From Artocarpus heterophyllus (lineage: Eukaryota > Streptophyta > Magnoliopsida > Rosales > Moraceae): DNA of 64,000 bases. This document shows, in pieces, positions 1 through 64,000 of this stretch (its first letter is position 1; every line of letters begins with the position of its first letter). The notes beneath the pieces are model-generated. The model was given only the letters and a program-made list of their open reading frames with translations, did no database searches and had not been told where the DNA came from. The stretch spans positions 18,104,440 through 18,168,439 of the forward strand of contig CM046327.1 of assembly GCA_025403435.1 (NCBI GenBank). The letters run 5' to 3'. A program made the position numbers and the translations under genes.

Positions 1-1515
1 AGCCACCGCCTTTCCCCATCGAAAAACAAAATCAAATAATAAAAAAACAAAAAATGAAGAAACGAAATGAATTTTTCGTTTCTTTTTTTTAGAGTTTTGG
101 ATTTCAGTTAAAAAAAAATAGCTCCAACTTTCGAGACTGGTTGTACTTGATGGGGAATTTATCAATTGTTTGATGTGACACGTGGGAGAATTACAGTTGA
201 CGGCTCAAGCTACGACGTCGTACAGGGGTTGATTTCGTTAGAGATGGCTTGCAAAAATGTGCCAAAGTGCTGTGGAGAATCGTCTCTTCCGGGGGTGCCA
301 AAAAAAAAAAGGGATAAAATTGGAAGGCCCCCGTGATTGGTTGCCAGGCATGAGTCATCCACCAAACTCTCAATTTTAAACTTGCAAAAAAATGGAAGAA
401 AAGTTAAGTCCACCGTTTTGTTGATGTTGATATCAAGAACCCAAAAACATCAAGAAAAACAAGGCAATTTCAAAGTGGGTGGAACAGGAGGTTAGAATCA
501 AAACATTATAATAGTAAAAGTTTTACACAGCAGCAATTAAGATTATTATGCTAAAACGACTTTGGGTTTAATTTTTGATATTTTAAATAATATTTATCTG
601 ATTATATTATGACTTATCATTTAATAAAAAATATATAAAAATTAATTAAATATTATTTTAAATTTTTTAAATAACATGTTATAATATAATTGGTTGGACA
701 CTATTTAAGACATCAAAACTGAACATAAAATTTAAATCCTGCTAAAACGTGGTTCTCAAACACTCTCGTAAATGACAAGTGCTTTTTTCCTTAGATTTAA
801 AAAAATAATTCTAGCATAATGTAATGGTCAAAGATAAAGTCGTAGTGGTGGCATCTTCACCAGAGAAAGGTCCAAAAAAACGAAATTACAAATTCTATAC
901 ATTGTTGTTATTCTATACATGAATGATGAGTACAACCTATCTATTTCTCTTCAATTGGAGAGTTTTTCCTTCTTTTTTAAGTCTTTGGAGCTTTGACAAA
1001 TGGTTTATTAAAGCAATATATCTAACATTCAATCATACAAATCATGCAATTTGAACTTAAGAATATTAAATTGAAGAAACATTTTTCTTTAGTGGGTGAG
1101 AAATGATCAAATATTCCCTTTGTCGTGACTCCAAGTAGAAGTACGGAGTACAATAATTATGATAATGAAATACATATAATTTTTTGGTCGAAAAGCACCA
1201 ACTCTTTCAAGGGGAACAAACCAAAAAAGAATATGAACAAGGGAAGTGGGACGGGCACCAAAGTCGCCTGAAGGGCAGCTGTGGCCCATCTTGCTAAGAA
1301 GATGAGTGTTAGGTTAATTAGCAGGGAACGTGAATTTAAATGAACCTGGCCCGTGAAAAGAAAAAAAAGGGGCTAATCTGGCCCACTAGCCTTTAGTTCA
1401 CACTGGCTTGGTCTACAAACCTCAGCGATCAACATCTCATGACTGAGTAGGTTTTCAGATTTTTCTAAGGAGAATTTTCGTAACTGTTATTTTTGAAAGC
1501 TGCATTTTATAAAGA
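1..1515. other. Non-coding stretch, no gene seen
   Basis: No open frame here looks like a conserved protein. The short minus-strand frames near 191-413 and 1107-1289 are low-complexity and have no family features. A G-box-like CACGTG lies in the cacgtggg context near 180, but without a gene on either side it cannot be assigned to a promoter. The sequence is AT-rich with long A and T runs. The first bases could belong to a gene lying off the left edge; that cannot be tested here. Confidence 0.5.
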
Positions 1516-2045
1516 ATTTTTAGGACATTTGGCCCTTAATTTTTTTGTATTTTTATAAAGTGATCTTTAAAGTTTTTTGTAGCAATTGTGTCCTTAAACT
1601 TAATAAAATGTGCTAATTAAGTTCTAATGACAAACTTACTTCATAATTAGGACGGAAATAAGTACATGAGATACATATGGCCCATTAAAAATACATATGC
1701 ACCTTATTTGCTTCTAATTAGAGTCAAATTGTTCATTTTATGCTTAAAAAATAAGAGAAAACAAAAAAAAAATCATTGTTGATGGTTTTTTTTAAACAAT
1801 TTTGTTAGCTTATATGTATAATTTACTCATTTTGGTGCTCAAAATTTGGCATCTTCCCTTCTAAATGGGTAATATGTATCTCTCTTGATCATTTTCTATC
1901 TTAATTTTGATAAAATTTTGTGGTTAGGGACTTAATTGTAACACTTAACGAAGTTAAGGACTCTATCGCTATGGGGAAAAAAAAAGTTCAAGAACCATAT
2001 TAAAAACAAACCCTAAAATTTAAGGGGGCAAATGTTCTAAAAACC
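1516..2045. mobile_element. MITE-like element with long, imperfect terminal inverted repeats
   Basis: The left end (tttttaggacatttggccc) is matched in reverse complement by the right end (gggggcaaatgttctaaaaa), and the similarity continues inward for roughly 100 bases with phrases such as 'gtccttaa' and 'caattaagt' in both arms. There is no coding capacity. This is the layout of a non-autonomous DNA transposon with long TIRs (Mutator-like or fold-back type). No target-site duplication could be read with confidence, so the ends are good to only a few bases. Confidence 0.5.
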
Positions 2046-3117
2046 CTTTGATTAATACCCCATATGTTTAAGTGTGACACAACTTAAAAATGTAATATAA
2101 ATAGTAGTGTGGTATGAATAAACAAATTTTCTAAAAATATGGCCTAATATGTAATTTTCTCATTTTTTAATCTGTTGAACAGATTGATTGAAAATTCAGA
2201 AATTGTGGTAAATACTACTTTTTAAAATAGTTGTAATCAATAGTAGGATTTAGCATTAGTTGCAATAAAAAGTAAGTTTTGTACTATATTAAAAAACTAT
2301 AAATTGCATCAAATAACATTTATTAGAGGCATGTGAGAGGAATAGTCATGGTGATAGTGAAACAATTTTAGAGAAAATAAGAGGTGCAAGTTACTTTGAT
2401 GACTTCTTAATTTGTCATGCAAATACACTATTAATTTTTATATTCCAACATTTATGCAATTAATTTTTTATTCCACTCTAAACGTGTTATATCTCCATTC
2501 TCCTTCTAAAATTATAGTCCCCAACCAATTCCAACATTGAAATCAATCAATCTAAATAAAGTTGAGTAGAGCTAGTTGGGTTGTACATTATAGAAAAAGA
2601 ACATTTCAATTTCAAATAAAACAGACAAAGTGACAAACTAGAATTGATGACAAATAGTGTTAGAGGCCATAAACCAATATAAAAAGAAAGATCAACTACA
2701 CAAGTTTAAATACAAAGTGGTAAACTACAATTAAAATTAATAAAAATGAAAACCCTCTCATACGATACTAAGAAACATTAACTAGTATGTAGCACATATT
2801 ATTATTATTATTATTACTACTACTACTATTATTATTTTATTCGGACTTAGGGATAGGAAGATTTGAATTTTTCATATTTGGGCTACGTCATGTGTTAATT
2901 TACTGTTAAACTATACTTATAATCACAACAGATTTTATATTTTGATATATATAAAGATAGAATGACAGGGTTTTCTTATATGTAATTTGAAAAAGATTCA
3001 TCGAGTGGGTTAGAAAAAGCTAAACACAAAATCTGCTCAAATATGGACCCATTTTGATAGGTAATTATTATTCTTCTTCTTATTATTATTATTATTATTT
3101 AGGGATGAAAGATTTAA
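2046..3117. other. Non-coding stretch with ATT/ACT microsatellite
   Basis: No gene is recognised. A compound trinucleotide microsatellite (ATT repeats changing to ACT repeats and back) lies at about 2798-2838, and an ATT-rich stretch lies at 3079-3100 just left of the old solo LTR. The rest is AT-rich sequence without features that can be named. Confidence 0.5.
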
Positions 3118-3122
3118 ACTTT
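3118..3122. repeat. Target-site duplication, left copy (acttt)
   Basis: Five bases, acttt, directly precede the old solo LTR (starts tgtgacacc at 3123) and recur directly after its end (…gttaca) at 16098-16102. This fixes the borders of the old insertion across the nested element. Confidence 0.75.
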
Positions 3123-4418
3123 TGTGACACCTGTTATTCTCCTAACGAGTATTAAGGTAATTAAATTAATTTTTAGTGTGCCAATCAAAAATTTGTTTCA
3201 TTTAAAATTCATTTCACAATATTTATTTCTATCTATTTTTATATTTTCTAAATTTTTCCTATACTTATTTAGTATGTTTACTGAAAAGCCTTGGAACTTC
3301 TAATAAATTTCAAAAATATCATTTTGGCATTATGTGTGCTAAAGTCTCCAGAGGAGACATGAGGATATTTTTCCCAACTACTCTTGACCCTCATTTTCTT
3401 CATTTCCTTCGTGACATGCTCCGACATGTCTCCTCCATAATTGCTTCATCACTTCTCTTCAAAGACCTCATCTTTTCTTTCTTTTTCTTCAACGGTTCCC
3501 ACACTCTTCTCATTTCTTTGCTGAAGCAAAATACTTAGAGAACTTCTTCAAGGCAGCCATAAAAATCAGCCACCATCGCCTCCATTTGAGCAAGAATTTC
3601 AACCATACTAAAGTCAAGGAACCTATTTTGAAGCTATTTCAAGCTTCCAACTAGCCATAATCTAAGGTTAGAATCGTATGAACAAATTTAGTTTTTCATT
3701 TATAATTTTTTTGTTTATACTCAAGGATTATTCAAATTTATGTTCTTAAACCTAAGCATATGTATAAGGTCTAAGTGTATACGCTGTAGATAGAAAATTT
3801 ATATTGTTAAACTTTGTAATATCTTTATGGGTAGCGGCTCTTTCTTGAAATTCTGGGATTAAATAAAAATGAATTTTGTAAATTAGTTTGAATATCTAAA
3901 AAGTAAACATCCTAAGCTTTTTAACGAGCTATCATAAGCCTAAATCGGAGTTGTATTTTATTTCCTATGAATTTTTCAATTTTCGGATTAAAAACGAGTA
4001 AACCTGGCAGTAACAATATACCGCCCGTTTATGCTAAGTAAACCACTTGTTAACCCGTGTGATAATTGTAGATAGTGAACATATCCTTTTTGCAAAAGTA
4101 TATTGCCAGCTTGCCATGGTATACCAATTGCTAACCTAAACCAACAACTCATCTTTGCTCACCACCTAATTCCTTAATGTCTTGCAACCTTTCCAATATT
4201 ATCCTAAGTGATTGACGAATCTTATTAGAGATTAAAACATATAGATTACTTGTATATATATTTTATATCGTGTTAAGACAAAGATTGTTTACTGTGGTAT
4301 TCAAAAGAGGTTTGCATAAAAGCTTTAATGGCACACTAGTAAGATGGATTTACACATGATTTATTTATGAATATGGTTGCATGTTGGGCTCTAGTTTTAA
4401 ATTGTCCTTATGCACGCC
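3123..4418 (+). mobile_element. Old Ty3/gypsy solo LTR, 5' part
   Basis: First 1296 bases of an LTR that continues at 14944-16097 (about 2450 bases in all). It aligns by eye along its whole length with the LTR at 49252-51708 and, in reverse orientation and more loosely, with the LTRs of the young element nested inside it. No internal domain or second LTR adjoins it and it is flanked by acttt on both sides. It is therefore a solo LTR left by recombination between the two LTRs of a former full element. The plus orientation follows from the 49252 copy, which is followed by a primer-binding site on the plus strand. Confidence 0.85.
4414..4418. repeat. Target-site duplication of the young element, left copy (acgcc)
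   Basis: The sequence acgcc sits directly before tgtaacaccc at 4419 and again at 14939-14943, directly after gggtgttaca. It is part of the interrupted old LTR; the uninterrupted LTR at 49252 reads through the same point (…gcacgccttagg…). Confidence 0.95.
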
Positions 4419-7225
4419 TGTAACACCCCTATGTGGGGGTTAACAGTTTTAAATAAATAAAAATAATTTTAAATTTTATATTATTTAAATCAATTAAACA
4501 ATGCCCATGGGTCTTTAAACAACAAGAAAAATAAAAATAAACGTTTTAAATACAAACCACAGTTTTTAGTGTAGCACCAAATATATATAATTACAGTCAT
4601 CATCACCATAGTACAATTCCCAAATAACTTAACACAGCCATAAAAAAAAATAATACAACTCTTACATGTTGTAGATAAGTTGTAATTAAACAGGGTCTTC
4701 TAACACGAAAACAGCAAGATTGTTTTCGCTTATTCCTCTTCAAATATGTTGCACTGAGTTCCACCTGAGATATGAAGATATGATAGGGATGAGCATCGAC
4801 ATGCCCAGTAGGGATATCATGACTCACCTTATGGTTTATCCATTACCACATTAAAAACTGCATGGTTAGTAGGTTACATCATATTCCAGATTATGAGGTT
4901 TATTATGATCACATCTTATGGATACCGTAGTTAATCATTACCAAGTGTCATAATTACACATTTATACAAATATTACCAATCATCATTGTTCCTAGGTATC
5001 CATGTTAAATTGAGTATCACTCAACTCATCGAAACCCAAATGGGCGTACTTGATCACCCTATAAACATTTCAAGGGTGTTCCGGTGAGGGGACATCAAGC
5101 CCCGAGTCCTCACCAAATCGATTCCTGTACAGTGTGTTCTGGGACTTTCAACCCAAGGAAGCGTCATCACCTTCCCCCTATTTTTCCTTTTAGGGTATTC
5201 GTGCCCAAGGACGTAACCGTCGCCCTTTTTACATCTCACTATTCCTTTGTATTCAATTTATATTTATAGAGTCAATTTCCTAACCATGCTTCTCAATTTA
5301 TAACATATGTCAAATCATTATATTTATCGCTATACAATATACATATTTTACAATATAAAACAATCAAATTTAATTTACCAAAACCTCACAAAAGATGAGT
5401 AATAGAATCCCTACCTTCAAAGCTTAACAACAAACTTTTATTCTCGGAATTAATCAACGTTAGCTCCACACATCCTTGACCCTAAGGCATGCATAAGGAC
5501 AATTAAAACTAAAGCACAACGTATAATCACATTCATAAGTGAATTATGTGTAAACCTGTCTACTAGTGCCATTAAAGTATTTTTATGCAATTGTTCTTTA
5601 AATACCAAGTAAACAATTTTTATCTTAAACGCAATATAAAATACATACAAGCAATTTTTATGTTTTAGTCTCTAATAAGAATTCATAAATCATTTAGGGT
5701 AGTATTGGAAAGGTTGTAAGACATTAAGAGACTAGAAGGTGAGTAAAATTGGGTTTTTGGTTCAAGTTAACAGCTAGTATACCATGGCAACTTGGTGGTA
5801 TACTTTTGTAAAAAGGCGGGTTCACTATCTACAATTAACACACGGGTTAACAGGTGGTTTACTTAAGATAGACGGGTGGTTTATTACCACTGGCAGGTTT
5901 ACTAGTTTCTAATCCGAAAATTGAAAAATTCATAGAAATTAAAATACAACTCCGATTTAGGGTCATGATAGCTCATTGGAAAGCTTAGGATGTCTACTTT
6001 TTAAATATGCAAACCAATTTACAAAATTCATTTTCATTTAACTCCAGAATTTTAAGAAATAGCCACTGCCCATAGAGGTATTATAAAGTTTATGGGATGT
6101 CAAATTTTTCTTTAACTTAAAGCATATTATCCTTGTTTAAAATCTCAAAACCATTCCAAAATATGCAACATGCATTATATAATCAGAATAAACATATTCT
6201 CATGAGTTTTATACCAAAATCATTATCAAATTATATCTCTAGCCTTTCTTGTAAATAATGATGAAAACATGCTTAAATTTGCTCTTTAAGCTCAAAACAT
6301 TAGAACATCAATCTTAAAGTTATGGAAACCGGTTTTAAACATTCCTAACATGTTTCTAACATTGTCATCAAACCAAAATAAAAGTTGGTTGTGGGTTGTA
6401 ACTCAAGACTCAAGTTTTTTGTTCATAAATGTTTAAGGATGCATGTTAACTTAACTAGAAATTTGCATGAATTTTGAACACGAAAATTATGCATTAAACA
6501 TGGAGAAAATACATACTAAAAACTAAGTTTAGATTAAAGAAAACCTACCTCAAAACTTCTTTGAAAAGCACCAAAGTTCGGGTTAACAATCAAGCTTGAA
6601 TTAACTCTAAAACCGCCTCGATCATGGTTGGGAATTATAATTGTCTTGGCCACAAAGAGAGCTTTGTGCTCTATGTCTTTAGTTAGAAATTTGAAGTGAG
6701 AAAGGGAGAGAATGAGAACTAGAGAAGAAGGTGGTGATAGTTAAATAAAAAGATATCAAAATGCTTAAGAGGAATGGGATGTTTACGGGGGAAAGTTGTA
6801 AGAAGAAACAAAAGAGTCTTAAAGGAAAATATCATCTTGTCTCCCATGAAGATTTTTAGCAAATCATGCTAACATAATTGAGGGGACAATTGGAGTGAAT
6901 TATAGAAGAAGATAAGGAAATAATTAAAGAGGTGGTTGAGAAAATATCTCCATGTCTTTTATGAATTGAGGGAAAATAATTCAATGTCCCCTTCGGATAC
7001 CTTTAGCAAAATAAGAAGAAGGCTATATAATTGAGCAATAATTTAGGGAGACAAGATTGGTAGAAGTGTTGGTAAATTTTGAATGTTTCTTAGGAAGACT
7101 TGGTAAGAAAATACTAAAGTGGTATTTTTTTTTTAATGATCGTAAACAACTTAGTAATTTTAAATAGTCACATTTTATTCATTAAATTTTACAAAATCAT
7201 GCCCGTTAAAAATACGGGTGTTACA
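4419..7225 (-). repeat. 3' LTR of the young Ty3/gypsy element
   Basis: 2807 bases, bounded by tgtaacaccc and gggtgttaca on the plus strand. It equals the copy at 12132-14938 wherever compared, including a run of ten T before 7136. Small open frames inside (near 4603-4827, 5054-5269, 5450-5650) recur identically in the other LTR and have no protein-family features, so they are not genes. A loosely periodic motif block lies at about 5770-5905. Confidence 0.95.
5770..5905. repeat. Semi-regular GGTTTAC / GGTATAC motif block in the LTR
   Basis: Variants of the seven-base word GGTNNAC (one ends in T) start at 5797, 5819, 5845, 5856, 5878 and 5896, several spaced about 18-22 bases apart, with a mirror-image word (gtatacc) at 5778. 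The same block occurs at 13483-13618 in the other LTR and, in reverse complement, in the old LTR near 4005-4125. Function unknown; position within the LTR is conserved between the two LTR families. Confidence 0.5.
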
Positions 7226-7238
7226 GCTCTCCCCTCCT
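7226..7238 (-). other. Polypurine tract of the young element
   Basis: Read on the minus strand this is AGGAGGGGAGAGC, directly before the 3' LTR start TGTAACACCC. Its place between the end of gag-pol (7283) and the LTR is where plus-strand DNA synthesis is primed during reverse transcription. Confidence 0.85.
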
Positions 7239-7282
7239 ATAAAAAAATTTCGTCCTCGAAATTTCTTACACTGATTACAATG

Positions 7283-10200
7283 TTAAAACAAATGTGGATA
7301 CTTTTCTCTCATTTCAGATTCAAGTTCCCATGTGGCTTCCTCCACATCATGGTGTTGCCACATCACTTTCACCAGAGGAATTTCACGACGACGTAATATT
7401 TTTATTTCATGATCCAGTATTTGAACTGGAATTTCTTCATAATTCGTATCTCCTTGAATCGGCACATCTGTCCACATGATCACATGTGAAGGGTCGGGTT
7501 CATACTTTCTCAACATCGATACATGAAACACATTATGTACATGAGACAATTGTGGTGGTAGGTCTAAACGGTATGCCAACGTTCCAATGCGTTCCACAAT
7601 CTCAAACGGTCCTGTATACCTTGGTGCTAACTTTCCTTTAACACCAAATCGAGATACACCTCGTTTTGGTTTCACTTTTAAGAACACAAAGTCTCCAATC
7701 ATGAACTCTAAAGGTCGCCTCCTCTTATCTGCATAACTCTTTTGTCGACTTTGAGCTGTCTGAAGACGTTCGCGAATAATCTGGATCTTGTCCGTTGTTT
7801 CTCTGATAAACTGAGGCCCAAGTTCAAGACGCTCTTCCTTTTCAGCCCAACACAATGGAGATCTACAAGGTCTACCATATAAGGCCTCATATGGAGCCAT
7901 TCTAATACTTGCTTGGTAACTGTTGTTATATGCGAATTCAACATATGGCAGCTGTGCAGCCCAATTTGTTCCAAAGTCCAGCACACAAGCCCGAAGCATA
8001 TCCTCGAGAATCTGAATGACACGTTCAGATTGTCCATCTGTTTGAGGATGAAAAGCTGTACTAAAATTCAATTGAGTTCCCAAGGCCCTCTGCAATCCTC
8101 TCCAAAATTTCGACGTGAAACGTGTATCTCTATCGGAAACTATTGACATTGGCACTCCATGCAATGTCACTACCTTTTCCACGTATAATTGACATAATTT
8201 TGAGACACTATAACTAGTTCTGATTGGGATGAAGTGGGCTGTCTTAGTTAAACGATCTACAATTACCCAAACGGCGTCATGCCCTATTTGAGTCTTAGGA
8301 AATCCAGTAACAAAGTCCATTGTCACATGATCCCACTTCCATTCTGGAATAGGTAAGCTCCTCAACTCGCCTCCAGGCTTTTGATGTTCCGCTTTAACCT
8401 GTTGGCACGTCATGCACTTAGAGACAAAGGTTGCTACATCTCGTTTCATTCCTCGCCACCAGTATTGTCGTTTTAGATCCATATACATTTTTGTGCTTCC
8501 AGGATGAATAGCAAACTTTGAACGGTGAGCCTCATCTAGCACCGCATGCCTGAGATATGGATCCTCTGGAACAACTAATCTTCCTTTGTAAAGTAAAAAT
8601 CCTTCTGGCTCAATCTGCCATCCATCCAGTTGTTCTCCATTTTGTATTTGCTCCCAAACCCTACGTAATCCTTCATCGTGCCATTGTCCTTGTTTTACTT
8701 TCTGAATTAACGTAGGAGTTGCTATCACATTGAATAGGAAAGCTCTCTCGTCATCTTCATAATATTGCAAGTTGAAGTCGGCGATGGTGACTCGTCTCCA
8801 ATCTTCCAATGCTAAACTGGCTATACGTCCGTTGTTCTTACGACTTAGAGCATCTGCCACGGCATTTGCTTTTCCAGGATGGTATTGGATACTAAAGTCA
8901 TAGTCCACCATGTACTCAGTCCATCTTCGTTGCCTTAGATTGAGATCCTTTTGAGTAAACAAATATTTCAGACTTTGATGATCTGAATATAGCTCGAACT
9001 TTGCGCCATATAGATAACATCTCCAAATTTTGAGTGCGAAAACCACAGCAGCTAACTCAAGATCATGTGTGGGGTAGTTCCTCTCATGGGGTTTCAATTG
9101 GCGTGAGGCGTAGGCAACTACTCGTCCATGCTGCATTAACACACAACCCAAACCATTTCCTGAGGCATCAGTGTATACTGTGTAAGGCTCCTCGTTGTTA
9201 GGTATGATTAGCACAGGTGCACTAGTGAGTCTTTGCTTCAGTTCCTCAAATGCTTCTTCACATTTATCATCCCACACGAACTTGACATTCTTCCTTGTGA
9301 GTTTTGTTAATGGAGAAGCAATCTTTGAAAAATTCTCTACGAAGCGTCGATAGTATCCAGCTAGTCCGAGGAAACTTCGAATCTCCGACACGTTCTTTGG
9401 TCGTTCCCAATTTAGCACTGCTTCAATTTTGGAGGGGTCCACTGAGATGCCTTCTTCAGAGACAACGTGTCCAAGGAACTTGACCTTCGTCATCCAGAAA
9501 TCACATTTTTCTCTTTTTGCATAAAGACCATGTTCTCTCAACGTTTGTAGAGCGATCCTCAAATGCTCAGCATGTTCTTCTTCGTTTTTAGAATAGATCA
9601 AGATATCATCTATGAAGACAATGATAAATTGATCTAAGTACGGTCGAAAGACACGGTTCATCAAGTCCATGAAAGCCGCTGGTGCATTAGTCAACCCGAA
9701 AGGCATGACAAGAAACTCAAAATGACCGTAGCGAGTCCGAAAAGCTGTCTTTGGAATGTCCTCTTCTCTTATCTTCAGTTGGTGATATCCGGATCGTAAG
9801 TCAATCTTTGAGAAATAGCAAGATCCTCCTAACTGATCGAACAACTCATCAATTCGGGGTAGAGGGTACTTGTTCTTGATAGTCAATCGATTAAGCTGGC
9901 GATAATCGACACAGAGCCTCAACGATCCGTCATGTTTCTTCACAAAAAGTACTGGAGCTCCCCAAGGTGATGTACTTGGTCGAATAAATCCTTTTTCCAG
10001 TAATTTGTCCAACTGCTTCCTCAATTCCACTTTCTCAGCAGGTGCCATTCGATACGGAGCGATAGAAACAGGCGTTGCTCCTTGAGTTAGGTCGATGACA
10101 AACTCAATTTCTCTATTAGGCGGAAGTCCGGGCAATTCATCTGGAAAAACATCTGAAAATTCGTCCACCACAGGAGTGTGAGAGGATAGGTCACTCTTCT

Positions 10201-11980
10201 TTAGTTCTCCATTTGAAGCAAAGATCGTCCCAAGATTGGTGAAATTCCTTCGTCCTCCAATACAAGCCTTTAGCACCGGGGCTGGTGTCACTGTTCCTGT
10301 TTTTGCCTGAAATTCGATGACTTGTCCATTCTTGGTGAATAAAGAGACACGTTTCCTATGACAATCTACTATTGCCTGGTATTTAGTTAGCCAATCCATT
10401 CCTAAGATTACATCAAACTCTGTCATAGTTATTACATATAGGTCAACCGATAGTTTATGTTCTCCTATAACAATACACACTGATTTACAAATTATGGATA
10501 CTTCAGCTATCCCGCCCATTGGTGTACTAAGGGTTAATGATGAACTACATGTCTCAGTTTCTAATTGTAGTACGGAAGCAAATAACATAGATATAAATGA
10601 ATGAGTGGCACCAGTGTCAAATAATACATGAGCCCAAGAATGAGACACGTGAATCATACCGTCTACAACTGAGTGATCAGCCTGTTTTGCTTGTCCAGCT
10701 GTAGCCGTAATTGCATAAGCTTGTGCTGGTGCTTTTCCTTTATCACTTTTTCCTCGGTTTCCTTGGCTACTACTAGCCTTATTATTATTTCTCCCAGAAA
10801 AATATGGCCTTTGATTCATTGAGCTTTGTGGAGTCGGTTGGAAGTTCTGATTAGCATAAAAATTGGAACCCTGTGGCCGTTGTTGATAGTTGTACTGAGG
10901 CTGGAACCCTCGAGGTTGAGTTACTGAGACTTGGGAAGCTGGAGTGTTTTGCTGAGGCGCTCCACGATTTTGACTCCCTCCCCAAACAGTGGAGCCAAAA
11001 TGACTTCCTTGTGGCCTTGGTGCAAAGGATGATTGTGTAGGGTGGTTAGGGCAATTTCTCCTCAGATGTCCCACTTGTCCACAGTTATGACAAGCATACG
11101 GTTGGAAACGACCACTACCAGAAGATCCACCACCAATAGTCACTCCACTATGCTGAATGACTTGCCCTTGTGACTTCTCTTTCTTACTTATTTTCCTTTG
11201 ACGCCCACCAGAACCCTTATACTCTCCATAGGAGTTATTTAGTTCTGTCTCTGCCCGCTGTGCCGCAGCTACAAGATCAAGAAAATCTGTTGATGGAACA
11301 GCAGCTATCATTTGTCTGATTTTCGGCCTCAGGTTATTTCTAAATTTTTCGCATCTCGCCATTGGATCCGATACAGCCCCGGGATTGTAGCGAGACAATT
11401 CTATAAATCGAGCATGGTATTCAGCAACTGTTGTATCTCCCTGCACCAGGTTTTCAAATTCTCGCATCATTGCTTGCCTATGGCTCTGAGGAATATAGGT
11501 GTTGCGAAAAATGGTTTCGAACTGCTCCCATGTAAGATTCGGCACGTCATAGTCGTCTTTCTGAAGATCCCACCATTCTTCGGCTTTACCCTCAAATATA
11601 TATGTTGAAAAGCTAACCCAATACTCCCGTGGAATCCTCAAGGTGTCCAACTTCTTTTTGACTGCCTTTAGCCATTGTTCTGCTATGACCGGGTTAGGTT
11701 CTCCACTAAATGTGGGTGGTTTCTGCTTCATAAACTCCTTCAACAGAGTTAGATGTCGTTGTTCGGGATCACGAACCTCCACAGGTCTTTGCACATTTTG
11801 TAATGCTTGAAGAATTTGTCCTAAATTATTTACTTCTGGTGCAGCTGGCGGGGATTGTGTTGCATGTTGTAGTTGCTCATCTTCTTGAGCTTGTTCCATC
11901 GGTTCCGGTTGCTCAACTTCTTGAGCATGTTCAACCGGTTGTGACAGCTCAGACGATTGCATTTGACGTCTTGGTGGCAT
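7283..11980 (-). CDS. Ty3/gypsy gag-pol polyprotein (Tekay/Del type chromovirus), intact
   Basis: A single frame of 1565 codons from the ATG at 11980; the frame stays open 14 codons further upstream to a TTG at 12022, but the MPPRR start is typical of this family and is preferred. Approximate positions from the ATG: gag with a retrotransposon-gag core at 80-240; CCHC zinc knuckle at 297-310; aspartic protease with DTGA from D455; reverse transcriptase with FIDD (D791, D792); RNase H with D938, E975 and D1000; integrase with an HHCC zinc-binding region (H1152, H1159, C1189, C1192) and catalytic D1222, D1283 and E1319; chromodomain-like tail over the last 60 residues ending YPHLF. All expected catalytic residues are present and there is no stop or frameshift, so the enzyme set for copy-and-paste transposition looks complete. 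Gag and Pol share one frame, so Gag excess would have to come from processing or another mechanism. Confidence 0.95.
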
Positions 11981-12110
11981 AGTTTCTACTGGCTGCGAAA
12001 ATTTAACTAGGATCAGTACCAAATGATGATGACATTAACACCTAACTTTAAAACCATTCCCAAAGATTAATTTTTAAGGTGGTGCTATACCCCCTAGGTT
12101 AATCGAACCT

Positions 12111-12124
12111 AGGCTCTGATACCA
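12111..12124 (-). other. Primer-binding site (initiator Met-tRNA)
   Basis: On the minus strand this reads TGGTATCAGAGCCT, the usual plant primer-binding site complementary to the 3' end of initiator Met-tRNA. It starts seven bases inside the 5' LTR border at 12132, so it also fixes the direction of the element. Confidence 0.9.
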
Positions 12125-12131
12125 AAAATTC

Positions 12132-14938
12132 TGTAACACCCCTATGTGGGGGTTAACAGTTTTAAATAAATAAAAATAATTTTAAATTTTATATTATTTA
12201 AATCAATTAAACAATGCCCATGGGTCTTTAAACAACAAGAAAAATAAAAATAAACGTTTTAAATACAAACCACAGTTTTTAGTGTAGCACCAAATATATA
12301 TAATTACAGTCATCATCACCATAGTACAATTCCCAAATAACTTAACACAGCCATAAAAAAAAATAATACAACTCTTACATGTTGTAGATAAGTTGTAATT
12401 AAACAGGGTCTTCTAACACGAAAACAGCAAGATTGTTTTCGCTTATTCCTCTTCAAATATGTTGCACTGAGTTCCACCTGAGATATGAAGATATGATAGG
12501 GATGAGCATCGACATGCCCAGTAGGGATATCATGACTCACCTTATGGTTTATCCATTACCACATTAAAAACTGCATGGTTAGTAGGTTACATCATATTCC
12601 AGATTATGAGGTTTATTATGATCACATCTTATGGATACCGTAGTTAATCATTACCAAGTGTCATAATTACACATTTATACAAATATTACCAATCATCATT
12701 GTTCCTAGGTATCCATGTTAAATTGAGTATCACTCAACTCATCGAAACCCAAATGGGCGTACTTGATCACCCTATAAACATTTCAAGGGTGTTCCGGTGA
12801 GGGGACATCAAGCCCCGAGTCCTCACCAAATCGATTCCTGTACAGTGTGTTCTGGGACTTTCAACCCAAGGAAGCGTCATCACCTTCCCCCTATTTTTCC
12901 TTTTAGGGTATTCGTGCCCAAGGACGTAACCGTCGCCCTTTTTACATCTCACTATTCCTTTGTATTCAATTTATATTTATAGAGTCAATTTCCTAACCAT
13001 GCTTCTCAATTTATAACATATGTCAAATCATTATATTTATCGCTATACAATATACATATTTTACAATATAAAACAATCAAATTTAATTTACCAAAACCTC
13101 ACAAAAGATGAGTAATAGAATCCCTACCTTCAAAGCTTAACAACAAACTTTTATTCTCGGAATTAATCAACGTTAGCTCCACACATCCTTGACCCTAAGG
13201 CATGCATAAGGACAATTAAAACTAAAGCACAACGTATAATCACATTCATAAGTGAATTATGTGTAAACCTGTCTACTAGTGCCATTAAAGTATTTTTATG
13301 CAATTGTTCTTTAAATACCAAGTAAACAATTTTTATCTTAAACGCAATATAAAATACATACAAGCAATTTTTATGTTTTAGTCTCTAATAAGAATTCATA
13401 AATCATTTAGGGTAGTATTGGAAAGGTTGTAAGACATTAAGAGACTAGAAGGTGAGTAAAATTGGGTTTTTGGTTCAAGTTAACAGCTAGTATACCATGG
13501 CAACTTGGTGGTATACTTTTGTAAAAAGGCGGGTTCACTATCTACAATTAACACACGGGTTAACAGGTGGTTTACTTAAGATAGACGGGTGGTTTATTAC
13601 CACTGGCAGGTTTACTAGTTTCTAATCCGAAAATTGAAAAATTCATAGAAATTAAAATACAACTCCGATTTAGGGTCATGATAGCTCATTGGAAAGCTTA
13701 GGATGTCTACTTTTTAAATATGCAAACCAATTTACAAAATTCATTTTCATTTAACTCCAGAATTTTAAGAAATAGCCACTGCCCATAGAGGTATTATAAA
13801 GTTTATGGGATGTCAAATTTTTCTTTAACTTAAAGCATATTATCCTTGTTTAAAATCTCAAAACCATTCCAAAATATGCAACATGCATTATATAATCAGA
13901 ATAAACATATTCTCATGAGTTTTATACCAAAATCATTATCAAATTATATCTCTAGCCTTTCTTGTAAATAATGATGAAAACATGCTTAAATTTGCTCTTT
14001 AAGCTCAAAACATTAGAACATCAATCTTAAAGTTATGGAAACCGGTTTTAAACATTCCTAACATGTTTCTAACATTGTCATCAAACCAAAATAAAAGTTG
14101 GTTGTGGGTTGTAACTCAAGACTCAAGTTTTTTGTTCATAAATGTTTAAGGATGCATGTTAACTTAACTAGAAATTTGCATGAATTTTGAACACGAAAAT
14201 TATGCATTAAACATGGAGAAAATACATACTAAAAACTAAGTTTAGATTAAAGAAAACCTACCTCAAAACTTCTTTGAAAAGCACCAAAGTTCGGGTTAAC
14301 AATCAAGCTTGAATTAACTCTAAAACCGCCTCGATCATGGTTGGGAATTATAATTGTCTTGGCCACAAAGAGAGCTTTGTGCTCTATGTCTTTAGTTAGA
14401 AATTTGAAGTGAGAAAGGGAGAGAATGAGAACTAGAGAAGAAGGTGGTGATAGTTAAATAAAAAGATATCAAAATGCTTAAGAGGAATGGGATGTTTACG
14501 GGGGAAAGTTGTAAGAAGAAACAAAAGAGTCTTAAAGGAAAATATCATCTTGTCTCCCATGAAGATTTTTAGCAAATCATGCTAACATAATTGAGGGGAC
14601 AATTGGAGTGAATTATAGAAGAAGATAAGGAAATAATTAAAGAGGTGGTTGAGAAAATATCTCCATGTCTTTTATGAATTGAGGGAAAATAATTCAATGT
14701 CCCCTTCGGATACCTTTAGCAAAATAAGAAGAAGGCTATATAATTGAGCAATAATTTAGGGAGACAAGATTGGTAGAAGTGTTGGTAAATTTTGAATGTT
14801 TCTTAGGAAGACTTGGTAAGAAAATACTAAAGTGGTATTTTTTTTTTAATGATCGTAAACAACTTAGTAATTTTAAATAGTCACATTTTATTCATTAAAT
14901 TTTACAAAATCATGCCCGTTAAAAATACGGGTGTTACA
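12132..14938 (-). repeat. 5' LTR of the young Ty3/gypsy element
   Basis: 2807 bases, same length and, as far as compared, the same sequence as 4419-7225. As the 5' LTR of a minus-strand element it should carry the promoter; a TATATAG-like box can be read on the minus strand near 14737-14745, about 200 bases into the LTR, but this is only a candidate. The acgcc duplication follows at 14939-14943. Confidence 0.95.
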
Positions 14939-14943
14939 ACGCC

Positions 14944-16097
14944 TTAGGATCAAGGGAGTGTGGAGCTAACGTTAATTGATTTCGGGATTAAAAGATTGGT
15001 GATAAGCTTGAAAGGTAGGGATTCTATTACTCATCTTTTGTGAGGTTTTTATGGAATTAAAATTGATTGTTTTACTGCAAGATATATATATATATATATA
15101 TGTATAGTTGAACTGCTATTATATGAGTATTACATATGAAACTATGACATGGACTCGTCTTGTATTGTACGGCGAGGAATATAATGAATTAACACATGTT
15201 ATAAATTGAGAAGCATGGTTAGGAAAACTGACTCTATTAATAATGATTGAATATGGAGAAATGGTGAGACGTGAAGAGGGCGGCGGTTACGTCCTTGGGC
15301 ATGAATACCCTAAAAGGTAAAATAGGGGGAAGGTGATGACGCTTCCTTGGGTTGAAAGTCCCAGAACACACTGTACAGGAATCGACTTGGTGAGGACTCG
15401 GGGCTTGATGTCCCCTCACCGGAACACCCTTGGAATGTTTAGAGGGTGATCAAACACGCCCATTTGGGTTTCGATGAGTTGAGTGATACTCTATTGAACG
15501 TGGGTACCTAGAAATAATGATGAAATGTAACATTTGTATATATGTATATGTATGAAACTCGGTAATGATTAACTATGGTATCCACAGAATATGATTATAA
15601 TAAATCTCATAATATGAATAATGATGAGTATTAAATAACCATGTAGGTTTTAATGTGGTAATGATAAAAACCTAAAGGTGAGTAATGGTTTTCTCTACTG
15701 ATCATATTGTTGTTTATTCCCTTATATTTTTATCTTTTCAGGACTCACTAAGTGTGAGGTGGCTACGAGAAAGATAGTTGAGGAAACTATGTAGCTATAT
15801 TATATTGAGACTGCTTCAATTATTAAGAATGTTCTTCATGATAATGTAAGCATCAGTTGTTACTTTCTGTGACTGTATTAAAATGTGATGAGGGTTAAAA
15901 TGATGATGACGACAGTTTATATTATTAAATTTAATGTGCTACATTAAACTGTGGTTTAATTGTCGTTTATATTTTTATTTTTGATTTGAGAGTTTTTATT
16001 TAAACCCCGTGCAATTTTATTTTTAAGGTTTACTTTTATTTTTGATTTTTATTTTAATTCATTAAAAACTATTAACCCCCACATAGGGGGCGTTACA
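14944..16097 (+). mobile_element. Old Ty3/gypsy solo LTR, 3' part
   Basis: Continues the LTR that starts at 3123; joined across the nested element, the two parts match 49252-51708 almost base for base in layout. It includes an AT microsatellite (about 15085-15101) that the 49252 copy lacks. It ends ataggggg-cgttaca at 16097, followed by the acttt duplication (16098-16102). No primer-binding site follows, which supports a solo LTR rather than a 5' LTR. Confidence 0.85.
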
Positions 16098-16102
16098 ACT
16101 TT

Positions 16103-18956
16103 TCATCTTGTAGTAGAGTCAGGTGTGATTTACCATTAAACTATGTCTTGATGAAGTATATTATTCCCATCTCAGTAGTAGTATTGTCGGTAGATTAAGG
16201 AAACATATTACAATAATTAGATAATAATAATTTTTAATTCACTTCCTAATCTCTGGTGGAAATAACTAAAAGCCACATTGTTTTTATACTGCAAAAATGG
16301 TATTTTTAGGACACTCAAACAATGGGAACCAAAATAAATGGACTTAAAAAAAAAAAAGGAGATAGAGAGAGAGAGACTTTACAAGCAATACTAGACCTAA
16401 TTTAGAAGCCTTCTACAAAATCAAGAAATGTACCGCACTAAACTCATGTCACTTGTTTTGTGTCATTATTTTCGAATTTGACCTTTTCTAAATTTATAAA
16501 TGAAAAGAGAAATTTAAGCAAAAATTTTATGATATATAAGATTAGATTTTCTTATACAGACATGCGAGGCCAATTATGGATGGGCTTTTTACACAAATAT
16601 TACAAAAATAAAGCTTAGATTGACTTATGTCGTCCAAGAAAAACATTTATACAGAACGCTACTATCACTTAATTACATTACATATGATATTCTAAATATA
16701 TTATATGAAAGAGTTTGGTGATATGAGGTTGAAGAAGGTATATACAAATTTAAAGTGATATTAAAGGATAAAATCATCGTGTGACAGTAACTTTGCTTCA
16801 ATAAATATAACATGTACAATACTTTTTTAGGTTTTGACATTTATAAATCCACCTCGAAAAAGAACGGCATTAAGCACAAAAAGCTCATTATACGGGCAGT
16901 GTCAAGGCAGGCCAATGTTGGCACCCATTGATCATAGGAAATTTTTTTTTTTTTTTTATATTAAATGGGAAATCTTTGTTTCTCTTGGAAAATTACCATC
17001 AATTATGAAGGCCCTTGAAATGTCTAATCACTTGGGGTCGGTGATATTGGAAAAATCACCATCATGATCATGACTCCATCATGATCATGACTACTGAAAA
17101 AGGTTATATTGCTAAATTACGTATAGTGTTTCTATTAATATTTAATGTCATGCAACATTTTTTTACGGAGCAAAAAAGTTAAAAGACCTTGAGTGCTAAT
17201 TCTTTAATTTTTGGCGACCAAAGATTATTTGTTAGTAAATTTTAGTCGCATAATTTATCATCACCTAAAATTAATGATCTCCATTCTCCATAATTTTTTT
17301 TTTACCAAAATTTAGTTACAAAAGCACATGTCTGATCACTTTTTTAGTAACCAAATATTGATGTATCTACTACTAAAATTAGCCAGAGAACTTTTTTTGT
17401 ACGATCGACATTTTGTGACCAAATATTTAGGCCCCGAAATCTTAAAATTGTTGTAGTTGATTAATATTTCCCAGATTAATAAGCTTAATTCCAAATATAA
17501 TCAATATTGAACTGCCGCTAGAGATCATTTGGACGAATATTTACTTTCGTTTTAACGAAAGTTTTTTTGGAGGCTTGTCATACTCTCTGAAGGTGTACTT
17601 AAACTCGATTTGTTAGATTATTCACTGAAAAGAAAATTAAGCCCATGAATAAAAATCAAGACTTTTTTTACACATACAGCATAATTTCAGTAGCTACTTG
17701 TAAGGTTGAAATATTATAAAATTTTCATAATTTCATAAGAATTAAAGCAAAATTAATATCATTAAAATAATCACTATAAAATTATATGATAAAAAATGTG
17801 ATATTATTATGATAATAACTATATAAAATTTTTTTTATTTTGTTATATTATAAAAATTTTACTAAGTTTCAATTCCACTTTATAAATTTTGCCATGTAAA
17901 AAATTCAAAGGGTATAGTTTTGTTTCCCCAAACATTTTTCAAACTAATAAAGTACTCTACGTGGTACAATATTAATCTTCTCTTAATTTGCGGAGGTCTA
18001 AATTTATTGCTAACCCAAGAGTTAAACATAAATTATATACATATATATATATGTATATATTTTATAAACATGGAGCCTCCAAGATTCACCAACCATATAA
18101 CACAAAAGGAGCTTAGGTTCTATTTCCATATACCTTTGTCGTCGGATCTAGGACACCTGAAAGAACAATCCAGAAAATTTACACTTTAATTCTCCAAGAA
18201 TCTGCATCTACTAAGCCTGCTTCACCAGCCTAACACGTGTTACACAAACTGATTAATCTTTTAATCCCCTTTTAGTTATAAAAGTAAATTAAGAGTTAAA
18301 AATAGATTTTTTTTTAAAAGATAAACTTGTTCCTTAAAAAGAGCTCTAATTAGTGGGTCACCATGTGCCAAAGCCAAAGGTTGGTCTCCACAGAAGGAAA
18401 GAAAACCCAGTTCTTGGAATCCCTAAAGGGCTGTGAAAGAAAGGAAAAAAATTAAAGAAAGTTAAAATATAATATTAATTTTGATGGAGGGAGGATGCAA
18501 TGACACATCCCCTCTTGTCAACCACATTTTGTACACCTCTTTCATGTTTAAAATAATTAAATTAAATTTGAGCCAATTGATTAAGCTTCAATCAAGCGTA
18601 CTGTTAGAATCTTGATTATTGTTTAATCAAAAATTAAATGCTCTCAAAGATCCTGACCTAGCTGTTGGAGATTTCTTGCTTTTAAGTATAGGGAATAACC
18701 TTACTTTATATATGTTTGTGCATATGTGTTTTGGTGTGGCGACTTTAACTTTGCTGAAAGTGACAGGCTATGCCCTAGTGTGGTTTGCCCTCCCAATTGG
18801 AAATATAAAAAAAAAAGTTCCCCCTTTTTTAATTGATTAATTTATTTACTTTTTTTTTTTGGGATTTCTTTTTAAGTATTTGACTCCCATATTCTTTTTT
18901 TTTTCCTCCAACGGTAAAGGGTGAGATGTGGGTTAGGTTAGGTTAAAATCACTTTT
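16103..18956. other. Non-coding stretch, no gene seen
   Basis: No conserved coding sequence is visible. The open frames near 16834-17067 and 17920-18189 are short, AT-rich and featureless. A perfect short tandem duplication (catcatgatcatgac, two copies) lies at about 17060-17091. The rest is AT-rich intergenic sequence with poly-T runs. Confidence 0.5.
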
Positions 18957-19073
18957 AGTGTGTTTGTTTCGTGGTTCGAATCACGGTTCGAATCATTTTG
19001 CTACAGTATTTTCTCTCACAAAAATTTAAATCTTCATTTAAATACTCTATTCAAATACTCGAACCAAACGGGC
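18957..19073. mobile_element. Short MITE-like element with GTTTGGTTCG-type ends
   Basis: The left end (gtgtttgtttcgtggttcgaa) is approximately inverted at the right end (ttcaaatactcgaaccaaac, then gggc). The middle contains 'gctacagtattttctctcac', a phrase close to that of the other short elements listed here (30341, 39064, 40243, 48502). No coding capacity. No clear target-site duplication. Confidence 0.5.
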
Positions 19074-22000
19074 TCTTTGTATTTTCTTTTCGTTGCAACG
19101 CGGAATAAACATTCTCTCACCCTATAAGTATCTCATAATAATAGAGTATTTGAGAATATTAGTTTAAACCAATTGAATTGGTTCAAAATAAAATAGCATA
19201 TAAGAACTTTACACTATTTAATTTCACATCAATTGATTCAAACGAATGCTCCAAACACTTATAAGAAAAATCATTCTTAGAAAAAAGATATATATATCTA
19301 TTAATGTATTAAGAAGAATCATATATATATATATGTGATCAATATATGATACATAGGTTAATTAGCTCCAAAATTTAGTGACCCTAAACTTTGAACTTGG
19401 AGCTTAGTGTGTATATATATTGCTAGAGTTGAAGTCATAATCCACTAAGATAATGGCTTAAATTAAGGCGTAATTCAAGGGGTTGTTGAAAATCTAATGT
19501 TATTATTTATTCATGTAAACTTTAGGGAAAAAAGTTTCTGGTGTACGTCTCATATGACAGCCATGCGTGGAGTTAATTAAGCTTTTGGAATATAGAGATT
19601 AATCAATGAAAAATGAGCACACTTTTAGAGGTGAAAGCGTGAAGAGTTTAGCATGGTGGGAGGGAAACATGGAAGGATACTCTGTGTGGCACATACAACA
19701 CAAACAAAGCACTAGTTTTCAAGAAGGAAAGAGTCAAGACACCTTTATGTATATTAATATAGATATATTCATACAAACTATACATATAAATATATATGTA
19801 TATATGTATGTATGAATGACATTGATCACACACATATCCCTAAATATCTATAAATGCAACTTTATGGTTTGATACGGAATGGGAGGGCATACATAGGACC
19901 TATATATATATATATATATATATATAATCTTTTTTTTTTTAATTATCATGAGGTTGAAATAGAAGGAACCATTTGAGGCTTTGGACGTGAGAGAAGGGGT
20001 GGGGGCCTGGTTGGTCTAGCAAAATTTTGCTCCATGAAAGTTGATTTGTGGTGCACAAGATTCTAGAATACTGCGCATCTTTCAGGTGAAATTGATTGGT
20101 GGTGACATAACAAGTAATCTCTTGGATTATTGTTAATCAATTTTGTACAAATGCTATGTCATAAAGTCTAGTCTAGTGCTCATGTTTTCCAAAATATATA
20201 AATGCCTAACATTAGATTAGTTATCATAATTAAGTTAATTTGTAATGTAGAGATATTAAGTCTATTCATACGGGGACACCTTAAAACAATAATAATGAAA
20301 CAGAATGGAATTGTGAATCATGTCATTCTCCAAATAATAGGTGCTTTCGTGGTATCTTCACAAATTAAACCCGAGTGCTCCATAATTGTCTATGGCAACT
20401 TTTATGACTTCATCACTAAAAGTTTGCAAGTATACCATTCGAATGCACAAATTAACAAATTCCTTTTAAAATTTACAAATTCATCATAACTTATACAACT
20501 CTAACGTTTTAAGTTCATAAATTCCAAAGTAAAATATGTTAAGTTATTGGATTCTCAACACCAAATACCAGGAATTCTTCTCTTAACACTATAAAAGTAC
20601 ATAACCGCGGTTAAAATGCCTGCATTTGTTAACAAAGATATTACATATATGTTTTGGAGAATTTGAGGTACTAAAATGTTTAATTCTCAACTGACAATCA
20701 TCATCACATGTGATGAGATCTGAGATCTAAAACGCCATCAAAACACTAAGAACGGGACCAGTACTATTGCTGCATATTCGTTAAGAAAAGAGAGAACAAA
20801 AATGTTTTTAATTAAGCTTTTGTTGACAGATGCAAAAGTAGGGTAATAAGGTTGTTGTTATTATTAATTATACTTTAATTAATTAGAAGAAGGATTCCTG
20901 AATCAATTTCCTTAATTAAAGGGACAAACGTGATTAGCCCAAATTAAGAAGTCAGAACTTTTAGTCACCCAATAGCTGTTTAGTGTTAATCATGCATAAA
21001 TATTCCTGGCTCAAAGTTGGAAGATGGGAAACAAGGCTTGCAAGTGTCGGGATAAATATGGCACCCATTATAATAAAGCTTGTAATTAACCAAATAAACA
21101 ACTCAAAAGCAAATAAAGGGAATCCCTTCTATGCCATGCGCGTCTTTTTTTCCGCCTACCTAAGCTGTTTCCTAATTCATTATTTTAATTAAAACAGCAC
21201 AAAAGAATCTCTCTCATTGTCTCTCTCTCTCTTTCTCTCTCTCTCTAGCCGGAGAGTTTCATCCTTATCCTTTTCTTACCTCTCTTTCTTTGCTTTAATC
21301 AGGTTAACTCTAGTAAACTCTGAGAGGTTGACTAAGGTTTAAGGGCTTTGTATGGAAATTACATTAAACCATAGCTAGATAATTAACACCAACTTGGAAT
21401 TATTATTAATAGTGTATTTTGGTATCTTCAACTCAATTCAAAATTTTTGGTACATTGTAAAGCTTTCACTGTCATATAAATGTTCAAATAAAAGTATATT
21501 ACTGTATAAAGTTCTTACATATTATAATATTTTTAATCAATTAGTTCAAAGCAATTCACTGGCATAGTCAAGTAGCCATGACTGCCCCAATCATTTTTTA
21601 AAATTAGAATTTAACCCCTAACATGCATAATTTAAAATTTTAGTTGCCCCCATAGAGTGATTGCAATATACTGTTATGTCCCTACGAAAACTAAAATATA
21701 TTGTTGTGTCTGTACGAAATAATTAAAATTCGTTTTATTACCCTCATTTCAAAAAAATAATTATAATTATGTCCAACTCAAACATTTGAATGTATAGTTA
21801 CATGTATAGATCTATCTTTTTATTTAATAAAATATTATTTTTAATTTTTACATAATGTCTCCGTTGGGAAGTTTTGGCTCCACCATTGAACCAACTTGTT
21901 ATAACCAATATTCTCAAACACTTTATACAAAATTAAATGTGTTTGACAATATAATTAAAACAATAAATTATAACAAAAATATTATAATATGTAAAAATTT

Positions 22001-25000
22001 GATAATATATCAAAATTTTATTTTATAATATAATATATAAAAACTTTAAATTATAATAAACTAATAAGTTTCAATTTTAAAACTAATCAAAATATAACCT
22101 TTATAAGGTCATGTACATTCTCTCTTTCCTGGTCCTCTCTCTTTACTGAAATGACTAAGAAAGTCCACAGACGTCACGTCCCTGTAGTTTGTTCACAACT
22201 TCACCCTGTTAAAAAAACAAGAAAAAGGGAAAGAAAATTACTGACAAAGAACATAACAATCGATATGCCCAAACATGAATAATTCACTCAACAAAACCGA
22301 CCCAACTCAATTTGTTCATCCACCACATACACCCAATCTGACACCCCTTCTATCTCCCAATTTCTCTGACAACCTCATCTCAAGAGTACGTCAACTTTTC
22401 TTGAGTCACATCTCTCTCTCTTCTCTGCTCATCTTTCTGCACTAAATAGAGTCTAAAGCCGCTACTGATCAAAGCGTCCACACCAGTCAGACCAGTAAAT
22501 TTTATGCCTACTACATTTATATGAGAGTAACACTGTCATTCTTTTTCAGTTTGTACTTATAATGTCCGTGACTTTTATTTAAAAAAAAACATCTCGCAAT
22601 TATTAGCACGTGGATAGAGGATTTAAACAGTTGAAAATTATGCGGTAGTGTACAATTTATGTGAAATTTTTATCAGATTTTATCAATTTTATATATGTTT
22701 TATTTTTTACTAATCCAATGTTCAAAAATATAGTAAGTGTAGAGTGAGACTAGCCTAAAGCAAAAATTGTCACCATGACTTTTACGATTAAAAAATAATA
22801 ATTTAATTATGAATATGAGTGTGATTGAAAATATAAAATAGAAATAAAAATATCTAATATGATAGATATTGGCATCGAAAAAGAAAGTAAGACCTTCATG
22901 AAGGGTGAGGCCTAAGGCAAAATGCCTTAACGACCTTACCCTTGAGCCGATACAGATAAGGATAACCAGTAACCTGCCAGAGAAAGCTTCTTAAATTGTG
23001 AAAATGATGAAAAACTTTCGATTATAGAATAGTCATTCTCTGAGGCTCCAATTGGCCGAAATCCAACTAACTAATAGACCTACAAGTGATATAGTGTTTT
23101 GCAGGTTTTGAATGTTATTGTCATCCACATGGGGCAGCTGCAGTACACCAAGTGAAGAATGCAGGTTGAATTCACTGCATTTGCCTAAAACAACTTGCAA
23201 GGACTTTCAAACTTAGAAAGTGAAAGTACAATGTGTGGTCTATTTGGTTGAAGAAACAACGTGCCATATGATCCTGAGAAAAGCAACAAAAAATAAAAAA
23301 GGGGGGGCCAATATCTTCTCTTTCACACATACATTACATCTTATAATTTTAACCATCACCTTATCTTCTTTTTGCCGAAATTGTAACTGATCTTATCCTT
23401 GTTCAGATTTATTAAATTTTTTGTTACCATAACAAGGTTATATTATGAGAAAAGGCGAAGTAAGTTGTCCAAAACCGTGGGACTACACAAAAATGACCAG
23501 GTGATGACCAGCGTGCCCTCACAATATGGCGGCTACCGTTACCTTTGGGGTGGTGTAAACGTGGACACTTTGAGTCCTCATTGGTGGGCAGGTCAATAAA
23601 CTGTCAGCATCAATGGGAAGGGTACGCGTGGATGGATGGAATATGTGGTCCCTGTGTGATCATTTCATGGGGGCTAGCCACGCGTAAAAGGAATTTCCTT
23701 GCACCCATGTGCCTCTCCTTGGCTTAGAACATGTCTTTACAACCATTCTCTTGTCTCTTACACAATCTCTCCATATGAACCCCACCAGAAAATACAAAAT
23801 AAAAACTTTTTATCATGCTAAAAACTTTTCTTCATTGACTTAGCTTGCTTGAGTCCAAGCCAATGTTCAATGTGCAATGTTCATTTATTCCACGGTAAAA
23901 AGTACTAGTACTGTTGGGCGAGACTGTAAAATTTTCCTGGGCTGTTCTTTTTTTGTTTTTATTTTTATTGTTTTTTTTTTTTTTTTGCTTTATTGTGCCT
24001 TGAAATTACTTCCCTGATTAGCTTTGGTGTAATCATATTTCTATTGAAGCCTTGTGCTTGTTCATCTGAAAAAGCTAATGAAACTTTCTAAGTTGGAGCT
24101 ACGGTTTAAATTGTGGTTTTGTGGCATTAACCAAGTTTTTAACAATGTTATCTTCACATTCTACGTTGTTTTTAGTTTAGTTTTTTATTTCCAACTAATT
24201 GTTTCGCAAAATCATGACGTAAAATAACTAATATATCTCTATATGTGTACCTAGACTATATATATATATACGTATATATAAACAATAAAGTGTATGCCAT
24301 TCATTGCAATTTTCAAAAGCAATATTGGTTCTTATCTAATAGATAGTGATCAAATATTTTGTCTCCCAACTGTCAATTTGAAATCAATTCTCATTTTTCC
24401 TTTTCAACTTTTGGGATGACTTGCATTCCAACGTTTCTTCTTGTGCCCCTGTCTCTTTTTATTCATTTTTCCCCATGTAATTGTTGTTAAATAAGGGAAT
24501 GACTTCAACTTGTCACAAATTAGTACTATCCAAAATAAATATGCCATATTAGGAAAAATATCATTCTAATCCAAAAGACTCTAATTGATAAGTAGACCCC
24601 AGTTTAACATTCAATTTCTTTTTCTTTTGAAAAAGAGGATTTTCTTTTTCTTTTGAAAAAGAGGATTTAATTTCTTTTTTTGGCGTTACAATTTGAATAT
24701 GAGCAAGATTTACAAGAGATATAAATACCCTTAACTAGATGTGCATTCCAAATGTAAAATAGAAGATAAAAAGTAATAGAGGTAATCAACTAAAGAGAAA
24801 AACAAATGAATTATACTTGAAGAAGTGTGCTTTCTCAAAATATCCAGTAACTATTTTTTATTTATTTTTATTTTTTCTATTTTACCTTGACATGCAATGA
24901 TAGAATGCACTTGATGCTTCTTTTTCTACCATAGTGGGCATGAGAGCTAATTAGTTGATGTAGATGAGGCAGACTTTAGAGCCTGTGAAGTTCGGCAACC

Positions 25001-25142
25001 AAATTGGACCTTGCATCTCTCTTGTCTCTTGATGAGCCTTTACATATATATATATATATGTGGTTAATCCTGGACCTTACATTGTGGTGATGTTAACTTA
25101 TTCGTGTTTGGATGCCTAGAAAATCGCCAAGAAAAGTATTTC
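19074..25142. other. Long non-coding stretch, no gene seen
   Basis: No frame here matches a protein family I recognise; those at 20202-20489, 20983-21192 and 23399-23727 lack plausible family signals. Visible items: AT microsatellites at about 19797-19809, 19903-19925 and 25040-25060; a CT-rich tract at 21210-21246; an ACGT-rich motif (gacgtcacgtcc) near 22170; an inverted pair tacgcgtgg / ccacgcgta at about 23622-23687; and a tandem duplication of a 27-base unit around 24615-24667. These could be regulatory, but no gene adjoins them. Confidence 0.45.
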
Positions 25143-27324
25143 TGTCACGCCCCGGAGTACGGGAAATGACGTGATGGATTATTTATTAATTAAAAGGAGA
25201 ATTTAATTAAAATCAAGAGTTTAGGGGTTAAATTAAATAATAAAAATGTGAAAGTTTTAAAACAGCATTGTATAAAAGAATTTATAAAACATTAAGCATG
25301 TGAAATCATTAAGCGAATAATAAAATAATAAGATAATAAAGAACCGTGAATATGGATCCCACTGACCCACAACTTGTGCACACACATAATACTGGCAATA
25401 TAATAATACAACCGCAGTCCAAGTACAAATAGAGTTAAAACATTACATGTCTTGATCAAGTTCTACAAATAATCTACTAAGCCTTTTACTGCTCCTAAAT
25501 TCTGTCCGTTGAGTCCTCTCTGAACCTAAAAGGAAATCCACCTAGAGGGGGGAATTTAAGAAAAACAAAGAAAATGTGAGCGAAAGGCTCAATAAAACTG
25601 TATTTTAATAAATCATTTAATTTAAAGAAAGTTCTCACTATTCAGGGAATTATTTAAAAGGAACCATGAATAAATAAATAAACTTAAATAAAACTGTTCT
25701 TACCAAAACAGTTTATTCGGTCGACCAGAAACATGATTTTCTTTTCCTAGGCAAACCACATGAATATCACCACCGTAGTGGCCCAGCTGGGTTTCGGGAT
25801 CTGCCCCCAAGGTCGATCGCTACACGACCCGATCTTTGATATGGCATCATGCCCTTATATTTATTTTTAACATTATTCAAAACCAATTTACCAGGTGTTT
25901 TCATTATCATTCATTATGAAGTTCATTTCAGTTCAAGGTTTACAAAAAAAATACAACCGGTAAATTCCATTTCCAATCAACCATTGAAAACATTTTTATA
26001 GAAACCCCTTTCAAAGCCAAATCATTTTGAAACTGGGCTACCAAAGATAGGGTAGAAGTCCTACCTCAAAACTCGTGCCGGTGCTCCACACCGTAATCCC
26101 GATCCGCTATACGTTAGCTTCGCAAAACCACGAATGATCCTAGATACACACTAAGTCAATCAATATCTAGTTCGAGACATTCTATGTTACTAAACTATTT
26201 CATGATGTCCTAGTGTGCCATTTGTATCTTTAAAATCATTTTATAAGGTTGAAATTTCAATCGGGGTTCAAAACAGTGAAAAAGGATAAAAAATCACAAA
26301 ATTTTCCTAGGCCCGTCGGCCTGTCGGACGCCCTGCTTCGGAGGGCCGAACTGTGCAGTTCAACCTGCCGAAAATCAAGTCCGGTCACCCGGACATTTTT
26401 CAGGTTCAGCCTGCCGAATGGATGAGTCCGGCCTGCCGATCCTTTGAATCCGGCCTGCCGAACTGGAAAAACCCAAAAATCTCAACCATAGGTTTTGGTT
26501 CTCCCAAAATTCAAATCTTGATTTTAACCTATTTTTCTCAAGTCTCAGACATGGAAAAAATTTATAGATGATAGAAAAACATAATAGAACACTTTTGAAC
26601 TCATTTAAGCAAGATTTAAACACAAAATCCCAAAAATCCAAAAATGGAAGAAAATGAGGAAAAATGAAAAATCTTGAATCAAATCCGTTTTTCTTCAATC
26701 CAAGCTTAGATTCTAGGTGTTTTAAGTTCTTTTAACTCAAATCAAGGGTTTTCTAAGCTCAAACAAACTTAGATTTTAAAAATGTACGAAAATTAAAAAT
26801 TTTGAAAAAGTTTAAAAATTTCAAAACTAACCTCAAATTCAAGCTTCAATCCATGTTTTTGGTTGTTCAATCGAGCTCCCGAGCCTCCAATCCACCAAAA
26901 CCCGAAGCTTGAACTTGATTGGATTCAAAATTTTGAGGAAAAATTGAAAAAGAAGAGAGAGAGTGAGAGAGACTCACGGGTGAGAGAGAGAGAGAGAGCC
27001 AAAGAGAGGGAGAGGAGAGAGAATAAATAGAGAGAAATGGTAGGCGGTTTTACTGTGCGAAAACTATGTGCCGCATACGGTTTTATAAAACGGAATATAT
27101 TTATTTATTATTATTTTTTTAAACAAACGATTGTGTTTTAAAAACTCAAAATGACATTTTAAACTAAGAATGAATCATTAGAATTCACTAAATTAACAAA
27201 ACAACTTAAAATTTAAACTTTAAAATTTAGCTAAATGATTAAATTAATGTTGAAACGTTAATTATGACACATTAATTCATCATTTTATATTACAATAACA
27301 TTAAATTAATTTTGAGGCGTTACA
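25143..27324 (-). mobile_element. Ty3/gypsy LTR, minus orientation, with GC-rich near-palindrome array
   Basis: Starts TGTCACGCCCC and ends GGCGTTACA on the plus strand, so in its sense direction it begins TGTAACGCC like the other gypsy LTRs in the window. It shares stretches with 27987-29921, for example the block around 25550-25620 containing 'gtgagcgaaag', but is clearly diverged from it. There is no adjoining primer-binding site or coding region, so it is a solo LTR or fragment. The five bases before it (atttc) do not recur after it (acttt), so its history may include a rearrangement. GA-rich sequence at 26958-27020 probably lies near the sense-strand transcription start. Confidence 0.75.
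26316..26462. repeat. Array A: seven GC-rich near-palindromes at about 22-bp spacing
   Basis: Units based on TCGGC-CT-GCCGA (12 bases: two 5-base inverted arms around a 2-base spacer) start at about 26316, 26337, 26359, 26380, 26405, 26427 and 26449. The last three are exactly 22 bases apart. Variants keep the inverted symmetry in several cases, for example ttcgg…ccgaa at 26337 and tccgg…ccgga at 26380. It is a sharp GC-rich island in an AT-rich LTR. Function unknown. Confidence 0.85.
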
Positions 27325-27981
27325 ACTTTTTTTCTTTTTCAACTAGCTCTTGACTCTTTCTCCGTTTGGACCCGTTAGTATAATGCACGTATTCACCCCC
27401 GTTGGATTCGGTCAATATTTTTTCCACAAATCTAATAACTAAAATATAAATACATAACGACTAAAATACAAATATGTAACGTTAGGTTTCTTTTTTGATA
27501 CTCATAAAAGAAATTGCCGAAAGTTTTATCCTACATTATTTTTTCAAGGAAAATAACATTATTTTTTTCAGCTCATGATAAATCTTTTTTTTTTTCTTTT
27601 TTTTAAGGAGAGACAAAGTGGAGCGTGCTTTCCCTGCCAATATACTTTCCCAGGGGATAAAATGGCCCAGCCACAATACATTCCACCTAGCTATACTTCC
27701 AATTCACCAACCAATTGAATCCAATATGCAACAAGAAGAAGAAAAGAAAAGAAAAAAGGTTAATTGATTAGAAAGCGACATATGATGTTTGATGGGCGGA
27801 AAACAAGGGAAATAGTTTAAGTCTAATTTATTTATTTGTTTACTTTTCACTGATCTTTATCTACAGAAAGAGGGCCTGAGTATGAATGAAAGGTCTAGCG
27901 CTTTTGCAAATTTTGTCTCTTCCTGCTTCTTCTTCTCCGTCTTTCTTTGGTTAATTTGACAAAATATATGATCTTTGGATA
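27325..27981. other. Spacer between two related LTRs, no gene seen
   Basis: About 660 bases of AT-rich sequence with poly-T and GA-rich runs. No primer-binding site, polypurine tract or coding remnant was recognised, so it does not look like the internal part of either neighbouring retrotransposon. Confidence 0.5.
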
Positions 27982-27986
27982 ATTTC

Positions 27987-29921
27987 TGTGACGCCAGGAG
28001 TGAGGGCTAGGAGTTTTAGATAAATAAGTCAAAATTAAGGTAAATATATACATAGGAAGTAAATAAATATCATTAAAAATAAAAAATATCATCGACGGTC
28101 ACTGTTACGTGAATGCCACAAAGGTGGGGCCGAAATCTTATTCTCATTCACCATCATGTGAGTGCTTACCACGAAGGTGGACAGGTAAATAAAATACAAT
28201 ATCAAAAACAATAATACAAAAATACTAAAAATCATCGTCTTTAAGAGAAATTAAAAATATACAATTAACAAGACGAAAATGACATCAACACCGGGATAAG
28301 TCATGCAGTATATGCATCATACCACAGTTTCAAAGAAAATACCATTTCAATCCAAAGATCCAGGTTTCGATCCTGTGCCTATCCTTTCTTCTCAAACCTG
28401 GAAGGGGAATTTAAAAAAAGAAAACGTGAGCGAAAGACTCAGTATGATAATTAGTTAAACACAAGTTATTTTAAAATAGTAATCAAAATAGATAATTGTT
28501 CACAAACTGTTCTATTTGAGATGAATCTTAAAGTCTTAACAAATCAATAAAAATACTTACTTGAAAGCAACTTGATAAAACATCACCGTATGGGTTTTGG
28601 AAATCTGAAAGGAATATCAAAATACAATTCTTCAAAATCAAAGACAAATTATTTTCATCAATCATTCAAAAGGTCAAGCATTTGGCCCAAACAGTTTAAA
28701 AAGGGTTGCCAAAGAAAGGGAAAGAAATATGTGTATATTCTACCTCATTTAAATCCAATACCGTAAGCTCCAAATAAAATCCAACGTATGCTCCATATAT
28801 GTTCAAGAGCTTAAAAATTGCATTTAAAATCAGAAATCATATTTAACAAATATTATTATGTTAATTTAATTATCAGTGTGCCTTTTGATTCAAAATAATC
28901 ATAAACCAAAATCATAATCCTTTTTGAAACATTTTGAAATCATTAAACATTGAAAACTGAAGTAAAAACATAATTTTCTAAGTCTACAGTCGGCCTGTCG
29001 AACATCCTGGTCCGGCATGTCAAACTGCACAGTTTGGCCTGCCGACCAACCAGGACCGACCTGCCAAACTTTTTCAGGTTTGGCTTGCTGATATGATGAA
29101 TCCGGCCTGCTGAAACTATGAATTCGGCATGCTGAATATCAAGTTCGGCCTGCCAAACTAGCAAAATCTAAAGACTCGATACCTTGAGTATTGACCTCCC
29201 CAAGCTCAAAATTCAAATTTAAAACTTGTTATCTCAATCCCAGAGCATAATAATCACATAAAAAACATAGAAAATTATAGTAGAATAAACTTAAATCATT
29301 TTCCCAAAATTTAAACTCAATTTCACAATTGATTTGAAAATCAAAGAAAAATGTCAAAAACTTGTTTAAATCAATTTTTGTTCAAATAAAGCTTAAATCC
29401 ATGATAAAACAAGTCCTATAAGCTTAGGTTAAATATTATCTAAGCTCACCAAAGTTCAGATTTAACAATCAAAGAAAATTTAAAAAATTGAAAATAAAAT
29501 TTTGAAATTTTAAGAAAAAAGAGAAAGCTAACCTTTAATGGTGTTTTTGGATGAAAAACTTGATGATTGAACTTCAATCCTTACTCAAATCCATGAGAAT
29601 GAAGCTTGAAATCAAAATTTTGAGAGAAAGAAAGAGAGAGAGGGAGTTGTGCGTGAGAGAAAGAAAGAGAGAGAGAGCGTAAAAGAAAAAGGAAAGGGAA
29701 AAGAAACATAAAAAGAAAAGCCCCAAGGACGTTTTTGTAAATACAAGGAAAATGTGGCATAAAAATATCATTTAGTATTTTAAAAACTAAAAATCAAATT
29801 TTAAATATGACAAATGTAACAAAATTTTAAATAACTGAAAATTATATCAAAAATTACACTGGTACATTTAATAATTAAACTTAAGATAACTAACCTTACT
29901 TTAAAATTCAGAGGTGTTACA
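27987..29921 (-). mobile_element. Ty3/gypsy solo LTR, minus orientation, with GC-rich near-palindrome array
   Basis: 1935 bases starting TGTGACGCC and ending GGTGTTACA, flanked on both sides by the 5-base duplication atttc (27982-27986 and 29922-29926). The duplication with no internal region identifies a solo LTR. It belongs to the same broad family as 25143-27324 (shared 'gaatttaa…gaaaa-gtgagcgaaag' block, same place and type of array). GA-rich sequence at 29620-29690 occupies the same relative place as in the sister LTR. Confidence 0.85.
28989..29158. repeat. Array B: eight GC-rich near-palindromes at about 22-bp spacing
   Basis: The CGGC core (or a one-base variant) of each unit lies at 28991, 29013, 29035, 29057, 29081, 29103, 29125 and 29146, that is at intervals of 22, 22, 22, 24, 22, 22 and 21 bases. 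Units are more decayed than in array A (many C-to-T and G-to-A changes), but the phase is kept. Spacer words such as aacatcctgg and atatcaag reappear in arrays D, and A and C, respectively. Confidence 0.85.
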
Positions 29922-29926
29922 ATTTC

Positions 29927-30340
29927 TGTCTTAAAAAATAAACCACCCCCTTAATCTTTTAAATTTTAATATACTATCTACTTATAATTATCCTAAATCT
30001 CTTATAGGCCCTTTTTCAAGTTTTAATCACTACTTGTGTTTCATCATGATCTACACAATATTTTCTGGACGATGTTATTTACAAATTTGTACTAACACTG
30101 CATGGTCAATTTATGAGATTTAAGTTTAAAGATAACAATTTTTTTAAAATATTTTAGAAATAAATACATACTAGTTATTGCAATGATGTTCATGTTTATA
30201 CACTACAAAAAATAACATAATAATTACTTTAATGATTTCAATTCTGCTATTTGTAAAATATTCATAACTTTTTGCTATATTATAATGTGACTAGTAAAAC
30301 TTTACTACAACTTTTGCTATAAATTCTATGATTACTAACC
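29927..30340. other. Non-coding stretch, no gene seen
   Basis: AT-rich sequence between the solo LTR and a short MITE-like element. It contains phrases such as 'gctatttgtaaaatattcataac' typical of decayed repeats, but nothing that can be named. Confidence 0.4.
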
Positions 30341-30514
30341 GGGTGTTTGGGAAGGTGGTGGGAATTGTGGTTTCTACCATTTTTTCAGCTATAAATGATG
30401 TAAAGCTCTCATATTCTACAATAATAATAAAAAAAATTACTACAATACAAAGCTCTCATATGCTACAGTAAAAGTGGTTCTAACTAACAGCTTCTACCAC
30501 CATTCTAAACACCC
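30341..30514. mobile_element. Short MITE-like element, GGGTGTTTGG ends
   Basis: About 174 bases starting gggtgtttggg and ending ctaaacaccc, imperfect inverted ends. Inside are two copies of the phrase 'aagctctcatat(g/t)cta', with a continuation 'cagta' in one. Close relatives of this phrase appear at 39100, 39930, 40140, 42070 and 48550, so this is the clearest member of a small dispersed family. hAT-like by its ends, but no 8-base duplication could be read. Confidence 0.6.
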
Positions 30515-30804
30515 TATACCAGAGTGTGAAACTTTAATTCTAACTCATCAGTTATAATTATGAACAGTATAAAATTCTTAGCAATTATAATAAATAGCAA
30601 AAAATTACTAGAATATAAAATTTTCATATACTACATTTCTTAAACTTAAAATGTCAATTATAACTGAAGTTCTAAACATAAGCTAAAATGCATTGTCCAC
30701 ATGTTTTGTGTAACCAAAACTTTAGTAGGTATTTGTATTAAAATCCTATTACTAGAGAGATGAATTAAAACCATGTTGTGGACAAAGGGCGGGGCTAGCT
30801 GTAT

Positions 30805-30835
<31 letters not shown>

Positions 30836-32066
30836 TCTTTGTAATCAGAGAGAGAAATAGTGGAAAGCAAGAGACGTCAACAGTGACGACATCTTTAGCG
30901 GCATGTATGGCCCTCAATCTCCTCCAGCACACTTCTAAATTTTATACGTTTCTCTCTTCCTTCCTCACACGCACTCACCGTAGAAAGAGAGAGGCCTTTT
31001 TTAATCAAGTGTTAAGCAAATCACCACCAGTAAAAACCTGTGTAGAAAAAGACCCTTTGTTAATAAAAGACTTGTGATAAAGAGATATTGCAACATCGTA
31101 AAAAGTGAGGGCAAAATAAGTCCTACATTGTTTGTAACAACTTTGATATTTCTTGACTGCATAAAGGTATTTGTAGCACTTCCTTTTCCATTTTTCTTCC
31201 TTCCACGGGAAGTGGTGTTCCTTTTTTCTATTTGATTAAAATCACATCAAACTTAAATATATGCAAAACAAACAGTTTTTAATATAAATCTCGTTAATAC
31301 TTTTCGGTTAAAATGATATATTGTTCTATGTTAAGACCATCAACATTACACATATTTTGATACATATCTAATGGTTGAAAAACATAAACCTAACAATAGT
31401 TTATTTTTTAAAATTCTACCGTAGAAATCTCTTAAAAAAATGATATTCTACATTCTAATTCCTTCAACAATACGTAATCACAGCAAAGTCGTATTTGAGG
31501 AAAAGCTAAGCTCAAAGTTTGGCGAGAGATGGGGTCACCCCACATTTTTTCACCCATCTCGAGCCACGCATGGAGCTACATTAATTATATTTTAATTGTT
31601 GTATAAAGCAAAATAGCTAAGCTTATAAGGTTAAATCAAATGCGGCTTGGCTAGAGAGAGTGGTAACACTAGTAGTAGTGGTAGTAAAATAGAGCATGTA
31701 GACATAGAAATTGGAGGAGAATACCACCCAATTGGACAACAAAGGTGATTTACATATCCAAATCCAGAGGCCAACAGTACAAGATTGTTTATTGACTTCG
31801 TGGTGGTCAGGTTTTGGGATCCCAACCCCAATCCCATTTTTTTTTAATTTTATTTTTTAAAAAATTTTTTGTGCGTGGGTTATAAGCTTTTTGAAAGATT
31901 CTTCTTGCGCAGTACCATAATGACCGTCCCCCCTTTTTTTTTTTTTTTAAAAAAAAAAAATTAACTACCTGATCAGGAAAGCCAGGCCCAACCATAATTC
32001 CTGTTCATAGGTTGGCTTGTAAGCATTTTGGTTTTTTATTTTATTTTATTTATATTTTAAAGGTTA
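30515..32066. other. Non-coding stretch with AT/GT microsatellite
   Basis: A compound microsatellite (AT repeats then GT repeats) lies at about 30804-30833. Frames at 30658-31077 and 31631-31995 are repeat-derived or featureless. A poly-T/poly-A pair near 31930-31962 could form a simple hairpin. No gene recognised. Confidence 0.45.
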
Positions 32067-33073
32067 TTAACATTTATGGCTCTAAATTTTAAATTTTAAG
32101 GTCTTTCATTTTGTCCCTTAAACTTTAAAAATTAATATTTTGTCATTACTTTAAAGTTATCATTTTATCTCCTATTTTTTATTTTCTATTTGAATAAGCT
32201 CACGTGATTCGCACATGATCACCTGTAAGGGTAAAAATAAAATTTTATAACTCTTAGGTTTTGTTCATGTTTACACTCATTTAACTTTTCTTTTTTTATC
32301 AGTTCTCATTTAAAATGCATATTCTATTTGAATAAGCTCACGTGATTCGCACATGATCACCTGTAAGGGTAAAAATGAAATTTTATAACTCTTAGGTTTT
32401 GTTCATGTTTACACTCATTTAACTTTTCTTTTTTTATCAGTTCTCATTTAAAATGCAGATTCTATTTGAATAAGCTCACGTGATTCGCACATGATCACCT
32501 GTAAGGACAAAAATAAAATTTTATAACTCTCACGTTTTGTTCATGTTTACACTCATTTAACTTTTCTTTTTTTATCAGTTCTCATTTAAAAGTGTCTGCA
32601 TGCACATTTTTTCTTAATATTGTTCGCCGTTATTTCCTCATCTTTAATGCGTAACTCATCTTTTTTATATTCAAATTCAGAAATCGCCAAACAATATCGA
32701 TTTATTAAATGAGTTATGAATCAAAAATGATAAAAAAAAAGTGCAAGCAAACTCTTCCTAAATGAGAGTTCAGATACAAAAACAAAGGCGTCAAGCGAGA
32801 GTATAAATGTAAAACAAAACTTAGAAGTAATGAAATCTTATTTTTGCCTTTATAGGTGACCCATGTGGGCTTAATTCCGTCTATTTGAATAGAAAATTAG
32901 AAATTTAGGAGACAAAGTGAAGAGCTTTGAAAATTTAAGGGCAAAATGGTGATTTTTAAAATTCAAGGGGCAAAATGAAGAGTTTTGAAAATTCAAGGGC
33001 TAAAGTGATGATTTTTAAAGTTCAGGGGACAAAATAAAAAAGACCCTAAAGTTTAAGAGGCAATTAATGTTAG
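32067..33073. mobile_element. Fold-back (long-TIR) element, about 1 kb
   Basis: The left arm (from 'ttaacatttatggctc' at 32067) and the right arm, ending 'ggcaattaatgtta' near 33073, are imperfect reverse complements. The match extends through paired phrases: left 'ttgtcccttaaactttaaaaat', 'gatcacctgtaagggtaaaaat', 'tttacactc'; right, in reverse complement, similar words in the same order. The turn lies near 32650-32720. It has no coding capacity. Long arms and a short centre define a fold-back or long-TIR non-autonomous DNA transposon. The left arm is lengthened by a tandem triplication (32184-32597). Confidence 0.7.
32184..32597. repeat. Tandem array, three copies of a 138-bp unit
   Basis: The word ttctatttg recurs with period 138 (its C at 32186, 32324 and 32462). 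The three units differ at only a few bases (for example 'gggtaaaaat' versus 'ggacaaaaat'). Each contains a CACGTG G-box core, agctcacgtgattcgcacatgatc, split here by description: CACGTG followed within a few bases by cacatgatc. The right arm of the fold-back element has only one matching copy, so the expansion happened after the element formed. Confidence 0.9.
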
Positions 33074-33580
33074 ATTCTATAACACCACTTTGTCACTTGT
33101 AAAATTGTATCTTTTTTTTTTACATTAACAAAATGGTTGAAAAGTTGTCTTGATACTTAACAACATGAATAACATATGGGACTCATCATTTAAGTCCTTT
33201 GATTCATTATTCATTATAATTGTCCTTAATAGAAATTTGGGTTTTTGCAACTTGCCTCGTCATTATCCATCAAAGCAGTCCATTGCCTTATCTTTTCCCC
33301 TATACATGAACATGATCCGAATTTCTCTAACAGACTAGGCAAAATTTTGTTCAATTTTGCATAGCATATCACACTAGTAGGAGCTTTTGGGGGAATTCAT
33401 TACGTGTGATACCAAAATTGCATGAATTATTATGCCTCATTTGAGTAAAGCATAGGCTACATATATAGAGACGTGTATAATTATGTGCAAACTTAAAGGG
33501 CATTTTGGTAAAATTACTATCCACTGTTTTCTTTTCTTTTTCTCCAAAACAAAAAAGGGTGGAGGACACCTGACCTCATT
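33074..33580. other. Upstream region of the HD-Zip gene
   Basis: AT-rich sequence between the fold-back element and the core promoter. It probably holds upstream control elements of the HD-Zip gene, but none can be singled out from sequence alone. The small open frames here show no family features. Confidence 0.4.
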
Positions 33581-33587
33581 TTTCCCT

Positions 33588-33594
33588 TATAAAA
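33588..33594 (+). promoter_or_regulatory. TATA box of the HD-Zip gene
   Basis: TATAAAA about 190 bases upstream of the start codon and before a purine-rich leader; the best core-promoter candidate for the gene at 33781. Spacing leaves a 5' leader of about 160 bases. Confidence 0.6.
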
Positions 33595-33698
33595 TGGTCC
33601 GTGGGTCTTCTTCCTAGCCATTCACTGCCTTCAACAGTGAACAAACACAACTCAACACAAATTCACTCATATTTTGGAAGGCAAAAAAGTGAGAAGAA

Positions 33699-33765
33699 CT
33701 AGAGAAAGAGAAAGAGAGAGAGAAAGAGAAAAAGAAAGAAATTAGTGAGAGAAAGAAAGAAAGAA
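33699..33765 (+). repeat. GA-rich 5' leader of the HD-Zip gene
   Basis: A purine run of GA and GAA repeats (gagaaagagaaagagagag and similar) directly upstream of the ATG. GA-rich leaders are common in plant transcription-factor genes and can bind GAGA-binding BPC proteins; whether that happens here is inference. Confidence 0.6.
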
Positions 33766-33780
33766 CACTTGACGATCAAC

Positions 33781-35483
33781 ATGAACAACCAAGTTGACGA
33801 AGACCATATGCATATGGCACTAATTTCTCAGCTCTTCCCGGAAGTCTACACCCAAATAGCACCTCAACAAGGTTTGTCTCTTCATAAAAATAATAATAAT
33901 AAAAAAAACCAAGAAAGAAACTCCTCTTACATTTTTCTCGTTTTAATAAAACACACAAAAACGCACTTGTAATACACAGTTACACATTACAATGAGCTTA
34001 ATTAAAAACTAGTTTTTTTTTTTTTTTAATTCTCACAGGCGAACCGAAGCCCCGACGCCGCCGAAAGAAGAACAAGAGCGGCGAGGGCAGCGGAGCAGCC
34101 GAGGCGAAGAAGCGAAAGCTGAGCCCGGAGCAGGTGAATCTGCTGGAGATGAACTTCGGAAACGAGCACAAGCTGGAATCGGAAAGAAAAGACCGTTTGG
34201 CCTCCGAACTTGGCCTTGATCCTCGCCAAGTCGCCGTCTGGTTCCAAAACCGAAGGGCTCGCTGGAAGAACAAGAAGCTGGAGGAAGAATACTCAAGCTT
34301 GAAGAAATTGCATGACAACGTCGTCGTCGAGAAATGCCGTCTTGAATCCGAGGTTCGCTCTCACTTAATTTCTGTTTTTATTATAGTTTTTTTACGTGTA
34401 TTAATTATATACGTATCCATATATATTTTTTTTAAATGCGCCTTATTTTGTGTCTGACTTTTCCACTAGTTTACTTTTTAGAGGCAAAGTCTTCATTTTT
34501 CCGCTGTACAATAGTTTACTTTTTTTAATATAAAAAAAAAGGTAAGTGTTTTGAGCTATTTTCTCTGGCTACATCATATAGACATATCAAATTTTGGAAG
34601 CATGTTTCAACATGGGTTTTACCTTTTTTTCCCTGCATTTTACAACACAAGTCACTGTTCTATTTCTTAAAATATACATGCCTCGTGATATATAGTGATG
34701 TAAAAAAAAAAAGAAAAATTAAATTAATATTTGTTCTCATTGGTTAAGTTGCTTATAAACGCCCTAATGGTTTTCAAGTCTTATCCTTAAAAAAAACGAA
34801 AAAAAAAAGTCGGAGATAAAAAAAAAAAGAGAAAAAAAAATGTGACCCACCACGCACGAACGTGCATGAGCTCTGGGCTCGAAGAAAGCCACGCCATCTT
34901 GTTGGGCTTAGTCTATGAACAACCAAGAAAAGTAGGAAAATTTTTTGACAAGGAACAGCTTACTGCCGCCTCATTAGACAGCAAAGGGTCCTATGTGTTC
35001 CGGTCCTCTAGGGGCTTCGTACAATGTTGTTTCAAGGTGGTTCGTGTTGGGCTTCTCTAAGGCCCACCATAGGGGACAGCACGTGAGGCTCCCGCGTGGG
35101 ACATGGCCCACCAAAAATATTGGTTTTTTTGTCCATATATTTTACTAATTTGACTATGTCCACATATGGTATTTTAATTATTTGTTTCTTTCTTTATCCA
35201 CGTGGTCTATTTGCTAAGGCAATGTTCCTATGGGGGGCAAATGGTGCAGGTGCTACAACTCAAGGAACAGCTAATGGATGCTGCGAAGGAGATCCAACGG
35301 CTGGTGGAGCGCGCCGAGGGTGTGTCGAGCAACAGTCCGAGCTCGTCGCTGTCGATGGAGGCCGTGGAGCCGCAGCCTTTCTTCGGGGAATTTGGGGTGG
35401 TAACTGCAGGGTATGACAACATGTTTTATGCGGCCGAGAACAATTACATTCATGGGATGGACTGGGCGAATTTGTACCTGTGA
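33781..35483 (+). CDS. HD-Zip class I transcription factor, ATHB-21/40/53 type
   Basis: Three exons: 33781-33871, 34039-34352 and 35250-35483, introns of 167 and 897 bases with GT-AG borders, giving 212 aa. Residues 1-30 are an acidic/hydrophobic head ([12 protein letters not shown]); 34-56 is basic ([13 protein letters not shown]; likely nuclear signal); the homeodomain spans about 52-110, with recognition helix [10 protein letters not shown] at 98-107; a leucine zipper follows directly, with heptad positions L111, L118, V125, L132, L139, A146 and L153; the tail ends in an aromatic/acidic motif (MDWANLYL) like the activation tails of class I members. Homeodomain plus immediately adjacent zipper defines HD-Zip, and the overall length and the [15 protein letters not shown] stretch match the ATHB-21/40/53 group. 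In Arabidopsis that group acts in bud dormancy and ABA responses, known mainly from BRANCHED1 targets; the role here is inferred. It binds pseudo-palindromic CAATNATTG sites as a dimer in the nucleus. Confidence 0.93.
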
Positions 35484-37899
35484 AGTAGCGATTATTAGGA
35501 GTATTTCTTAGAAGTGTGTAGATATAGTGATAAATATTATGTAATCTTGTAATTAAATCGTTTTCTTTAATGTCTATGATCTAGAACTATAGCTAGCTAG
35601 TTTTAGCGTGCTTGACTAAAACTTTTTATCTTTTATTAGCTTAATTTCTATATAACTTGCATGCCTTTTGACTAGAACATTGGATGGTAGATTTATGGTC
35701 ATTAGTGCTGCTTAGTCTTCAGTACTTATTTTAATGTAGATATATAAAATAAAAAGTATATATTAGTTAATGAAATTGCCTCCTGTCAATGCTACAACTT
35801 TTGGAAAAATATTAGATTTGAAGATCAGTGAAGATAAATTTTATGAAGTATTATCCACTAATCTGAATAATTTGAAAATCTGCAATTAAATAATTCTTTT
35901 TAATCTGCACGACTTTTGATCATTCTTTATTATAATAATATTAAAACTACTTGAAACTTATCTCTAACCATTTAATAGTAATCCAAACTCCAAGTAATGC
36001 ACTCATTCCCTTGATAAAATTATTAATCAACTCACTAATTTAATTAACCTGCAACTCCTAGGATATAATTTGCACATCTTTTGTGTGAAACACATTTCAG
36101 AAAAAAAAAAAAATCTTTGCCTTTAGCAATATTTTATATAACTAGTCACATGAAAATCATTATTGTACTAGTACATTTGGCCTGATCTTGTAACTTAATA
36201 AAATGTAATACCATAGTTACGTATATCCACTTATATTTATAGATGTATTAATTAAGATAATATTGGAGTAAACTTATACAATACGCATTGGTAAACATGT
36301 CACTTTCTTATACGAGTATGGTACTAAGTATGACTTTTAAATCCAGTGAAAAAGCATGACTTTTGACACCCTTTTGTTTGACTATCGAGTTTTCCAAGGA
36401 AACTTTAACCGAAAATTAGTAAAATAGTTAGCTACATACAAACATATAGGCATTGGACCTGGAATTAATTAACTACATTGCAATAGACACGACCCTATAA
36501 TACAAGGTATTTTAAGTTCCACAAGACCAAAGGATGAAAAACAGTGCGTACTATCCATTTTCAACCAATGAGACCAGTTGCTAAGGAGATAGATAATCTC
36601 TTTTCTTACCTAACTATAATTATATTGTAGTTTTTAATTAGAGGGCTTTGTTTGAATACATGATATCAAGATTTGATTATGGTCAACATGATCAGCAATG
36701 TGCCAATATACAATTTGATCAACCCACTTGCCACTTGCCATTTTTTGTTATCGATGATAATGATACAATGAAGTTTATTAAAAATCTGCTTTACAACATA
36801 GTTTGAATTAAAACATAAAATAATATTTTTAATTTCATGAGAAAAAATAATAAAGTTGGTTTAAACCAAAACTCTTTTGTTTGCTTGGATAACATATTCG
36901 GTATCCCATTATGAGACAGTGAAAGTTTGACCATGCTAAACAACGTTTTTGTCACTATAATATAATTAATGGAAATTACAGTCTTAAATATTTCTATGTG
37001 GGTAATGATAGAAATATGGACGAAAGGCAAGTCACAGCAGGCCATGGTGATGCTGTTTGCCATTATTTTTTGTGCTTATTGTACCATATAGAGTTCGTGA
37101 CTTAATGCATGTCTTGCTAAGGTTCCAGATTGTACAATGTACATCCTTATCCATTTTCTTGGCAACCGAACAATCATTGCATAGTGTGGCATATAGTCTC
37201 TCTTGTATAACCACCTCAAAGTTATGGACAGAATTATATAAATTCTGCCTATTAAATATATATATATATATGTATATATATAGTGCAACATATACATATA
37301 GTACAATACATCGTGAGCATAATGGGAACTGAATTTAAAAGGAGACTTTCCGGTACTTTAGTCTGCAAGGGATCCTTAGATATTGTATGGTTGATATCGC
37401 TTGACATTTTGAGAGGAAGAAACCTACGCCACAAGCATGATCTAACTCAAAATATATGAAAAATATGCAGGAGTATCCTTGAATTTGAGAAGAGGTTTAC
37501 TGACTTGAGCCTTAAAAACGTGTCTGAGCTTGTCTGTTAGGTGTGTAAAAAAGACTTAATTAAGTAGATGCTCAAACAATTTATGTTTAAAGAATTTGAT
37601 TGCATCTCTTCTAAAAAATTTTAACTTTCACGAGGACTCGTTAAAATAAAATAAGACTTCATTGTAATGAACATTTTTTTTTTGAAAGGATTGTAATGAA
37701 TATTTAAGTGAGCAAAGGAATGGGAAGATTTAGTCTGAGAACTAAGCAATAATTTGATTTCAAAAGAGCTTTCAAAAATATAGTTCGTCTGATTTAAAAG
37801 GAGAAATAAATTGGAATGCTGATTAATTATATATATATATATATGCATGTATATAGTGCAAAAGTCTGACATAAAAGGAGAAATAAATGGGAATACTGA

Positions 37900-37941
<42 letters not shown>

Positions 37942-39063
37942 ATAGTGCAAGATCTTAAGCACATGTTAATATCAATATCTTCCAAAAACATACTTTTACT
38001 GTCACAACTCACAGATACCATCACTTTAGTTATTAAATAAGCTTGCTCACACACATAGCGATTCAGTACATTTGTACCATAGCTGTAATCATGAGATTAA
38101 AGCCATGGTGAAATTGCATATATACAGTTATAAGGAATGAAAAGGTTCATTTATCGTTGCCTAAAGTTTGTGTCTACGACTTCCACCCCAAAAAAAAGTG
38201 TCTACCACTGAGCTTTTCACATACAGGAATGGCCTTAGTTCCTCCAGAAAGATCCAACGTATGCCTCTATTCATCCGTCTTACATGATTTCCACAAACCC
38301 CTCGTTAGTGGTTAGTACTGCTTGGAAGAGCAAGATTCCTCTAGGTGGATTGATGTTCTGCAAGATTATATACTCTCTCTATTATTTTCAGCAATATATA
38401 TTAATAGATTGACAAATCCGACGTATATAACTTTTTTCTCATATGTATAATTTTTATGTGCTGAACTACATTTATTAAGTGTTACACGTTAAGAAATTAA
38501 AAGTTTTACGAATGCACAGACAAATTCATATTTGCAAAAGAAAAAAGCTACAAGTGCTAAATTTGTCTAGTTAAGACTGGAGATCATTCCTATATATGTA
38601 TACACGTACGCATTCATACTCAATCCATTTCAAGCCAATGTGAAACGTCACTTAGTCATATATAAGAGTTTCATGAGAAATTTAGACATGTAACATAATC
38701 TTACTAGTCATCTTAAAAGGTAGGAAAACATTTAAAATATCTTACAAGAAACAAAAACTTATAATAATTTACTACATAATCACGCATTTCTTAAATAGTT
38801 TAAAAATCATACATTTTAATACATGTTCTAAAAATGTAGACTGCTTGGCAGCCTCGGTTGGAAACATTATTTCAAGAATGTTTTCTCTTATATGTTACAG
38901 TGTTTTTTCAATCCTTAATTTTAACTTATTTTTCAAGCCACCTAATAGTGTAATTTTTAAGTGTTTTTGTTGATAAAGTGTCCTCAAAACAACAAAATTA
39001 ATAATTTAACTAAGACAAAGTGTGGTGTACCACACAAGCAAGTTGATCTGCTCATGTGTTAAG
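35484..39063. other. Intergenic region between the two host genes, no gene seen
   Basis: Starts with the 3' untranslated region of the HD-Zip gene (possible poly(A) signals 'aataaa'-like near 35530-35760 are too common in AT-rich DNA to choose between). Open frames at 36791-37332, on both strands, are not supported by any family feature. A duplicated block (agaaataaatgggaat…gattaattatat, then an AT microsatellite, then catgtatatagtgcaa) occurs at about 37797-37862 and 37873-37952, and a related AT/'atatagtgcaa' phrase near 37258-37288. Confidence 0.5.
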
Positions 39064-40033
39064 GGTGTTTGGTAAACATAATTAGAATAACTTTTTGGTT
39101 TAAAATATTGTAGCATATGAGAGTTTTATATTATAATAATTTTTTTTATTTTTTTACTGTAGCATGTAAAAACTTTATCCTATTTGGTAATTAAGTTCAT
39201 GAGTACAACTTATCAACTTGCACTGTTTTCATGCAAAAATGTCATCTTCAAATTAAATCCATTATCCATATATGTTAGGCAAAGACGTACAACATATTTG
39301 ATATGTTAGATACATGTTTTATTCAGGTTTATTTGATTTTGGGATGCAATCTCATCCAAACTTGTTCGGCACATGTTCTTGGACTTTATATGGAAGCTTG
39401 TTGCTAAATAAGATCTTTTAAATGGTGGGTTTTGTTTTTTCTTTTTTGTTTATTAGATGTTGATGTATCAAAAGCAAGAAGATAATTACACTTTACAATT
39501 TATAATTTCTTTAGCCAAATTTATCTGAAATAATGGTCTTCGCAGGCTACTGTCCAACGTGGCGTCAAAAATGACTCCACCCTATAATTTAACTTATGTT
39601 TCTTCTCTTTTTCGTTTTTTTAATCAATATTTGTTTTTATGACGTAACATATACACACCGCATAGAATTACGTAAGCAACAAAAGTAAAGTATACCTCTA
39701 TATGATGAAGCATTGCCACGTTCACACAAGTCTTTCAAGCAAACATCACCCTCACATTAATAAATTGATTCATTTATATATAATTTTTTTGTTGACCACA
39801 TAATTAAATTAAGCGACGAAAATAATTTGTATTAGCAACTTGACGAGGGAATGTATAACATTTATGGTCTATCTTATATTAGTTAGTTTTAATTAATTTT
39901 TTAGTTAAAAATAATATATAGTTCTCACATGTTATAATAAAAATAAAAAAATTGCTACAGTATAAAGCTCTTACATGTTATAGTATTTACAGTTCTAACC
40001 AATGGTTTCGACGATCATACCAAGCACACTATT
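39064..40033. repeat. Cluster of decayed short MITE-like copies
   Basis: Gggtgtttggta at 39064 starts a copy with 'gtagcatatgagagttttatatt'. Another stretch at about 39885-40033 has 'gttctcacatgttataataaaa', 'gctacagtataaagctcttacatg' and ends ataccaagcacac. These share words with the elements at 30341 and 40243 but have lost clear ends. They indicate repeated insertion of one small family upstream of the kinase gene. Confidence 0.5.
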
Positions 40034-40242
40034 AGTTTTCAACCCTATAAAACAATGTCGTGTTTACGAAAAGAGTAGGAACCACAAAGTTTAACCGCAT
40101 ATTATTATAGCATGTGAAGGTTTTATATTGTAGTAAATTTTTTTCTTTCCACAATAATATGCGATAATTTTACAATATTTGCAGTTGAAACTGTATGATT
40201 AAAATTTCAACCTCAAAACACCTTATAAAGAATACTCTTATA

Positions 40243-40380
40243 GAGTGTTTAAAAATTAAGTTATAACTTAAAATTAAAACTTAAACACTATTGTATATAA
40301 AAATTTTACACCATAATATATAAGAGCTTTGTAGTATTGCAATTAAAACTTTATTGTTAGAATGTTGTTACCAAACACTC
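40243..40380. mobile_element. Short MITE-like element, GAGTGTTT ends, 138 bp
   Basis: Starts gagtgttta and ends taccaaacactc, perfect inverted ends over the first eight bases, with tata on both outer sides (so the symmetry can be extended to tatagagtgttt / aaacactctata). The inside contains 'aagagctttgtagtattgc', the family phrase. No coding capacity. It lies about 620 bases upstream of the kinase start. Confidence 0.6.
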
Positions 40381-40856
40381 TATAGTCTCCTAATGTTTAT
40401 GCTGTAATTAATCATATGGGTTTTGCATACTCCAATACCTCCATTATTCCAGAGAATATTTCTTTTTAAATTAGAGCTGGATACCTATTTTGTAAGAAAA
40501 GATAAACCCTTGATATTCTAAACGCATCCACACCAAACTCAATCCAAAACTTACCAAAAAAAATCAATCAATCACAACTTACACCAAAGAAATCCATTTT
40601 AAAAATCCACGTGGCATCTCAAACCCTAACATTCATGCAGTCGACTGCAGAGAATCCCACCCTACTAAGCTCTCAAACGAGGAAAAAATATTAAAATTCC
40701 AAAAATGTACTTGGATTTTCCTAAAGTTTTCCCTCTCGTTTCCCCCACAGTTCCATTATTTTAAAAACCCTCCCAAACAATGGCTTAACTTCTATTCCCC
40801 CCAAATTTCTTTCGAGTTTGATAGACACCCATTATTTAATAATAACATTTGTTGTT

Positions 40857-41000
40857 GATTTATTTCTTCTTCCTTCTCTTTTGTCTTTCTCTCTGACTTT
40901 TTATTTTTTGGTTTTTTTTTTCTTGAAAACCCATTTTCCGTACAACTTGTCTGTCTTTTTCTTTCTCTCTCTTATTTTATTTTTTATTTTTTATTTTTTA
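40857..41000 (+). promoter_or_regulatory. Pyrimidine-rich leader of the kinase gene
   Basis: Almost pure T/C with TTCTTC and CTCTCT runs up to the first ATG at 41001. Plant core promoters and leaders often carry such pyrimidine patches; no TATA box can be chosen with confidence upstream ('ttttaaaaacc' near 40759 is a weak candidate). Confidence 0.45.
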
Positions 41001-44000
41001 ATGCAAAAGAGAGCTTCTTCTCCAGCAATGGCGGCACGACAGCGCAACCGACAACAACAAGACGAGGAACGACAACAGGAACGACAAGAAGAAGATCAGC
41101 GTTCGGTTGTTGTGTCCGAGGAAGAGGAGGAGGAGGAGTTCGTGGAGCTCGCATGGTGGTACTCTGTCGGAAGCGTCGAAAGCTCTTGCACTGAAGTGGT
41201 TCCTCAGACCAACGAATTCGTCTTCAACATCGAACAAAGCCTGCTCATCGATTCTCGAGCCATCAAGCTTGGCGGAATTCTCGGCGAAGGCCCCCACTCC
41301 ATCGTCCGCAAAGGATTGTGGGTCCCTTTTAAACTGTTTTTCTGTCTTAATTTTGTTTTTTGTTTTTTTTGGGTGCTGATGATGATTTGGTTAATCACTC
41401 ACATTGTGTGCATGCGCTTGGGTTCGAGAAGTTCTTATTATTATTTTTTTGTTAATTTTCTGATCTTTTTATTTTTGGGTTTACTTTAGTATTGGAATCT
41501 TTGATTTTTGTCGGGTTTTAAGGTGGTTTTTGTTTGTGTTTTTAGTGGAAAAAAGTAGGGATTTTTTTTTTCAAATGTGAATTCAAGATTTGTCCTTTTG
41601 GTTGCTGTTGAAGTTTCTGTTTCTTTGATGGTGAATAATCCCTTGTTTAATTTATTAAATTTTCAGACTCTGGTTTGGTCGTGATACATTTATTGGTAGA
41701 AATGTACAATGGCCATCTTTCAATTTTTTTTTTTTAATTATGCTGCCTTGTTTCTGTAGCAGAGTTTTTTTAATATGATACAATTGTACTTTTTTAATTG
41801 TGTTACTGTTGTACTTGTATTTTTAAATTAGTGTGCTTAATCGTGGTATAATATGTGTTAATCACTATATATTTTAAAAAGCAAAGCACATTCTTAACAA
41901 TCATTAGTGGAATAAAGTCATGGATTGTTTCTGCAAATTGGCATTGCTGCAATTCCTATCTTGAGATCACAAAATGAAACACCGTAGCAGTTCTGTAGAT
42001 CATTTGTATTGGTCTTATAGCCTGTTTGGCATTAGTTGGTACTAATCAACTTTTCAACTAGAAACAATAGAAAGCTCTCTCACATGCTATAGTGTTTACG
42101 GTTATTTTGCTAGTTAGTCTATGCTTTAGGACCATATAGTTTAGATGGGAAATCAAGGTTTTTAGAATATCGCTAGCTTTCACAGGAAATGATTAGTTGT
42201 ACATAGTATCTGTATCCCATGCGTTAATTACGAGATTCTGCCCTATCATTTACTGTGGATTTTCAATCCGTAGGTTCGGTGGAAGGTTCGTCTATACAAG
42301 TTCTTTTCGGAAGTTTAAAGTGATTGTATAGTTAAGGGTCGCTTATGCGTTAGTAAATTAATAAACTTTCATATGAAGAGACTGGAGAATGATGAACAAC
42401 GAGTTTCAGAGTGGTCCTGCTTTATAGTTTAAAAACACTTAACAGTTAACAGTCAAACTACCAAAGAAGATTTTACGATGAATGAGTGCATAGGTTTTTG
42501 GTTGCACCCCTGAAGGAAATGATGGAAAAGGTTTATGTGGTTTGAACTACGTTCCCAAACAACCACATAAAAGAGCTCGAGTCAAAGTTGTGACCAAGAT
42601 ATAGCATATTTTGATAAGTTAAGATCTGCCCCATGTGGAACAGAGTGACAACTCTACATGTCTTTTTATTGTCTAGCCTTTGTTTTTGTCACAAGTACTC
42701 AAAATATGTTATCTTTGTCACTTGAATTCATAAAGTGCTTTTTTCGCAGTCTCTTCTTTGCATGCATGTGCTAATCTTAATGACACTTTGTTCTAGAATT
42801 AAGGAACTCTCTATCCTGAATCTTGTTGTGTTAAACCTTGATGAGACTGTTTGTTTCAGGTACAACTCCAGGCTTGTTGCTGTGAAGATCATACAGCCGA
42901 CAAGAACATCAGAAGTACATTCTGAACAGAAGGAAATGTTTCAAAGGGAAGTCACTTTGCTATCAAAGATGAAACATCGAAATGTTGTGAAGGTATTCTA
43001 ATTTATCACCGTCAAATGTTGTGTGTTTATTTGCCCATTTAGTATACGTATTTTGCATCAAACTTTTCTTCAAAATTTCTTTACGTAAAAGATATCAACA
43101 CGTTAATGATTTAGTATTGGTTTTCAATAACTTTCTAGAATAAGCAAATCAATAATTGTGAGAGGGATTGTTTCTGTTTATGTCATCACTAGCAATTATT
43201 GTTGTCGCGATGTCTACGGATTTCCCAGCATGGGAACTCTAACATTCCTAAAACGAGTATCCAATTCATCCTTGCATTTAACGAGTTTCATGGTTCTTAA
43301 ATTTTGGCTCTTTCGCTGCTTTTTTTCCCCTACAAGCACTTTAAACAAGACAATATTTACTTCGAATTCATGGGTTTTAGTTTCATAGTAATTCCTATGG
43401 TTCCTGTATTCCTTCATTTCGGTAGTTTTATGGCTGCCCTAATGTAACTTGACCTTTATTTACTAGAAATATATTCTATATGTGTGTTACTGCCAACCAA
43501 AGCGGCTTGTGGATGAAGTTACAATATCATCATTTACTCATCTACTAAATCTCATTAAGAGCCTAATTGTATAGCATGCCATGTGACTTGCATTTGTGGG
43601 TTTGTACTTTCTAGAAAGATGTATCTTAAGCTGCATCTACTTAAAATTTATGTTACTCATTTTTATAAATTCTCTACCTCTCCAAACTTCTGTAAGAGTT
43701 GATACATTCATAGATATTTTGGCATTAATTCCCTTAGTTCAGATGCTGATAAGATTTTTACTGAAATAGTTCATTGGTGCCATCGTGGAGCCCTGCTTAA
43801 TGATTGTCACTGAGCTTATGAGAGGTGGTACACTCCAGAAGTATTTATGGAGTGTTCGTCCTGGGGCTCTAGATTGGAAGGTCGCCCTTGGTTTTGCGCT
43901 GGACTTATCTCGAGTCATGGAATACTTGCATGAAAACGGTGTCGTTCACCGAGATTTGAAGCCAAGTAATTAATTTCTCATTTTCACCTTAATAATGATA

Positions 44001-44981
44001 ATCACTGACTTTATCCAATCATAATTGGAAGATCTGAGCTCAACAGCTACTTTTCTTTTTCCTTTTACTATTCTAGGTAATGTGCTTCTTTCCAGAGACA
44101 AGAAGCGGATCAAGTTGGCTGACTTTGGGCTAGCCAGAGAGATATCAAGAGAAATGACTTGTGAAGCCGGTACTTACCGGTGGATGGCTCCTGAGGCACC
44201 TAAATCTTCTTCTTCTTTTTCTGATTCACACATATATCATCTCAGGAAGGAAAAATATATACATATACATATATATGTATGTATGTATTACGTATAAATA
44301 ATGCACATATTTTTTTTATGGGGCAGATATTCAGCATGGACCCCCTTCCAGTTGGAGCAAAGAAACAATATGATCACAAAGTGGATGTTTACAGCTTCTC
44401 AATAGTGCTTTGGGAGCTAATGACAAACAAAACTCCATTCAAGGGAAGGAACAATGTGATGGTAGCTTATGCTACAGCCAAAGTCCGTCATGACAATCTT
44501 TCTCGCACCTGATTTCAAATTGTAATGTCATGATCTTTATGCTGATTGTTCTTTTTTTGGTTTCCACTCTCATTTGCAGAAGGTTAGGCCTAGTTTGGCG
44601 GAAGTTCCGGATCAAATAATACCTCTTTTGCAGACATGTTGGTCAGATGACCCGAAGAGCAGACCGGAGTTCAGAGACATCTCAGAATATCTTTGCAACT
44701 TGTACTGGAGTATGTTCCCAGAGGTCGGAGGTCCTCCTCCTCTTAAGCCTTTTGACGTGGAATATCCCAACACCACCACCACCAACAACAACACCAGCGA
44801 CAACTACAACTACAACAATTATAACAACAACAACCACCAGGCAGACTCAAAAGCCATGACCATCTACCACCATCCAAAGCTACCTGAACGCAACAAGGAC
44901 ATTAGTAAGAAGAAATGGAGATCGTTCCGCAAACTCATCAGTTTCATCCGCTGTTTTAGATGTTCCCTTGTTTCTAGTTGA
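41001..44981 (+). CDS. Raf-like serine/threonine protein kinase, ATN1-type
   Basis: Six exons: 41001-41317, 42860-42992, 43770-43965, 44077-44195, 44327-44482, 44580-44981; 440 aa. The phases join cleanly. An acidic and glutamine-rich head (about 1-85) is followed by one kinase domain (about 92-365): glycine loop [11 protein letters not shown] lysine in VAVK, alpha-C glutamate in the QREV segment, HRDLKPSN catalytic loop, [14 protein letters not shown] and DVYSF. The overall pattern matches plant Raf-like MAPKKK-related kinases of the ATN1 group; most are cytosolic and of unclear pathway. The tail has a run of Asn/Tyr/Thr codons (AAC/ACC repeats around 44770-44840) and ends in a basic, cysteine-containing segment ([12 protein letters not shown]). 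A second ATG at 41028 sits in a better plant context (gcaATGGCg) than that at 41001, so translation may start at residue 10. Intron 4 (44196-44326) begins with GC rather than GT. Intron 1 is long (1542 bases) and holds a decayed MITE-like fragment near 42020-42135. Confidence 0.92.
44196..44326 (+). other. Kinase intron 4 with apparent GC-AG borders
   Basis: The exon must end after the GAG of the conserved APE motif, where the genome reads GAG|GCACCT, and resume at ATATTC after …gggcag. No GT that would keep the frame and family sequence lies close by; the other five-intron set uses GT-AG. GC-AG is a known minor class, but this donor is a poor match to its usual AG|GCAAGT form. Confidence 0.7.
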
Positions 44982-47900
44982 ATCAACAACCAATATGAAG
45001 TGTGGTAGCGGGTATAGCCTAGTAATAATTTCATACCTGACTCTACCACAAAGTGTAGAAAGTTTGTCCCTCACCCTATTTTTTTTTTAAAAAGACCAAT
45101 CTGACGTGGATATGGTGGGTCCCATTTTTGTTGCTTAGAGAGAGGCGCCCCCCACCCCCCCTCCCCCCTCCCCCCCCAACCCACACAGCTTCAGCCTCTT
45201 GAAATGAGGTATAGCAGATGCATTGGTTTTTAGTTTTAGTTTCCTTATTTTGTCCTTTTTGACTTTTCCAAATGTATTATTTGCCCTCCAAAGTTGATGG
45301 GGTCCTTTTTGTTTTGTTGTAACTGAAACTGTAGTTTTGTTGCAAACATTTGTGCAGAACTTAGGCAAGTTATAGGGAAATGGGGATATTTTTAGATTAG
45401 GGAGTAGAAAAACAAATCATATGGGGTTTCTTAATAAAGTTGGGCTTGTCCTTGGTCACATAGAAACACATGTTATTTTTTCACTCATAGAATATTGATC
45501 ATTTTCAACCATGAGCGGGAGTGATGTTACTTTGCCACAAGCCAGTATCCAAATACCAAAAAGGTGTCGGCTCCCAGCTGGCAGTGGGACATGTGGATGA
45601 ATAAAAGATTCAGTTATTATTATTTTTTAAATTTGTTTCTTATTTATGTGTGCTTAGGAGGGAACTTTTATGGTCAGAGGAGAAAAATTCCCGGCAGCGT
45701 ATTTAAGATATGATAACTTGTGAATTTTATATTAAAATTTTTAGAGTTTTAATGTTAAGTAAGTTATGATGTATTTGTGAATTTTAAAAGAAAACGATAA
45801 CTTGTAAATTTTATTTTGAAGCTTGTCAATTTTGAAGATTGAAACAGTAAAAGTTACCATAAACATATAAATCAGCGCGGTACCCTGAAGGCACCATAGA
45901 AAGAACCATGCTTAGTATATGCCCGTGTTTCAACATGAATATGACTTGGAAAGAAGAAGAAGAGGAGGAGGCGAAAGAGGGGTAATATTTTAGTGCATAT
46001 TTCCTTGTTAGCGACAAAAGTTTGCGATGAAATTTTGTCGTATAAGTGATTTTTTTGTCGCCTAAATGTTGGATCAGATCACTAGCGTCTGTCTTGTTCT
46101 TTTTTTGACCTCGTCAAAATGCATCATATTGACCTACACTACTTTCTCCAGAGGGGACAAAAAAAAACCAGTGCTTATCCGAATATGACTTTTCTTACCT
46201 AAAGATCATAAGAGGTGGAATTAAAAAAAATTGGAAGTGAATGATTAGGGTTGTAATCAGCTGATTAGCGTCTGGTAAGTATTATAAATACCAAATTGTT
46301 GAATTCTTATCTGTTTGTTTTTTTATAGTTTCCTAGAGTCTAGAAAGATGTTTAGCTTTATTCACATCAAGTCAACATTTATAAGCTACATTATGAATAA
46401 TTCACCTTGTTTATTTCGTGAACCATGCCGATCTAGACATCAATCATTTTTATCCAAAAAAAAAAAGGGCCATTTCTTTTCTTTTAAGAAATATGATTAT
46501 CGGTATCATCTCGCCTCTTATAATTATTGATATCATCTTGCCTCTTATTTCTTTCGTTATTTTAGAAGTCCTTGACCTCTCAAGCGTAGTTTTCACTTCG
46601 GCCTCCGCACAACAAATTGATCAAGTAGGGGTCTTAAAGTGGGCTGTAGAGTATCAAATCCTAAGCCTGTCTTGCAAGGATAAAGAATAAATGCATTCTT
46701 ACCGTTCTACTAGCCCATTGGTGTCAATGACCATTTCTTTTTGGATTATTTTTATATTTATCCCCCTAATTATGTCACTTTGTCTTATAATTTTAAAAAG
46801 TATCACTTAATTCTCTCAAATTTTGTTACATTGACAAGTATCCTGTCCATCCGATTTTGTTAATTTTTAGACAACTTTTTACAAAATATTTTTATAATTT
46901 TCTCTCAAACTATGTTATTTATGTTATTTTTTTTTCCCGACTTTCAAGACGTGTCATTTTTTTTACCGCAAAACCACCAAACGAACTGGATTCATGTGGA
47001 TGGAATTATGCGCGTCACACGTAAAACCCAATATCTCCATTGCTTTCAGCTTTACCAGTTATCCGATCAGAATTTAGAGATAATGTTAGCACGAGACAAG
47101 CAGCACACGTTTGACCACCAACAAAGCTGACCCACAGAAACGTGACAAAAAATCTTTTGGCACGAAAGTCATGTCCACAAATCTAAAATGGTATGGTGGT
47201 CAATATTGAAATAAACTAATATATTAGGGTTTTTGTAAGAGAATTGGCTTCTTATTTGGAGGAAAATGAAAAACAACAGGCTTCTAATGATAGATATTTT
47301 AAAATAAAGTTGAAGGAAATAAAGTGTTTTTATTTATTTATTTATTTTGAGCTCTTGGGGGGTGAGAAATCTTCATTTATGTTGTATTTTTTAAATCACA
47401 ATTGTGACTTCAACTGTTCAAATTACTAAAATATCTCCCTCTATGCAATACAATTTTTTTACTATTCCTGTGAACTTTTTTTTTTTAGTGTTGCAAATTA
47501 GTCCCCTTGAGACTCTACACGTCCGTCACGCATCAAAAAATGTCCAACATTAATAGATCATTTGGACTGTAATTAAGTTCAAGAACTTATTTACTTATAA
47601 ATAGAATAAGAAAAATTAAAAAAATAAATAAATAAATCATCTCAATGGGTTCCAACTCCATCGTTGCTAAGAAGTGGCATGCTTATTACTATCAATAAAT
47701 TATTAATTTGTCATTTTATGTGGATCATTTTCTTAATTTGATTTTTTTTCACTACTGTCTTCGTGCGAGTTCCAGCTCTATTCTTTCAAAGAAAATTGTA
47801 ATAATAAATAGGCTAATTGTCAAAACCATTAAAAGAAAAAAATTACACTTAAAAGGATAAGAAATTAATTTTCCAATTTTTTAGCTTTAAAAATGTTGTT

Positions 47901-48501
47901 TCCCAGATTTATCATATTAGAAATATTTTAATAAAACCCTAGAACATTGTTTTCATGCAACAGAAAGTGCCGCCATGTGCCTCCTGGTCGGTCGCCGTGC
48001 GCCACCGGATTCATCTTCTATTTGACATCGCCCCCATCAAAATGTTTGTTAGTCATCAATTTATAAATCTCCGTTGTTTTCGTTGCCTACTGTTGCCTCT
48101 TCCGCCTCCAATTGCCTCCTATTTCTGCTTCCTCGTGCCTCATTCTCCGCCTCTCCTTCACTGTCTAAACTGGTACTACTAGATTCAGAAAAAGAATTGT
48201 GTGATAAAACCTTGGGTTCACGTCTGTCAAACTCACCACAAGAAGTCGCATGTCACCTTGCCATGTGCTCCTCCAACCTTTACAATTTCTCTCAAGGCTT
48301 CGTCGTTGTGAGTGAGGACAGAGATGGTCACGAATGGTAAGAGAGAAGGAGAGAGAGGAAAAGAGAAAAGGTGAGAGGAAGAGAAAGAAGGAGGAAGGGT
48401 GAGGAAGAGAGTGGAAGAATTTTTCAGTTTTCCTATTTAGGGTTATTGTAGACAATTTTCTTATAAGTAAATTCCAAAATTGACATTAGAATGTTGTTTT
48501 A
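44982..48501. other. Downstream of kinase and intergenic, no gene seen
   Basis: Begins with the kinase 3' region, including the C-rich tract listed separately. Open frames near 46315-46690, 46912-47130 and 47955-48340 have no family features. A stretch at about 46735-46910 uses wording typical of decayed MITE arms ('gtcactttgtcttataattttaaaaag'), but its partner arm was not found. A GA/GGAA-rich run lies at about 48338-48415. Confidence 0.45.
45146..45178 (-). repeat. C-rich tract, G-quadruplex-prone on the minus strand
   Basis: Thirty-odd bases almost all C, broken by single A or T (cccccc-a-ccccccc-t-cccccc-t-ccccccccc). The complementary strand has four G-runs of six or more with one-base loops, the textbook pattern for a very stable G-quadruplex. 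It starts about 165 bases after the kinase stop codon, so it may lie in the 3' untranslated region or transcription-end zone. Confidence 0.75.
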
Positions 48502-48625
48502 AGAATGCATTTAGTAACGCAGTTAGAACCAAAACTTTGAACGATTTTATAGTAGCATGCGTGAGCTTTATATTGTAGCATACCAGTTGAAACAATGTTT
48601 TCTTAACGGCGTTGCCAAACACTCT
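48502..48625. mobile_element. Short MITE-like element, decayed ends
   Basis: Left end agaatgcatttagtaacgc is an imperfect reverse complement of the right end ggcgttgccaaacactct. The middle has 'gtagcatgcgtgagctttatattgtagcat', the phrase of the family at 30341 and 40243. No coding capacity. Confidence 0.5.
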
Positions 48626-49251
48626 CTAGATCACAACATAACAATAAATTGGAAACCTACATTAAATTAATAAATAGAAGGTAAATAGCTTTTTTTTAGA
48701 AATCAAATTAAATGATAGGAAATTTAGAGAAGTAAATAAACATAGCATTAAATTCAAAATTTTCCACATTTAGCCACGATAAAATTCCTTGGTAAATTCC
48801 ATATTTACCTAGAAAAATTTGAATTTATCCCATGATCAAATTTGGTAAATCCAGGTTTTTACCAAATTTACCCCATAACATCTAGTACTCTTCTCAAGTC
48901 CAAAATTTTATACGTATTTTCAAATTATTTTTGTTTACATAAAATATACTAATTTTTTTAGGTACTAAAATCATTTTTACACTTACAAATCTTTCTTTGA
49001 AATTAAAAATGTTGTTCATTAATAATTGTAGGACTTATCAATGAGTTTGAATTTACCATAATGAGTATATGGGTAAAATTGGGGATGTCGCCGTTAACAC
49101 AATTGCATAACCAGTCATGTTTTTAGTTGGCATGCCATTTGATAATAACTCACAATAACCCATTTGATAATAACTCACAATAACTAATCAAGTAATTTCT
49201 TTTTTTGGTTTTGAATTATACATACTTATGATTACGTTTAATTTGTGCCTT
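48626..49251. other. Non-coding stretch, no gene seen
   Basis: AT-rich sequence before the plus-strand LTR. A short direct duplication (gataataactcacaataac, two copies separated by a few bases) lies at about 49141-49182. Confidence 0.5.
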
Positions 49252-51708
49252 TATGACACCTGTTATTCTCGTAACGGGTATTAAGGTAATTAAATTAATT
49301 TTTAGTGTGCCAATAAAAAATTTGTTTCATTTAAAATCCATTTCACAATATTTAATTTTATCTATTTTTAAATTTTTTAAAATTCTCCTATACTTATCTA
49401 GTATGTTTACTGAAAAGTCTTGAAACTTTTAATAAATTTTGAAAATGTCATTTTGGCATTATGTGGGCTAAAGTCTCCAGAGGAGACATGATGATATCTT
49501 TTCCAACTACTCTTGACCCTCATTTTCTTTATTTCCTCCGTGACATGCTCCAACATGTCTCCTCCATAATCACTTCTATCACTTCTCTTCAAAGACTTCA
49601 TCTTTTTTTCCTTTTTCTTCCACGGTTCCCACACTCTTCTTCTCATTTCTTTGCTTAAGCAAAATACTTAGAGAGCTTGTTCAAGGCAGCCATAAAAATC
49701 AGCCACTATTACCTCCATTTGAGCAAGAATTTTAGCCATACCGAAGTCAATGAACCTGTTTTGAAGCCATTTCAAGCTTTTAACTAGCCATAATCTGATG
49801 TTAGAATCTTATGAACAAATTTAGTAATTCATTTATAAATTTTTTTTATACTCAAGGATTATTCAAATTTGCATTCTTAAACCTAAGTATATGTTTTGTT
49901 GCTATTTTGGAGCATATGTATAAAGTCTAAGTGTATATGTCGTAGACAGAAAATTTATATTGTTAAACTTTGTAATACCTCTATGAACAGTAGCTCTTTC
50001 TTGAAATTCTAGGATTAAATAAAAATGAATTTTGTAAATTGGTTTGAATATTTAAAAAGTAGACATCCTAAGCTTTCTAACGAGCTATCATAAGCCTAAA
50101 TTGGAGTTGTATTTTATTTTCTATGAATTTTTTAATTTTCAGATTAGAAACTAGTAAACCTACCAGTAGCAATATACCACCCGTTTAGGTTAAGTAAACC
50201 ACCTGTTAACCCATGTGATGATTGTATATAGTGAACCTATCCTTTTTGTAAAAGTATACTGCTTGTTTGCCATGGTATACTAGTTGCTAACCTGAACCAA
50301 GAACCCATATTTACTCACCACCTAATTCCTTAATGTCTTGCAACCTTTCTAATATTATCCTAAGTGATTGATGAATCTTATTAGGGACTAAAACATATAG
50401 ATTACTTGTATACATTTTATATTGTGTTAAGACAAAAATTGTTTACTGTGATATTCAAAAGATATTTGCATAAAAGCTTTAATGGCACACTAGTAAGATG
50501 GATTTACACATGATTTATTTATGAATGTGATTGTATGTTGTGCTTTAGTTTTAATTGTCCTTATGCACGCCTTAGGATCAAGGGAGTATGGAGCTAACAT
50601 TAATTGATTTCGGGATTAAAAGATTGTTGATAAGCTTGGAAGGTAGGGATTCTATTACTCATCTTTTGTGAGGTTTTGGTTAATTAAAATTTGTTGTTTT
50701 ATGTTGCAAGATATGTATATGGTATTTTGAATGTATATGATTATATCTATAATATGATAATGTAGAACTCGTCCTGTATTGTATAGCGAGGAATATAATG
50801 ATTTGACACATGTTGTAAATTAAGAAGCATGGTTAGGAAAACTGACTCTATAAATAACGATTTAATATAAAGGAATGGTGAGACGTGAAAAGGGCGACGG
50901 TTACGTCCTTGGGCACAAATACCCTAAAAGGTAAAATAGGGGGAGGTGATGATGCTCCCTTGGGTTGAAAGTCTCAGAATGCATTGTACAAGAATCGACT
51001 TGATGAGGACTCGGGGCTTGATGTTCCCTTACTGGATTGCCCATGGAATGTTTAGAGGGTGACCAAGTGCGTTCATTTGGGTTTTGATGAGTTGAGTGAT
51101 ACTATATTGAATGTGGATACCTAGGAATAATGTTGAACTGTAATATTTGTATATATGTATATGTATGAAACTCGATAATGATTAACTATGGTATCCATAG
51201 AATATGATTATAATAAAACTCAAAATCTGGATAATGATGAGTATTAACTAACCATGTAGGTTTTAATGTGGTAATGATAAAAACCTAGAGGTGACTAATG
51301 GTTTTTCCTACTGAGCATATTGTCGCTCATTCCCTTATATTTTTATCTTTTCAAGACACACTCAGTGTGAGGTGGCTACGAGAAAAATAGTTGAGGAAGC
51401 TATGTAGCTATATTACGTTAGGACTGCTTTAATTGTTAATAATGTTCTTCATGATAATGTAAGTATCAATTGTTACTTTCTGTGACTGTATTAAAATGCG
51501 TTGAGGGTTGAAATGATGACGACAGTTTATATTATCAAAATTAAGGTGCTACATTAAACATAGTTTAATTGTTGTTTATATTTTTATTATTGATTTGAGA
51601 GTTTTCATTTAAGCCCCAGGCAACTTTATTTTTGAGGTTTTACTTTTATTTCTGATTTTTTTATTTTAATTCATTAAAAACTGTTAACTCCCATATAGGG
51701 GCGTTACA
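49252..51708 (+). mobile_element. Old Ty3/gypsy 5' LTR, plus orientation
   Basis: 2457 bases, starting tatgacacc (the usual TG changed to TA) and ending ggggcgttaca. It aligns with the split solo LTR 3123-4418 + 14944-16097 over its whole length with scattered differences. A primer-binding site follows on the plus strand, so this is the 5' LTR of a former full element, not a solo LTR. No matching 3' LTR is present up to 64000; the rest was deleted or lies outside the window. Confidence 0.85.
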
Positions 51709-52842
51709 TAATTTTTAGTATCAGAGCTTAGGTTCAGTTAATTTAGGGACTGTAGCACCACCTTTTTTTTAAAAAAAATTGTTTTTGAAATGGTTTTGAA
51801 GTTAAATTTTCATTGTCATCATCAATATGAACCTTCAGGTTGATTTATACAGTCCATGAGGATGTAACATAGAAAGGTTCTAGAATAAAAGTATTTATAG
51901 TTATAAGGGAGTGATAATTATATGGAATGAGTTTATAAGTATAATGCTTATGAGAGATTCGTATAATATTAGGATCTATAAGCATATCTAATTCATATGG
52001 AATGATGAGAAATTCGTGTAGATACGAGGATTTAAGAGCTTTTTATCTCATGAAAAACAATAAGAAATATAAGGCTTGATTTATTGATTTCAAAGTTTGG
52101 CATAGATGTGTCAAATTCTTCGTACTTGATTCAGACTTAAGTAATGATTATTGTGGATTTGGTGGAGCACATAAGTGTCAATAACTTTTCTTGAAAGTTC
52201 TATTTACTTGAGAAATATGAGATAAGTTAGGATTCATGGTATTGCATATTAAGTGAGATAAACGTTAGACTTTTGGTCTGTTGAGACTATGTAAAGGGAA
52301 GAATGCATGAATTTCAAGGTTAGAATATTTTGTTACGTACATTGTATTTAAGTATATAAGTGAATCTTTATGAATAGATGCAATGTGAAAATGACCAATA
52401 GAAGTTTCCTTAAGTAAATCATAATATTTAAGACACCTATAATAATTTTAGATAATTACGATAAAAGGTTTAACTTCTAGATGTTTAGATGTGAATCTTT
52501 TGGTTACCTAAGGTTTTGTTATATGAGGAAATTAAATATTGTATAAGTGGAATTGTGGGGATTGTAGATGTTCTTAAGTAGTAACATCAAAGGTTTTTGT
52601 TCATTGATATGGTCTATGTTGGAAGATGTAAATCGTATTGATTTCAAGGTTAGTCACATTCTAAACCCTTGGTAATAATGATGATGACTCCATTGATAGA
52701 TGTTGAGTATTAGGTGCATTGTTCAATAAGGTTTTGATTAAAATAAATTATTTGAGTTGCTAGAAGATTATGTTATTATGAAATGATTTTAAATACCATT
52801 CAGGAAGATCCCTGATTGTCGTTAAATTAGACTTGTTGTTCA
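51709..52842 (+). other. Decayed internal region of the old Ty3/gypsy element
   Basis: The first 60 or so bases match the leader of the young element (primer-binding site, then 'taggttc', then 'tgtagcaccacc'), so the start is certainly retrotransposon-derived. Beyond that no gag frame can be followed; the sequence is AT-rich and full of stops. It ends where the Ty1/copia element has inserted (52843). Confidence 0.65.
51716..51729 (+). other. Primer-binding site remnant (initiator Met-tRNA)
   Basis: TAGTATCAGAGCTT, two changes from the TGGTATCAGAGCCT seen in the young element, seven bases after the LTR end, the same spacing as in that element. Confidence 0.8.
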
Positions 52843-54278
52843 TGTTAGACATGTATGCCCTAAGGAGTAAAAATGTAATAAGTTTTTGGAGATATTTTTA
52901 TCAATAAAGAATTTATTCAGTATTTATATACCAAATCTTGTCCTCTTTACGTTCATATTTGTTAAATGTATGTTAAGCAAACAATAGTCTGAGACTATCG
53001 GTCTAAACCTTAAGAATTGGGCATATGATGGACGGATTATGCGGAAGACACGATTCTTGAGGTGATGGTCTAAATCATACGATCCGCAATCGAATGAATA
53101 AAGTTGGGTGCTTTATTCATGCAAAGATTGTTATGTTGTCTATATCCCTTTTGGGAGATGGTTTGTCTTAACCATCAGAGGTGGACTTCATGAATAGAAA
53201 TATTGGCAGGTTATCATAAGTGACGATGTGTTGGATCGGGACATAAAGTGAATTGATTTGGATTAATAATTATGTCTCGGCAAATCGATTCACTTTAGAC
53301 AATTATTTGTGTTGTATTTTAATCCTGAGATCAATAGTGAGCCCGTTGTCTTGGCTTGTGTCTTTTGATGTACCAAAGGGTGACACCCATATCTTAATAG
53401 TGGTATGCATGTTGGTACGTTGGAGGCATGACTCTTGATAGCGTAGACTTATTATTCATAGATATGGAATCCATAGCTCCTCTTTAGGAGTAATGATATC
53501 CTCTTATATGCGTTATCCTGTAATTGAAAAACTGGAGCGCTTAACCATTTGGATACATAGGTGTAACCGAATGGTATACTGTCTTTGGATGGTAAGTTTT
53601 CTAATAGTGAGATAATGGAATGTAAGATAAAAATAATCGAAAAGGTAAGACAGAACTTGTCCTTAAGCCGATTATGGATTATCATATGGTGATACGATAC
53701 ACTATGATGTGTCATGGAGACTTAGCTATACGAGCTTCGTAATTCTATGTAGTTTGAAAGTGCAGCTCCAAGCTTTTAGTGGAGAAGCGTTGGAGTTGAT
53801 AATTATGAAATGTATATCTGGGATATTGGGTTTCATAATTATCAGGAGCTTGAACTATATAGGTCCATTTGGTTCACTTTGCTAGCTCATAACATCCTGT
53901 AGTGACACGGCGTGCTTTTTCAATAATTGGTGACTTATGTCGGATTTATTAGATTGGTTGAAATTTAGAAGAATCAGATAATTCATGTCTGTTTATCGGT
54001 TGAATTAATTTTGTAATAAATTAATTCAAGATAAACTTGTTGAATTACTGGGATCAGATAATTCTTGTCTGTTTATCAGTTGATTTAATTTTGGATAAAT
54101 TAGATCAAGACAAACTTGTAGAATTATTGAGACTTGATTTATTTTCTTAGAGATTATCTAGATAAAGTTGTTTTGATCAGATAACTTCTCTATTGGGTTA
54201 TTAGAATTAAATCTGAGATTTTATCCTATAGAATCTCGGGTGAAAAATAAAAGATTTGCGAGATTTTTTATTCGGCAG

Positions 54279-54356
54279 TTCGGCCTATCGATAGACGTGT
54301 TCGGCCTGCCGATGGGACCTGTTCGGCCTACCGATCAAGTGGTTCGGCCTGCCGAT
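54279..54356. repeat. Array C: four GC-rich near-palindromes in the copia LTR
   Basis: Cores CGGC at 54281, 54302, 54324 and 54345 (intervals 21, 22, 21), consensus TTCGGCCTGCCGAT. A partial unit (cggcag) lies just before at 54273. The 3' LTR has only three units (61927-61985). Confidence 0.85.
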
Positions 54357-54473
54357 CAGCGAAGGATAAGATTACGCATTTCCACGTGGATCTTATCAGA
54401 TATTGATTCGAATTTGATTCTGATCTGAATTTTGAGACCTAATATGATGATGACTGACCCTAGGACCATCCTC

Positions 54474-54480
54474 TATAAAT
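54474..54480 (+). promoter_or_regulatory. TATA box of the copia 5' LTR
   Basis: TATAAAT in the context cctctataaatagg, kept unchanged in the 3' LTR at 62101-62107. The start of the retrotransposon transcript is expected about 30 bases downstream. Confidence 0.65.
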
Positions 54481-54876
54481 AGGGAGTGATTCTCACAAGT
54501 TACTCAGATCAATAGAGAGATTAAGAGTAATACTCTGCTAAGTGAGAATCTGAAAACTCCCTGAGAGCTTTTGTTCACAGATCATGAACACTTGCTTTGG
54601 GTTCTCTCGATTGGTTGGAAGGAGAGTCACCAGTGGAAGAGCTGTACGTGTAAGCCCACACTCACTCCGGTCGTGGATAGAGAATAGCAAAGAAGGCCAG
54701 TTGGTTGAGGCTCTTTTGGAACATTATTTCTCTTCACAGATTACGGAGGTTCTTCAGCATACAAAGGTTAGTAAGATCTGGTTAATTTATGCATATAGCT
54801 TGTTAAACTTGTGTTTTAAAAATTACTCTGATGCAAAATTTTTTAAAATTCTGCTGCGTACTATTTTTCCAACAAT

Positions 54877-54893
54877 TGGTATCAGAGCCATGG
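54877..54893 (+). other. Primer-binding site of the copia element
   Basis: TGGTATCAGAGCCATGG, complementary to the 3' end of plant initiator Met-tRNA, two bases after the 5' LTR end. Confidence 0.92.
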
Positions 54894-56544
54894 TTTTTAC
54901 ATAAATTTACGAGTTTGTGATCATGTTATATGCATAAATTTTGTGATCTTAATCTCTCCTATGCTTGAATTGAATTTTATAGAGAGTTGGCACTCTAGGT
55001 TTCTATAAATTATATATGTTGTCATGGATTATGTGGTGAATGTTTATTAATTAGTTATGGTTGATTAAATTATTGTTTAATTATTTATTAATTAATTTAT
55101 TTATACCGATTATGGTTCCTTAGAGGTTAGAATATGTATCTAAGTTTTTCATGTAATTAGATAGCGTACTATCATATCCGTCTGGAAATTATTATTTATT
55201 TTAAATTTGTAAAAAATTTTGTAATTAAATAATTATTCAGAGAAGACGGATCTAGAAGATTGATGATGATACTCCCAGGTATTTCTTGAGTCTCTAATTT
55301 TATGCTTTTGAATTGTTGAAAATAAAATTGATAAATTGCTTTAAAAAATTGTATTTTCTGGAATGGAGATTTCTGCTTAGTCGGCATGCCGAACATCCTA
55401 GTTCAGTAAGCCGATGGTCACAGATCGGCAGGTCGGACGTGTGGTTCGGCAGGCCGTCAGTGGGGCAGAAATCGACTGGCTCTGCCGGCAGGCCGAACTT
55501 CTAGTTCAGCAGGCCAAACTTTCATGAGTCGGTAGGCCGATCTTCCTGATCGGCAGGCCGATGAAGCATGACCGGCAGGCCGATCACCCAAAACGGCCTA
55601 CCGACCGAGAGCTAAAAAATTTCAAAAAAGGTGTAGTTTTTTCAATATAGTTTTAATTTTATTTTTAGGACAATTTTGAGAAACATTAAATTTGGATATG
55701 ACCGGAAATATGAAGTGTTCAATTCATACGGGATTGAAGACTTGAAGATTGAATTGCATGAAGAAGGATACAGCTTGAGGATTCAAAGATGAAGAATTGA
55801 TAATATGTCTCGATTATTCTCTTGTAATCTTAGTTTTCTATTCTCTAGGGTGGAGCCATAATATTACGGTTATTATTATTATTTTGCTTGTAGCTTTGCT
55901 TGATTGCTTTGCTTGTCTGTATTATAATATGATTTACTATGTATATTAATAACATGTCATATAGAATAGGGAGTGCCGCTCATATTAAAATTGTTCATGC
56001 ATATTCTTAAAATAAAACATTGATTTCAAAAGATTGAGTGGGAGAAGGTTTTCGAAGAGAGGACCTAAGGCCTCCATCGTTGGTTTATAGGCAGAACATG
56101 ATGGTCCCGACCCCTAGGAAGAGATTTCTATCATGTACCAGATTGGATCTCTGAGAGGATAAGGTATTTTAGCATGATTTATGGTTGCACACCCCTAGGT
56201 GGTGATTATAAATCATGGATAAAATATTGAAACAATAGTTATACACTCACGTTAATTAATCAATGGCTAAAGAAACGATTATTAATGTATGTTGGATCAT
56301 ACGGGTCCTGGATGACATATATTAATCAGGAGGGGATCCGTGTTTCTGATTGAATTTGGCATGACTCCCCTAGGAGCTTGTTGAATTCTGAGTTGGGAAT
56401 TATCGTTGTAAGGTTGTGATATTTTTAAGGTTTTGACACATAAACACATTTGTATGATTTTTACATGATTGTGTTATCTTACTAAATTATTATTATTATA
56501 TGTTTGCTTATGTTTGGTATATGATTCTTTATTGTAGATTAAAA
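54894..56544 (+). other. Untranslated leader of the copia element
   Basis: About 1.65 kb between the primer-binding site and the gag ATG at 56545, long for a Ty1/copia element. No coding remnant was recognised. It carries array D (55380-55606) and an ATT-rich stretch near 55870-55890. Confidence 0.7.
55380..55606. repeat. Array D: about ten GC-rich near-palindromes in the copia leader
   Basis: Cores at 55382, 55404, 55426, 55447, about 55473 (or 55486), 55507, 55530, 55551, 55573 and 55594; most intervals are 21-23 bases. Consensus TCGGCAGGCCGA, the reverse complement of the form in array C, so in the sense strand the spacer between the arms is AG instead of CT. The last unit (cggcctaccga) is in the other orientation. 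A GC island in an AT-rich leader. Confidence 0.85.
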
Positions 56545-57408
56545 ATGTCTAAAAACGCTATATCATCGATACTTGATAAAAACCTATTAACTTGTGAGAA
56601 CTATAACGATTAGAAACGGAACCTGGATATCGTCCTGTCCTTTGAGAAACTGAAATATGTACTGACAACCCCTTGTCCTCCCAAGCCTACGGGAGACTCA
56701 AGTAATGAGCAATTCCAAGCGTATGATCGCTGGAAAGATGCTAATGATCAGGCCCGCTGCTATATTATAGCTAGCATGAACAACGTGTTGTAGGCTCAAC
56801 ATCAGGATTATGAGACTGCAAAACAGATCTTGGATAATCTTGAGGATATGTTTGGAGGCCAAGCCATAACAAAGCGATAAGGGGCGCTTCAGAAACTCTT
56901 AAACTATAAACAGAGGCCGGGGACATCTGTAAAGGAGCACATGATGTTGGTCATGGGTTACCTCGTTGAGGCTCAAACCAATGGAGCCGACATCGATGCT
57001 GAAACTCAGATGACTATGGTCTTTGAGACTCTGTCTAAGGAATTTATTCCATTTAGAACAACTTTTAATTTAAGCAATAGACGGGATATGACCTTAACAG
57101 AACTGATGAAACAGTTACAAGAGTTCAAACTGCTAATCAGGGAGTCTCCTACTGGTGGTGAGGCCAACATGGCAGCTGCTTCTGGTTCCAATCTTAACTT
57201 TGGGAATGGAAAGAAGCAACTGGCCAAGAAAGGGAAGTCTTCTATTCCTGCTACTACCAAGAGAAAAAAGGAGAAGAAGAAGAAAAACCCAAAGAAGCTT
57301 AAGTGCTTCTTCTGTGGAAAGGTCAGGCATATTAAGAAGCATTGCAAGGACTTCATTTCCAAAGGACGTAGGTGTGATCTTCTATATTTAGAAACTTGTT
57401 TGGTTTAG
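56545..57408 (+). pseudogene. Ty1/copia gag, broken
   Basis: Frame from the ATG at 56545 with premature stops at 56611, 56791 and 56878, then open from 56881 to a stop at 57406. The later part shows a UBN2/retrotransposon-gag type region and, near 57300-57347, a CX2CX4HX4C zinc knuckle (CFFCGKVRHIKKHC) preceded by a strongly basic run (57265-57299). Nucleocapsid-type RNA binding is the expected former role. The three early stops rule out a full-length Gag. Confidence 0.85.
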
Positions 57409-60400
57409 GAATCCAGTGACATCTAGGTCATAGATTCTGGTGCAACTAATCATGTTTGTGTTTCTCTACAGGGGTTCAAAGAAACGAGAAGTCTGCTACA
57501 TAAGGACTTCACGCTTCGGATGGGCGATGGATCCTTGGTCTCAGCGGAAGCAATGGGAGACGTCCATCTTTATTTTGATAATTATAGAAATTTATTTTTG
57601 CAAGATTGTTTTTATGTTTCTAAATTTAAAAGGAATTTAATTTCTGTAGCTTGTTTATTTAAAGACTCCTACTTAGTTTCTTTTAATGATAAAGTGGTGA
57701 TTCGTAAAAACAAATCTTTTAACTGTTTTGGATGGATGTAAAACAATCTATATTTTATCAAACCTAAGATGGACTTATTGCTTAATGCTGAGATAAATGA
57801 TAATAACTCTAAAAGACTTATCTTTGGCATTTACGCCTTGATCATATTAACCTGAATAGGATTCAAAGGTTGGTAAGGGATGGACCTTTAAGTCACTTAA
57901 AGGTAGAATCTATACCTCAATGTGAATCTTGTTTGGAGGGTAAAATGACCAAAAGACCATTCGGGTCTAAGGGTAATAAGGCCGAAGGGGTTTTAGAACT
58001 TGTGCATAGTGCTGTTTGCGGACCGATGAACATCCAAGCACGAGGAGGGTATGAGTACTTCGTCACTTTTATTGACGGTTACTCAAGATATGGGTATGTG
58101 TACCTAATGCACCATAAAAGCAAAACTTTTGATAAGTTCAGGGAGTTTCGGGCTGAAGTGGAAAAGCAATTGGGTAGACCCATAAAGGCACTTCGATCAG
58201 ATCGAGGTGGGGAATACATTTCTGATGAGTTCTTGGAACACTTGTTAGAGAATGAGATTTTATCCCATTTGACTACGCTGAGCACTCCGCAGCAGAATGG
58301 CGTAGCGGAGAGAAGAAATAGGACTTTGTTGGACATGATTAGGTCTATGATGAGTTATTCATCATTGCCTTTATCCTTTTGGGGATATGCACTACAAACC
58401 GCATGTTATCTTTTGAACAATGTGCCTTCAAAATCAATCCCTAAAACTCCTCACGAGTTGTGGACGGGTAGGAAGACATCCTTAAACCATATTTGCATAT
58501 AAGGATGTCGGGCTCATGTCTTGTTTAAGGATCCAAATAAGTTGGAAGCACGTTCGAAAGTTTGTGTGTTTGTAGGATATCCAAAAAGGACTAAAGGGGT
58601 TATTTTTATAACCCAAAAGAAAATAAAGTCGTGGTTTCAACTAATGCAACTTTCCTTTAGGAGAGTTACATGGACGACTTAAAACCTCGAAGCAAAGTGG
58701 TGTTTGAGGAGTTAAAGAGTGATCAGATCACTCCGGAGGTTCCGAGTGAAACCATTCCGATTGGTGTAGAAAAACCAAACAAACCTAAACAACAACCTCA
58801 GGGGCTTCGGCGTAGTGGGAGGATCGGGCGTCAACCTGAGAGGTATATGTTCAATGGGGAGGTCTTCTTGGCTGAACCGGATGAACATGACAGGGATCCT
58901 TATACTTACGTAGAAGCTATGGAGGATGCTGATTCAAAACTCTGGACAGAGGCTATGAACATTAAGATAAAGTCTATAGAGACTAATCAGGTCTGGGAGC
59001 TTGTGGATCTTCTCGAAGGGGTAAAACCCATAGGGTGTAAGTGGATCTACAAGAGGAAAAGAGGAGTGGATGGAAAGGTCAAAACCTTTAAGGCTAGACT
59101 AGTAGCTAAGGGTTATACGCAAAAGAAAGGAATCGATTATAAGAAAACCTTTTCGCCTGTAGCCATGTTTAAGTCCATCTGGATTCTCTTATCCATAGCT
59201 ACAGCTCTCGACTATAAGATTTGGCAGATGGATGTCAAGACGGCTTTTTTGAATGGCTATCTTGATGAGTCCATTTATATGGAACAACTAGACGGGTTCA
59301 AGGTCACAGGTCAAGAGGGTAAGGTTTGTAAGCTGCTAAAGTCAATTTATGGACTTAAGCAGGCTTCTCGTTCTTGAAACATAAGATTTGATCAGGTGAT
59401 CAAGACTTATGGGTTCTCACAAAATGTGGATGAATCATGTGTTTATAAACACATTAAGGATGAAAAGGTGGTTTTTTTACTACTTTATGTAGATGACATT
59501 CTGCTAATTGACAATGACGTTGGGGCATTGTCATTGGTCAAATTATGGTTGACCAAGCAGTTTGACATGAAGGACTTAGGAGAGGCTAATTTTGTTCTCG
59601 GTATCCAGATCTTTCAGGATAGGAAGAACAAAATGATAGCTTTGTCCCAGGCCGACTCCATAGATAAAATTCTCAAGAAGTTTGCAATGCATGATTCTAA
59701 GAAAGTTGGGCAACCATCTAGGTCTGGAATTACTCTTTCTAAGAAAGACTCTCCAAAGTCTTATGAAGAAAGAGAATACATGAAGAAGGTGCCTTATGCT
59801 TCGGCAGTGGGTAGTCTCATGTATGCCATGCTTTACACACGACTGGATATTAGCCATGCGGTCTTGATTGTAAGTCGATTTCAGGCAGATCCAAGACCAA
59901 ACCATTGGGTTGCGGTAAAGCAAATTTTCAAGTACCTGAGAATGACTCGATGGTATATACTTGTATATTCAGGTGAGGACCTGACTCCTCTAGGATATAC
60001 TGACTTAGATTTTCAATCCTATCTAGATTCTAGGAAATCGACTTCGGGTTTTGTGTTTACTCTGGGAGGCGGTACCATCAGTTGGAGAAGTGTTAAACAA
60101 GATTGCACTTCGGATTCAACGATGGAGGCCTAATATGTGGCAGCTGGTGATGCTTCGAAAGAAGCAGTGTGGCTTCGCAAGTTTCTTGGGGATCTTGAGG
60201 TAGTTCCTGGTATGGATAAAGTGGTATCACTGTACTGTGATAACAGTACGGCGGTAGCTAATGCTAAGGAACCAAGATTTCACAAGAAGAGTAAGCATAT
60301 TGATCGGAAGTATCATGTGATAAAGGACTTCGTTGAGGGCGGGCATGTCATGGTGTGCAAGATCACGTCAGAGGATAATTTAGTTGATCTATTTACGAAG

Positions 60401-60475
60401 ACACTTATTGGGAGAGTCTTCGAGAGGCATGTGGAAGCTATGGGGATGCGAGATTTGTCATATTTACTCACTTAG
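57409..60475 (+). pseudogene. Ty1/copia pol (protease, integrase, reverse transcriptase, RNase H), broken
   Basis: Protease with DSGATNH near 57430 follows gag in the same frame, with a stop at 57424 just before it. The frame ends at 57739 and resumes shifted at about 57822 with the pre-integrase zinc-finger region (LWHLRL, then HIN…, CESCLEGK). Integrase core residues are visible in [16 protein letters not shown] and [10 protein letters not shown] stop lies at 58500, a frameshift near 58595 and a stop at 58658. Reverse transcriptase and RNase H run in one frame from 58670 to 60475, broken by stops at 59375 and 60131; LLLYVDD (near 59485) is the catalytic motif. Ty1/copia order (integrase before reverse transcriptase) is clear. 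Lineage is uncertain; long LTRs might suggest an Angela- or TAR-like group. Confidence 0.9.
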
Positions 60476-60478
60476 TGC

Positions 60479-60488
60479 AAGTGAGAGA
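60479..60488 (+). other. Purine-rich tract before the copia 3' LTR
   Basis: aagtgagaga directly precedes the LTR start TGTTAG at 60490, four bases after the last pol stop codon. It is a slightly impure polypurine tract. Confidence 0.7.
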
Positions 60489-60489
60489 T

Positions 60490-62501
60490 TGTTAGACATG
60501 TATGCCCTAAGGAGTAAAAATATAATAAGTTTTTGAAGACATTTTTATCAATAAAGAATTTATTCATTATTTATATACCAAATCTTGTCCTCTTTACATT
60601 CATATTTGTTAAATGTATGTTAAGCAAACAATAGTCTGAGACTATCGGTTTAAACCTTAAGAATTGGGCATATGATGGACGGATTATGCGGAAGACACGA
60701 TTCTTAAGGTGATAGTCTAAATCATACGATTCGCAATCGAGGAAATAAAGTTGGGCGCTTTATTCATGCAAAGATTGTTATGTTGTCTATATCCCTTTAG
60801 GGAGATAGTTTGTCTTGACCATCGGAGATGGACTCTGTGAATAGAAACATTGGCACGTTGTCATAGGTGATGATGTGTTGGATCGGGACATAAAGTGAAT
60901 TGATTTAGATTAATAATTCTGTCTCGGCAAATCGATTCACTTTAGACAATCATTTGTGTTGTATCTTAATCCTGAGATCAATAGTGGGCATGTTGTCTTG
61001 GCTTGTGTCTTTTGATGTACCAAAGGGTAACACCCGCATCTTAATAGTGGTATGCATGCTGGTACGTTGGAGGCATAACTCTTGATAGCGTAGACTTGTT
61101 ATTCATAGATATGGAATCCATAGCTCCTCTTTAGGAGTAATGATATCCTCTTATATGCGTTATCCTGTAATTGAAAAACTAGAGCGCTCAACCATTTGGA
61201 TACATAGGTGTAACCGAATCGTATATTGTCTTTGGATAGTAAGTTTTCTAATGGTGAGATAATAGAATGTAAGATAAAAATAATCAAAAAGGTAAGACAG
61301 AACTTGTCCTTAAGCCGATTATGGATTATCATATGGGGATACGATACACTATGATATGTCATGGAGACTTAGCTATACGAGCTTCGTAATTCTATGTAGT
61401 TCGAGAGTGCAGCTCCAAGCTTTTAGTGGAGTAGCGTTGGAGTTGATAATTATGAAATGTATATCTGGGATATTGGGTTTCATAATTATCAGGAGCTTAA
61501 ACTATATAGGTCAATTTAGTCTCATTTGTTAGCTCACAACATCCTGTAACGACACGGCGTGCTTTTTCAAAAATTGATGACTTATGTCGAATTTATTAGA
61601 TTGGTTGAAATTTAAAAGAATCAAATAATTCATGTTTGTTTATCGGTTGAATTTATTTTATAATAAATTAATTCAAGATAGACTTGTTGAATTATTGGGA
61701 TCAGATAATTCTTGTCTGTTTATCGGTTGATTTAATTTTGGATAAATTAGATTATGATAAACTTGTAGAATTATTGAGAATTGATTTATTTTCTTAGAGA
61801 TTATCTAGATAAAGTTGTTTTGATCAGATAACTTCTCCATTTGGGTTATTTGAATTAAAACTAAGACTTTATTCTATAGAATCTCGGGTGGAAAATAAAA
61901 GATTCGTGAGATTTTTTATTCGGCAGTTCGGCCTGCCGATGGGACCTGTTTGGCCTGCCGATCAAGTGGTTCGGCTTGCCGATCAGCGACGGATAAGATT
62001 ACGCGTTTCCACATAGATCTTATCAGATATTGATCCGAATTTGATTCTGATCTGAATTTTGAGACCTAATCTGATGATGACTGACCCTAGGACCAACCTC
62101 TATAAATAGGGGTTGATTCTCACAAGTTACTCAGATCAATAGAGAGATTAAGATTGATACTCTACTAAGTGAGAATCTGAAAACTCCCTGAGAGCTTTTG
62201 TTCACAGATCATGAACACTTGCTTTGGGTTCTCTCGATTGGTTGGACGGAGAGTCATCGGTGGAAGAGCTATACGTGTGAGCCCACACTCACTCCGGTCG
62301 TGGATAGAGAATAGCAAAGAAGACCAGTTGGTTGAGGCTCTTCTGGAACGTTATTTCTCTTCACAGATTGCGGAGGTTCTTCAGCATACAAAGGTTAGTA
62401 AGATCTGGTTAATTTATTTATATAGCATGTCAAACTTGTGTTTTGGAAATTACTCTTATGCAAAAAAATTTAAAATTCTGCTGTGTACTATTTTTCCAAC
62501 A
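60490..62501 (+). repeat. 3' LTR of the Ty1/copia element (2012 bp)
   Basis: Same ends as 52843-54874. Differences are mostly transitions. The near-palindrome array has three units (cores at 61929, 61951, 61972) instead of four, through loss (or gain in the other LTR) of one 21-base unit. TATAAAT at 62101-62107. Confidence 0.92.
61927..61985. repeat. Array C': three GC-rich near-palindromes in the copia 3' LTR
   Basis: Cores at 61929, 61951 and 61972. Compared with array C one unit is missing and two units carry single C/T changes. Confidence 0.85.
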
Positions 62502-62644
62502 ATTCATAGTTAATTTTATCTTTGTGGGCTTTGAATTAGGCTTAAGATCTGTACAGATTGGTTTTCAATTTTATGTTTGTTATTTAACTCGTTCTAAATG
62601 TGTTAAGGCCCGAAACAACCTGACCCATTTCAACTTAGAACATT

Positions 62645-62880
62645 TGGGCCTAGTCCAAATCCTAAATCAGTTTGATTCATACTATCTCTCCCACGTGGCC
62701 TTTATACGTGTCATCTATAATGGTTTAATCATTGTTTACATATACGTCTACTGTACATAGAAGCTTATTTCTCTGAGTTCACTCTCTCTCTTTTAATTTG
62801 TTATTTTCTCTCTAAATCGTAAATCCTCTTTTTTCTCTCTAAAACTTCTTCTTTCTCTCTAAAAGAAGAAGGAATTCTAA
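62645..62880 (+). promoter_or_regulatory. Plant-type promoter signals upstream of the small cysteine-rich ORF
   Basis: In order: a TGGGCC site-II word (62645-62650), a CACGTG G-box (62692-62697), a TATAA-like box in tctataatgg (62716-62720), then a CT-rich patch with repeated 'tctctctaaa' (about 62783-62860) up to 60 bases before the ATG at 62939. This combination is typical of plant RNA polymerase II promoters and their pyrimidine patches. Each word alone is weak evidence; their order is what suggests a promoter. Confidence 0.5.
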
Positions 62881-62938
62881 GATTCTGCAGCTTACTATCT
62901 CAAATTTTCCTTTCTATTTACTATTCTTTCATCTCATA

Positions 62939-63352
62939 ATGGACCCAAAGTACCAACACCTAAGAAAGTATTTCCCATCACTCTCCCAAAAGATTCTCAG
63001 AAAGAAATACAAGACTAGAATCACTTGGTTGTGGATTCTTATGCGTTTTGGCATCCCTTGCGATGTGAGAATGTTGATAGAGGGGAAGATCCGTCCGAGT
63101 GACTTCAGTCAAGATGTCGGTTTACTAAGAACGGGTACCAGTCGAAGTGCAATAAAAAGAAGAGTTCGTGCCATCACGGTCACTTGTAACAAATGTGGAA
63201 GACAAAATTGTAACGGTAAATGTACTTCACCTAGTTATATGTCTACGAATAGAGAGGATAAAATAAGGTTTTGCAATGATGAACTTTCAAAAGAGAACTT
63301 GGATAGCATCCATCCCCCTCTTCATGGTTACCCTAGTGGATATGTTCAATGA
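62939..63352 (+). CDS. Small basic, cysteine-rich protein; resembles plant RNA virus nucleic-acid-binding proteins
   Basis: An intronless 137-codon frame from an ATG. The first half is basic and hydrophobic (residues about 8-55, with a WLWILMRF core). Then come an Arg/Lys cluster (about residues 72-79) and a compact cysteine motif CX2CX4CX3C (CNKCGRQNCNGKC, about residues 84-96), followed by a polar tail. The order helical head, Arg-rich cluster, small zinc-finger-like motif is that of the 3'-proximal nucleic-acid-binding and silencing-suppressor proteins of carla-, viti- and related betaflexiviruses, and sequences of such viruses are known inside plant genomes. This link is pattern-based and not proven. 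After the stop at 63350 the same frame stays open for another 35 codons to 63460, so the present ORF may be shortened. Plant promoter-like signals lie upstream. The alternative is a lineage-specific plant gene. Confidence 0.45.
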   Translation: MDPKYQHLRKYFPSLSQKILRKKYKTRITWLWILMRFGIPCDVRMLIEGKIRPSDFSQDVGLLRTGTSRSAIKRRVRAITVTCNKCGRQNCNGKCTSPSYMSTNREDKIRFCNDELSKENLDSIHPPLHGYPSGYVQ

Positions 63353-63460
63353 GCTATTTTTAAACTCTGGCCTAAATTTAATGCAGAAAGACAACGCCTC
63401 AGGAATATAGTATTTCTAGATCCTGTTTGCCAAGCCATAAGAAAACTAGATGGGGAATAA
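63353..63460 (+). pseudogene. In-frame continuation of the cysteine-rich ORF past its stop
   Basis: Directly after the TGA at 63350-63352 the same frame runs open for 35 codons to a TAA at 63458-63460, with protein-like composition (…LWPKFNAERQRLRN…) unlike the AT-rich surroundings. This suggests that the coding region once extended to here and that the TGA is a later mutation. Confidence 0.4.
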
Positions 63461-64000
63461 GTCATCGCTCTATAAAGGTTGTTTAGTCTTTGCTTATTTG
63501 AAATAGTTTGAGTTGATGTTCAACAGTTTGTGTTTTTCTTTTATTCAGAATGTTTGCCTTTGTGTTCGAAATAATTGTGATTATTACATTGATACAGTAA
63601 GTGTTAGTACCTCATTTAATTTATGGTTTTCTTAAATATATATAATAAAATATATTATCTTATCAAGCACGTCAGATTCGGTACAGTAACATGTTTGAAT
63701 TTTGAAAACTTATCCAGATATTTCAAGATTTATGTCTCAAATTTTAAAAGTTCTACAGTATTTATCGTTTATATTGAATTTCTAGACTCGATGTATATTT
63801 GTCAAAAGGTCTGCAGTTGTGTCAAAAAGGTCTTCTGCCAAACTATTTTCAATTGTCAAAAGGTATACAATTAGAGTCTAATCTTTTTCAAAAAGTGAAT
63901 CAGACTTTTTGTAAACTATCAATCACCTAATCTTACTTTCTTACCCGCACAAGATTTTGTTTAAATCTTTGGATTACCTTTTTATTTCCTACTCATCTGT
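63461..64000. other. Non-coding stretch to the window end, no gene seen
   Basis: AT-rich sequence with a few near-copies of the word 'tcaaaaggt' (about 63801-63861). An open frame at 63623-63874 has no family features. Confidence 0.45.

What the first reader, a model, noticed from the sequence alone, without database searches (positions are those of the whole stretch)
26316..55606. Regularly spaced GC-rich near-palindrome arrays shared by Ty3/gypsy and Ty1/copia elements
Five arrays (26316-26462, 28989-29158, 54279-54356, 55380-55606, 61927-61985) contain together about 32 copies of TCGGC-NN-GCCGA. The copies are repeated every 21-22 bp, so each is a 12-14 base near-palindrome plus 8-10 bases of variable spacer. 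The phase holds even where units have decayed. They occur in LTRs of two gypsy elements and in both the LTR and the leader of a copia element, which are different superfamilies. A 21-22 bp repeat is two helical turns, so all units would face the same side of the DNA. In RNA each unit could form a tiny hairpin. A dimeric protein binding site, a packaging or translation signal, or a silencing target are all possible. I know of no described element of this form.
Basis: partly seen in the sequence, partly recalled or inferred. Interest (0 to 1): 0.8.

Follow-up and report, generated by a model that had tools for sequence, protein, structure and literature searches.

The report
Palindrome arrays in plant retrotransposon promoters
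Several old plant retrotransposons in this stretch carry rows of the same short mirror-image DNA motif, mostly spaced about two helix turns apart, probably landing sites for a plant protein that switches them on or marks them for silencing; similar rows are known from one retrotransposon group (Sireviruses), but here they sit in elements that do not look like members of that group.

Summary
Five arrays hold 32 units of TCGGC-NN-GCCGA; 23 of 27 neighbour spacings are 21-22 bp. No pair of such sites (up to two mismatches) 20-24 bp apart arose in 200 shuffles. Palindromes are kept between units (69-90% identical) while spacers are near-random (29-33%). The arrays lie in U3 of both LTRs of a Ty1/copia element, 118 bp before TATAAATAGG; in that element's leader before gag; and in two diverged solo LTRs with gypsy-like ends, whose arrays correspond unit by unit. 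That paper calls them Sirevirus-specific. The copia element here fails three tested Sirevirus features but meets others, and the solo LTRs seem to be another superfamily. Best reading: sites for a dimeric host DNA-binding protein acting as LTR enhancer. Small-RNA silencing is the main rival; a conserved RNA hairpin is not supported. A new variant of a known kind. The genome-wide test could not be run because the search did not complete.

The parts
52843..54874 (+). 5' LTR of a Ty1/copia element; flanks GTTCA/ATTCA (4 of 5 bases agree)
   Evidence: 93% identical to the 3' LTR; TGTTAG...CCAACA; followed by ATTGG-TATCAGAGC
54280..54355 (+). U3 palindrome array, 4 units (54280, 54301, 54323, 54344), CT centres, in a CpG-rich stretch
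   Evidence: CpG o/e 1.27-1.49 against 0.63 for the window
54474..54483 (+). TATA box, TATAAATAGG, 118 bp after the array
54875..54888 (+). ATTGG + primer binding site TATCAGAGC
55381..55604 (+). leader palindrome array, 10 units; centres AG in 7 (the reverse of CT), AT, AA and CT in one each
56545..60475 (+). copia gag-pol remnants (gag, integrase, reverse transcriptase, RNaseH), broken reading frame
   Evidence: RNaseH assigned by position and by eye
60490..62501 (+). 3' LTR of the same copia element
61928..61982 (+). 3' LTR copy of the U3 array, 3 units; one 21-bp unit fewer than in the 5' LTR
25143..27324 (-). LTR A, apparently solo, ends TGTAACGCC...GGCGTGACA; flanks ATTTC and ACTTT differ
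   Evidence: sequence; no TATCAGAGC near
26316..26461 (-). palindrome array in LTR A, 7 units
27988..29921 (-). solo LTR B, TGTAACACC...GGCGTCACA, target-site duplication ATTTC
   Evidence: no TATCAGAGC near
28990..29156 (-). palindrome array in LTR B, 8 units, counterpart of the array in A plus one unit

Best explanation
The arrays are clustered cis-regulatory boxes of plant LTR retrotransposons, of the type called RM boxes in Sireviruses. Each TCGGC-NN-GCCGA unit is inferred to be a site for a dimeric, two-fold symmetric host DNA-binding protein. Several sites stacked every 21-22 bp in a CpG-rich stretch about 120 bp upstream of the TATA box would act as an LTR enhancer, and a second cluster in the leader as a downstream enhancer. 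Shown here: motif, spacing, conservation of the palindrome against the spacer between units, position relative to TATA and gag, gain or loss of whole units, presence in an element that fails Sirevirus features. Inferred: protein binding, activation as the effect, and the use of one host factor by unrelated families.
For: Palindromes are 69-90% identical between units of an array while the 9-nt spacers are 29-33% identical (four arrays, last leader unit and the 3' LTR copy left out). Information content is 0.93-1.66 bits in the twelve palindrome columns, 0.54-0.88 in the two columns on either side and 0.01-0.28 beyond. The arrays of A and B match unit by unit, with the one long spacing (24-25 bp) at the same place, and the array is more conserved than its 300-bp flanks (102/146 against 328/571, Fisher p 0.006). 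Both array indels seen (A/B and the two copia LTRs) are 21 bp, one unit. The copia U3 array lies 118 bp before TATAAATAGG in both LTRs, in a CpG-rich stretch, much as for RM boxes (PMC2829016). PMC10760457 (passages) cites work in which palindromic arrays define the LTR cis-region.
Against: No binding, expression or methylation data. Between A and B, palindromes (59/84) are no better conserved than spacers (43/62), so recent selection on the core alone is not shown. In LTR A, TATA-like words occur at six places, so the one 70 bp after the array is not distinctive; LTR B has a single one, far from the array. CpG o/e is raised in the copia LTR, but only 0.83-0.96 over the array of A and 0.63-0.76 over that of B, against 0.63 for the window. 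A relative, L007 (integrase 72% identical), has no site within two mismatches in its LTR or in the part of its leader that is held. PMC2829016 found no single known factor for the RM boxes (section 19).
Confidence: 0.55

Rival explanations
1. The arrays are mainly silencing targets: palindromic units in transcripts form hairpins or double-stranded RNA, and the resulting 21-24 nt small RNAs, each able to span one unit, direct methylation of the LTR.
For: Palindrome clusters are reported as small-RNA hotspots in maize Sireviruses (Bousios 2016, not held; as cited in passages of PMC5311732 and PMC10760457). The leader array folds far better than dinucleotide shuffles (z -6.83), the sense strands of A and B at z -3.67 and -3.68. 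27 of 42 core mismatches are C>T or G>A, 14 of them at CpG, as methylation would give; but 8 of the 10 core bases are G or C, so this is weak.
Against: A silencing target gives an element no reason to keep the palindromes. The copia U3 array folds about as well as shuffles (z -0.97). With palindromes kept and spacers shuffled, z over eight array strands ranges from +1.04 to -2.92. No small-RNA data could be examined.
Confidence: 0.2
2. The units act in RNA as small stem-loops (packaging, translation or Gag binding).
For: Each unit could form a 5-bp stem with a 4-nt loop (from the sequence); the leader is a usual place for packaging signals (general knowledge). The strong fold of the leader array.
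Against: 37 one-sided against 2 two-sided core changes in 29 units, only one of the two keeping a pair. The copia LTR array lies upstream of TATA, outside the 5' end of the genomic RNA. No Rfam match at gathering thresholds in 54000-56600 (the arrays of A and B were not scanned).
Confidence: 0.08
3. Ordinary tandem duplication of a GC-rich 21-22 bp unit with no function; the palindrome is incidental.
For: The period and the whole-unit indels fit slippage or template switching. Equal divergence of palindrome and spacer between A and B.
Against: Spacers are near-random between units while the palindrome is kept; the same palindrome recurs in separate families; it persists with two CpGs per unit in an AT-rich window with CpG o/e 0.63.
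Confidence: 0.12
4. The arrays of the copia leader and of the gypsy-like LTRs share descent through recombination between superfamilies, not convergence on one factor. This can be true together with any of the functions above.
For: The first spacer of B (ACATCCTGGT) and of the leader (ACATCCTAGT) agree in 9 of 10 bases: shuffle p 0.002 for the top match and 0.002 for the mean best match of those two arrays. Mean best match also gave p 0.006 (B) and 0.016 (A) against the reverse complement of the copia LTR array.
Against: These are the best of eight copia/gypsy-like comparisons, so the top match is about 0.016 after correction; bases flanking the palindrome add matches. The other seven top matches gave p 0.09 to 0.55.
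Confidence: 0.15

Closest known systems
Sirevirus repeated-motif (RM) boxes (Bousios et al. 2010, PMC2829016; e.g. Barbara TCGGTCYCACCGA, Usier GTCGGACGTCCGAC, HOPIE CGGACCGTCCG)
   Same: Many-copy palindromes with a CGG...CCG core, upstream of TATA in the LTR, in a CpG-rich stretch; a second cluster inside the element; unit counts in range (3' LTR plus internal cluster of this copia: 13; the paper lists 3 to 14 per 3' LTR)
   Different: The copia element fails three tested Sirevirus features; the second cluster is upstream of gag, not env; the array starts 1.4 kb into a 2.0-kb LTR, not 200-400 bp in; the same palindrome is in an unrelated LTR family; regular 21-22 bp spacing (spacing in Sireviruses was not seen)
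Maize Sirevirus palindromes CACCGGAC...GTCCGGTG, small-RNA hotspots (passages of PMC5311732 and PMC10760457)
   Same: LTR palindrome clusters; [quoted passage not shown]
   Different: Different sequence; maize Ty3 elements generally lacked a peak of structure (PMC10760457); small-RNA association untested here
Short interrupted repeat cassettes, SIRCs, of Arabidopsis (PMC10342631, passages)
   Same: 2-8 short direct repeats (10-29 bp) separated by unlike spacers, found in mobile elements including LTR/Gypsy; some repeats contain palindromes
   Different: A purely structural class attributed to MITEs by its authors; most repeats not palindromic or with 3-bp arms; no common motif or position upstream of TATA in the passages seen
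Symmetric cis-boxes such as Tnt1 box I and an activator in the 5' UTR of the copia element (both only as cited in PMC2829016, section 19)
   Same: Symmetric regulatory sequence in LTR or leader
   Different: Sequences not compared here; the paper's background speaks of arrays of two or three boxes

Membership tests
Sirevirus RM box (as a motif type) | Repeated palindrome with CGG-CCG core | tested here: met
   16 of 17 CGG-N4-CCG lie in the arrays
Sirevirus RM box (as a motif type) | CpG island a short distance upstream of TATA in the LTR | tested here: inconclusive
   copia LTR CpG o/e 1.27-1.49 and TATA 118 bp on (paper: 37 bp after the island on average); formal island calling not run; A (0.83-0.96) and B (0.63-0.76) not clear
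Sirevirus RM box (as a motif type) | At least eight copies per element | tested here: met
   copia 3' LTR 3 + leader 10 = 13; solo LTR B 8, but solo LTR A 7
Sirevirus (the copia element) | Polypurine octamer AGGGGGAG 10 bp before the 3' LTR, in several copies | tested here: not met
   none in 54878-60489; the site reads AAGTGAGAGAT
Sirevirus (the copia element) | Long linker (average 1.5 kb), sometimes with env, between pol and 3' LTR | tested here: not met
   14 bp from stop codon to LTR
Sirevirus (the copia element) | C-rich integrase signal near the LTR 3' end | tested here: not met
   no run of three C in the last 80 bases (54798-54877)
Sirevirus (the copia element) | 5' LTR/PBS junction CA/ATTGG-TATCAGAGC | tested here: met
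   also in L007
Sirevirus (the copia element) | Large size (average 10.55 kb, LTR 1.28 kb; classic copia 5.6 and 0.56 kb) | tested here: met
   9.66 kb, LTRs 2.0 kb; this counts against calling it a classic element
Sirevirus (the copia element) | Place in the reverse transcriptase/RNaseH tree; inverted repeat around the polypurine tract | not tested
   no reference set of lineages was at hand; inverted repeat not examined
Ty1/copia | Integrase before a copia-type reverse transcriptase | tested here: met
   rve in 57813-58499, RVT_2 in 58661-59374 and 59378-60130
Ty3/gypsy (LTRs A and B) | Gypsy pol between the LTRs | not testable with these tools
   no internal region; only the ends TGTAACRCC...GGCGTSACA resemble those of the intact gypsy at 4419-14938

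The most novel reading that the evidence does not exclude
RM boxes are not a Sirevirus trait but a general plug-in of plant LTR elements: in this genome one palindrome, TCGGC-NN-GCCGA, read by one host protein, has been taken up by a non-Sirevirus copia element (twice, in LTR and leader, in opposite directions) and by a gypsy-like family, with sites held on one face of the helix at two-turn spacing, so that unrelated families are switched on or silenced together.
Probability: 0.3. Interest if true: 0.6.

Novelty: new variant of a known kind. Interest (0 to 1): 0.4.

Why it matters
In the paper that described them, the RM boxes had no single known binding protein and were called Sirevirus-specific. 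One such palindrome of fixed sequence, in a copia element that fails Sirevirus features and in apparently gypsy LTRs of one genome, suggests a shared host factor and gives a simple probe (TCGGCNNGCCGA at 21-22 bp spacing) with which to look for it.

Tried and rejected
IMG/VR scan for paired units: 6 stretches, each with a single pair, GC 59-73%; taken as chance in GC-rich DNA and dropped. Protein search with an open frame over the U3 array: one candidate, no hit at E up to 10. Copia integrase against IMG/VR: none; against GTDB genomes: one relative among 21 stretches, L007, without the palindrome. Its leader has a 75-bp stretch of 63% GC with an 8- and a 10-bp palindrome just where the contig ends; too little to count. 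A scan for clusters of perfect GC-rich palindromes in the window flagged nothing, not even these arrays, so it cannot say whether arrays of other motifs exist.

Literature: ten searches. Exact motif strings: 69 papers (20 listed) and 7 (all listed); the titles listed look unrelated to plant LTRs and none was opened. In the listings (titles and starts of abstracts; one search listed 20 of 45) I saw no paper on such arrays in plant LTRs other than the Sirevirus work. Six papers were looked into: PMC2829016 (abstract, sections 9 and 19, passages), PMC10760457, PMC5311732, PMC10342631, PMC10794571 and PMC9780303 (passages for chosen words only); the last two had nothing on such arrays in those passages. 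This is no proof of absence: most subscription papers are not held, nor is Bousios 2016. LOB-domain proteins were considered as binders (listing only); nothing tied them to this palindrome. DREB, GRF and ARF motifs were considered from recall and not tested.

Host plant not identified. Intact gypsy protein: a 99% match from an unnamed 6.3-kb ENA contig; best-matching named hit Morus notabilis, 69% over 42%. Copia integrase: among the best 120 of 4021 hits, the named ones include Vitis vinifera (73% over 81%), Sesamum latifolium (60% over 76%) and Cucumis melo (60-63%). That the host is a flowering plant, probably a eudicot, is an inference from this.
Full report
Observation. In 200 dinucleotide-preserving shuffles the means were 0, 0.12 and 3.0, and no shuffle had a pair of up-to-two-mismatch sites 20-24 bp apart, against 20 such sites observed; at up to three mismatches it is 24 against a mean of 0.125. 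Of 30 distinct permutations of the half-site only TCGGC gives more than 2 sites at up to one mismatch. CGG-N4-CCG occurs 17 times, 16 in the arrays; other spacer lengths 0-8 occur 0-3 times. Reading each array at its phase gives 32 units (7, 8, 4, 10, 3): 6 exact, 14 with one mismatch, 9 with two, 2 with three, 1 with four. Of 27 neighbour spacings 23 are 21-22 bp; the others are 23, 24, 25 and 39.

What carries them. (i) A Ty1/copia element on the + strand, 9.66 kb, LTRs 52843-54874 and 60490-62501 (BLAST extends three bases further, 93% identical; 122 of 2014 aligned bases differ, 92 of them transitions), with ATTGG-TATCAGAGC after the 5' LTR, integrase before RVT_2, a broken reading frame and flanks GTTCA/ATTCA. 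The LTR array lies 118 bp before TATAAATAGG in both LTRs, hence in U3. A second array of 10 units lies in the leader, between the primer binding site and the gag ATG at 56545. The LTR units have CT in the centre in 6 of 7 cases, the leader units AG in 7 of 10. (ii) Two LTRs on the - strand without internal sequence: B, 27988-29921, with target-site duplication ATTTC, and A, 25143-27324, with flanks ATTTC and ACTTT; no TATCAGAGC lies near either. Their ends TGTAACRCC...GGCGTSACA resemble those of an intact gypsy element at 4419-14938, TGTAACACCC...GGGGTGTTACA, but they have no coding sequence, so 'gypsy' is an inference. A and B are 59% identical overall and 63% in the longest block.

Evolution of the arrays. 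The A and B arrays correspond unit by unit, with the one long spacing at the same place; B has one unit more. The array is better conserved than the 300-bp flanks (102 of 146 against 328 of 571, p 0.006), with 1 gap event in the array against 8 and 3 in the flanks. Within an array the palindromes are 69-90% identical between units and the 9-nt spacers 29-33% (last leader unit and 3' LTR copy left out). So the units look old, the spacers have drifted to near randomness, and the palindrome was kept. Against this, between A and B palindromes (59/84) and spacers (43/62) are equally conserved; both are copies without coding sequence, and 38 of 42 mismatches over all units are transitions, so recent core-specific selection cannot be shown from them. 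The copia LTRs differ by one 21-bp unit, so whole units come and go.

RNA or DNA. RNA folding of the leader array is far stronger than dinucleotide shuffles (z -6.83), the sense strands of A and B at z -3.67 and -3.68, the copia U3 array at z -0.97. If palindromes are kept and only spacers shuffled, z ranges from +1.04 to -2.92 over eight array strands; much of the folding is therefore self-complementarity of the units. Core changes in 29 units are 37 one-sided and 2 two-sided, one of which keeps a pair. This gives no support for conserved stems. The place upstream of TATA in the copia LTR points to DNA. For A and B the place is unclear: A has six TATA-like words, one of them 70 bp after the array; B has one, far away.

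Cross-family sharing. The leader array and the array of B share one nearly identical spacer (9 of 10 bases; p 0.002 for that pair of arrays, about 0.016 for the best of eight copia/gypsy-like comparisons), a hint of common descent, not proof. A related copia in L007 (integrase 72% identical; contig filed under a Streptomyces genome, 36% GC) has no site within two mismatches, and its leader is cut at a GC-rich stretch.

Known relatives. PMC2829016 (abstract, sections 9 and 19, found passages) describes in 13 Sireviruses a palindromic repeated motif, with a CGG-CCG signature in all but one, clustering in the LTR upstream of TATA, bounding predicted CpG islands, with further clusters before env in the nine that have env. 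The motif type here matches. The copia element fails the polypurine octamer, linker and C-rich signal features given for Sireviruses, but meets the PBS junction and is nearer to Sireviruses in size; no lineage tree was made. If it is not a Sirevirus, the paper's statement that the RM is absent from classic elements does not hold here. PMC10760457 (found passages) reports the maize Sirevirus palindrome also as the most abundant motif in Helitrons, and that maize Ty3 elements generally lack an obvious peak of structure. PMC10342631 (found passages) describes in Arabidopsis short direct repeats with unlike spacers, partly inside LTR/Gypsy elements, some of them palindromic. Bousios 2016 was not held and is known only through citations.

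Conclusion. Real, non-random, probably regulatory, and an extension of a described kind rather than a new kind. Most likely function: an array of sites for a symmetric host DNA-binding protein at the LTR promoter (0.55), with small-RNA targeting as the strongest rival (0.2).

Noticed in passing
window 4419-14938: Intact-looking gypsy element on the - strand, LTRs 100% identical over 2.8 kb, ACGCC on both sides, one open frame of 1583 aa; a very recent insertion, without the palindrome array.
   Followed up: partly
window 49250-51824 and 3121-16097: 49250-51708 matches both flanks of the intact gypsy (3121-4419 and 14939-16097, 87-89%) with the element missing, and 49964-51824 also matches its LTRs in the opposite direction (77-81%): the gypsy seems to sit inside an older LTR of a related family.
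   Followed up: no
L007 (NZ_BMQF01000070.1): A 7.6-kb, 36% GC contig in a Streptomyces assembly encodes a plant-type copia element: apparent plant contamination of a bacterial genome.
   Followed up: partly
window 32181-32594: Three tandem copies of a 138-bp unit, 93-99% identical.
   Followed up: no
window 34002-34457: Homeodomain-encoding stretch, with a leucine-zipper-like continuation by eye, in the most CpG-rich 150-bp windows of the sequence.
   Followed up: no
window 53973-54126 and 61620-61776: A roughly 80-bp tandem duplication in both copia LTRs about 150 bp upstream of the palindrome array.
   Followed up: no
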